From Lactobacillaceae bacterium (lineage in GTDB: Bacteria > Bacillota > Bacilli > Lactobacillales > Lactobacillaceae): a stretch of 38,724 nt of DNA. Of this stretch, positions 1 to 38,724 are shown in pieces. The stretch is taken from contig JAITPD010000060.1 in assembly GCA_031289615.1 (NCBI GenBank), positions 1 to 38,724 of the forward strand, read 5' to 3'. Every line of letters begins with the position of its first letter. Within the stretch, counting starts at the first letter, position 1. The notes under the pieces are model-generated. The model did not search any database and was not told the origin of the DNA. It saw only the letters and a program-made list of their open reading frames with translations. The translations under genes were made by a program, and so were the position numbers.

Positions 1-207
1 GTAGCGACAGCCGATGATGTTTTTGCATATACGCGAAGTTATAACGGCGAGAAGATTTTAGTGGTAGCGAATTTTTCTGATCAAACTAATGAATTTGCAT
101 ATGCTGGTGAAATTGCAGATTTGTGGATTGATAATGGGCATGCACCAAGTAATTTAGAACAGCAAACTTTGCAACCGTATCAAGCGTTTGCGGTAAAGTT
201 GAGTTAA
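1..207 (+). CDS. GH13 alpha-glucosidase family protein, C-terminal fragment
   Basis: Only the last 68 residues are inside the window; the frame is open from base 1 and ends in TAA at 205-207. The translation (VFAYTRSYNGEKILVVANFS, ending LQPYQAFAVKLS) is the beta-sandwich C-terminal domain typical of GH13 alpha-glucosidases and glucan-1,6-alpha-glucosidases (DexB type). Such enzymes hydrolyse alpha-glucosidic bonds of oligosaccharides in the cytoplasm. The gene converges on another GH13 gene on the opposite strand, with a shared terminator between them. The exact substrate cannot be judged because the catalytic domain lies outside the window. Confidence 0.8.
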   Translation, partial: VATADDVFAYTRSYNGEKILVVANFSDQTNEFAYAGEIADLWIDNGHAPSNLEQQTLQPYQAFAVKLS

Positions 208-225
208 ATAATAGTGACTCATAAT

Positions 226-276
226 AAAGACCAACCATAGTTATATCGATTTGATATGAACATGGTTGGCCTTTTT
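226..276. terminator. Bidirectional intrinsic terminator
   Basis: CCAACCAT (231-238) pairs with ATGGTTGG (262-269). A-rich sequence lies on the left and a T-run (272-276) on the right. It sits between two convergent genes and can serve both. Confidence 0.8.
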
Positions 277-283
277 AATTAAA

Positions 284-1921
284 TTAATCAGTGTAAACAA
301 CCGCTTGGTATGGGGCAATCATAAAAGCCTCAGCAATTTCAGGAGCCACATCAACATTATTCAGCACAGCAGTCCAATCCAGCGAACTAATTTCAGCTGG
401 CAACGTAATCTGGACATCTGCATCAGATAAGTTAATCAGGATCAACCGTTGTTCAGTTGCTAAATAGCGCAGATAGGCAAATACTTGTAGTACACCAGTT
501 TGAATTCGTTTAAAGCGCCCAGTTTGTAAGGCCACATCATTTTTACGGAATTGAAGCATTTTCTGATAATAATTTAAAACAGATGCAGGATCAGCTAATT
601 CATTGACGTGATTAATCGTGGCAGTGTTAGCATTTGTGATTAGCCATGAATTATCACGTTCAGTAGCATTTTCTCCAAAGCCAAATTCTGACCACTGATA
701 GGGCGTTCTTGAATTATCTCGAGACCAACTAGTCGCTTGCTGCAATGCTTCTACAGACGTGTTTCCTGCTGCAATTAAACGATTATACGTCTCTGCAACA
801 GGCGGGTCATCCGTTTGTTCAACGTTTGCAAAATCAACATTGGTCATGCCTAGCTCTTGCCCTTGGAAAATAAAGGGGGTTCCGCGCAATGTTAATAGCA
901 AGGTGGCCAACGCTTTCGCTGCGGTGGGGTGATTGTCTCCATAAACGGTAACCGAACGGGGCTGATCATGATTTTCAAGATACAAGCCAAGCCAACCAGT
1001 TTGATTCAGCGTCGTTTCCCATTCAGCTAAACTGTTAAATAAGTGTGCAATATCAGCTTGCGGTGGAAATTCACTGGCTCGTGATTGATGTTCTAACTCA
1101 AAAATCATGTCCATGAATCCGCTTGGGCCAGTCCACACAGCTGCAGTATCAGCATGAACTCCACCAGCTTCACCAACAGTCATTAATCCACGCTCTTTGA
1201 AAGTCGCATGTAGTTTCTGTAAGAACACTTCAATTCCGGGATTATTTGAAAAAATACTAAAATGTTCAGCATCATCAGTAGGTTGTGGAGTATTGATTGG
1301 CACTTTTTTAAGATGACTCAATGCATCTAAGCGGAAGCCGTCAATTTTTTGATCTGCCCACCAATTGATCATTGCGATAATTTCAGTCTGCACTTGAGCA
1401 CTTTCCCAATTCAAGTCAGGCTGTTCGGGTGCAAAAAGATGGAAATACCATTCGTCAGTTGCTTCATTGTATGCCCACGTACTATCATCAGTGAAATTAG
1501 TCCAATTGTTCGGCGGGGTACCATCAACATTAGCCTGCCAAATATAATAGTCGTGGTAGGGGGAAGTTTTGCTTTGACGAGCCTCTTGAAACCAGCGATG
1601 TTGATCTGACGTGTGATTGACGACCAAATCCATGATCACCCGTAAATCGTGAGCATGAGCTTGAGTTAACAATGTTTCGAAATCAGCCCAAGTTCCATAC
1701 TCTGGGTCAATTGCTTGAAAGTCAGAAATGTCATAGCCATTGTCAATATTTGGTGATTGATAGATTGGATTTAGCCACAAGAAATCAACGCCAAGCCATT
1801 TAAGGTCAGCTAAATGTTGGGTGATTCCAGGTAAATCTCCAATCCCATCATGGTTTGAGTCTTGAAATGAACGCGGGTAAATTTGATAACCCACCGCAGT
1901 TTGCCACCAAGGATTTGTCAT
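284..1921 (-). CDS. GH13 alpha-glucosidase (oligo-1,6-glucosidase family)
   Basis: A 545-residue cytoplasmic glycoside hydrolase, normal length for the family. The GH13 conserved regions are visible: region I DLVVNH (98-103), region II GFRLDAL with nucleophile Asp199, region III with acid/base Glu251 in VGEAGG, and region IV ENHDQPR with Asp319. In family GH13_31 the residue after the nucleophile helps set linkage preference (Val in alpha-1,6 enzymes, Ala in alpha-1,4 enzymes). Here it is Ala200, so I infer activity on maltose or malto-oligosaccharides rather than isomaltose. AAAGGAG lies 7-8 bases before the ATG. It starts 12 bases after the amylase gene ends, so the two are surely cotranscribed: amylase products would feed this enzyme. 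Confidence 0.92.
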   Translation of the reverse strand: MTNPWWQTAVGYQIYPRSFQDSNHDGIGDLPGITQHLADLKWLGVDFLWLNPIYQSPNIDNGYDISDFQAIDPEYGTWADFETLLTQAHAHDLRVIMDLVVNHTSDQHRWFQEARQSKTSPYHDYYIWQANVDGTPPNNWTNFTDDSTWAYNEATDEWYFHLFAPEQPDLNWESAQVQTEIIAMINWWADQKIDGFRLDALSHLKKVPINTPQPTDDAEHFSIFSNNPGIEVFLQKLHATFKERGLMTVGEAGGVHADTAAVWTGPSGFMDMIFELEHQSRASEFPPQADIAHLFNSLAEWETTLNQTGWLGLYLENHDQPRSVTVYGDNHPTAAKALATLLLTLRGTPFIFQGQELGMTNVDFANVEQTDDPPVAETYNRLIAAGNTSVEALQQATSWSRDNSRTPYQWSEFGFGENATERDNSWLITNANTATINHVNELADPASVLNYYQKMLQFRKNDVALQTGRFKRIQTGVLQVFAYLRYLATEQRLILINLSDADVQITLPAEISSLDWTAVLNNVDVAPEIAEAFMIAPYQAVVYTD

Positions 1922-1933
1922 GTCACCGCTCCT

Positions 1934-3715
1934 TTAAATTTGATTCACGAATACAGCAAAGCCAAATGGAGCAAGGCTATGTTCAGTGTACAGATGGCTA
2001 AAGACAAGTTGATCAGATACATCAGTCAAAGGATGATTTTTTTCATCAGCATTAAAGACTGCCGTAATCTTTGTTTTATTAAATTCACGGGTGAAACGCA
2101 CGATTTTATTTTCAGGGTCTAGTTGCCAGTTCAAGTCACCTTCTGATAATATTGGCTGGTATTTTTTCCGCAACGTAATCAACGTCTGCATAAATTTGTA
2201 CATATCGTGATCTTGCTTCTCAGGTCGCCATTCCATCGGCTTACGATTATCGGGATCCTGTTCACCAGTCATAGCATATTCAGTTCCATAATAAATATCT
2301 GGAGTGCCCTGTTGTAAGAACATAAACGTCAACATTTGCTTAACTAGATCTTTATTGTCATGCGCCACCGTCAAAATTCGCGGAGCATCATGAGAATCAA
2401 GCAAATTGTACATCACTTGATTGGTTTGATCGCGGTTTAACATTAACTGCGAATTCAAGTTGCTGACCATTTTCTCCATGGAAATACTGTGCTTGGCAAA
2501 ATAATCAATAATCGAGCCTGTGAAAGCATAATTCATGACAGCTGAGTATTCATCACCTTGCAACCAAGCCTGCGCGCTCGTCCAAATTTCACCGAGAATA
2601 TAAAAATCAGGCTTTAACTTTTTGAGCTCAGTATAAAACCGCTTCCAGAAATGATGATCAACCTCATTGGCCACGTCCAAACGCCAGGCATCAATATCAA
2701 ATTCAGACACCCAATACGTTGCAATGTTGAGCAAATGCGCTTGAACTTCCGGGTTAGCAGTGTTGAGCTTTGGCATGTGCGGGGTAAAGGCAAATGTGTC
2801 ATAGTTTGCATCCACTGAATATTCGAATTCGTCGGTGGCCGTATACTTGGCTGGGAATTCGTGGACGTGGAACCAATCAGCATACTTTGAATCTGCTCCG
2901 TTGGCTAAGACGTCTTGCCATTGTGGGCTTTGATCGCCGATATGATTAAATACAGCATCTAACATGACTTTGATCCCACGTTGATGGGCTGCTTGTACCA
3001 ATTCCTTGAAGTCAGCTTTAGTACCAAAATGCGGGTCAATTTCAAGATAATCGACTGTGTCATATTTGTGCACAGTGGGCGCTTCAAAAATAGGGGTGAG
3101 ATATAGCCCATTGATTCCCAAGTCGACTAAATGGTCCAAGTGATTAATGATTCCGCGTAAGTCGCCACCGTAAAAATCTTCACGGGTTGGATGATCGTCT
3201 GGATTCCATGGCAATGTCCCGGGGTTATCAATTGAAGTATCACCATTTGCAAAACGCTCTGGAAAAATTTGATACCAAATCGTTTGCTTCACCCAATCTG
3301 GCGCTTTAAAACGATCAATTTCTTGGAAGTAGGGCATTTTAAAATAATTATTAGCGCCCATTAGACCAGCATCAACATTGTCAGGGTCAACAGTGAGGGT
3401 TTCAAAACCTTGATCACCAAAGAAAACTTGCTCGCCGTTAAAATCAGTTAAGATAAAACCATAGTTCAAGCGGGCGTGGGGAGCGGTTAAACTAGCTTCC
3501 CAGTATTGATGGACATCTGTGGCAAGGGTTTGATGCATCACTAGATCAGCCTCTTTTTGCCAACTGCCATCTTGCCAATTGTATGGATCACCATAAGCAA
3601 CCGTGATTGATTGAATATCGTCTTTAGCAGTCCGGATACGTACGCGCATTTCAGTTGCTGTATAAAGATATGCAAATTCAGATTCGGGACGATGATAAAT
3701 TGCAGCTTTTTGCAT
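1934..3715 (-). CDS. Neopullulanase / maltogenic amylase (GH13_20 with N-terminal CBM34)
   Basis: 593 residues. Residues 1 to about 120 form a CBM34-type N-domain, followed by the (beta/alpha)8 catalytic barrel and a short C-domain. GH13 motifs are region I DAVFNH (253-258), region II AWRLDVANE with nucleophile Asp347, region III LGEIW with acid/base Glu376, and region IV LLDSHDAPR with Asp443. This layout is that of neopullulanase/cyclomaltodextrinase/maltogenic amylase, intracellular enzymes that cut imported maltodextrins, cyclodextrins or pullulan fragments. No signal peptide is seen. AGGAGG lies 8 bases before the ATG. A 19-bp inverted repeat (3751-3797) lies just upstream, and repeat element A lies beyond it. 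The exact activity within the family cannot be told from sequence. Confidence 0.9.
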   Translation of the reverse strand: MQKAAIYHRPESEFAYLYTATEMRVRIRTAKDDIQSITVAYGDPYNWQDGSWQKEADLVMHQTLATDVHQYWEASLTAPHARLNYGFILTDFNGEQVFFGDQGFETLTVDPDNVDAGLMGANNYFKMPYFQEIDRFKAPDWVKQTIWYQIFPERFANGDTSIDNPGTLPWNPDDHPTREDFYGGDLRGIINHLDHLVDLGINGLYLTPIFEAPTVHKYDTVDYLEIDPHFGTKADFKELVQAAHQRGIKVMLDAVFNHIGDQSPQWQDVLANGADSKYADWFHVHEFPAKYTATDEFEYSVDANYDTFAFTPHMPKLNTANPEVQAHLLNIATYWVSEFDIDAWRLDVANEVDHHFWKRFYTELKKLKPDFYILGEIWTSAQAWLQGDEYSAVMNYAFTGSIIDYFAKHSISMEKMVSNLNSQLMLNRDQTNQVMYNLLDSHDAPRILTVAHDNKDLVKQMLTFMFLQQGTPDIYYGTEYAMTGEQDPDNRKPMEWRPEKQDHDMYKFMQTLITLRKKYQPILSEGDLNWQLDPENKIVRFTREFNKTKITAVFNADEKNHPLTDVSDQLVFSHLYTEHSLAPFGFAVFVNQI

Positions 3716-3750
3716 GAGTAAAACCTCCTAATGGTGAGTTGAAAAATAAA

Positions 3751-3797
3751 AGTATCAAGCAAATAATCAAAATTACGCTGATTGTTTGGTTGATACT
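3751..3797 (-). promoter_or_regulatory. Leader inverted repeat (attenuator-like hairpin or operator)
   Basis: AGTATCAAGCAAATAATCA (3751-3769) is the reverse complement of 3779-3797 at 17 of 19 positions, with a 9-base spacer. Read on the minus strand, the hairpin is followed by a T-rich stretch (about 3741-3750) and lies 35 bases before the amylase start. It could be a leader terminator or attenuator, or a dyad operator for a sugar repressor. Confidence 0.55.
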
Positions 3798-3826
3798 CAT
3801 ATACATTTCCATATATTTTAATTTAC

Positions 3827-4230
3827 GAGTAGTGCTGGCTATGCAATATTGTTATTTACTTGATCAGCTTCGCTAAAGATTCTTTACGTTTCGGATTAGC
3901 CCTGCACGATTCATGTCGAATGGCGAAATAATTCGCCAATTTCACGGCGCTAAAGCACGCGTGAAAAAGTTCGCCTAGATTCGGCAAGGGTTGGTCATCC
4001 GACGACAGAATCGCTTCGCTGACCAGCAAACACCTTGGTCATTTTATTAAAGCGTGGTGGCTTGAAATGATAATGGTAGGTGATAACGCGAGGTAGCGGC
4101 ACCAATTCGACTAAATTTTGGTTTACCGAAATTAAAAGTCGAATGGGACCGTGTCGCCACTTACTATCATTATTGAAAAGCCACCACGCAAGTGAAAAAT
4201 GACCAAGATAGTGTATAACTAGAACAACAC
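3827..4230 (+). mobile_element. Repeat element A: MITE-like double palindrome, complete copy
   Basis: A 404-bp intergenic repeat with no gene. Module 1 (3861-4025) is a long imperfect palindrome (TGATCAGC at the left, GCTGACCA at the right; inner GATTCT/AGAATC and CGGAT/ATCCG). It encloses two sub-hairpins, TGGCGAA-ATAA-TTCGCCA and TTCACG...CGTGAA, giving a cloverleaf-like fold. Module 2 (4034-4207) is a rod: CTTGGTCATTTT pairs perfectly with AAAATGACCAAG, then GCGTGGTGGCTT pairs perfectly with AAGCCACCACGC, then an interrupted stem ends in TTCGAC/GTCGAA. The ends, GAGTAGTGCTGGCT and AACTAGAACAACAC, are degenerate inverted repeats. TTAATTT occurs just outside both ends (3818-3824, 4232-4238), a possible AT-rich target duplication. 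It lies between msmK and the amylase gene. Confidence 0.8.
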
Positions 4231-4239
4231 ATTAATTTT

Positions 4240-5343
4240 TTAGTGAATACGATCCTCAGTTGTAGCATCAAAGAAATGCGCTTTTGACATTTCAGCTGCC
4301 AATGTGACAACTTGACCAGGTTCAAGATAATCGCGCGCATTCACTCGGGCAACAAGTTCATTATCACCAACCTTGGCATAAAGCATCGAGTCAGCACCCA
4401 TTAGCTCAGAGAAGGTCACATCGGCCTTTAAAATAGCATTTGGGTAGGTGTCAAGAGCCACACGTTCAGCATGCAAATCTTCTGGACGAATACCAAAGTA
4501 AACTTCTTTACCGTTATAGCCTTGTGCATCAAGAACTTTGGCTTGACCAGCAGGGACTGATAATGAGAAATCAGACCCTAGGCTAATCGTTTGATTCTCA
4601 TACTTTACCTTAAAAATATTCATCGCGGGTGAACCAATAAATGTTGCGACAAAGAGATTTTGTGGCTCATTATAGAGTTCTCGGGGAGTTCCAACCTGCT
4701 TGATATCACCATAATCGATGATGACAATTCGGTCCGCCAGAGTCATCGCTTCGGTTTGATCGTGGGTAACGTAAATTGTAGTTGCACCAATCCGCTTGTG
4801 AATTTTAGTGATTTCAGCTCGCATTTGCACCCGCAACTTGGCATCTAGATTTGAAAGAGGCTCATCCATCAAGAGTAGTTTAACATCACGCACAATTGCT
4901 CGTCCCATGGCAACACGCTGCCGTTGACCTCCTGATAGGTCAGCCGGCTTACGATCGAGCAGCTCTTCTAGACCCAAAATTTTAGCGGCACTATGCACTC
5001 GAGTATCAATCTCATCTTTAGGAACTTTTCGCAGCTTCAAACCAAAACCGATATTGTCATAGACAGACATATGAGGGTAAAGGGCGTAGTTTTGGAACAC
5101 CATCGCAATATCGCGATCTTTTGGTGAAACATCATTCATGACCTTTTCATCAATGATAAACTCACCATCTGTGATTTCCTCAAGGCCAGCAACCATACGA
5201 AGAACAGTTGACTTACCAGATCCAGAAGGGCCGACAAAGACGATGAATTCTTTATCATGAATTTCCAAATTATAATCCTTGACGGTTGCTTCCGTCGCGT
5301 TGGGATAAGTTTTGTTGATGTGCTTTAATTGAATTTCAGTCAT
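4240..5343 (-). CDS. msmK: Sugar ABC transporter ATP-binding protein (MsmK/UgpC type)
   Basis: A 367-residue ATPase that powers carbohydrate ABC importers at the inner face of the membrane. Walker A GPSGSGKST (38-46), Q-loop Gln84, signature LSGGQ (136-140) and Walker B LLLMDEP (156-162) are followed by a C-terminal regulatory (TOBE/OB) domain. I place the start at 5343 (MTEIQLKHI) because AAGGATG lies 8 bases upstream; the frame is open further to 5397 but without a ribosome site. No permease or binding-protein genes are in the window. As with MsmK of streptococci, which serves several importers, this may be a shared ATPase. Expression probably comes from the extended -10 at 5399-5407, directly overlapped downstream by a cre box, so CcpA repression is expected. 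Confidence 0.92.
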   Translation of the reverse strand: MTEIQLKHINKTYPNATEATVKDYNLEIHDKEFIVFVGPSGSGKSTVLRMVAGLEEITDGEFIIDEKVMNDVSPKDRDIAMVFQNYALYPHMSVYDNIGFGLKLRKVPKDEIDTRVHSAAKILGLEELLDRKPADLSGGQRQRVAMGRAIVRDVKLLLMDEPLSNLDAKLRVQMRAEITKIHKRIGATTIYVTHDQTEAMTLADRIVIIDYGDIKQVGTPRELYNEPQNLFVATFIGSPAMNIFKVKYENQTISLGSDFSLSVPAGQAKVLDAQGYNGKEVYFGIRPEDLHAERVALDTYPNAILKADVTFSELMGADSMLYAKVGDNELVARVNARDYLEPGQVVTLAAEMSKAHFFDATTEDRIH

Positions 5344-5379
5344 ATTTTCAACATCCTTATTAAAGTTTATATAAAAAAA

Positions 5380-5393
5380 TGTAAACGTTTCCA
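5380..5393. promoter_or_regulatory. cre box (CcpA site) for msmK
   Basis: TGTAAACGTTTCCA matches the cre consensus TGWAANCGNTNWCA at 13 of 14 positions. It lies immediately downstream of the msmK -10 element, over the likely transcription start, a position where CcpA represses. Confidence 0.8.
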
Positions 5394-5398
5394 CCAAA

Positions 5399-5407
5399 AG
5401 TATAACA
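5399..5407 (-). promoter_or_regulatory. Extended -10 promoter of msmK
   Basis: On the minus strand TGTTATACT is an extended -10 (TGnTATACT). No good -35 is seen 17 bases upstream (GTGCTA), which fits an extended -10 promoter. The start would fall near 5390, inside the cre box. Confidence 0.55.
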
Positions 5408-5531
5408 AATCACAAGGTTGATAGCACGTAATATGACCTAGAACTCCATTTGTATTTAGTATGTAGTGAAGGGTGTGGAAATTCAACAATGTCACAAAAC
5501 GTCGAAAGCAAAGCACAAAACTGTCTATCTA

Positions 5532-5545
5532 TGTAAGCGGTTACA
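5532..5545. promoter_or_regulatory. cre box (perfect) upstream of the permease-gal operon
   Basis: TGTAAGCGGTTACA fits TGWAANCGNTNWCA at all 14 positions. It lies between msmK and the permease gene, 21 bases left of the direct repeat that bounds repeat element B. The rest of 5408-5565 is AT-rich intergenic DNA in which I see no other clear site. Confidence 0.85.
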
Positions 5546-5565
5546 ATTTAAGGTTAAGAAGTAAT

Positions 5566-5575
5566 AATAACTAAC
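5566..5575 (+). repeat. Left direct repeat flanking element B (target site duplication)
   Basis: AATAACTAAC, repeated exactly at 5989-5998 at the other end of element B. Confidence 0.7.
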
Positions 5576-5988
5576 GCGTTTTGCTAGTTACGTAATATTA
5601 TGTTGTCCATTGCTTGATCAGCTTCGCAATAGATTCTTTACGTTCGGATGGCCTTGCACGAGTCACGGCGAATGGCAAAATAATTTGCCATTTTCACGGC
5701 GCTAAAGCACGCGTGAAAAGGTTCGCCTAGATTCGGCAAGGGCTGGTCATCCGACGACAGAATCGCTTCGCTGATCATACAAAGTACGGTAACACCTTGG
5801 TCATTTTATTTAAGGCGTGGTGGCTTGAGATGATGATAGTAGGTGAATCAGCGAGGTAGCGGCACCAATCCGACTCATTTTGAAAAAATGTGTAGTCGAA
5901 TGGGACCGTGTCGCCACTTACTATCATTAATCGAAAAGCCACCAGGCAAGTGAAAAATGACCAAGATATTTCCCAACTAGTACAATGC
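5576..5988 (+). mobile_element. Repeat element B: MITE-like double palindrome, best-preserved copy
   Basis: 413 bp, same order as element A. Ends are GCGTTTTGCTAGTT and, reverse-complemented from the right, GCATTGTACTAGTT (11 of 14 match). Module 1 spans 5615-5777 with a perfect outer stem TGATCAGC/GCTGATCA, and its first sub-hairpin is AATGGCAAA-ATAA-TTTGCCATT (9 bp). Module 2 spans 5796-5965. A 10-bp perfect direct repeat flanks the whole unit. The right end is about 33 bases before the permease start, so the repeat lies between the upstream cre box and the permease-gal genes. It codes for no convincing protein. Confidence 0.85.
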
Positions 5989-5998
5989 AATAACTAAC
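5989..5998 (+). repeat. Right direct repeat flanking element B
   Basis: AATAACTAAC, identical to 5566-5575. Ten perfect bases at both ends of a unit with terminal inverted repeats is the usual mark of transposition. Confidence 0.7.
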
Positions 5999-6021
5999 AC
6001 ACAAATAAGGAGCAGGTAAAC

Positions 6022-7440
6022 ATGTCTAATAAAATGAAGCAGCGTTTTGCATATGCCTTTGGTGCATTTGGCCATGATGCATATTACGTCACACTCTCAA
6101 CGTATTTCATGATTTTTGTCACTAGCACTTTGTTTTCTGGTGCTGATAAGGCTACTGAAGCCAAATATATTGGGATTGTAACTTCATTGGTAGTTGGAAT
6201 CCGCTTAGTTGAGATTATTTTTGATCCGATTATTGGAAGTATTATTGATAACACCCGCACAAAATATGGTAAATTCAAGCCTTGGTTGGTAATTGGTGGA
6301 CTTGTCTCGGCTTTGACACTGGTGATCATCTTCACGAATTTCTTTGGTCTCGCTGTTAGCAATCCGTCTCTTTATCTGGGACTATTCGCCGTCGTCTTTG
6401 TCCTCTTGGATAGCTTTTATTCATTCAAGGACATCGCGTTTTGGTCAATGATTCCAGCGTTGTCATCTGATACGGCAGAACGTGGAATGCTAGCAACCTT
6501 CGCTCGGTTTGGTTCTTCACTAGGAGCAAACGGAACGACAGCCTTAGTTGTCCCAATCGTTGCATTCTTCACAGTTTTAACTGGCGGTAGTGGTAAGGAA
6601 AGTGCTGCAGGTTGGTTCTGGTTTGCAGTGATCATCGCGATCATTTCTGGTGGTTCGGCTTTGGTCACAGCAAAGTTTTCAAAGGAAAATGAGACAGTTT
6701 TGCGGACGCAGACAAATGAAAAATATAATATTTTAGATGTATTCCGTGCGATTGCAAAGAATGACCAATTATTGTGGCTGGCTCTTTCATACATGTTTTA
6801 TGCGATTGCCAACGTTGCTACGACTGGTGTTTTGCTGTTCTACTTCAAGTTTGTGATTGGGCATGTCACAGAATTTGCGATGGTCGGTGTGGTTTCAATG
6901 ATTACAGGAATCATCGCTGTGCCTTTGTTCCCAGTCTTAACTCGCTTAATTACACGGCGATACGTATTTATCAGCGGAATCATTTTGATGTTATTAGGTT
7001 ATTTCACATTTACGATTGCTGGCACGAACCTGTGGATTGTCGGTCTCGGCCTGGTGCTGTTCTACTTCCCACAACAGCTGATTTTCTTGTCAGTTCTGAT
7101 GACGATCACGGATTCAGTCGAATATGGTCAGTGGAAGAATGGCGTGCGAAATGAAGCTGTCACACTATCATTGCGTCCTTTGCTTGACAAGTTGGCTGGT
7201 GCATTTTCAAATGCGATCGTGGGATTTGTGGCGATTGCTGCTGGAATGACTGGTAGCGCAACGTTTAAAGATATGACAGTGAGTGGAATTCACACTTATA
7301 AGCTGTACGCATTTTATATTCCGGCGGCGTTGATGTTGATTTCGATGATAATTTTCATCTCCAAAATTAAACTGACTGAAAAGCGCCATGCCGAAATTGT
7401 GCAAGAACTTGAGACGCGTTATAGCCAGGACGAAAAATAG
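6022..7440 (+). CDS. GPH-family sugar:cation symporter (LacS/MelB-like, no IIA domain)
   Basis: A 472-residue integral membrane protein with about 12 hydrophobic segments. It starts KMKQRFAYAFGAFGHDAYYV, the usual opening of GPH (glycoside-pentoside-hexuronide) symporters. It carries the family loop DSVEYGQWKNGVRNEA near residue 365. LacS proteins of streptococci are about 630 residues with a C-terminal EIIA domain; this one stops after the last membrane helix and a short tail, so it lacks that domain. AAGGAG lies 9 bases before the ATG. galK and galT follow in the same direction, so lactose, galactose or an alpha-galactoside is the likely substrate. No galactosidase is in the window, which leaves free galactose or import by a remote partner open. 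Confidence 0.88.
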   Translation: MSNKMKQRFAYAFGAFGHDAYYVTLSTYFMIFVTSTLFSGADKATEAKYIGIVTSLVVGIRLVEIIFDPIIGSIIDNTRTKYGKFKPWLVIGGLVSALTLVIIFTNFFGLAVSNPSLYLGLFAVVFVLLDSFYSFKDIAFWSMIPALSSDTAERGMLATFARFGSSLGANGTTALVVPIVAFFTVLTGGSGKESAAGWFWFAVIIAIISGGSALVTAKFSKENETVLRTQTNEKYNILDVFRAIAKNDQLLWLALSYMFYAIANVATTGVLLFYFKFVIGHVTEFAMVGVVSMITGIIAVPLFPVLTRLITRRYVFISGIILMLLGYFTFTIAGTNLWIVGLGLVLFYFPQQLIFLSVLMTITDSVEYGQWKNGVRNEAVTLSLRPLLDKLAGAFSNAIVGFVAIAAGMTGSATFKDMTVSGIHTYKLYAFYIPAALMLISMIIFISKIKLTEKRHAEIVQELETRYSQDEK

Positions 7441-7458
7441 GAATTAGAGGAAATTAAA

Positions 7459-8631
7459 ATGAAACGAGTGAAGGAATTAAATACAAAATTTGCAGAAGTC
7501 TTTGGCCCCCAAACGACTCAACAATATTTTTCACCAGGACGCATCAATTTGATTGGTGAACACACAGATTACAATGGTGGGCACGTTTTCCCAGCTTCGA
7601 TTACGTATGGAACATATGGGGTGGCAGCTAAGCGAACTGATCGCAGGATTTTAGTTTATTCGACGAACTTTGCTGAAAATGGAGTGATTCAGCTGAGCCT
7701 CAACGAGTTGGCTTTTAATCCTGAAGATGGATGGGCTAACTATGTGAAGGGCGTCATTGTAAAACTTGAAGAGCAGGGTTATTCGATCAACACTGGCTTT
7801 GAGTTATTAGTTGAAGGTAATATTCCAAACGGAGCGGGGCTTTCATCATCTGCCTCACTCGAGTTGTTGGTTGGAGTGATGTTACAGGATTTGTTTGATT
7901 TGGACATCTCTCGGTTAGAGCTTGTTAAGACAGGTCAAAAGGTTGAAAATGAGTACTTTGGGCTTAACACTGGGATTATGGATCAATTTGCCATTGGTTT
8001 TGGTGAACAAGACAAAGCAATTTTACTGGATACAAACACAATGGAATATGAAATGGTGCCAGTGGTTTTGGAAGGTTATGCAGTGGTGATTATGAATACG
8101 AATAAGCGCCGTGAGCTGAGTGATTCAAAATATAATGAACGCCGCGCAGAGTGTGAAGAAGCATTGCGGCGCTTGCAAAAAAAACTCAAGATTAATAGTT
8201 TGGGTGAATTGACAAATGTTCAATTTGAGGTAAATACAGATTTGATTGACGATGAAACTTTGATTCGGCGGGCGCGCCATGCGGTTTATGAAAATCAACG
8301 AACGCTAGAAGCCAAGGAAGCATTGAGCGCTGGTGACTTGGTGAAGTTCGGTCATTTGTTGAATGAGTCACATGCTTCGTTACGTGATGATTATGAAGTT
8401 ACTGGGATCGAATTGGATACATTGGTTCATTCGGCTCAAAAGCAAGCTGGAGTTCTCGGTGCTCGGATGACTGGAGCTGGTTTTGGCGGTTGTGCAATTG
8501 CGTTGGTTGAAGAAACAGGCATTTCAAAATTTGAGAATAACGTTTATGATGAGTATATGCAAACTGTTGGGTATGCCCCAGAATTTTATGTAGCGCATAT
8601 TGGAAATGGGACGACGAAATTAGCAGATTAA
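7459..8631 (+). CDS. galK: Galactokinase
   Basis: A 390-residue GHMP-family kinase, first enzyme of the Leloir pathway (galactose + ATP to galactose-1-phosphate). The galactokinase signature PGRINLIGEHTDYNGG is at 26-41, the GHMP ATP loop GAGLSSSASLE at 125-135, the catalytic-base Asp175 in TGIMDQFA, and the C-terminal GHMP motif GARMTGAGFGG near 335. Length is standard. It starts 18 bases after the permease stop, with GAGG before the ATG. galT follows by 19 bases, so permease-galK-galT form an operon. galE and galM are not present. Confidence 0.97.
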   Translation: MKRVKELNTKFAEVFGPQTTQQYFSPGRINLIGEHTDYNGGHVFPASITYGTYGVAAKRTDRRILVYSTNFAENGVIQLSLNELAFNPEDGWANYVKGVIVKLEEQGYSINTGFELLVEGNIPNGAGLSSSASLELLVGVMLQDLFDLDISRLELVKTGQKVENEYFGLNTGIMDQFAIGFGEQDKAILLDTNTMEYEMVPVVLEGYAVVIMNTNKRRELSDSKYNERRAECEEALRRLQKKLKINSLGELTNVQFEVNTDLIDDETLIRRARHAVYENQRTLEAKEALSAGDLVKFGHLLNESHASLRDDYEVTGIELDTLVHSAQKQAGVLGARMTGAGFGGCAIALVEETGISKFENNVYDEYMQTVGYAPEFYVAHIGNGTTKLAD

Positions 8632-8650
8632 CATTAGGAAAGTGAGGCCA

Positions 8651-10138
8651 ATGAAAATGGAAGTTAGTCAAGCAGTTCATGACTTAATCACGCTGGCCAT
8701 CCAAAATGGGCGTTTTAAAAATGAAGACCGGGTTTATGCAGAAAATAATTTATTACGAATGATCGGTGCAAACACTTATCATGAGAAAGTCATGACAGGT
8801 GAGACGAATCCACAAATTATTTTGGATACGTTGCTTGAAGCTGCTCAAGTAAATCACATGTTAAATGAGCGGGTGAATGCTGACATGCTAGGGGCTCTGA
8901 TCATGGATATGATAACACCATTGCCTAGCCAGATTAATCAACATTTTTGGGCTCTCTACGCGACAGGTCCACGGATGGCAACTGACTATTTCTATGAGCT
9001 TGCTCAGCAAAACGATACGATTAAGACGCGCGCCATTGCTAAAAATGTCCGTTATTTCGCGCCAAGTAAGTATGGTGAGTTAGAGATTACGATTAACTTG
9101 TCAAAGCCAGAAAAAGATCCAAAAGCGATTGCACAAGCTGCTAAATTACCAGTTACTTCATATCCAGAAGGCATGTTGAGTATTGAGAACGAAGGTTATT
9201 TTGGCCGATTGAATTATCCTGGCCGTAGTAATCACCGAATTGTGAAATTGACGCTGGCTGGTGAACCGTGGGGCTTGCAGTATTCGCCGTATGCATATTT
9301 TAATGAACATGCGATTGTGCTAAGCGAAGTTACTCGTCCGATGGTGATTTCGCGTGATACGTTTGTGCGTCTGGCGGATTTCATTGAACAATTTCCACAC
9401 TATATGATTGGGTCAAATGCGGATTTACCAATTGTTGGTGGTTCAATTTTGACACATGATCATTATCAAGCTGGACGCCATGAATTTCCGATGGCAAGGG
9501 CGCAATTGAGAAGCAAGTTTACGTTGCATCAATTTCCAAATGTCCAAGCCGGGATTGTGAAGTGGCCAATGAGTGTAATACGTTTGGATTCGTTAGACAA
9601 GGATGCTTTGATTGACGCGGGTGAGTTGGTTCGAACCAAGTGGAATGAATTTAATAATGAAGCGTTGCAAATTAAGGCAGTGGGAACTGATGGGATTCGG
9701 CATCATACAGTAACGCCGATTATGCGCAAAATTGGCGATCTATTTGAGCTTGATTTGGTTTTGCGTGACAACAATGTCAGTGCTGAATTTCCAGATGGTA
9801 TTTTTCATCCGCATCCAGATGTCCAACATATTAAGCAAGAAAATATTGGGCTGATTGAGGTGATGGGCTTGGCAATTTTGCCTCCGCGTTTGCTAAAAGA
9901 GCTGGCTGAAGTGAAGAAATATTTGCTTGGCGAACCAGCAGAAGTCAAAGCAATCCACCAACCGTGGGCAGAAACGCTGAAGCAACAGGGTGAATATCGT
10001 CATGAAGATGTGGATCAATATTTGCAACAAGCTGTAGCCAATGTGTTTGAACGGGTTTTGGAAGATGCTGGAGTCTTTAAAGACACGCCAGAAGGTCAAG
10101 CTGGGTTTGCAGAGTTCATTGCAACGTTGAATGAATAA
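8651..10138 (+). CDS. galT: UTP/UDP-glucose--hexose-1-phosphate uridylyltransferase, class II
   Basis: 495 residues, second Leloir enzyme: it transfers UMP from UDP-glucose to galactose-1-phosphate. Size and sequence (LPIVGGSILTHDHYQAGRHE around 259-278) match the long Firmicutes class II GalT, not the roughly 350-residue class I enzyme. I chose ATG 8651 (GGAAAG about 8 bases upstream); a GTG at 8642 and an ATG at 8657 are in frame, and the latter also has GAGG at good distance. It is the last gene of the permease-galK-galT operon and ends at a strong terminator. Confidence 0.95.
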   Translation: MKMEVSQAVHDLITLAIQNGRFKNEDRVYAENNLLRMIGANTYHEKVMTGETNPQIILDTLLEAAQVNHMLNERVNADMLGALIMDMITPLPSQINQHFWALYATGPRMATDYFYELAQQNDTIKTRAIAKNVRYFAPSKYGELEITINLSKPEKDPKAIAQAAKLPVTSYPEGMLSIENEGYFGRLNYPGRSNHRIVKLTLAGEPWGLQYSPYAYFNEHAIVLSEVTRPMVISRDTFVRLADFIEQFPHYMIGSNADLPIVGGSILTHDHYQAGRHEFPMARAQLRSKFTLHQFPNVQAGIVKWPMSVIRLDSLDKDALIDAGELVRTKWNEFNNEALQIKAVGTDGIRHHTVTPIMRKIGDLFELDLVLRDNNVSAEFPDGIFHPHPDVQHIKQENIGLIEVMGLAILPPRLLKELAEVKKYLLGEPAEVKAIHQPWAETLKQQGEYRHEDVDQYLQQAVANVFERVLEDAGVFKDTPEGQAGFAEFIATLNE

Positions 10139-10144
10139 ATTAAT

Positions 10145-10183
10145 AAAAAATCAAACGACTATCATAAGCCGTTTGATTTTTTT
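10145..10183. terminator. Bidirectional intrinsic terminator after galT
   Basis: AAAAATCAAACG (10146-10157) pairs with CGTTTGATTTTT (10170-10181), with A-run and T-run flanks. It serves galT and the convergent AraC-type gene. Confidence 0.9.
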
Positions 10184-10185
10184 CA

Positions 10186-11097
10186 TCACGTCGTTTGTCG
10201 AACTGGATCTAATTGAGTTAAAATTGCATCGATTTCAGAAATCTCATAATCAATAGTGCATTTATGTTGGCGTTTTTTGCGATATTCGCTTGGTGTTTCA
10301 TGAATAATTTTGTAGAATGAACGACCAAATACAGAAAGGCCATTAAAGCCTACTTCTTCTGAAATTTGTTCGACTGATAAATGAGTGCTTTGCAATAACT
10401 GACACGCTTTATTGATACGAACACCGATGAGCCAAGCTTTTGGTGACATGCCATAGTTTTTATGAAAAATACGTGAAAGATAGGAACGATTGATTTTAAT
10501 TTCATTAGCAATTTCAGCGATCGAGAGATTCTGTGCAAAGTTTCGATTAATATAATCGAGCGCCTCTTTAGCGTATTCTGAAACAGCATAAGTCGTGTAA
10601 TCAGTGTGCGGATGGGCGTCTTCTTGCATTAATGCGATTAAAAATCCTGTGGCAATCTGATTTAATGCTAATTCGGTTTGAGGTAGATGATCGGTTAAAT
10701 TGAGAGCATTGACGATGAACTGCAAATATTCTTTGATATTAGTGGAAGTGAACGTGTGCAAATTGTCACTAAATGGCGAATAATTTTCAATCAATTTAGT
10801 TGCTTCATCACCACCAAATGAAATCCAGGCATAGGTCCAAGGATTACTGAGATCGGCTTGGTAAAAGGTGGTTTCATTTGGGCGGATTAAAAAGAAATCG
10901 CCGGCTTCTAAAAAGTACTTCTGATTGGCTGAAAAGAAGGTTCCTTGACCATCTAAGACAAAATGAATCAAATAGTTGTCACGTTTTGCTGGACCAAAAG
11001 TGTGGAAAGGCAGTGTTTTGCTAATTCCACAAAAATCAAAATAGATACTTGATTCAAAAGTATGTTGTTTGACAATATTGAATAATGATTTTTCCAT
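10186..11097 (-). CDS. AraC/XylS-family transcriptional regulator (MsmR/RafR-like)
   Basis: A 303-residue sugar-responsive regulator. An N-terminal cupin-like domain (about 35-80; HTFGPAKRDNYLIHFVLDGQ) would bind the effector. Two helix-turn-helix units lie at 191-212 (LSIAEIANEIKINRSYLSRI) and 241-263 (SVEQISEEVGFNGLSVFGRS), ending in the typical TPSEYRKKR. I chose the start at 11097 because AAAGGTC lies 8 bases upstream; the frame is open to 11121. It is divergent from the PTS EIIC gene, and a perfect cre box lies 28 bases upstream of its start. It may control the EIIC-mupG genes, the gal operon or both; the sequence does not decide. Confidence 0.9.
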   Translation of the reverse strand: MEKSLFNIVKQHTFESSIYFDFCGISKTLPFHTFGPAKRDNYLIHFVLDGQGTFFSANQKYFLEAGDFFLIRPNETTFYQADLSNPWTYAWISFGGDEATKLIENYSPFSDNLHTFTSTNIKEYLQFIVNALNLTDHLPQTELALNQIATGFLIALMQEDAHPHTDYTTYAVSEYAKEALDYINRNFAQNLSIAEIANEIKINRSYLSRIFHKNYGMSPKAWLIGVRINKACQLLQSTHLSVEQISEEVGFNGLSVFGRSFYKIIHETPSEYRKKRQHKCTIDYEISEIDAILTQLDPVRQTT

Positions 11098-11124
11098 AAA
11101 ATTAAGACCTTTTAAATACAAAAA

Positions 11125-11138
11125 TGAAAACGCTTACA
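11125..11138. promoter_or_regulatory. cre box (perfect) upstream of the AraC-type gene
   Basis: TGAAAACGCTTACA fits TGWAANCGNTNWCA at all 14 positions. It is close to the start of the AraC-type gene, so CcpA should repress this regulator on glucose. The stretch 11139-11306 holds only AT-rich DNA without a site I can name. Confidence 0.85.
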
Positions 11139-11306
11139 AAAAATATTGTATCATAATTAGTGTGATTTGTAAGTGCTCTTTATGAATTACGTGATTTTCA
11201 GTAATTATTTTCTAGTGATATCATCAATAAGATACCAAAATGACAGCACATAAAGCATGATAAAAGATGGATATAATAATGATGAAAATTCTCATTTATA
11301 TGAAAA

Positions 11307-11320
11307 TGTAAGCGTTTGTA
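11307..11320. promoter_or_regulatory. Weak cre-like box upstream of the PTS EIIC gene
   Basis: TGTAAGCGTTTGTA fits the cre consensus at 12 of 14 positions (the WC near the end is replaced by GT). It lies about 106 bases before the EIIC start. Confidence 0.5.
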
Positions 11321-11376
11321 ATAAACTTCATGGTTATGTCAAATTTTGAGCTTAAATTGATTAGAAAAATCATTTA

Positions 11377-11412
11377 TCCTATAAATAGGACAAAAAGTCC
11401 GGATTCATAGGG
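11377..11412 (+). promoter_or_regulatory. Leader hairpins before the PTS EIIC start
   Basis: TCCTATAAATAGGA (11377-11390) is a perfect palindrome overlapping GGACAAAAAGTCC (11388-11400). A second ATAGGG (11407-11412) at the ribosome site can also pair with the same CCTAT. Alternative pairing could affect translation start, but this is only suggested by sequence. Confidence 0.35.
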
Positions 11413-11425
11413 AGGGAAGAAAGTT

Positions 11426-12712
11426 ATGGATAACATTACTAAGTTTTTGGAGAAATATTTGACACCGGTTGGAGCTAAATTGGCTAATAATAAGCCACTG
11501 ACAGCCATTCGAGACGGGATCGCAATGGCAATGCCACTGATTATTATTGGTTCAGCAGCGATGTTGATCGCCAATGGTTTTGCCATCGATTCATTTAAAG
11601 GTTGGCTAGTTGAGACAGGGGTCTTTGATTGGCTGGTCAAGGTGGTTAATTCAACATTTGGCTTGATCGGAATCGTGTCAGTATTTGGAATTGCATATCG
11701 TTATGCGCAATCATTAAAGGTTGAACCAACTTCAGCCGGAATTCTATCTTTGGCTAGCTTCATTTTGGTAACACCAGATTTGATTGCTAAAGATGGAACA
11801 GGAATTTCATTTGGTTATTTGGGAGCTGCCGGTTTATTCGCAGCAATCCTAGTTTCACTTTTGACTACGAAGGTTTTCTCAATCTTTGTGAAACGCGATA
11901 TTCAGATTAAGATGCCTGATGGGGTTCCGCCTGCAGTTTCAGCATCATTTGCAGCGTTGATTCCAGGAGCAGTGATTATTATTGGTTGGGGTGCAGTCTA
12001 TGCCTTGCTAGCAATGACGCCGTTCCACAACATTCACCAAATTTTGCAAGTGCTTTTGGGACAACCATTGACTGCCTTTGGTGGATCATTAGCCGGAGCG
12101 TTAGTCGTGACGATTTTGACATCACTGTTCTGGTTTGTCGGGGTCCACGGTGGAAACGTTACTGGAGCAATCATGTCACCAATCTGGTTGGCAATGATGG
12201 CGCAAAACTTGAAGGTCTATGAAGCAAATCCTAACGCAACGATGCCACATATTGTGACACAACCATTTATGGACATGTTCGTTTATCTTGGTGGTGGTGG
12301 AGCAACGTTTGGTTTGGTAATTGCAATTTTGATTGCTGCTAAGTCAGCGAAGTTAAAGATGATGAAGCCATTGATTACCGCGCCTGGAATCTTTAACATC
12401 AATGAGCCAACAATGTTTGGTGTGCCAGTTGTGTTGAACGTTAAGTTGATTATTCCATTCGTCTTGGCACCAGTTGTGAATGCAATTATTGCCTTTGTTA
12501 CAATGTCAACTGGAATGGTGCACGCCACAGTTGGAATCGTGATTCCTTGGGTAATGCCACCAGTGATTTCTGGATTCTTGGCAACTGGTTCACACATTTC
12601 TGGAGCGGTTTTGCAGATTGTCTTGATCGTGATTGACGTTTTGCTTTACTTGCCATTCGTGAAGGTGATGGATACTGATGAATTAAAGCTGGAAGCAACA
12701 GCAGAAGCATAA
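11426..12712 (+). CDS. PTS EIIC, cellobiose/lichenan (lactose-cellobiose) family
   Basis: A 428-residue membrane permease of the PTS. It has about 10 hydrophobic segments, the N-terminal FLEKYLTPVGAKLANNKPLT and the substrate-site region FNINEPTMFGVPVVLN (near 325), both typical of CelB/LicC-type EIIC. No EIIA or EIIB gene is beside it, so it must borrow these from elsewhere. mupG follows on the same strand after repeat element C. EIIC genes of this kind next to mupG (DUF871) are, to my knowledge, common in lactobacilli, suggesting uptake of a cell-wall disaccharide or beta-glucoside. GGGAGGGAAG precedes the ATG. Confidence 0.9.
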   Translation: MDNITKFLEKYLTPVGAKLANNKPLTAIRDGIAMAMPLIIIGSAAMLIANGFAIDSFKGWLVETGVFDWLVKVVNSTFGLIGIVSVFGIAYRYAQSLKVEPTSAGILSLASFILVTPDLIAKDGTGISFGYLGAAGLFAAILVSLLTTKVFSIFVKRDIQIKMPDGVPPAVSASFAALIPGAVIIIGWGAVYALLAMTPFHNIHQILQVLLGQPLTAFGGSLAGALVVTILTSLFWFVGVHGGNVTGAIMSPIWLAMMAQNLKVYEANPNATMPHIVTQPFMDMFVYLGGGGATFGLVIAILIAAKSAKLKMMKPLITAPGIFNINEPTMFGVPVVLNVKLIIPFVLAPVVNAIIAFVTMSTGMVHATVGIVIPWVMPPVISGFLATGSHISGAVLQIVLIVIDVLLYLPFVKVMDTDELKLEATAEA

Positions 12713-12720
12713 ATATATGA

Positions 12721-13094
12721 TCGTGAAACACTTTGGTCATTTTTCACTTGCGTGGTGGCTTTTCAATAACTGATAGTAAGTGGCGACACGGTCCCATTCG
12801 ACTACACATTTTTGCAAAATGAGTCGAATTGGTGCCGCTACCTCACGTGATCACATACTATCATTATCTCAAACCACCACGCCTTAATTAAATGACCAAG
12901 TGATTAGGGTCGTTCAGCGAAACGATTCTGTCGTCGGATGACTAGCCCTTGCCGAATCAAGGCGAACACTTTTTCACGCGTGCTTTAGCACCGTGAAAAT
13001 GGCAAATTAATTTGCCATTCGCCGTGACTCGTGCAGGGCCATCCGAACGTAAAGAATCTTTAGCGAAGCTGAACGACAAATCGTAGCATTGTGC
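12721..13094 (-). mobile_element. Repeat element C: MITE-like double palindrome, inverted copy
   Basis: About 374 bp, opposite orientation to A, B and D. Module 2 is at 12731-12900 and module 1 at 12909-13077. The module 1 outer stem is GTCGTTCAGC/GCTGAACGAC (10 bp), compensatorily changed relative to B. Sub-hairpins are TTCACG-c-GTGC-TTTA-GCAC-CGTGAA and the TGGCAAA/TTTGCCA pair. The module 1 side ends in GTAGCATTGTGC, which resembles the terminal repeat (reverse complement GCACAATGCTAC). The module 2 side has no clear terminal repeat and runs close to the EIIC stop, so the left limit is approximate. No flanking direct repeat found. Confidence 0.75.
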
Positions 13095-13139
13095 GTTACG
13101 TTATAATTAGTACAGACAGTTTGTTAGAAGGGGTGCAAA

Positions 13140-14228
13140 ATGACATTAGGAATTTCAATTTATCCATCTAAATCTACTTTAAAAGAAATGCAAGCATATT
13201 TAGATACGACCGCTGCATTAGGCTACAAACGTATTTTTACATCAATGCTCGAAGTCGCTGACAATCCGGATGAGACGTTGGATCTGTTTAAGACAATCAT
13301 TCATTATGGAAATGATTTAGGAATGGCAACGACGATCGACATTAATCCAAGTCTATTTCAAACATTGAAGATCAGCTATGACGATTTGAGTTTGTTCCAC
13401 GAATTAGGGGCAGACGCAATCCGGCTAGATGAAGGCTTCACTGGTATGGAAGAAGCTGCGATGACGCAAAATCCATTTGGCCTAAAAGTTGAGATTAATA
13501 TTTCACGGGGTCAACATTATATTGATTTGATTAATGATTTCGGACCAAACCGGCAATGCTTGATGGGCTCACACAATTTTTATCCGCAAACCTTTACTGG
13601 GCTTGAGGCTGATTATTTTGTGGGAACGGCAAAACAGTACAAAAATTATAATTTAAATACTGCGGCGTTTATTGACACACCTTCTGGAAAAGTTGGTCCA
13701 TGGCCAAACTCGAATCTGATGGTTAGCGCGGAAGTTCAGCGCACGATGAATGTGCAAACCCAAGTTCGTTGGTTAAAGATGTTGGGTGTGATTGATGATA
13801 TTTTGATTTCTAGTTCAATGGTTGCAACAGATGATTTGCAAAAAATATCAGAAGCATACTATGAGCCGTTGCCAGCGTTAACGATTGAGTTTAATCAAGA
13901 TGCGACAGAGCTTGAACGCAAGATTGTGTTGGAATCAAAGCACATGTATCGCGGAGATTATTCTGGCTATATGATTCGTTCGACGATGACGCGGGTGCAT
14001 TTCAAGCATGAGGAAAATCCAGCGCACCACACAACTACAATTGAGTTGGGGGATGTGACAGTTGGAAATAATCAGGCTGGTCAATACAAAAATGAAACGC
14101 AAATTGCTTTGAAGGAGCGACCAAATCTTGGTGAACAGCATAATGTTGTCGGAAAGATTGTGGATGGCGACTTAGCTTTGCTGAAGTTGATTCAGCCATG
14201 GCAGTCATTTAAGATTGTGGAAGCATAA
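13140..14228 (+). CDS. mupG: MupG-family 6-phospho-N-acetylmuramidase (DUF871)
   Basis: 362 residues, the normal length of the MupG/DUF871 family: an N-terminal TIM barrel (1 to about 240) and a C-terminal beta domain (about 250-362). It opens MTLGISIYPSKST and carries LGADAIRLDEGF and LKVEINISRG in the barrel, family signatures. In Staphylococcus aureus MupG splits MurNAc-6-phosphate-GlcNAc taken up by a PTS during peptidoglycan recycling. Here the upstream gene is a PTS EIIC and nagB lies 2 kb downstream, consistent with amino-sugar recovery. murQ and nagA are not in the window. GAAGGGG lies 6-7 bases before the ATG. Confidence 0.87.
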   Translation: MTLGISIYPSKSTLKEMQAYLDTTAALGYKRIFTSMLEVADNPDETLDLFKTIIHYGNDLGMATTIDINPSLFQTLKISYDDLSLFHELGADAIRLDEGFTGMEEAAMTQNPFGLKVEINISRGQHYIDLINDFGPNRQCLMGSHNFYPQTFTGLEADYFVGTAKQYKNYNLNTAAFIDTPSGKVGPWPNSNLMVSAEVQRTMNVQTQVRWLKMLGVIDDILISSSMVATDDLQKISEAYYEPLPALTIEFNQDATELERKIVLESKHMYRGDYSGYMIRSTMTRVHFKHEENPAHHTTTIELGDVTVGNNQAGQYKNETQIALKERPNLGEQHNVVGKIVDGDLALLKLIQPWQSFKIVEA

Positions 14229-14241
14229 TTAAAGATATTAG

Positions 14242-14282
14242 AAAACGAGGCTGGAACGAAATTGTTCTGACCTCGTTTTTTT
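14242..14282 (+). terminator. Intrinsic terminator after mupG
   Basis: AAAACGAGG (14242-14250) pairs with CCTCGTTTT (14271-14279), followed by more T. It may also act for the convergent small gene. Confidence 0.88.
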
Positions 14283-14301
14283 GATGATTGGTTAGAAGTG
14301 T

Positions 14302-14541
14302 TTACCAGTGAAAGTCAACATTCAACGCATCTAGCAAATTCTTTTTTGTATCTTCATCAACTTCTGCCAACGAATCTGCGAGACCATCTTTGTGCATCAA
14401 GTCAAAATAAGTTAACAGCTCAAGGTAAGCACCACTGTACGTTTCACCGAGTTCGTGGAGCGCCTTTGGTTGTTGATTCATTTGGACTGCAAAAGCAATT
14501 GCAAGTTCGTGGGCGCGTTGGGCATTCGTGATTTTATTCAT
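14302..14541 (-). CDS. Small conserved-looking protein of unknown function
   Basis: 79 residues, soluble, largely helical and acidic, starting MNKITNAQRAHELAIAFAVQ. AAGGAG lies 7-8 bases before the ATG. It begins 20 bases after the adenine deaminase gene ends on the same strand, so the two are probably cotranscribed. I do not recognise a domain. The good ribosome site and operon position support it as a real gene. Confidence 0.7.
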   Translation of the reverse strand: MNKITNAQRAHELAIAFAVQMNQQPKALHELGETYSGAYLELLTYFDLMHKDGLADSLAEVDEDTKKNLLDALNVDFHW

Positions 14542-14561
14542 TGTAAATCTCCTTAGATAAA

Positions 14562-16223
14562 TCAGGCGTTGATGTCGATAAAATCAAACTTATCAAAATC
14601 AAACAGTCCTTGGTCGGTAATTTTTAAACTTGGGATGACTGGTAGCGCCATAAACGACAATGTTAGGAAGGGATCAAACTCAATATCAGAAATTTGCTGA
14701 AAGGCTTTTTGGAGCGTTTCGATGTCTTGATCGGCCAGTGCATAAGGCTTGTTAGTGATGAGCCCTCCAATTGGAAGAGCAACCTTTGTGACATTACCAG
14801 TTCCGTCAACGACCACTAGACCGCCATGCATTTCCTTGAGCGTTTCAGCAACTTTTAACATGGCTGCGTCATCGACACCGACTAGCATAATATTGTGCGA
14901 ATCATGCGAAATGGTTGTTCCAATCGCTCCTTCGCGTAGTCCGATCCCGCTGATGATTGCGGTACTATTTCCTAGATCATGATAACGTTCGATCACAGTG
15001 ATTTTATTAAATTTTTCATCTGGCACAAACTTTCCAGCATCGTTTACTGGTACTGTTGTAATTTGATGTTCGGTCGTGATGTGATGCGGAATTACTTGGA
15101 TCACGTGGGCTTGGTCAGACTTGAGCGGTAAAACCAAATCAGTTGCTGCCAAAGTAAAGTTTAGTGGAGTAGCTGGAAACGCAACTGCTACATCATTTTT
15201 TATTGGATTAAACCATTCGCCGGCCACCATAGTTTGGCTGGCATGAAAATTTTCATCGGAGTCTAAGATAACTAGATCAGCGACATAGCCATCAGTCAGC
15301 GCGCCGACATTTTCTAAACGATGTGCAATTGCTGCATTGTAAGTTGCCATCGTCAGTGCTGCGGGGAATGAAAGTCCGTTTTGCAATGCAAGATTCAAGC
15401 TGAGATCAATTGACCCTTCAGAGAGCAAATCGTGCACGGTTTTGTCATCAGTACAAAATGAAAATTGACGAGAATTGCTTGGATTAACAGCTTTAAGCAC
15501 TTCTTTTTCATCACGTTCAACCGTTCCTTCGCGAATTAAGACATGCATGCCAGCAGCAAGGCGATCGAGCGCTTCATCTTGATTGGTTGCCTCATGGTCA
15601 GTGTCAATACCAACGCGCCGATAGACTGCTAATTGTTCTCGTGTTAGACCAGCACCATGTCCGTCAGCATGCTTGCCAGCTTGAATAGCATCATTGATTT
15701 TGGCGAGCATATCTGGATTAGCATTTGCCACAGCTGGGAAATCCATGACCTCAGCTAACCCGGCGATCTCTGGTTCTGAGTAAAAGGGCTTGAGGTCGCT
15801 GGCGGTCAGGGTTGCACCATTATGTTCGAATGACGCAGCAGGAACAGATGATGGCAGCATGTAATGAATATGAATGGGTGATTGGCGCGCGTCATCAATC
15901 ATAAATTGAATTCCGGCAACACCAGCCACGTTTGCGATTTCGTGCGGATCAGCAAAAATACGCGTGACACCGTGTTGAGCCAAGACAGCACCGAGTTGGC
16001 TGGGAACCAAGTATGAGCTTTCAACGTGCATATGGGCATCAATTAAGCCAGGGACAATGAATTTTCCTATAGCATCAAAGGTGGTTTCGGCAGTTAAATC
16101 GTCGCTCTTACCACGATAAAAAATAGAATCGCCGTCAATCCATAAGTCGGTTTGTTCGAAGCATTGATTAAAGACATCAAATACTTGTCCATTCGCAATG
16201 TGTAGTTTAACTTGGGTTGTCAT
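14562..16223 (-). CDS. ade: Adenine deaminase
   Basis: A 553-residue metal-dependent amidohydrolase that converts adenine to hypoxanthine and ammonia in purine salvage. VPGLIDAHMHVESSYLVPSQ (58-77) gives the first metal ligands (His64, His66), and FADPHEIANV (90-99) follows. HADGHGAGL (186-194) and a conserved C-terminal adenine-deaminase domain are present. Length is typical for bacterial Ade. AAGGAG lies 5-6 bases before the ATG. Its upstream region contains a deleted copy of the repeat element (16241-16307). Confidence 0.95.
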   Translation of the reverse strand: MTTQVKLHIANGQVFDVFNQCFEQTDLWIDGDSIFYRGKSDDLTAETTFDAIGKFIVPGLIDAHMHVESSYLVPSQLGAVLAQHGVTRIFADPHEIANVAGVAGIQFMIDDARQSPIHIHYMLPSSVPAASFEHNGATLTASDLKPFYSEPEIAGLAEVMDFPAVANANPDMLAKINDAIQAGKHADGHGAGLTREQLAVYRRVGIDTDHEATNQDEALDRLAAGMHVLIREGTVERDEKEVLKAVNPSNSRQFSFCTDDKTVHDLLSEGSIDLSLNLALQNGLSFPAALTMATYNAAIAHRLENVGALTDGYVADLVILDSDENFHASQTMVAGEWFNPIKNDVAVAFPATPLNFTLAATDLVLPLKSDQAHVIQVIPHHITTEHQITTVPVNDAGKFVPDEKFNKITVIERYHDLGNSTAIISGIGLREGAIGTTISHDSHNIMLVGVDDAAMLKVAETLKEMHGGLVVVDGTGNVTKVALPIGGLITNKPYALADQDIETLQKAFQQISDIEFDPFLTLSFMALPVIPSLKITDQGLFDFDKFDFIDINA

Positions 16224-16240
16224 TTTAGCTCCTTATTTTG

Positions 16241-16307
16241 AACTTAGTTGGGCTTGTTGCTATTTTAATCATTTTTCACTTGCGTTGTTTCACAAATTTC
16301 AATACGC
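16241..16307 (-). mobile_element. Deleted remnant of the repeat element (ends kept, interior lost)
   Basis: AACTTAGTTGGG (16241-16252) resembles the right end of element B read in reverse (ACTAGTTGGG). TCATTTTTCACTTGCGT (16269-16285) is identical to the outer arm of module 2, and AATACGC (16301-16307) followed by GTTAATTATA matches the outer left border of element D. Module 1 and the first arm of module 2 are gone, leaving about 67 bp. It covers the region just upstream of ade. Confidence 0.6.
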
Positions 16308-16390
16308 GTTAATTATACCCAAAAAAGTAGGAATTTTTAAGGATGAGCCCCTGTTTCTGCGACAATTTTACGAAGTTTGTATGATTTTGG

Positions 16391-16419
16391 TTTTCAAATA
16401 GAAAAAAATGCGTTATAAT
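16391..16419 (+). promoter_or_regulatory. Probable nagB promoter
   Basis: A perfect -10 TATAAT (16414-16419), with TTTTCA (16391-16396) 17 bases upstream as a poor -35. The start near 16426 leaves a 40-base leader. Confidence 0.55.
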
Positions 16420-16464
16420 TGGTCTATACCATTAAACAAAATAAAGACACGGGGGTTCAATATT

Positions 16465-17166
16465 ATGAACATTATGATTGTGAAAGACCAACTTGAGGGT
16501 GGCAAGGCTGGATTAAAGATTTTTTCAGACGCATTAGCAAATGGGGCAGAAGTTTTTGGCTTGGCAACTGGGTCAACGCCAATTTCTATTTATAACGATA
16601 TTCGGGCGAGTGATTTGGATTTTTCAGACAAGATTTCTATCAACTTGGACGAATACAAGGGGATTTCTGGTGATCACCCACAAAGTTACCGTTACTTTAT
16701 GAATGAGCATTTGTTTGCAGACAAGCCTTTCAAGGAAAGTTTTGTGCCAAACGGTTTGAACGAAGATGGGCAAGCTGAAGCGGCACGTTATGATGCGATT
16801 TTGGAGAAGTATCCACGTGATTTGCAAATTCTTGGATTGGGTCAAAATGGGCACATTGGGTTTAATGAGCCTGGAACATTATTTAGTTCAACAACGCATG
16901 AGGTTGATTTGACAGAATCAACCATTGAGGCGAACGCACGCTTCTTTGAAAATGAAAATGAAGTGCCCCGGCAAGCTTATTCAATGGGGATTAAGTCAAT
17001 TATGGATGCCAAGCAAATCTTGATTGTGGCTTATGGTGAAAATAAGGCCAAGGCTGTTAGTGCGATGATTAATGGAAGAGTGACAGAAGATGTTCCTGCT
17101 TCAATTTTACAAACGCACTCAAATGTCACTGTAATTTTGGATGACGCAGCAGCAAGTCTTTTGTAA
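16465..17166 (+). CDS. nagB: Glucosamine-6-phosphate deaminase
   Basis: A 233-residue cytoplasmic enzyme: glucosamine-6-phosphate to fructose-6-phosphate and ammonia. Features include [15 protein letters not shown] near 30, the catalytic region [15 protein letters not shown] (about 53-67), and [14 protein letters not shown] (about 125-138) with the ring-opening His. I chose ATG 16465, preceded by GGGGG; the frame is open upstream to 16408 but that start would overlap the promoter, and an ATG at 16474 is also possible. No NagC/NagR-type site is evident. Confidence 0.94.
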
Positions 17167-17175
17167 AAGCGAATT

Positions 17176-17211
17176 AGTGCTTCTTGAATCGAGATTTGAG
17201 GGCACTTTTTT
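17176..17211 (+). terminator. Intrinsic terminator after nagB
   Basis: AGTGC (17176-17180) pairs with GCACT (17202-17206), extended by two G-T pairs, followed by a T-run to 17211. Confidence 0.75.
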
Positions 17212-17215
17212 AGTA

Positions 17216-17223
17216 TAATTAAC
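17216..17223 (+). repeat. Left direct repeat flanking element D
   Basis: TAATTAAC, repeated exactly at 17517-17524. Confidence 0.55.
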
Positions 17224-17516
17224 GCATAGTGCTAGTTGTGTAATATTGTGCTTTGTATGATCAGCTCCGCTAAAGATTCTTTACGTTCGGATTTGCCCTG
17301 CACGATTCATGCCGAATGGCGAAATAATTCGCCAATTTCACGGCGCTAAAGCCCGCGTGAAAAATTTCGGCTAGATTCGGCAAGGGCTTGGTCATCCGAC
17401 GACAGAATCGCTATGCTGATCAATCAAAGTTCAATATTTTTCTGAACATCATGGTCATTTCAAACCACCACGCAAGTGAAAAATGACCATGATGTTGCTG
17501 AACTAGCATTACCAAT
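17224..17516 (+). mobile_element. Repeat element D: MITE-like, module 2 internally deleted
   Basis: 293 bp. It begins GCATAGTGCTAGTT and ends AACTAGCATTACCAAT. Module 1 is complete (17258-17422, TGATCAGC/GCTGATCA), with sub-hairpin TGGCGAA-ATAA-TTCGCCA. Module 2 is reduced to 17445-17496: AACATCATGGTCATTT pairs perfectly with AAATGACCATGATGTT, but the middle rod is missing apart from CCACCACGC. The base of this stem is CATGG/CCATG where A and B have CTTGG/CCAAG, a compensatory double change. An 8-bp direct repeat flanks it. Confidence 0.8.
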
Positions 17517-17524
17517 TAATTAAC
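17517..17524 (+). repeat. Right direct repeat flanking element D
   Basis: TAATTAAC, identical to 17216-17223. It is AT-rich, so weaker evidence than the repeat around element B. Confidence 0.55.
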
Positions 17525-17555
17525 AGAGCAGGCTAGATAATTTAAGGAGCCATAT

Positions 17556-18395
17556 ATGACTTACAAAATGTTAGTTTCCGATTTAGATGAAACGCTTTTA
17601 AACGATGACGGAACAGTTCATCCTGCCAACATCGCAGCCATCAAAGCTGCTGTAGCACAAGGGTTTAAGTTCGTACCAAACACGGGACGCTCTTTTAATT
17701 CTGTTCAGACCTTGCTCGAAACTCTCGGGCTAAAGGATCAAGCCGGTCAGTACGTCATTTCTTATAATGGCGGTGCAGTTGTTGAGAATAAGGGCAACCA
17801 AGTCGTCTTGACGCGCAATATGCCGTTTGAACTAGCGAAACAGGTTTTTAACGCAGGGGTTGCGGTGGATTCGGCAATTGATGTGCACATCTATACGGTT
17901 GATACACTTTTTATTTACAATATTTCAGAGACTGATCATAAATACATGGCCGAGCGTGGTGTTCCATACGTCCTAATGGATTCGGATGATTTAAGTTTTT
18001 TGGCAACAGAGCAACCGATTATGAAGGTTATTTTTGAGCATCCAGACTTGGCGGTTCGTGAGCAAATCATGGCAACCGTCATTGAGTCAGTTGGTGCAGA
18101 GCAGGTGGAGGCGACATATTCTTCTGAACGCTATGTTGAGTTTAATTATCAAGGTGTTGATAAGGGTTCAGCTTCATTGATGTTAGGCGAAATGTTGGGC
18201 ATAAAGCAGGATGAAATCATTGCAGCAGGCGATAATTCAAACGATTTAGCAATGTTAAAGGCAGTTGGTTTAGGTGTTTCAGTCGCAAATGGAATTCCGG
18301 CAGTGCAAGAAGTGGCTGACGTGATTACTAAGCGTACAAATAATGAAGGAGCGGTCGCGGAGATTCTAGAACGCTTCGTTTTGACAGAACAATAA
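17556..18395 (+). CDS. Cof-type HAD-IIB family sugar phosphatase
   Basis: 279 residues, cytoplasmic. HAD motif I is DLDET with nucleophile Asp9 and Asp11, and motif IV is GDNSNDLAML near 227. A C2 cap domain lies between them. The Cof subfamily hydrolyses sugar phosphates, nucleotide or coenzyme phosphates with broad specificity, so the substrate is not predictable. AAGGAG lies 6-7 bases before the ATG. It follows repeat element D and is directly followed, one base after its stop, by a small membrane-protein gene. Confidence 0.9.
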   Translation: MTYKMLVSDLDETLLNDDGTVHPANIAAIKAAVAQGFKFVPNTGRSFNSVQTLLETLGLKDQAGQYVISYNGGAVVENKGNQVVLTRNMPFELAKQVFNAGVAVDSAIDVHIYTVDTLFIYNISETDHKYMAERGVPYVLMDSDDLSFLATEQPIMKVIFEHPDLAVREQIMATVIESVGAEQVEATYSSERYVEFNYQGVDKGSASLMLGEMLGIKQDEIIAAGDNSNDLAMLKAVGLGVSVANGIPAVQEVADVITKRTNNEGAVAEILERFVLTEQ

Positions 18396-18396
18396 T

Positions 18397-18624
18397 ATGA
18401 GTAAATTCATTTCATTTACGATTAGCGTGATAACGATCATAATTTTTATTGCTTTAGGATTAGTAGCAAAACAATTTTCATGGGCAATGTGGCTAATAAT
18501 AATTGCCTTTCTCGGATTATTCGTAATCTTCTCTACCTTGATGACTGTTTTAACAGTGTATAATATTAAGGGTAAGTATAAAAAGGGGAGCGATGAATTG
18601 GATGAGCAAAATAATCAAGAATAA
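18397..18624 (+). CDS. Small two-helix membrane protein, function unknown
   Basis: 75 residues with two hydrophobic stretches (about 5-25 and 29-52) and a charged tail (KGKYKKGSDELDEQNNQE). The start codon is one base after the HAD stop, without a clear ribosome site, so translation is probably coupled. Its end overlaps the start of the CPBP gene by 32 bases (24 if that gene starts at 18602). I do not recognise a family. Confidence 0.6.
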   Translation: MSKFISFTISVITIIIFIALGLVAKQFSWAMWLIIIAFLGLFVIFSTLMTVLTVYNIKGKYKKGSDELDEQNNQE

Positions 18625-19339
18625 CTGGGCGGTCACACTTACTGGTGTATTGTTAGTTCTGGGCGGAATTGCGTTGGACATTGTGATCCAAACTGGGGGA
18701 ACGCTGGCACTAATCGGAACAGCGAAGGTACTGCATGTCGGCAAGAATACTGCACTGCCAATTGTCGCAATGATTTTAGTATTTGCGATCTTGTTGGGTG
18801 TGACAGTTAAAATTCTGTTGTCGATGGTGCGAGTGCAAGCTCCTAAGACGGGGGTTCATGCGATGGAAGGGCATAAATTGGCGTGGGTCTTTAAGGGCTA
18901 CGGATTAATTTTAGCCTCAAGTATGGTCATGGCAATAGTTCAATCAATCGTACTTGGAAAACCAGAGACAGCGGCGAACCAAGCTAGTTTACAAGAATTG
19001 GCACACAGTGGGTTGGCACCGCAAATCTTTCTAGTTTTATTAGCAGCTGTTTTGGCACCATTAGTTGAGGAATTGATCTTCCGGGGTGTTTTGATGAACT
19101 ATTTCTTCAAAAATGCGTCGTGGTGGTGGGCAAATGTTTTGTTCTCTGGACTTGTGTTTGGATATTTCCACGTTGTGATGCAACAATTCCAGTGGTTTGC
19201 ACTAATTCAATATTCATTGATGGGCGTAGTATTAGCAATCGTGTATAAAAAAACACGGCAAATTCAGTACTCGATGTTGACGCATTGTTTAAATAATTCA
19301 GTGGCGATGTTAATTATGTTAATCAGTATTGCAAAGTAA
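18593..19339 (+). CDS. CPBP-family intramembrane metalloprotease (Abi/CAAX type)
   Basis: 248 residues with about 6-7 membrane helices. The catalytic motifs of the CPBP family are present: EELIFRG (Glu159, Glu160, Arg164), FGYFHV with His193, and HCLNN with His231. Members cleave or modify membrane proteins and in lactobacilli are often linked to bacteriocin immunity; no bacteriocin gene is nearby. AAAGGGGAG precedes two possible ATGs; the second (18602, MSKIIKNNW) is also plausible. It is translationally overlapped with the preceding small membrane protein. Confidence 0.85.
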   Translation: MNWMSKIIKNNWAVTLTGVLLVLGGIALDIVIQTGGTLALIGTAKVLHVGKNTALPIVAMILVFAILLGVTVKILLSMVRVQAPKTGVHAMEGHKLAWVFKGYGLILASSMVMAIVQSIVLGKPETAANQASLQELAHSGLAPQIFLVLLAAVLAPLVEELIFRGVLMNYFFKNASWWWANVLFSGLVFGYFHVVMQQFQWFALIQYSLMGVVLAIVYKKTRQIQYSMLTHCLNNSVAMLIMLISIAK

Positions 19340-19358
19340 TCTTTTTGGAGGATTTGAG

Positions 19359-19871
19359 ATGGCAAAGTTTATCTATACAACGTTTGGGACACGCGATGTT
19401 TTGCAGGGAATTCAGGCAAAGCACAAGAATCGCAATATTTATTTAGCTATTGATAATGATGATCAAGATCGTTTCCAATTAATTGAAGCGACAGACGATG
19501 AAAATTCACCATTTGCTTCTGGAACGACGTATGAAGTTTTGGATACGGAAGAGACTGACAATTCAAATGATTTACGTGGTTGGATGCAATGGAGCTATAT
19601 TATCTTGAACGAAGATGAAAGTGATGCTTTCGTTCGTCGGTATCGTTTGTTTGTTGAAGAACATGCAGCTACGACAGGCTTGCTGAGCTCGTTCTTGTTG
19701 CATGTTCCTGGTACGTTTGATTATGCTATTTTGACAACTTGGACAACACATGCGGCGGCTCAAGTATTTGCAAAGCAGCGCGCAAGTTTCTTTGATCGGT
19801 ATACTGGGCTAAATAGCTCACGTTACAATCTACGCGAGAAGCAATTTAGTTTTTCAGCACTGACAAAATAA
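19359..19871 (+). CDS. ABM/TRAP-like protein (putative heme-monooxygenase fold)
   Basis: 170 residues, soluble. It opens MAKFIYTTFGTRDVLQGI, and the C-terminal half (about 97-150; RRYRLFVEEHAATT then DYAILTTWTTHAAAQVFAKQ) looks like the ferredoxin-like antibiotic-biosynthesis-monooxygenase fold of staphylococcal TRAP and HmoB proteins. This is a remote resemblance by eye. The start at 19359 has GGAGG 7-8 bases upstream; an in-frame ATG at 19329 has none. It follows the CPBP gene by 19 bases. Confidence 0.6.
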   Translation: MAKFIYTTFGTRDVLQGIQAKHKNRNIYLAIDNDDQDRFQLIEATDDENSPFASGTTYEVLDTEETDNSNDLRGWMQWSYIILNEDESDAFVRRYRLFVEEHAATTGLLSSFLLHVPGTFDYAILTTWTTHAAAQVFAKQRASFFDRYTGLNSSRYNLREKQFSFSALTK

Positions 19872-19930
19872 AATAACGCACAGACTTTAGCCATTAATTG
19901 CATGAGGTAGACTGTCCGTTATTAAATTTT
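19872..19930 (+). terminator. Probable terminator after the ABM-like gene
   Basis: AATAACGCACAGACT (19872-19886) pairs with AGACTGTCCGTTATT (19909-19923) with two mismatches, followed by AAATTTT. The tract is weak and the loop is 22 bases, so this is a moderate call. Confidence 0.5.
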
Positions 19931-19944
19931 GAACATAGACGAGC

Positions 19945-19974
19945 TTGATGAAATTTGATATAGTTATCTATGTT
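19945..19974 (+). promoter_or_regulatory. Probable tRNA-Leu promoter
   Basis: TTGATG (19945-19950), an 18-base spacer, then TATGTT (19969-19974), placing the start at about 19981 just before the mature tRNA. Confidence 0.45.
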
Positions 19975-19981
19975 GTTTTAT

Positions 19982-20065
19982 GCCATCGTGGCGGAACTGG
20001 CAGACGCGCATCGTTCAGGTCGATGTGGGAGTATTCCCGTGCAGGTTCGATTCCTGTCGATGGCA
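19982..20065 (+). tRNA. tRNA-Leu (anticodon CAG)
   Basis: 84 bases without encoded CCA. The acceptor stem GCCATCG (19982-19988) pairs with CGATGGC (20058-20064), with discriminator A. The anticodon stem CATCG/CGATG holds loop TTCAGGT with anticodon CAG at 20016-20018. A long variable arm (GGGAGTATTCCC) is typical of leucine tRNA. The T-arm is CAGG-TTCGATT-CCTG. It reads CUG codons. Confidence 0.96.
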
Positions 20066-20070
20066 CTATT

Positions 20071-20118
20071 AATCATTTCGTAACTCCATTTGTTGGCGGT
20101 TTGCGGAATGATTTTTTT
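20071..20118 (+). terminator. Intrinsic terminator after tRNA-Leu
   Basis: AATCATTTCGTAAC (20071-20084) pairs with GTTTGCGGAATGATT (20099-20113) using G-T pairs, followed by seven T in all. Confidence 0.8.
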
Positions 20119-20169
20119 ACTTAATGACATATTTGGCCTATTTTGTTGATTAACGAAACCAATTACTTT

Positions 20170-20556
20170 TTATCGCAGAGCTTGCAAGGCGAGGTTATGC
20201 GCACCAAGATTATCTTTTTCTGGCACCCATTGATTGATGACCAGATGATGTTCGTTTTGTAATTGCAGGAGCTGTTGCAACAAATCGGGATATTGTTTGG
20301 AAAACCCTTTGCCCAGACTGTCGCTGACGATTCGAGAATCCGTGTAAAACATAACCGTGTCGTCTGAGGTACTAAATTGATCGATTTTTTGAAAGCCTTC
20401 AATCGCTGCTAAGAATTCTGCTTGATGGTTATTAATTTGGTCTGGCAAGGGCGAATGGAGCTGGATTTGTTCGTGTTCAGTCACGATTAAAATGCCAGCA
20501 GCGCTTTTTTGATCAGTAAATCTGGTTGCTGCGTCCGAATAAAGCTTGATGAGCAT
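20170..20556 (-). CDS. RNase HI-family protein
   Basis: 128 residues with the RNase H fold. Asp8 (LYSDAATR), Glu47 (HQAEFLAAIEG) and Asp73 (FYTDSRIV) are the first three catalytic carboxylates. The usual fourth Asp is replaced by His120 in NLGAHNLALQAL, a variant common in the short Gram-positive RNase HI-like proteins. It would cut RNA in RNA-DNA hybrids if active. It lacks the N-terminal hybrid-binding domain. I chose the start at 20556, with GGAGG 8 bases upstream. It is transcribed away from ebsA. Confidence 0.85.
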   Translation of the reverse strand: MLIKLYSDAATRFTDQKSAAGILIVTEHEQIQLHSPLPDQINNHQAEFLAAIEGFQKIDQFSTSDDTVMFYTDSRIVSDSLGKGFSKQYPDLLQQLLQLQNEHHLVINQWVPEKDNLGAHNLALQALR

Positions 20557-20682
20557 GTTTGTGACCTCCATTCTCTGGTATAATTCTAGAGTAGGTGTGT
20601 TAAATTAATGCGAATTACGACATTTGATAAATAACACTGTGCGTTAAATTATTATATAGAAAAAAACTTGGGAGGACAAATC

Positions 20683-21051
20683 ATGAAAGGTTATTATCAA
20701 CCAGCTGGAGTAGTCGGGCTTGTTAATTGGGCTTGGATCCTAATGGTCGGCTTGGCAGCGTTAATCATGCAATTGGAAGTGACCCATTTTAATGTTTGGA
20801 CAGCTGTCTTGCTGATTTCGTTCATTGCGCTCATGCTATTTACCATTCTGCGCCGTAAATTGATGGTTGATGGTAATTTTGTTTATCTAACCCAGCTTTT
20901 TAGCTCAACCAGATTATCGGTCCATATTGACGAAATTGAACATGCTCAGTTTACACGACGAGGACTGATATTTGACTACAATGGTGACTCATATAATGTA
21001 GTGCTTTCTTCAAAAGTGCGCAATGCAATCAAAGAAAAATTAGGGGAATAA
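20683..21051 (+). CDS. ebsA: EbsA-family membrane protein
   Basis: 122 residues with two membrane helices (about 14-33 and 38-58) and a soluble C-terminal domain that includes FVYLTQLFSSTRLSVHIDEI. Sequence and place directly before rluD match the EbsA (pore-forming/aggregation-substance related) family of lactobacilli, whose role is poorly known. GGGAGG lies 7-8 bases before the ATG. It is the first gene of the likely operon ebsA-rluD-pyrR-carA-carB; a start upstream at TTG 20668 is unlikely. Confidence 0.75.
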   Translation: MKGYYQPAGVVGLVNWAWILMVGLAALIMQLEVTHFNVWTAVLLISFIALMLFTILRRKLMVDGNFVYLTQLFSSTRLSVHIDEIEHAQFTRRGLIFDYNGDSYNVVLSSKVRNAIKEKLGE

Positions 21052-21052
21052 A

Positions 21053-21973
21053 ATGACAATTGAGACTTTTACAGTCGGAGAGCAAACAGGGCGCTTGGAT
21101 AAGGTCATTGCTGATAATCTCGCCGAATATTCGCGTTCGCAGGCAAATGAATGGATTAAGCAAGAATTAGTGACGGTCAATGGTGCAGTGAAGAAAGCTA
21201 AGTATGCTGCAAAAACTGGTGATGAGATTAGTGTAGATGTTCCAGAGCCAGTCGTGTTGGACCTGAAGCCCCAAGATATTCCATTGGACATTGTGTATGA
21301 AGATGATGACCTTTTGGTGGTTAATAAGCCCCAAGGAATGGTTGTGCATCCTTCGCTCGGCCATGAGGATGGAACACTGGTCAACGCTTTGATGTTCCAT
21401 ACGCCATTGTCACAAATTAATGGCGTCTTCCGGCCGGGAATTATTCACCGGATTGATAAAGATACGTCCGGTTTATTGATGGTGGCCAAGAATGACAAAG
21501 CACACGAGGCTCTCTCAGCGGATTTAAAAGCAAAGAAGAACTTGCGCGAATATATTGCGTTGGTGCATGGCGAATTTAAGGAAAATAGTGGGACAATTAA
21601 GGCTCCAATTGGTCGTTCGAGTGCTGACCGCAAGAAGCAGGCAATTGTGCCGGGCGGACGAGAAGCAGTGACGCACTTTAAGGTGTTAAAGCGCTACGTC
21701 GGCTACACTTTGTTGTCAGTAACATTGGAAACTGGACGGACCCACCAAATTCGCGTGCACATGGCTTATATTGGCCGTCCTGTGGCGGGTGATCCATTGT
21801 ATGGACCCAAGAAGACTTTGCCAGGACAGGGACAATATTTGCATGCTCATACATTGGGCCTGACACAACCAACAACTGGCAAAGAAATGGTATTTGAAGC
21901 GCCATTACCAGCCAACTTCACTGAAATGCTGGACCAGTTAGAACCTTATAGCAACCAAACAAACGAGGATTAA
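21053..21973 (+). CDS. rluD: RluD-family 23S rRNA pseudouridine synthase
   Basis: 306 residues. The N-terminal S4 RNA-binding domain (about 13-60) is followed by the RluA-type catalytic domain with HRIDKDTSGLL and catalytic Asp135. It would convert uridine to pseudouridine in 23S rRNA. It starts one base after the ebsA stop with AGGGGA upstream, and pyrR follows 3 bases after its stop. rluD-pyrR adjacency is widespread in Bacilli. Confidence 0.93.
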   Translation: MTIETFTVGEQTGRLDKVIADNLAEYSRSQANEWIKQELVTVNGAVKKAKYAAKTGDEISVDVPEPVVLDLKPQDIPLDIVYEDDDLLVVNKPQGMVVHPSLGHEDGTLVNALMFHTPLSQINGVFRPGIIHRIDKDTSGLLMVAKNDKAHEALSADLKAKKNLREYIALVHGEFKENSGTIKAPIGRSSADRKKQAIVPGGREAVTHFKVLKRYVGYTLLSVTLETGRTHQIRVHMAYIGRPVAGDPLYGPKKTLPGQGQYLHAHTLGLTQPTTGKEMVFEAPLPANFTEMLDQLEPYSNQTNED

Positions 21974-21976
21974 ATT

Positions 21977-22492
21977 ATGGCAGTCAAAGAAATTGTTGAC
22001 GCAATGTCAATGCAACGGGCGTTAACCCGTATTACTTATGAAATCATCGAAAAAAACAAGGGAGTCAATGATCTTGTGATTGTTGGCATCAAGACCCGCG
22101 GAGTTTTTGTGGCTAAAAGAATTGCGCAACGGCTGCAACAGTTAGAAAATGCTGAAGTGCCAGTAGCTGAACTAGATATTTCAACTTATCGTGATGACGC
22201 AAAAGAACGCATTTCACGGGTTGGCGATTTAGGAGTTGATCTTGACGACAAACGCGTTGTCTTGGTTGATGACGTTTTGTATACTGGGCGCACGATTCGG
22301 GCTGCTTTAGATGCGTTAATGGATAATGGGCGGCCAGCTGCGGTTAATTTGGCAGTTTTGGTTGATCGTGGTCATCGCGAATTACCAATTCGGGCAGATT
22401 TTGTTGGTAAAAATATTCCAACGGCTGCTTCAGAACGAATTAAAGTTAAAGTTTCTGAAATTGATGGGTTGGATTCGGTAGAAATTATTTAA
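21977..22492 (+). CDS. pyrR: PyrR bifunctional pyr operon attenuator / uracil phosphoribosyltransferase
   Basis: 171 residues, standard length. The PRPP-binding loop [13 protein letters not shown] is at 94-106, and the N-terminal [17 protein letters not shown] is typical. PyrR binds pyr mRNA leaders in response to UMP/UTP and can make UMP from uracil. I do not see a PyrR-type anti-antiterminator in the 36 bases before the carA-like gene, nor pyrimidine biosynthesis genes other than the CPSase-like pair. Confidence 0.94.
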
Positions 22493-22528
22493 ATAATCAA
22501 ACTCCAATTTTAGGAGGGAACAAGACAA

Positions 22529-23614
22529 ATGGCAAAACGATATTTGATTTTGCAAGATCAAACAGTTTTTGAGGGTGAAGCGTTTGGAGCTCCGGCCACG
22601 ACGTTTGGTGAAATTGTTTTTAATACTTCTATGACGGGGTATCAAGAAATTATCACTAACCCGATTTACCACAATCAAATCGTAATGTTCACGACCCCGA
22701 CCATTGGTGCTGCGGGAATTAATCATCAAGCAGATGAAGCGATTACTCCTACGATTAAAGGGGTAGTTGCGCGTGAGATTTCAGATATCTCCACGAATCG
22801 TCTGCAACAGATGAGTCTGAACTCTTTTTTGTTGCGCCATAATATTCCAGGGATTTCGCGGATTGATACGCGGGCATTGGCTCGTCACCTTCGTAAAACT
22901 GGAACGCAAAAAGCCAGTATCGTTGACGTGCCAGATGCACATGCCTTTGACCAATTGAGTGCGATGGTCTTGACGACAAAGCAAGTTTCACAGGTTTCGA
23001 CTCCCAAAGCCTATGCAAATCCAGGACGTGGTGCAAACGTTGTGATTCTTGATTTTGGCTTGAAAAATGGAATCCTTCGTAACTTACGCGATTTTGATGC
23101 AAACGTAACAGTATTGCCTTATAATGCCACGCTTGAGCAGATTGCCAACTTGGACCCAGATGGACTTGTTTTGTCTTCTGGTCCTGGTGATCCACGTTTG
23201 ATGCCTCCTGAATTGTATAAATTAATTCGCGCAGTGCAAACAGAGATTCCGTTGCTGGGAATTGGGTTTGGGCACGAATTATTTGCCTTAGCGAATGGTG
23301 CTGACTTGATTCCTTTGAATTTTGAACATCATGGAATGAACCATCCGATTCGAGAACAAATTACTGGCAAGATTATCTTCGCAAATCAAGGAGCAGGATA
23401 TGCCATTGATCGTGCATCGCTAGTTGATGCTTCCTTGATGGTAACGCATCTTGATTTGATGGATGATTCGATTCAGGGATTACGCCATCGGGATTATCCG
23501 GCGTTTAGTGTGCAGTTCTTCCCAGACGCTGCGCCCGGTCCATATGAGGCAACTGATATTTTTGCTGAATTCATGGAAATGGTTTCTGCGCGGAAAGGGG
23601 GAACCTTCGCATGA
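22529..23614 (+). CDS. CarA-like protein with inactivated glutamine amidotransferase site
   Basis: 361 residues, clearly homologous over its full length to carbamoyl-phosphate synthase small subunits: N-terminal CPSase domain with GEIVFNTSMTGYQEI (27-41) and a class I amidotransferase domain from about 170. The active site is gone. The nucleophile motif GICLGHQ is GIGFGHE (244-250), with Gly246 in place of Cys. The QNHG motif is QGAG (287-290). The triad His and Glu of GHPE are FFPD (330-333), so Phe331 and Asp333. LSSGPGDP (215-222) is kept. It cannot hydrolyse glutamine by the normal mechanism. AGGAGG precedes it, and it overlaps the carB-like gene by 4 bases. The intact frame suggests a retained non-catalytic or altered role. 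Confidence 0.9.
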   Translation: MAKRYLILQDQTVFEGEAFGAPATTFGEIVFNTSMTGYQEIITNPIYHNQIVMFTTPTIGAAGINHQADEAITPTIKGVVAREISDISTNRLQQMSLNSFLLRHNIPGISRIDTRALARHLRKTGTQKASIVDVPDAHAFDQLSAMVLTTKQVSQVSTPKAYANPGRGANVVILDFGLKNGILRNLRDFDANVTVLPYNATLEQIANLDPDGLVLSSGPGDPRLMPPELYKLIRAVQTEIPLLGIGFGHELFALANGADLIPLNFEHHGMNHPIREQITGKIIFANQGAGYAIDRASLVDASLMVTHLDLMDDSIQGLRHRDYPAFSVQFFPDAAPGPYEATDIFAEFMEMVSARKGGTFA

Positions 23615-26082
23615 GTGAACGAGTGTTAATTATCGGTGGTTCGGCCAATGACTTCGGACGTGAAACGGAAAGTGATTCTGCTAGTTATCAAATGGTCTCA
23701 ATGCTACGTAAACGTGGGCATGAAGTGTTTTTAGTAGACGACAATCCGTACAATTTTACGATTGAACGGACTGATTTAACGCCCATCGTAACGCAACTGA
23801 ATTTGCAAAATCTCTTAGAGTTAATTGAAGAATACGCCATCACTAGTATTATGGCATCAATTGGTGGCTTGACGGCCATTCGTCTCAGTCACGAAATCTT
23901 AGAAGCGCTCGGCAATGATGCCCCCAAAATCATGGGGCTAACTCTACCTGTGATGGAGGCTGCGCAAAATACGAAAGTCTTGAAGGAACGGCTGGAACAA
24001 TTAGGCGAAGAAGGAGTGCGCACCCGCTTAGTGGCCAGCGTGACCGAAGCATTTGATGCAGTTCGTGACTTTAATTTTCCGGTGGTGGTTCGACCTGTGG
24101 CGCCAAGCGGAGAAACTTTGCGCTTGCATGCTGATGATCCGGAACAGTTAGAAGAAACTGTGACAACAGCGTTAGAACGTTCATTGACCCATCAAGTCAA
24201 TATTGATCAGGGAATTGGTGGTTATCGTGAAATTACTATTGTGGCAATGCGTGATGTGAATGATAATGCATTGATGGTTGGCGGAGTTGAAGATATGGAC
24301 CCAGTTGGAATTCATACGGCCGATTCGATTGCCATCACACCCTTGCAGACGTTGCCTGATCCAATTGTGCAACGTTTGCGCCATTCTGCGTTTAATGTGA
24401 TGCGTGGATTTAAAATGATTGGCTTAGCTGAAATTCGTTTTGCGGTAAATCCAGAAACGGAAAACTATGTCGTTACACGGGTTACACCGTATTTTGACCG
24501 TCAAGCAGCCTTGATTATGGTTTCAACAGGCTATCCAATGGTACCAGTTATGACTGGATTACTATTTGGCGAAACATTTGAACAAGTAGCAATTCCTTCC
24601 GTTTACGCCAAAAATACAGCCATGCTCGAACCTGTCATGGATCACGTTGTCATGCGGTTCCCTGTGTTTAGTTTCGGTGAACTTGAGGCAGACTGGATTG
24701 TGACGGATCATCGGCTCGACACGGTGCAAAAGTCAGTTGGTGCCACAATTGGAGTTGGTCGTAGTGTAGAAGAGGCGCTTGAAAAGGCGATTCGAGCAGC
24801 TCATTTCAATAATCGTAATTTTTCGCCAACCGTGATGAATTCATTGACCGAAGATTCTCTAGTGGAACAAATTATTCATCCGCGTGATAATCGAATTCTG
24901 GTTCTGATAGAGGCTCTTCGTCGCGGTTATACTGTTGATGAATTGGCAGAAATGACTAAAATTGATCCATTTTACTTTTATAAGTTGCGCCGGATTATGC
25001 AGATTGAGAATAATGTTGCAGCTAATCCGTGGAACGAGGAAACTCTGCAAGAGGCTAAGTACTACGGCTTAAGCGATGGTTTGATTGCGAAGCTGTGGGA
25101 AGATAAGTATGAAAATGTGCGGCGTTATCGCTGGGATAAAAATATTTTGCCGACCTTTAAGGCGTTTGACCCATCTGCTGGCGAATATGAAGAGTCGACC
25201 TCACATTATTACAGTACGTTTGAGGCTGAAAATGAGAGTCAACGCTTGAGTGATGAGAGTGCGTTGGTAATTGGAACTGGAGCTTTCCGGCTTGGTGATG
25301 GAGCTGCTGCGTCATATGCGATGGCGTCAGTTGCGTCGGAGTTGCGGCGTCTCGGAATTCCTACGATTACGATGAACAACGACCCGCACGGCCTATTATT
25401 TATTCCACAAATTGGCAATAAGCATTACTATGAGCCACTTGAGCTGTCAGATGTGATGAATATTTTAGAAATTGAACAGCCCAAGTATGTGTTTATTCCG
25501 GGCAATCGTATTAAGTTGATTGCTAAGCTCCGGGACATGGGTGTGATTGTGAATGTCATTGCTAAGGAAAAGCATCTATCAACTAGTATTTTTGAAAAAC
25601 ATGAGCAAACAATCATTGATTATTTCTGGGATGGACAAACCTTGCATCCGTTGGCGTTGGTTCATCAAAATAACGACGGAATTGTGATTGATCAAAAGGT
25701 GCTAACGGATTCACTCTATGCTTCGATGCCGCGCCCACAGTTGGATGTGGCACGCGCAGGAATGTATCAAGTAGTTGTAGATCGCTGGCCGATTGATTAT
25801 GAAATCGCTGCTAAAGACTTACGACCAATGCCATTTACGCATATTGCTTTTTTGAACAAGGTAACGGGTGTCAATTGGTTGCGCTTGGTTGTGCGGTATA
25901 TGACAGGCCAAGAAACTGAACGAGATCAGACAATGATTGGCAACTGGCAGGAGTTTGAATGGGCAGCAGAGGCAGCTCGTTTGACATATTTTGATCCGGA
26001 TTACGATGAACATCTGCACGTCAATACCAAGATTGATAATGGACGCTTTGCAATGGGGGCCACGATTGAACGGATTTCATAA
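23611..26082 (+). CDS. CarB-like protein, shortened and lacking ATP-site residues
   Basis: 823 residues against about 1,060-1,070 for CarB. The N-terminal half aligns with the first synthetase unit (GIHTADSIAITPLQTL at 233-248). Compared with E. coli CarB, metal ligands Gln285, Glu299 and Asn301 become Arg276, Arg290 and Thr292, Glu208 becomes Gln200, and the glycine-rich loop after Arg161 is lost. An oligomerisation-like domain (about 405-540) and second pre-ATP-grasp domain (550-650) remain. The second ATP-grasp domain is cut to about 95 residues before FLNKVTGVNW (747-756), and the C-terminal MGS-like allosteric domain is absent. ATGA overlap with the carA-like gene. Carbamoyl phosphate synthesis is very unlikely; a regulatory or scaffold role is inference. 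Confidence 0.88.
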   Translation: MSERVLIIGGSANDFGRETESDSASYQMVSMLRKRGHEVFLVDDNPYNFTIERTDLTPIVTQLNLQNLLELIEEYAITSIMASIGGLTAIRLSHEILEALGNDAPKIMGLTLPVMEAAQNTKVLKERLEQLGEEGVRTRLVASVTEAFDAVRDFNFPVVVRPVAPSGETLRLHADDPEQLEETVTTALERSLTHQVNIDQGIGGYREITIVAMRDVNDNALMVGGVEDMDPVGIHTADSIAITPLQTLPDPIVQRLRHSAFNVMRGFKMIGLAEIRFAVNPETENYVVTRVTPYFDRQAALIMVSTGYPMVPVMTGLLFGETFEQVAIPSVYAKNTAMLEPVMDHVVMRFPVFSFGELEADWIVTDHRLDTVQKSVGATIGVGRSVEEALEKAIRAAHFNNRNFSPTVMNSLTEDSLVEQIIHPRDNRILVLIEALRRGYTVDELAEMTKIDPFYFYKLRRIMQIENNVAANPWNEETLQEAKYYGLSDGLIAKLWEDKYENVRRYRWDKNILPTFKAFDPSAGEYEESTSHYYSTFEAENESQRLSDESALVIGTGAFRLGDGAAASYAMASVASELRRLGIPTITMNNDPHGLLFIPQIGNKHYYEPLELSDVMNILEIEQPKYVFIPGNRIKLIAKLRDMGVIVNVIAKEKHLSTSIFEKHEQTIIDYFWDGQTLHPLALVHQNNDGIVIDQKVLTDSLYASMPRPQLDVARAGMYQVVVDRWPIDYEIAAKDLRPMPFTHIAFLNKVTGVNWLRLVVRYMTGQETERDQTMIGNWQEFEWAAEAARLTYFDPDYDEHLHVNTKIDNGRFAMGATIERIS

Positions 26083-26156
26083 AAGAATTCACAAATTCCA
26101 GGGCAGAGATATGGTAAAATAATTAAATAGTGAAAAAACGAGGAGATATAATTCTT

Positions 26157-27263
26157 ATGAAGAAAATTTGGGCGGTCGTAGCCGTGGTAGTTGTCGCAGG
26201 AGCATTGATCCTGTTTGGATTGTCAGGTGGAAAGAATGTTGCCACTACTAACGAAGGATCTGTATCACAAAGTAGCTTGTATGCTGCATTGAAGGTCACT
26301 CCTGAAGGTAAGCAAACATTTGCTAACTTGGTAATCAAAAAGGTGCTATCAAAGGATTACGCCAAGGATGTTGATCAAAAAGCGATTGACACGCAATTTA
26401 ACAAGGCAAAAAAGCAATATGGTGAATCATTTGAGTCTACACTTGCACAAAGCGGAATGACCACAGCATCATATAAGGATAACTTGTATTTGTCTGCTTT
26501 GGAAAAGGCTGCCTATACAGCTAACCAAAAGTATTCAGACAAAAAGTTGAAGGCCACTTACAAGGCTTACACGCCAAACGTTTCTATTTCAGTAATTAAG
26601 ACTGATTCAGAAGACGCTGCTAAGGCTGTTATCACTGATTTGAACGACGGTAAGAAGTTTGCAACTGAAGCCAAAGCAAAGTCAACTGATGACGCAACTA
26701 AGGCTGATGGCGGAAAGATGGCCGCATTTGATTCAACTGCAACTGCTACAACTGTGGCGCCTGCAGTGATGAAGGCCGCATTTGCCTTGAAGAAAGGTGA
26801 ATACAGCAAGACACCAGTTAAGGTTGCTGGAACGACTGACGCAACGACTGGAACGACGACAACTGATTCATACTATGTCATTAAGGTAAACTCAAAGACT
26901 GCTAAGAAGTCATTTGCACAACTTAAGACAAAGATGAAGGGAATCCTTGTTGATCAAAAGTTGGCAACGGATACAACTGCAATGGCTGCATTCATTGGTG
27001 ATCAATTGAACAAGGCCAAGGTTAACATTACTGATAAAGACTTGAAGTCAGCATTGGTATCATATACTGAAGCTGCTAACACTTCTTCACAAGCAATTGC
27101 TTCATCAGAATCAGCTGCAAAGAAGTCAAGTTCAGCTAAGAGCAGTTCAACATCAAGTTCAAAGAGCAGCTCAACTTCAAGCTCAAAGAGTAGCTCAACA
27201 TCAAGCTCAAAGAGTAGTTCTACTATTAATAATAGCAGTTCATCAAGTTCAGCTAAGAAGTAA
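26157..27263 (+). CDS. prsA: PrsA-like foldase (PpiC-type), membrane-anchored, Ser/Lys-rich tail
   Basis: 368 residues. An N-terminal hydrophobic segment (about 4-23) is followed by a SurA/PrsA N-domain, a PpiC-like rotamase region (about 135-245), and a low-complexity Ser/Lys/Thr tail (about 318-368). PrsA assists folding of exported proteins outside the membrane. Most PrsA proteins are lipoproteins; here the region after the hydrophobic core is LFGLSGGKN, and the protein has no Cys at all, so lipid attachment is impossible and it should be held by its uncleaved helix. GAGGAG lies about 11 bases before ATG 26157; an in-frame GTG at 26130 is less likely. Confidence 0.85.
   Translation: MKKIWAVVAVVVVAGALILFGLSGGKNVATTNEGSVSQSSLYAALKVTPEGKQTFANLVIKKVLSKDYAKDVDQKAIDTQFNKAKKQYGESFESTLAQSGMTTASYKDNLYLSALEKAAYTANQKYSDKKLKATYKAYTPNVSISVIKTDSEDAAKAVITDLNDGKKFATEAKAKSTDDATKADGGKMAAFDSTATATTVAPAVMKAAFALKKGEYSKTPVKVAGTTDATTGTTTTDSYYVIKVNSKTAKKSFAQLKTKMKGILVDQKLATDTTAMAAFIGDQLNKAKVNITDKDLKSALVSYTEAANTSSQAIASSESAAKKSSSAKSSSTSSSKSSSTSSSKSSSTSSSKSSSTINNSSSSSSAKK
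27147..27218 (+). repeat. Three tandem 24-bp repeats in the prsA tail
   Basis: Units 27147-27170, 27171-27194 and 27195-27218 differ at one to three bases and encode STSSSKSS each. Copy number is likely to vary among strains. Confidence 0.85.
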
Positions 27264-27274
27264 AGTGTTTGTCG

Positions 27275-27303
27275 AAGCGAGGCATGTCAGCCTTGCTTTT
27301 TGT
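27275..27303 (+). terminator. Intrinsic terminator after prsA
   Basis: AAGCGAGGC (27275-27283) pairs with GCCTTGCTT (27290-27298) with one G-T pair, then a T-run. Confidence 0.8.
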
Positions 27304-27353
27304 TTGCTTTTTTTCTAAACTGAAATTAAGACTTTATACTAAGGGGCATGATT

Positions 27354-28256
27354 ATGTCAGAAGCAACAGTACGGCGGCAACCAAAAATTAGGGTACGCGA
27401 TTTCGCAGTTTTTTTCGTCGGCACTGCATTATACGCGTGGGGCTTGGTAAATATTAATATTCCAAACCATCTGGCTGAAGGTGGAATTACTGGTATCACG
27501 CTGATTACACGTGCTTTATTTGGTATCAATCCGGCTTATATGAATATTATCTTGAATATTCCATTGGTTATCGCTGGGTTTAAAATGCTAGGGAAACGCG
27601 ACATGGTTTACATGTTTTTTGGAATTGCGTCGTTGTCATTTTGGCTCTGGATTTGGCAAAAGATCCCATTCTTTTTTGATTTAAAACACGATATGTTGAT
27701 TGCGGCATTGTTAGCTGGAGCATTTTCTGGACTTGGGTCAGGGTTGGTATACCGTTTTGGTGGTACAACAGGCGGTACCGACATTATCGCGCGGATTTTT
27801 GAACAACGTTGGCAAATCGCAATGGGCCGGACAATGTTTATCTTAGACGTTGTGGTTTTGACGGCCTCGTTGATTTATATCAATGTCCCTGAAATGGTTT
27901 ATACGATGATTGCTTCGTTCGTGTTCGCTCGCATTGTAAATCTGACGCAACAAGGGGCGTATTCTGCGCGAGCCTTTATGATTTTCACAAAGAAATATGA
28001 GGAAATTTCCCACGCCATTATGGACGAACTTGAGCGAGGGACGACGTTATTGCATGCAGAAGGTGGTTATTCTCATGAACAAAACCGGGTGTTGTATACA
28101 GTAGTTGACCCATCAGAGGTTCAAAAGGTCCGCGAAATTGTCACGATGATTGATCCGCGCGCATTTGTGACGATGGTGGATACGACCGAAACAATGGGCG
28201 AAGGATTCTCATTTATGAGGCCAAAGAAAAAGGGCTTTCTCGGCTTTGGAAGCTAA
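27354..28256 (+). CDS. YitT-family membrane protein (DUF161 + DUF2179)
   Basis: 300 residues: about five membrane helices in the first 195 residues and a soluble C-terminal DUF2179 domain (about 200-290; TLLHAEGGYSHEQNRVLYTV). FGGTTGGTDIIARI (about 139-152) is the family signature. The function is unknown in most bacteria. AGGGG precedes ATG 27354 by 7 bases; the ATG at 27348 is too close to that site. It stands alone between two terminators. Confidence 0.88.
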   Translation: MSEATVRRQPKIRVRDFAVFFVGTALYAWGLVNINIPNHLAEGGITGITLITRALFGINPAYMNIILNIPLVIAGFKMLGKRDMVYMFFGIASLSFWLWIWQKIPFFFDLKHDMLIAALLAGAFSGLGSGLVYRFGGTTGGTDIIARIFEQRWQIAMGRTMFILDVVVLTASLIYINVPEMVYTMIASFVFARIVNLTQQGAYSARAFMIFTKKYEEISHAIMDELERGTTLLHAEGGYSHEQNRVLYTVVDPSEVQKVREIVTMIDPRAFVTMVDTTETMGEGFSFMRPKKKGFLGFGS

Positions 28257-28262
28257 AAAAAT

Positions 28263-28296
28263 AACGTTCGAGCAACTTCTGCTTGAACGTTTTTTA
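28263..28296. terminator. Bidirectional intrinsic terminator after the yitT-family gene
   Basis: AACGTTCGAGCA (28263-28274) pairs with TGCTTGAACGTT (28280-28291) with one G-T pair, then T-run. An A-run on the left makes it usable for the convergent TetR gene. Confidence 0.85.
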
Positions 28297-28314
28297 TGGT
28301 CAAATGGATTTAAT

Positions 28315-28857
28315 TTAGAGAAATGAACCTTGGGCATCAGTCATTTCTTTTGCGATCGTTGCTAATTCTTCAACAGAATCTTGCATTCCCGTTGAGATCC
28401 AGCGAATTGCAATTGCCAACATTCCTGAAGCAGTGAAGTCAGAAACATAATCAACTGCAGCTGCATTCGTTGCTTGTTCGCGTAGAATGTCAGAATATAG
28501 TGCATGGAGAATGTCGCGCAAAGGTGGGTAGAATTGCTCGCGTAACCCAGCATTTAAAAGCACAGCAATCGCCATGGCGTTGACTTGCACAAATTCAAAG
28601 AACGCTTCCGCAACTTTTTTGGAGTCATTTGGGAGATGTTCTGCTTCCCGTGCGAAATCGTTTGTTAATTGTTCAACAATGGCATTGATGACGGCTTCTT
28701 TGGTTCCGAAATGACGGTAGAAGGCCATCCGTGACACGCCTGCCCTGCGAGTAATTTCGGTCACCGCAAGTTGGTCATAGGATTGGCTTTGTAACAAAGT
28801 TAGCGTTGCCTCAATGATTTGATCATCCGTCTGTTGACGAATACTTTCCGTTAGCAT
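28315..28857 (-). CDS. TetR/AcrR-family transcriptional regulator
   Basis: 180 residues. The N-terminal helix-turn-helix (about 31-52; VTEITRRAGVSRMAFYRHFG) is typical of TetR repressors, followed by a ligand/dimer domain without recognisable specificity. I chose the start at 28857 because AAGGT lies 9 bases upstream; upstream in-frame ATGs at 28866 and 28935 lack good sites. It has no divergent partner gene, so its target is not evident. Confidence 0.85.
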   Translation of the reverse strand: MLTESIRQQTDDQIIEATLTLLQSQSYDQLAVTEITRRAGVSRMAFYRHFGTKEAVINAIVEQLTNDFAREAEHLPNDSKKVAEAFFEFVQVNAMAIAVLLNAGLREQFYPPLRDILHALYSDILREQATNAAAVDYVSDFTASGMLAIAIRWISTGMQDSVEELATIAKEMTDAQGSFL

Positions 28858-28883
28858 ATTCTTCATACCTTGAGTATACAAAG

Positions 28884-28911
28884 AAAAAAGGCTCCTGTTT
28901 AGAGAAGCCTG
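28884..28911 (-). terminator. Intrinsic terminator of the mevalonate operon
   Basis: Read on the minus strand, AGGCTTCTC and AGGAGCCT form a hairpin followed by six T. It lies 54 bases after fni. Confidence 0.8.
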
Positions 28912-28964
28912 TGTAACACCAGAATTGCTTATCACTCTTTAGAATTCCGTATGCGCCTTTAGAA

Positions 28965-30035
28965 TTAATTTAGGTTTGTGTAATCAGATTGTAACCCACG
29001 TTGACGAGCATAAGACTCAAGCTCTGAGCTGAGAATGTATGGAACGTGTACCAGGTCAGATTGCTTTTGTGCTCCGACCATGGCATAAAGTTTTGGCAAA
29101 TGCTCTTGCCAGAGTGTCACTTCTTGAATCAGTGCATCAACGCCATCATTGAGCAAAATATGCAGGAAATGACCAGCGACACCAACAGCTTTTGCACCGA
29201 GGACTTGGGCTTTGACCACATCTAATGGCGTTTGAATACCACCGGTTGCTAAGATGGTGGCATTTCCGCGTGGGATACGAGCTTCCAACAAAGATTCAGC
29301 TGTTGTTTGCCCCCAGTCGTACAGATATGCGTGAGAATTAGGGTGCTCTTTATCGCGATTTCGTTGATCTTCAATCTGAGCGAAATTGGTTCCTGAACGT
29401 CCGCCAACATTAATATATTGTGCGCCAATCTTTTCAAGCTGAGCAATCGTTGAAGCGTCCATCCCAAAGCCGACTTCCTTGATGATGACAGGGACGGGGC
29501 TCGTAGTGATGATTTCACCAAGAGATTCAATCCAGCGATAGTTCCGGTCACCTTCTGCCATCACAACCTCTTGTGGAACGTTGATGTGGACCTCTACAGC
29601 ATTTGCGCCAATCATGTCCACAACTCGTTGCGCTTCGTAAGCAGTGTGTCCAGCGCCGATGTTAGCAATCAAGAACCCATCCGGATTAATCTTGCGGGCA
29701 TTTTCAAAAGTCTTGATGGCTTCGAATTCTTTGAGGGCAATACTTTGTGAACCAACGGCCATGGCAAGCCCAGTTGTTTTAGCAACATGCGCTAATTGTT
29801 CGTTGATTTCGCCGGTCTTTTGGCTCCCACCAGTCATTGCTTCGATGTAGAATGGAAAATCAAATGGCAGACGTGAATCTTCAACAGCCAGACTGACATT
29901 GTTGACATTTGTTTCTGGCAGAGACCGGTGAATCAGGCGAATGTCATTTAGCGACGAGACAGGTGGGTGCTTACGATATTGCGCTTCAGCAACAGCCAAG
30001 TGTTCATCTTTGCGGTGAGCGTGGGCAGATTCCAT
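28965..30035 (-). CDS. fni: Type 2 isopentenyl-diphosphate delta-isomerase (FMN-dependent)
   Basis: 356 residues. It interconverts IPP and DMAPP using FMN and NADPH in the cytoplasm. Motifs include HRKDEH near the N-terminus (7-12), YIEAMTGGSQKTGEIN (63-78), VGSQS (94-98), VKEVGFGM-type core (IIKEVGFGMDAS) and NVGGRSGTNFAQIE near 210, and ATGGIQTPLDVVKAQVLGAK near 262. AAAGGAG lies 6-7 bases before the ATG at 30035; the frame is open to 30056. It is the last gene of the mevalonate operon, starting one base after the mvaK2 stop. Confidence 0.95.
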   Translation of the reverse strand: MESAHAHRKDEHLAVAEAQYRKHPPVSSLNDIRLIHRSLPETNVNNVSLAVEDSRLPFDFPFYIEAMTGGSQKTGEINEQLAHVAKTTGLAMAVGSQSIALKEFEAIKTFENARKINPDGFLIANIGAGHTAYEAQRVVDMIGANAVEVHINVPQEVVMAEGDRNYRWIESLGEIITTSPVPVIIKEVGFGMDASTIAQLEKIGAQYINVGGRSGTNFAQIEDQRNRDKEHPNSHAYLYDWGQTTAESLLEARIPRGNATILATGGIQTPLDVVKAQVLGAKAVGVAGHFLHILLNDGVDALIQEVTLWQEHLPKLYAMVGAQKQSDLVHVPYILSSELESYARQRGLQSDYTNLN

Positions 30036-30036
30036 G

Positions 30037-31086
30037 TTATTCTCCTTTACGATCATAGATTTTAAGTGGTAGGGGGATGATTTGCGCGGCTTGCCAGAGT
30101 TGGCTCAGTTGTTGAAATTGTTCATCTGTTCTAACAATTGCGATTCCGTTGTCACCGTTGCCAGCACCAGATATTTTGCTAGGTAGTTCTAAAGTTGTGG
30201 CCAATTTTTGTAGTTGGATAAGCGCGGTCGTTTGATATGGAATGTGATTTAGACTTGTGTACTGATTAAGCACTTGACGGTTAGCAAGAATGCCATGCAC
30301 CAATTTAGACCAATCAGCTTCTGCCAATCCTTCTCTAATTTCATTGACAGCCACTCGTGTATATTTTTGAAATTCATCCAAGCCGTTGTTCGAGTGCTGG
30401 AGCTGAGTTTGGGTGTCCGATGGGGATTTAGTCCAACCAACCATGACATGCCAATCAGCTGGAAGCGAGAACGTTTGAATCTCCAATAAAGGCCATTCGA
30501 GATGAACCAAAGTATTAATTGAGGCATTCTGCTTTGTTAGCCAATCAACATCGTATTTTTGATAATAGAGGAGCCCGCCAAAGCTTGCGGCAGCCACATC
30601 GCCCATTGATCCTGCTGTAAATTTTTCTAATCCCTGTAACACAAGTGTCGCTAATTTATAGAGTTCCAGTTGGGTAAATGGTAAATTGTGAAACAAAAGA
30701 AGTGCTTCCAAGACACCAACGACGGTCGCACCGGATGAACCGAGGCCTAATTTTTTACCAGCCAGATTTAAATGGCTCGTAATTTTCAAAGCGAGTGGCT
30801 GAACTGAAATCTGATTTTCATTAGCATACTGGTTAAAAAGCTGCAGAGCACTTTGAATGAGCTGCCAGTCCCCGTTTGGAGTGAGATTCTGTAGAGCTTC
30901 AGGAGTGGTCTCAAAACTACCAAGCAAGTCACTGGTGACCATTATTTGCGAATGAGGGGTAATTTTAAATTCGATGAAACGATCAACAGCAAAAACTAAA
31001 CTTGCTTGGCCAGAACTGGTATTAGCATATTCGCCGGCTAGAAAGAGCTTACCAGGAACCTTGATTTCAAATTGATTGTTAGTCAT
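30037..31086 (-). CDS. mvaK2: Phosphomevalonate kinase
   Basis: A 349-residue GHMP kinase that makes 5-diphosphomevalonate. N-terminal VPGKLFLAGEYA (10-21), ATP loop GLGSSGATVVG (114-124) and C-terminal ISGAGNGDNGIAIV near 308 match Gram-positive MvaK2. I chose the start at 31086, one base after the mvaD stop; the frame extends to 31173 inside mvaD, but that is not needed. GGAAGG lies about 10-13 bases upstream. Confidence 0.94.
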   Translation of the reverse strand: MTNNQFEIKVPGKLFLAGEYANTSSGQASLVFAVDRFIEFKITPHSQIMVTSDLLGSFETTPEALQNLTPNGDWQLIQSALQLFNQYANENQISVQPLALKITSHLNLAGKKLGLGSSGATVVGVLEALLLFHNLPFTQLELYKLATLVLQGLEKFTAGSMGDVAAASFGGLLYYQKYDVDWLTKQNASINTLVHLEWPLLEIQTFSLPADWHVMVGWTKSPSDTQTQLQHSNNGLDEFQKYTRVAVNEIREGLAEADWSKLVHGILANRQVLNQYTSLNHIPYQTTALIQLQKLATTLELPSKISGAGNGDNGIAIVRTDEQFQQLSQLWQAAQIIPLPLKIYDRKGE

Positions 31087-31087
31087 T

Positions 31088-32071
31088 TTAGAGTTGACCT
31101 TCCCAAATTTCAATTCCTGGTCCAGGAGTTGCAACTTCGATTTTAGCGTCTGACAGAATCTGCAAAAGCGCATTTTGAATTAACTCTGTATCACGTGGAT
31201 TAGAAATGAGCTTAACGTTTGGCCCCGCATCCATTGTGGCGTAAACGGGAATCCCTTGTTGACGCAGTTCCTGGACGAGATTGATAATGTCCCAAGAAAC
31301 ATCTGTCAGATAGTTAAACGGTGGAGTAGCAACACTGTTTTGCGCGTGCATCTCAAGAGCGTTTGCTTCAGCGAGCGATCCAATCTGTTTTAAATCATGA
31401 TTTTCTATAGCAGCTTGCATCAGAGGCACTGAGGCGTTTGTTCGGTCAACCCAAGTTTGGTAGAACGGCGAATTAGTCAGCACATTTTGCATGCCACCAC
31501 GCGAATCAATTTTTTTAGGCTGATCCGAAACGACGACGGTTAATAGTTGAACCGGCCAATCAACTTGAGTTTGTAGTGGGACCGCAACGGAAGAATGGTC
31601 GTCGTGGCCTTTGTTCCATTGGACGAATCCACCAAAAATTGAACGACTAGCAGAACCAGAACCACGGCGAGCCAATCGTGATAAATCAGTTGGATCTGTA
31701 GAAATGCCAGCTGCTGCAGAGGCCGCTCCAGCAAGTGCCGCAAATGCCGAGGCTGATGAGGCGAGTCCAGCGGCAGTTGGAACATGGTTATAGGAACGGA
31801 CAGTGGCAAAGGTTTTGAGATTAGATTGTTGGCGAACTAAGTCTAGAAAGTTGCTAACTTTTTTGCTCCCTTTTTGGTCCATTGCTTGATCGTCAAGAAA
31901 GATTTGATCTTTTGCTAACGTTGGATCAAATTCAACAGAAGTTTCAGTATAAAATTCTTTTAACGTCAGACTAATCGACGTGGTTGTTGGAATGATTAAA
32001 GTGGGGTCGGCTTTGCCCCAATATTTCAGCAAAGCAATATTGGTATGGGCTCGAGCTGAATAAATTGTCAT
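31088..32071 (-). CDS. mvaD: Diphosphomevalonate decarboxylase
   Basis: 327 residues, GHMP fold. NIALLKYWGK (11-20), AGLASSASAFAAL (101-113), RRGSGSASRSIFGGF (135-149) and the catalytic region TMDAGPNVKLI near 279 are the family hallmarks. It makes isopentenyl diphosphate from diphosphomevalonate with ATP. AAGGAG precedes the ATG. It lies 9 bases after mvaK1 and directly before mvaK2. Confidence 0.97.
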   Translation of the reverse strand: MTIYSARAHTNIALLKYWGKADPTLIIPTTTSISLTLKEFYTETSVEFDPTLAKDQIFLDDQAMDQKGSKKVSNFLDLVRQQSNLKTFATVRSYNHVPTAAGLASSASAFAALAGAASAAAGISTDPTDLSRLARRGSGSASRSIFGGFVQWNKGHDDHSSVAVPLQTQVDWPVQLLTVVVSDQPKKIDSRGGMQNVLTNSPFYQTWVDRTNASVPLMQAAIENHDLKQIGSLAEANALEMHAQNSVATPPFNYLTDVSWDIINLVQELRQQGIPVYATMDAGPNVKLISNPRDTELIQNALLQILSDAKIEVATPGPGIEIWEGQL

Positions 32072-32080
32072 AACCGCTCC

Positions 32081-33031
32081 TTATTTTTTCTGATAACTTT
32101 GCGACCAAACTTCGTGCGCACCGGCTTTTTCTAATGCTAGAATGATTTTTTGAGCAGAGGCTTGATTTTTTGCCAAGGCAATCATGGCACCACCGACACC
32201 ACCACCAGTCAACTTGGCCCCGAGCGCACCAGCTTGACGCGCAGCTGCGATGAGCGTTTCTAGCTTAGGATGAGAAATTCCAAGTCCGTTCAAATGATCT
32301 TGCGCTGTATTCATCAATGCACCGAGCGCCTCAGCTTGTCCGGCTGCTAAAATATCTTTTGCTTGTGTTGTCAGGTCTCCGAGAGCCTCGATATGTGCCT
32401 GAGTTTCCCTTGGAGTATCAGCGAGATTGCTACGAACAACTGAAACGGCTAAACCTGTTTGCCCATGAATCCCAGTGTCAGCCATAATCAAGACCCCATC
32501 AAGATTAAATTCAATCGGGGTTGGAGCATCATTTTTAACAAACCAAACCGGCAAAAGGCTTGCAACGGTGGCTGCATCAATTCCAGAAGGTGAGCCGTGT
32601 GTGATGCCTTCTTCAATTGAGGCCCAGTGTTGGAGACGCTGATCAGTTAGTTCAGCACCAAAGAATGCATAAAAGGCGCGGGTGATTGCAATCGCACTGG
32701 CAGCAGAAGAGCCCATTCCGCGTTCTTGCGGGATTGAAGACGTGATTCGCAGCGTAAATGCTAAATCTTGGGCATCAAAGTGGCGTAACAACTTGGTAAT
32801 GAGTTGGCGAATGCCTTCGTAATTCTCAGCTAAATTTGAGAGCGGTCCTTGATAGGCTTGTCCCAAAATCATTTGGCCACTTGAGCGTTCTTCCATCACT
32901 GCAGTAAAGGTAATATCAGGTAACGGTAGCGCAATTGCGGGTTGCCCGTATACGACTGCATGTTCGCCAAGCAAAATGACTTTTGCGTGGCTTGTTCCAA
33001 TTGCTGTTTTTTTCAAGGCAACGACCACCAT
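32081..33031 (-). CDS. mvaK1: Mevalonate kinase
   Basis: A 316-residue GHMP kinase and first gene of the operon. SHAKVILLGEHAVVYGQPAI (14-33), ATP loop RGMGSSAASA (104-113), HGSPSGIDAAT with catalytic Asp152, and GAKLTGGGVGGAMIAL near 280 are present. The ATG at 33031 lacks a good ribosome site (TTTTTTAGAA upstream); a TTG at 33016 (then KKTAIGTSHAK) has GGTGG 8 bases before it and may be the true start. The upstream region has a hairpin (33055-33091) and a repeat remnant. Confidence 0.93.
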   Translation of the reverse strand: MVVVALKKTAIGTSHAKVILLGEHAVVYGQPAIALPLPDITFTAVMEERSSGQMILGQAYQGPLSNLAENYEGIRQLITKLLRHFDAQDLAFTLRITSSIPQERGMGSSAASAIAITRAFYAFFGAELTDQRLQHWASIEEGITHGSPSGIDAATVASLLPVWFVKNDAPTPIEFNLDGVLIMADTGIHGQTGLAVSVVRSNLADTPRETQAHIEALGDLTTQAKDILAAGQAEALGALMNTAQDHLNGLGISHPKLETLIAAARQAGALGAKLTGGGVGGAMIALAKNQASAQKIILALEKAGAHEVWSQSYQKK

Positions 33032-33054
33032 TTCTAAAAAATATTGTTAGTTAG

Positions 33055-33091
33055 GGAAGCTCATTTTTAATTTTTAAGAAAATGCGCTTCC
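33055..33091 (-). promoter_or_regulatory. Leader hairpin upstream of mvaK1
   Basis: GGAAGC-T-CATTTT pairs with AAAATG-C-GCTTCC, a 12-bp stem with one mismatch, 24 bases before the ATG. No T-run follows in the mvaK1 direction, so it is not a terminator for that operon. Confidence 0.4.
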
Positions 33092-33104
33092 GTAAGTTTA
33101 TAGG

Positions 33105-33154
33105 ATTTGATTGATCAGCGGAGTGATTCTGTTGTCGGAGCTGGATAATCAAAT
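33105..33154 (-). mobile_element. Fragment of the repeat element (one arm of module 1)
   Basis: TGATCAGCGGAGTGATTCTG (33112-33131) and the next 8 bases match the module 1 arm of the four repeats, read in reverse, at about 25 of 28 positions. It now sits inside a new small palindrome, ATTTGATT (33105-33112) with AATCAAAT (33147-33154). It lies in the divergent region between mvaK1 and dinG. Confidence 0.6.
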
Positions 33155-33256
33155 TTCAATAAAATTATGCTACTACCTATTTTACCAAAAACTAATCAAA
33201 GTGAGACAAACTAATCATGTTACAATTAATATTATAAAAAAGAGCACGTGGTAACT

Positions 33257-36082
33257 ATGGGAAACAAACATGACATTTACGCTGTCGTCGACCTTGAAAC
33301 GACTAGCACACAAAATAAATTTGGCCGAATCATCCAGGTTGCGGTCGCTTTTGTGCAAAATAAAAAAGTTATTAACCAATTCACAACTTTAGTTAACCCA
33401 GGAACTCGGATCCCAGTCACCATTCAAAAACTCACCAATATTGATGATAAAACGGTCGAACAAGCTCCCTACTTTGAAGATGTTGCGCAGATGCTACACG
33501 CTATGCTGGTTGGGACGATTTTTGTTGCACATAATGTTAACTTTGATTTACCATTTTTAAATGCTGAGTTCCAACGAGTTGGTTTAACGGAACTTGATAA
33601 TCAAGCTGTTGATACCGTTACGCTCGCGCAAATTTTATGGCCAACTGCGCCTGGTTATCGTTTGAGCGATATGACCCAACTGTTGGGTATCGAACATACG
33701 AACCCGCATCGGGCAGATAGTGATGCTGTGGCAACGGGGATGCTTTTGGTGGCGGCGATTGAGAAGGCTGAGCAGTTGCCGATGATTACGTTGCAAGAAT
33801 TGAGCGATCTGCCTTTAGTGTTGCCACGTGAAACCAAGTTAGTTTTCCAAAAAGCTTTGACTAAGAATCAAGAACAGCCGCAGCTATTACCAAAGCAGTT
33901 ACAAGTGATTGACCGACTAGCAATTCGACGTTTTTCGGAGCCAGCTCCTTATAATGTTGGACAAATTGCGCCATATCCGCAAAAAGAGGCAGATAAAAAA
34001 GACTTATTTGGCGATCAGCTAGAATACCGCAAAGATCAAGCCAAGTTGATGAATCTAGTTTATCAACATTATACGCAGGATGAACTGTCTGATGAGCCGG
34101 GCGAAACGGCATTAGTGGTTGAAGCGCCCACGGGAATGGGGAAAACGTTAGGCTATCTAGTTCCTTTGGCATTTTTGGCAAATGAAACAGATAAGCAAGT
34201 TGTGATTACGGTACCAACGATTGCCCTGCAACATCAGGTCGTCGCGACAATCAATCAGCAGCTCAAAGCAATTTTGCCATTCGAAGTTCGTGGCGCCCAG
34301 CTCAAAGGTGCTCGTAATTATTTAAATTTGCAAAGTTTTAAGCGTTCGTTGTTGCGAGATGAAGGTTCGATTGCAATGCAGTTCGTGAAAGCCCAGATTT
34401 TGGTGTGGCTGACGGAAACTTTAACAGGTGATTTTGATGAATTAAATGTTAACAATGTCAGTTCAGATTTCATGGAGCAATTGGCACAAACGGCGAACAA
34501 TCCAGAAGCTTCTAAGTTTTATGGTCATGAATTTGAAGAACGCCAACATGTCTTAGCTCAAAACGCAACTTTCTTGGTCGTGAATCATGCTTATTTGACG
34601 CAAAGTGTCGGCCGTTTAGGTAATCGTGAAAATAAGCCATATTTGGTCATTGATGAAGCTCAAAATTTGCCGGATGTCGTAATCGCACAAAGCCGTCATC
34701 ACCTAACATTTCCTAGTTGGTTGAGCCGTGTGCAAGCTGAGATCGATTTGCTGCAAAGTACAGGTCAGCCAAGTGTCCGTGCCATTTTCGAGCGAATGAT
34801 TGGTGGGCCTGAACTAAAAGACCGCTTTAATGAAAATTTGAATGCGCTGTTAGTTCGGATTCCACAAATTCAGCAGAGCCTGTACCGCCGTTTTGTCATG
34901 AACATCCATACGCCAGCCACTGTCGGACAAGAGGAACATCCAGTCGCAGGTCATCAGATGGCTGAATTTATGATGGAGCATCAGAGCTTGTTAAATGAGA
35001 TGCATAAAGCCGTTTTGAATTTAAAGCGTTATTTAAACGCGATGATGGAACAATTTATCGATAGTCAAGAAGCATTTAGCACTGCTGAACGCCAAAGCTT
35101 AGCCGATTTCAGGCGCATGCTGGACTTGATTGAAAATAATGAAAAGACGTTGGTTAATTTCCAAGACGATTTAGCGAATTACCCAGATGCGAGTGTCTTT
35201 TGGATTACGGATAATCACGGGCAAAATAATTTAAGCTTGAGATTGTCTGGCGGATTATTACACACACGCGATTATTTCAAAACGCGGGTCTATCCAAATT
35301 TCATGCCACCTTTGATTACTGGAGCAACATTATTTACAACTACAAAGTCAAGTTATTTGTACACACGCTTGAATTTAAATCAGGCTTCAGCATACAGTGA
35401 GAAATTCAAGGAAGTCTTTGATTTTGAGAATCAGGCTGAACTAATTATGGTTAGTGATGCACCATCTCCATCTCACCAACATTTTATGCATTATTTTAGT
35501 GATCAATTGCTAAAATTAATGCAAGGAACTGACCGTAATACGCTGGTATTGTTTACTTCACTTGAGATGCTGCAACAAGTTTTCCATACGATGACTGCGA
35601 GCCGGATTTACCGCGATACCGAGATGACGCTCTTAGCGCAAGGTATTTCTGGTACTAGGCCCAAGTTGTTGAAGCGCATGCAAAATGAACGCCATGTGAT
35701 GGTCCTAGGAGCAATGAGTTTCTGGGAAGGAGTTGATTTGCCAGGAGATTCCCTTGAAATGGTGGTTTTGGCTCGGTTGCCATTTGATCAACCCAACACG
35801 GTCTTACAAAAAGCGGAAGATGCGATGTTACAAAATGAAGGTAAGCATATTTTCCACCAAAGCGTCTTGCCAAAAGCGATTTTAAAATTGCGCCAAGGAA
35901 TTGGTCGGTTGATTCGTTCGGAAACTGATCGCGGAGTCATCGTGATTTATGACAATCGAATCTTGCAAAAGCAGTACGGCAAAACGATGCGTAATATGTT
36001 GCCAGATGCCATGCCACAGCTTGAGTTGAAAACCAATGAAGTGTTACCGGCTTTACGGGACTTCTTTAAAAAAGATAAATAA
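33257..36082 (+). CDS. dinG: DinG-type helicase with N-terminal DEDDh exonuclease domain
   Basis: 941 residues. The DnaQ-like 3'-5' exonuclease domain (about 6-170) has Asp12/Glu14 (VDLETT), Asp97 (HNVNFDLPF) and His151/Asp156 (HRADSD). The XPD/DinG-type SF2 helicase has Walker A EAPTGMGKT (289-297), a DEAQ box (VIDEAQNLP), GAMSFWEGVDLPGDSLE, and the final motif RQGIGRLIRSETDRG. Gram-positive DinG is best known as a nuclease. I chose ATG 33257 rather than GTG 33248; no strong ribosome site is seen at either. It heads the Bacilli-type order dinG-ypmB-asnS. Confidence 0.93.
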   Translation: MGNKHDIYAVVDLETTSTQNKFGRIIQVAVAFVQNKKVINQFTTLVNPGTRIPVTIQKLTNIDDKTVEQAPYFEDVAQMLHAMLVGTIFVAHNVNFDLPFLNAEFQRVGLTELDNQAVDTVTLAQILWPTAPGYRLSDMTQLLGIEHTNPHRADSDAVATGMLLVAAIEKAEQLPMITLQELSDLPLVLPRETKLVFQKALTKNQEQPQLLPKQLQVIDRLAIRRFSEPAPYNVGQIAPYPQKEADKKDLFGDQLEYRKDQAKLMNLVYQHYTQDELSDEPGETALVVEAPTGMGKTLGYLVPLAFLANETDKQVVITVPTIALQHQVVATINQQLKAILPFEVRGAQLKGARNYLNLQSFKRSLLRDEGSIAMQFVKAQILVWLTETLTGDFDELNVNNVSSDFMEQLAQTANNPEASKFYGHEFEERQHVLAQNATFLVVNHAYLTQSVGRLGNRENKPYLVIDEAQNLPDVVIAQSRHHLTFPSWLSRVQAEIDLLQSTGQPSVRAIFERMIGGPELKDRFNENLNALLVRIPQIQQSLYRRFVMNIHTPATVGQEEHPVAGHQMAEFMMEHQSLLNEMHKAVLNLKRYLNAMMEQFIDSQEAFSTAERQSLADFRRMLDLIENNEKTLVNFQDDLANYPDASVFWITDNHGQNNLSLRLSGGLLHTRDYFKTRVYPNFMPPLITGATLFTTTKSSYLYTRLNLNQASAYSEKFKEVFDFENQAELIMVSDAPSPSHQHFMHYFSDQLLKLMQGTDRNTLVLFTSLEMLQQVFHTMTASRIYRDTEMTLLAQGISGTRPKLLKRMQNERHVMVLGAMSFWEGVDLPGDSLEMVVLARLPFDQPNTVLQKAEDAMLQNEGKHIFHQSVLPKAILKLRQGIGRLIRSETDRGVIVIYDNRILQKQYGKTMRNMLPDAMPQLELKTNEVLPALRDFFKKDK

Positions 36083-36197
36083 AAATACGCAACAATGTTA
36101 ATGCTTTAAATCATGGTCTAAATTTGCTATTCTTATATAGTTAGACAATTATTTAAGCATGAAAAATTGCAATCTTAGATGAATAGAGGCAGATGTG

Positions 36198-36707
36198 ATG
36201 CAAGCGCGAAAAGCTTACCGACGCAGAAATAGAATCAGACACTGGATTTATGGGACAATCATTATTTTAGTGCTCCTCCTGGTCGGCAGTTATGCAGTGA
36301 TTGCAACAGGTTTGCGACCCATCAATAAGGCGAATAAAGAGTATGGAGCATTGGTGCTCAAAAAAGATAAGCTAAAAACGCTTGATCATTTCTATTGGAG
36401 TGCCCGCCAAAAGACGTATTACACATTTATCGGCAAAAATGATAAGAACCAATCAACAGGGGTCATTGTTGAAAAGGGTACTAAAAAGATGACCACTGTC
36501 AAAATGGCGGACGGCCTTTCGTACAATGCAGTTGAAACCCAGATTAAAGATAAATATCATCCGGCAGAAATCACAAATATTGGCATGAGCATTTATAAAG
36601 ATGTGCCGGTGTGGGAAGTCAAATTTATCGATCAAAAAGGTACGCTCAACTTTATTACCGTGCAGTTCTCAAATGGTAAAGAAGTGCGGACAATTCAAAA
36701 TCTGTAG
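36198..36707 (+). CDS. YpmB-like protein (DUF5590), membrane-anchored
   Basis: 169 residues. A positively charged start (QARKAYRRRNRIRH), one membrane helix (about 18-37) and an extracytoplasmic PepSY-like region. In Bacillus the order dinG-ypmA-ypmB-aspB-asnS is known; here ypmB sits between dinG and asnS, supporting the assignment. aspB is missing. GAGG lies 8 bases before ATG 36198; GTG 36195 is an alternative. The 36083-36197 gap holds only AT-rich DNA. Confidence 0.8.
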   Translation: MQARKAYRRRNRIRHWIYGTIIILVLLLVGSYAVIATGLRPINKANKEYGALVLKKDKLKTLDHFYWSARQKTYYTFIGKNDKNQSTGVIVEKGTKKMTTVKMADGLSYNAVETQIKDKYHPAEITNIGMSIYKDVPVWEVKFIDQKGTLNFITVQFSNGKEVRTIQNL

Positions 36708-36746
36708 AATTAATATTAATATTTAAATTAAGGGAGAAATAATAAG

Positions 36747-38042
36747 ATGGACACGATCCGGTTAGAAGATGTAAAAAATTATGTTGGCAAAGAGGTCCGC
36801 ATTGGTGCTTGGCTGCGAAACAAGCGTGGATCAGGAAAGCTTCAATTTCTTCAATTGCGTGATGGGACAGCCTTTATGCAAGCCGTTGTGGTAAAAGAAG
36901 AAGTTGGCGAAGATATTTTTGCAAAGGCCAAGGAGCTCAAGCAAGAGACCAGCATGTACCTGACTGGTGTAATCAAAGAAGATACCCGCTCAGACTTTGG
37001 TTATGAGATGGATGTCAAAGATTTGGTGGTTGTGGGAGGTTCTGAGGGTTACCCAATTACGCCTAAGGAGCATGGAACTGATTTCTTGATGGACCACCGG
37101 CACCTTTATTTGCGTCATATTCAACCATTTGCTGTTTTGCGCATTCGTAACACGTTGATTGCTGCGACTTACGAGTTCTTCAATAAAGAAGGATTCATTA
37201 AGATGGACGCGCCATTTTTGACTGGATCTGCGCCAGAAGGAACCACCGAATTGTTCTCAACGGATTATTTTGAGACACAAGCTTATTTGTCACAAACAGG
37301 ACAATTATATGCTGAAGCTGGAGCGATGGCATTTGGTAAGGTCTTTACTTTCGGACCAACATTTCGAGCTGAAAAGTCAAAGACCCGCCGGCACCTAACT
37401 GAATTTTGGATGATCGAACCTGAAATGGCCTGGATGGATCAAGCGGCTTCATTGGAAGTGCAAGAACGCTACATCGCATTCTTGATTCAAGCTGTTTTGG
37501 ATCGTAACCAATATGAGCTAGATCTTCTCGGACGTGACAAGGAGTTGTTGGCGTCATACACGAAGTTGCCATATCCACGCGTTTCATATGATGATGCAAT
37601 CAAGTTGTTGCAAGAAAATGATTTCGATGTCGAATGGGGCGTTGATTTTGGTTCACCAGAAGAAACATTTTTGGCTAACCACTTTGCCAGCCCAGTCTTC
37701 ATCTTGAATTTCCCTAAGAAGATCAAGGCGTTTTACATGAAGCGCCACGAAACACGCGACGACATCGTGATTTCGGCTGATTTGTTGGCTCCTGAGGGTT
37801 ATGGAGAAATCATTGGTGGATCAGAACGTGATACGGATTATGATTATTTGAAGCGTCGGATTGAAGAAGAGGGCTTGGATCTAGAAGAATACGAATGGTA
37901 TCTAGATTTGCGTAAGTATGGTTCGGTGCCACACTCTGGCTTCGGACTAGGGTTAGAGCGTGCAGTCACTTGGATTACAGGTGAGGAGCATATTCGTGAG
38001 GCCATTCCATTCCCACGAACGATGAACCGTTTGCGTCCATAA
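36747..38042 (+). CDS. asnS: Asparaginyl-tRNA synthetase
   Basis: 431 residues, class IIb synthetase that charges tRNA-Asn. An N-terminal OB-fold anticodon domain (about 14-100) is followed by the catalytic core with motif 2 [20 protein letters not shown] (206-225) and motif 3 [15 protein letters not shown] near 398-412. GGGAG lies about 10 bases before the ATG. No T-box leader is visible in the 39 bases between ypmB and asnS. Confidence 0.96.
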
Positions 38043-38051
38043 AAATAAAAA

Positions 38052-38095
38052 AAAATAACGTTCAGGCAGAAGATTTGCTCGAACGTTATTTTTAA
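38052..38095. terminator. Bidirectional intrinsic terminator after asnS
   Basis: AATAACGTTC (38054-38063) pairs with GAACGTTATT (38081-38090), with A-run and T-run flanks. It resembles the one at 28263-28296. It serves asnS and the convergent truncated gene. Confidence 0.85.
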
Positions 38096-38608
38096 CTAAA
38101 ATTCCATGTGCGAGAAGAAAGTGAAGATCATACCAAGCAAGAGGATGTACAGGGCAATTAAGACAACTTGGATGATAAACATGACCAATCCAGCCCGATT
38201 CCAAGTTGCCTGAGTGTTTTTAAAACTTTCTACATCTGTATAATGACCATCTTTCCAAGCCCATTCGTTCCCTTTTGCTCCACAAATGAAAATCCAAACA
38301 ATGTCAAAAATAGGAATTAGCGCGAGAAGTGGGAGATAAGTTTTATTACCGATACCCCAGATCCAATTAAAGGCAAATGCGCCCCAGTTCCATCCTTTAA
38401 TTTCTTCCGGAACGTCAGCTGCGTCAGTATTAGTTGTTTCGGTCTGAGTAGCAGGTTCGATGTGAGAAATCGTTGCTTGGATTTCATCACGCAGACCTAG
38501 AGCAACAGGATAATCCTCTTCGTTTAAAGCAAAGGCGAGAGGATTTGTGTGCACATCATCAGGGTTAAAAGTTGTTCCATCAGTTGAAAAGAAGATAAAC
38601 CCGGGAAC
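38096..38608 (-). pseudogene. Small membrane-protein gene truncated at its 5' end by an IS3-family element
   Basis: The readable frame encodes about 170 residues and stays open (PGFIFFSTDGTTFNPDD...) right up to the IS boundary at 38609, without a start codon preceded by a ribosome site. A GTG at 38552-38554 could give 152 residues but has no ribosome site. The C-terminal half (GWNWGAFAFNWIWGIGNKTY; WIFICGAKGNEWAW) has two to three membrane helices and belongs to a family I know from lactobacilli, sometimes labelled ribonuclease G without support. The true start was probably on the far side of the IS. Confidence 0.7.
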
Positions 38609-38724
38609 TGAAGGGCTCCAAAAAAGTTAGACAAGTTAATTAATTATACCGCAAGGGCTTGATTTCGGATTTCAACCGGAGTTAAGCCTTTGCTTTTGCG
38701 TGAAATACGGACATTGTTGAATCG
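38609..38724 (-). mobile_element. IS3-family insertion sequence, 3' end (runs off the window)
   Basis: Starts with TGAAGGGCTCC and AAAAAAGTTAGACA, a typical IS3-family terminal inverted repeat (TG...CA ends). The transposase C-terminus lies just inside. The remainder and the second terminal repeat lie beyond the window. Confidence 0.85.
38644..38724 (-). CDS. IS3-family transposase (OrfB, rve domain) C-terminus, partial
   Basis: The last 26 codons read RFNNVRISRKSKGLTPVEIR, then NQALAV and TAA at 38644-38646. This is the conserved end of the IS3/IS150-group transposase, a DDE integrase-type enzyme. Only the C-terminus is present. Confidence 0.88.
   Translation of the reverse strand, partial: RFNNVRISRKSKGLTPVEIRNQALAV

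Follow-up and report, generated by a model that had tools for sequence, protein, structure and literature searches.

The large folded repeats dispersed between the genes of this Weissella-group genome probably descend from old MITE insertions in which recombination among the copies has kept the modules similar while the fold was under selection; this reading comes from comparing the sequences of the copies. The window, the 38,724-nucleotide stretch of DNA that was analysed, contains all four copies (A to D) that the original prediction placed there, and their parts are collected in Table 1. The bounds of A, B and D fell within a few bases of those predicted, with D starting at 17224 as claimed and ending at about 17513 instead of 17516. 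For copy C, the end near 13094 agreed and the other one was moved from 12721 to about 12709, so that this right end, aligned by eye, runs into the stop codon of a gene that ends at 12712. The module content was as described, with modules 1 and 2 (M1 and M2) in A, B and C, and M1 plus a short M2 remnant hairpin in D. Blocks common to the four copies share 73-93% identity.

Table 1. Coordinates of the four copies and their parts within the window
Feature	Position	Strand	Basis or remark
Left target-site duplication of A, TTAATTTAC	3818..3826		Partner TTAATTTTT at 4232-4240, 7/9 bases; locus L025
Copy A, full element with M1 and M2	3827..4230	+	Sequence comparison
M1 of copy A, branched hairpin	3861..4025	+	Consensus fold and covariation
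M2 of copy A, rod hairpin; internal loops GCGA[GGTA]NNNN[CA]CCA / TGG[GA]NNNN[G]TCGC	4035..4206	+	Consensus fold, covariation
Left target-site duplication of B, AATAACTAAC	5566..5575		10-base exact match to 5989-5998; locus L202
Copy B, full element	5576..5988	+	Sequence comparison, TIR, fold
M1 of copy B	5615..5777	+	Fold and covariation
M2 of copy B	5797..5964	+	Fold and covariation
Right target-site duplication of B, AATAACTAAC	5989..5998		Sequence
Copy C, full element, reversed	12709..13094	-	Ends decayed, placed by eye; no clear target duplication
M2 of copy C	12733..12899	-	Sequence comparison
M1 of copy C	12911..13076	-	Sequence comparison
Left target-site duplication of D, ATAATTAAC	17215..17223		Partner TTAATTAAC at 17516-17524, 8/9; by eye
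Copy D, M1 and short M2 remnant	17224..17513	+	Empty site in relative G018
M1 of copy D	17258..17423	+	Sequence, consensus fold
Short M2 remnant hairpin of copy D	17450..17491	+	Sequence, consensus fold

The genome search proposed with the prediction found many dispersed copies. Allowing up to 3 mismatches, a 20-base core occurs at 179 sites of the 2.01-Mb genome and its reversed control at none; 116 distinct core sites lie in the stretches that were retrieved, and copy B matched at least 40 places, itself included, at E ≤ 2e-100 (40 of 245 candidates scored), a likeness well outside what chance would give. Neither a single ancestral duplication lacking other copies and empty sites nor an already named element, the contrary outcomes named beforehand, was found. 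A DNA search of 200 other sampled genomes of the taxonomic family gave no match at E ≤ 0.001 with three candidates scored per genome. One relative, G216, has many copies of a repeat of about 270 nt with covarying stems and the same loop motif as M2 (Table 1), which differs in that its stems and ends are unrelated in sequence. A DNA query fitting the G216 type matched 2 of 397 genomes of the taxonomic family at E ≤ 0.001 (two candidates scored per genome); a pattern search of the same 397 found one, but its gap could not accommodate the G216 type, about which it is therefore uninformative. Plasmid or phage carriage was rejected since no match was found, the pattern giving 0 among viral contigs with a gap range that fits the type of this genome only.

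The CTAGTT ends of the prediction are real. With up to 2 mismatches, GCGTWGTGCTAGTTRTG matched 82 times here, compared with 3 matches for the reversed control, while 27 other genomes of the genus had between 0 and 3 matches apiece; its single occurrence in G216 is within chance. The inverted ends, about 17-20 bp long, form 40 inward-facing pairs separated by 65-672 bp. The longest common word flanking a pair averaged 5.43, compared with 3.89 (sd 0.14) after permutation of the pairs. At least 7 bases were common in 11 of the 40, a count that averaged 0.96 and never exceeded 4 over 400 permutations, as expected of a target direct repeat of about 8-10 bp. The scans were positive at several adjacent offsets and negative at others, so this length is a range and not a fixed value. 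The set held 40 of 41 pairs, the dropped pair sharing a right end, and the duplication of copy D lies outside it. In the nine best-preserved copies the duplication reached p 0.0002, in one of 25 combinations of size and threshold that were tried. A TA target, as in IS630/mariner, was discarded because the apparent TA ends are part of a longer direct repeat. An empty site, which the prediction had asked for, was seen for copy D in relative G018, with a 16-nt exact match of the left flank and a right flank that is not clearly alignable. The nagB-HAD gap at this locus measures 393 here against 90, 220 and 201 in three relatives, those of the 27 with HAD inside 1.5 kb beside nagB. Co-variation of the TIR arms within a copy was rejected, since 15 of 100 permutations were equally good; the ends thus decay independently.

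The different parts of the same copies have diverged very unequally. The genealogy test drew on 38 of the 116 copies, those both plain and complete; their difference from the consensus was 0.06-0.10 in M1 and M2 but rose to 0.35 for the spacer and 0.46 for the ends. The two modules are 16 nt apart, yet they have no common genealogy: nine comparisons of M1 with M2 distances gave r from -0.12 to 0.08, none significant, whereas pairwise distances within M1 correlated (r 0.39, 0.40 and 0.65). Two results in this set count against the main reading, the weak correlations among M2 sub-segments (r 0.14, 0.13 and -0.03; p 0.02, 0.10 and 0.66) and the weakly positive ones of the ends (Lend-M2c 0.24, p 0.003; M2c-Rend 0.18, p 0.05; Lend-Rend 0.17, p 0.02). 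Copies within 20 kb were no more alike than distant copies, a further point against that reading.

Linkage disequilibrium (r2) started at 0.051 in M1 and 0.087 in M2 and had reached background by about 20 nt and 20-40 nt, respectively. The M1 value comes from 81 of 88 aligned copies, seven with an alternative tip having been dropped and the other 28 of the 116 being without the usual left anchor; the M2 value comes from 58 of 76, after dropping 18 whose left arm is not of the simple type. Pairing partners at least 20 nt apart kept r2 of 0.081 and 0.063, against 0.014 and 0.018 (M1 and M2), and they would stand out among distant sites because recombination erases shared ancestry. This signal vanished in the unfiltered M2 set, where mixed architectures were aligned together (0.043 against 0.041). 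Predicted partners made up only 5 (M1) and 3 (M2) of the 25 strongest distant pairs, which counts against the main reading. Linkage equilibrium by itself could also be the outcome if the copies had long evolved under one common constraint.

Module content varies among the copies, of which 63 of 116 were classified and 53 are partial: 38 have M1 and M2, 10 an M2 insert, 8 a short M2, 4 an M1 insert, 2 both inserts and 1 an M1 insert with a short M2. At loci L206 and L204, M1 is absent or cut to a stub. The seven copies with the alternative M1 tip are no closer to each other outside it; they are more divergent there than average (99% of random sets of seven were at least as close), and may partly be old lineages. 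The M2 arms of the 16 carriers of a 127-nt M2 insert are no more similar than those of 48 non-carriers. Among the 10 M2-insert copies, M1 shows a slight excess of similarity over the average (p 0.047), a point against the main reading. Near linkage equilibrium and complex alleles common to unrelated copies are thus both observed.

Likeness of the modules could also reflect purifying selection without exchange, if every copy served the host as a bidirectional terminator or as a nucleoid-protein or topoisomerase site. We regard this as unlikely, though it has several observations on its side. The modules are sharply conserved compared with the decayed ends, and the G216 repeats of a second species have the same internal loops. 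The elements lie close behind stop codons, at a median of 3 nt from a 3' end against 88 nt from a 5' start, given the assumed element edges, and terminator-like sites between 3700 and 17600 are somewhat above shuffles (18 against 11.5, sd 3.9). However, orientation is unbiased among the 98 of 116 copies scored for gene context (42 ++, 36 --, 12 -+ and 8 +-; 17 had short flanks and one had no gene), and strong constraint would be needed on an estimated 50-70 kb of intergenic DNA. Such a function leaves unexplained the M1 tip of seven copies and the 127-nt M2 insert in otherwise unlike copies.

That the repeats are a structured RNA gene family or 3'-UTR elements, with the fold working as RNA, seems improbable. 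The fold of copy B is about 12 sd better than 100 dinucleotide shuffles, with z -12.0 as RNA; DNA parameters gave a nearly equal -12.4. The stability of the fold, the compensatory changes and the conservation of the unpaired loops speak for this reading. Double Watson-Crick cells numbered 185 against 92 expected in M1 and 92 against 54 in M2, an excess inflated by related copies and mixed architectures and, in M1, owed mostly to the variable basal stem. The wobble test pointed to no consistent strand (G-T 28 and A-C 69 cells in M1; G-T 88 and A-C 62 in M2), the orientation is unbiased, and promoter-like sites were no commoner than in shuffles (36 against 34.5). The prediction knew of no named family, and Rfam gave no match in the window at gathering score; at E ≤ 5 nothing fell on the repeats at five loci of this genome. 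Two G216 repeats resembled miRNA-precursor models at that threshold, well short of the gathering score, the best having E 0.0019 and 33 of 230 bits. A T-box likeness of UGGGACCGUG was rejected, as no T-box match was found in the seven loci searched. The tests made agree with the statement that the copies are non-coding: the only listed open reading frame inside a copy (71 aa, 5775-5990, minus strand, copy B) has no Pfam match, and just 16 of 58 M2 copies keep a minus-strand frame open from end to end.

Two further readings are very improbable. An ordinary MITE transposition burst, with age accounting for all differences, would fit the TIR, the target duplication, the empty site and the deletion derivatives, and is contradicted by the very unequal divergence of ends and modules in the same copies and by the independent genealogies of M1 and M2. 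Shuffling might instead be a short-read assembly artefact of the repeat, the draft (95.6% complete) being split into 65 contigs, with many contig ends lying within or shortly beyond an element. About 7% of M1 positions differ between copies, however, which should make most joins unambiguous, and the M1 linkage result was unchanged in 76 copies with at least 800 nt either side of the core.

No transposase was found among end pairs in 20 TIR regions (open reading frames listed for 6 of the 20), which counts against the main reading, and the only large frame between distant ends encodes a LytR_cpsA_psr protein. The two transposase families searched, Y1 (PF01797) and DDE_3 (PF13358), are absent from the draft genome; the Y1_Tnp search was positive in 5 of 14 control genomes. 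An IS630/mariner partner was rejected for want of DDE_3. REP/REPIN elements mobilised by a Y1 (RAYT) transposase, which likewise occur as populations of palindromes scattered over the genome and carrying compensatory changes (PMC3116915, PMC8049555), are hardly credible here, as Y1_Tnp is missing from the draft and the elements are much larger (REPs being 20-40 bp; PMC3733652), with TIR and target duplication.

The predicted MITE-like nature is supported in part: the copies are non-coding as far as tested, dispersed and bounded by inverted ends, with target duplications and an empty site for D, but they are not simply products of recent transposition. A mobile-element label does not by itself account for decayed ends beside modules that stay alike, evolve independently of each other and largely of the ends, and seem to exchange blocks. 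Under the preferred reading of old insertions homogenised by recombination, a non-autonomous MITE-like element entered many AT-rich intergenic sites long ago, each time with a duplication of about 8-10 bp, as the ends, the direct repeats and the one empty site show; a transposase acting in trans would have inserted it. Its terminal repeats then decayed, as their divergence shows. Dispersed copies would swap short stretches by gene conversion, presumably of RecA type, so that each module, and even module parts, would behave as one freely recombining pool. Exchange would halt at the module edges, where homology ends. Positions pairing in the hairpins stay statistically coupled, and variants that break the fold appear to be disfavoured. 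No conversion event was seen directly because there is only one strain to compare. SbcD is a possible trigger of breaks at palindromes; of 28 genomes of the genus, 21 have it above cut-off and this one does not, a point against the main reading, and SbcCD cleavage was rejected as the driver here. G216 has SbcD, and the other six genomes without it (G018, G203, G210, G113, G213 and G055) show no such repeats.

The GC content of A to D (0.433, 0.450, 0.443 and 0.434) exceeds that of the window (0.421). AT-richness is a usual trait of MITEs and not a strict criterion. Bacterial MITEs as described in a review (PMC10969869) likewise have TIR, target duplication and a stable fold without a transposase of their own. 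Unlike MITEs in general, the present elements have decayed ends, a homogeneous interior and no parent IS found, their modules seem to recombine between loci, and A to D lack AT-richness. That review contains none of the words gene conversion, concerted and Lactobac. BOX elements of Streptococcus pneumoniae and S. suis (PMC3049150) are likewise modular, dispersed and strongly folded with variable module content; compared by architecture, they are tandem arrays boxA-boxB(n)-boxC, unlike the 160-175-nt hairpins with plug-in tips found here.

More tentatively, the hairpin modules might be a freely recombining population within one chromosome, in which foldback DNA self-homogenises by copying tips and arms among about 180 loci after transposition ended; the modules would then be the replicating unit and the fold the selected trait, and the loop motif of the two species a putative site of the responsible protein. 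A 2-Mb genome with an estimated 3% of such DNA, missing from nearly every relative searched, is unusual. For extragenic palindromes of bacteria, gene conversion is a proposal decades old, reportedly made for REPs by Higgins in 1988, and is hard to tell from recent transposition or selection. Here the transposition ends, the two modules and the plug-in tips of the same copies give different answers, and this disagreement makes the question testable from sequence alone, with the contrast of pairing partners as a cleaner test of structural selection.

The four repeats of the window lie in four separate intergenic gaps, as originally predicted, and belong to a real family of intergenic repeats that is richer than first described. 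The module content proposed for them stood (M1 in all four copies, M2 in A, B and C), with the addition that copy D keeps a short remnant of M2. An element consists, in order, of a terminal inverted repeat (TIR), a short linker, M1, a spacer, M2, a linker and the inverted TIR, and this plain M1 and M2 architecture was found in 38 of the 63 copies having both anchors. Near-empty elements of 65 and 89 bp have almost nothing between their ends, and in two M2-bearing copies M1 is absent or cut to a stub. The fold of copy B is strong as DNA (z -12.4) and as RNA (z -12.0). No protein coding was apparent, in agreement with the prediction: the 71-aa ORF of copy B had no Pfam match, and a minus-strand frame was uninterrupted in 16 of 58 M2 copies.

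Features of the repeat family and of its surroundings (window positions unless another contig or locus is named)
Feature	Position or size	Strand	Sequence or content
Copy A	3827-4230	+	
Copy B	5576-5988	+	
Copy C	12709-13094	-	
Copy D	17224-17513	+	
Terminal repeat			(AC)GCGTWGTGCTAGTTRTG
M1	~165 nt		TGATCAGC...GCTGATCA
Spacer M1-M2	~16 nt		
M2	~170 nt		TTGGTCATTT...AAATGACCAA
Optional M1 insert	99 nt		
Optional M2 insert	~127 nt		
Alternative M1 tip	~65 nt		loci L016, L137, L146, L149, L182, L183, L187
Deletion forms			M2 lost, or both modules lost
Direct repeat around copy B			AATAACTAAC
Direct repeats around other copies			TAAATCTAAC, TTATTTATA, TAGCTTTA
Copy C right end, overlapping stop codon	12709-12712		gene ending at 12712
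MFS and galK genes	6022-8631		
Contigs ending past a core site	~60-260 bp beyond core		C1, C6, C10, C11, C12, C16, C19, C27, C37, C43, C45, C54, C59, C60
Weak SbcD match	C19 16468-16770		
Dispersed palindromic repeats of G216	loci L188-L200, e.g. L199 868-1140		only the loop motif in common with M2
Shared loop motif			GCGA[GGTA]NNNN[CA]CCA ... TGG[GA]NNNN[G]TCGC

The expectation of many dispersed copies was borne out. The 20-base core of M1 matched the host draft genome (2.01 Mb in 65 contigs, of which the window is C8) at 84 forward and 95 reverse sites, allowing at most 3 mismatches, while the reversed core gave no match; the fetched stretches held 116 distinct core sites. If all 179 copies measured about 400 bp, they would make up an estimated 3% or so of the genome. 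Many draft contigs stop shortly beyond a core site, so the copies at these ends are incomplete, and the real copy number may be above the counted one. The proposed search of other Lactobacillaceae gave no match at E <= 0.001 in 200 family genomes (with three candidates scored in each). Of the 28 genus genomes compared, only the host and G216 gave such matches, those of G216 being short and confined to one M2 motif; the next genome's best E was 0.007. The host is most likely a Weissella, because the MFS protein of the window is 83% identical to that of Leuconostoc litchii and 82% to that of Weissella kandleri, and the nagB and AraC alignment values of another genus genome, G086, equal those of the W. 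kandleri locus. The galK protein is 78% identical to that of L. litchii and 75% to that of W. kandleri. MFS and galK are as close or closer to L. litchii, a member of another genus, than to W. kandleri, and horizontal exchange of these galactose genes is possible.

TA flanks were suggested by a first end scan; the flanks instead bear direct repeats of greater length. The longest word common to both flanks averaged 5.43 bases over 40 inward TIR pairs, versus 3.89 (sd 0.14) with permuted partners, and 11 pairs had a common word of at least 7 bases (permuted mean 0.96, maximum 4, 400 permutations). For copy D, HAD was sought within 1.5 kb fetched beside nagB in the 27 other genus genomes and was found in three, with gaps of 90, 220 and 201 bp versus 393 bp in the host. 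In the relative with the 90-bp gap, the left flank of D, ACTTTTTTAGTATAAT, is matched exactly as far as the insertion point, and no element follows; the right flank aligns only loosely. An empty site of the kind predicted was therefore seen for copy D. The inverted ends, the direct repeats and this empty site are marks of a transposed element and establish the insertion history of a MITE-like element. Y1_Tnp and DDE_3 transposases were absent from the host genome, and none of 20 TIR regions had a transposase bracketed by paired ends; the sole large ORF between distant ends encodes a LytR_cpsA_psr protein.

With ORFs called roughly and the element edges assumed, 98 of the 116 copies could be assigned to a gap between two ORFs (42 ++, 36 --, 12 -+, 8 +-), at median distances of 3 nt to an adjoining 3′ end and 88 nt to a 5′ start, which is consistent with insertions tolerated downstream of genes. 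Besides copy C, several copies overlap a gene 3′ end by 5-25 nt, taking the assumed edge. The literature on Weissella and Lactobacillus intergenic palindromes and MITEs, with most subscription journals outside its scope, did not describe the family among the matches listed. BOX elements (PMC3049150) are the closest modular analogue.

In 38 complete copies, 46% of positions in the outer 44-49 nt differ from the consensus, as do 35% in the spacer and 6-10% in M1 and M2. Mean pairwise identity among 88 copies was 0.82-0.97 inside M1 and 0.43-0.45 immediately outside it. Since the parts of one insertion are equally old and their divergence is unequal, the modules are subject to some process that follows insertion. 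Complementarity between the two TIR arms of a copy did not exceed that with the arms of other copies, as expected if arms drift.

Intercopy distances correlated within M1 (r 0.39, 0.40, 0.65), weakly within M2 (0.14, 0.13, -0.03) and weakly in three end comparisons (0.17-0.24), and none of nine M1-M2 comparisons was significant (r -0.12 to 0.08) despite a separation of 16 nt. For common variants of the 38 complete copies, r2 was 0.19-0.26 for sites less than 20 nt apart and at background for sites more than 60 nt apart or in different modules. In larger cleaned sets, r2 fell beyond 20 nt from 0.051 to 0.013-0.015 in M1 (81 copies, expected 0.0125) and from 0.087 to 0.018-0.020 in M2 (58 copies, expected 0.0175). 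All four combinations were present in 655 of 677 distant common-site pairs of the M1 alignment, many of these sites being in variable flanks. Copies at most 20 kb apart were not closer in sequence than distant ones. Copies that are each an old, independent sample held to a common constraint could reach linkage equilibrium as well. The alternative M1 tip favours exchange instead: it is common to seven otherwise unlike copies (0.118 within versus 0.127 to others outside the tip, with 99% of random sets of seven as close or closer) and is too different for repeated origin. The M2 arms of 16 insert carriers likewise favour exchange, being no closer to each other (0.111) than to 48 non-carriers (0.106); M1 of 10 carriers was slightly closer than average (p 0.047), which counts against it. 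Repeated site-specific insertion could explain the M2 insert but hardly accounts for the replaced M1 tip.

With no linkage in the pool, distant sites should be independent. Mean r2 between consensus-fold partners was nevertheless 0.081 in M1 (15 pairs) versus 0.0144 for 1615 other distant pairs, and 0.063 in M2 (19 pairs) versus 0.0183 for 2470; predicted partners made up 5 (M1) and 3 (M2) of the strongest 25 distant pairs. The unfiltered M1 set kept the excess (0.125 versus 0.050) and the unfiltered M2 set had none (0.043 versus 0.041). This covariation indicates that the fold is under selection. Compensatory changes are reported for REPINs (PMC3116915). The alternative tip is also predicted to fold as a branched hairpin, simpler than the usual one. 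Changes to G-T versus A-C have opposite leanings in M1 and M2, a pattern that does not favour a single-strand transcript acting as RNA.

The repeats of G216 are about 270 nt long, with stems unrelated to those of the host and the same internal-loop motif (15 sequences), whose NNNN stem changes with compensation (GCGG/CCGT, GGAG/CTCT). A G216 query against 397 family genomes matched at E <= 0.001 only in the host and G216. Because the loops are kept while the stems turn over, they may be bound by some factor.

SbcD (TIGR00619) scored above cut-off in 21 of the 28 genus genomes and below it in the host and six others; the palindrome-cleaving nuclease has possibly been lost in the host. Gene conversion was reportedly proposed for REPs by Higgins in 1988. 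Here, linkage pattern and insertion history are both demonstrated, and we infer gene conversion as the process, an enzyme for it and a benefit of the fold. The modules of this large MITE-like family seem to recombine freely between loci.
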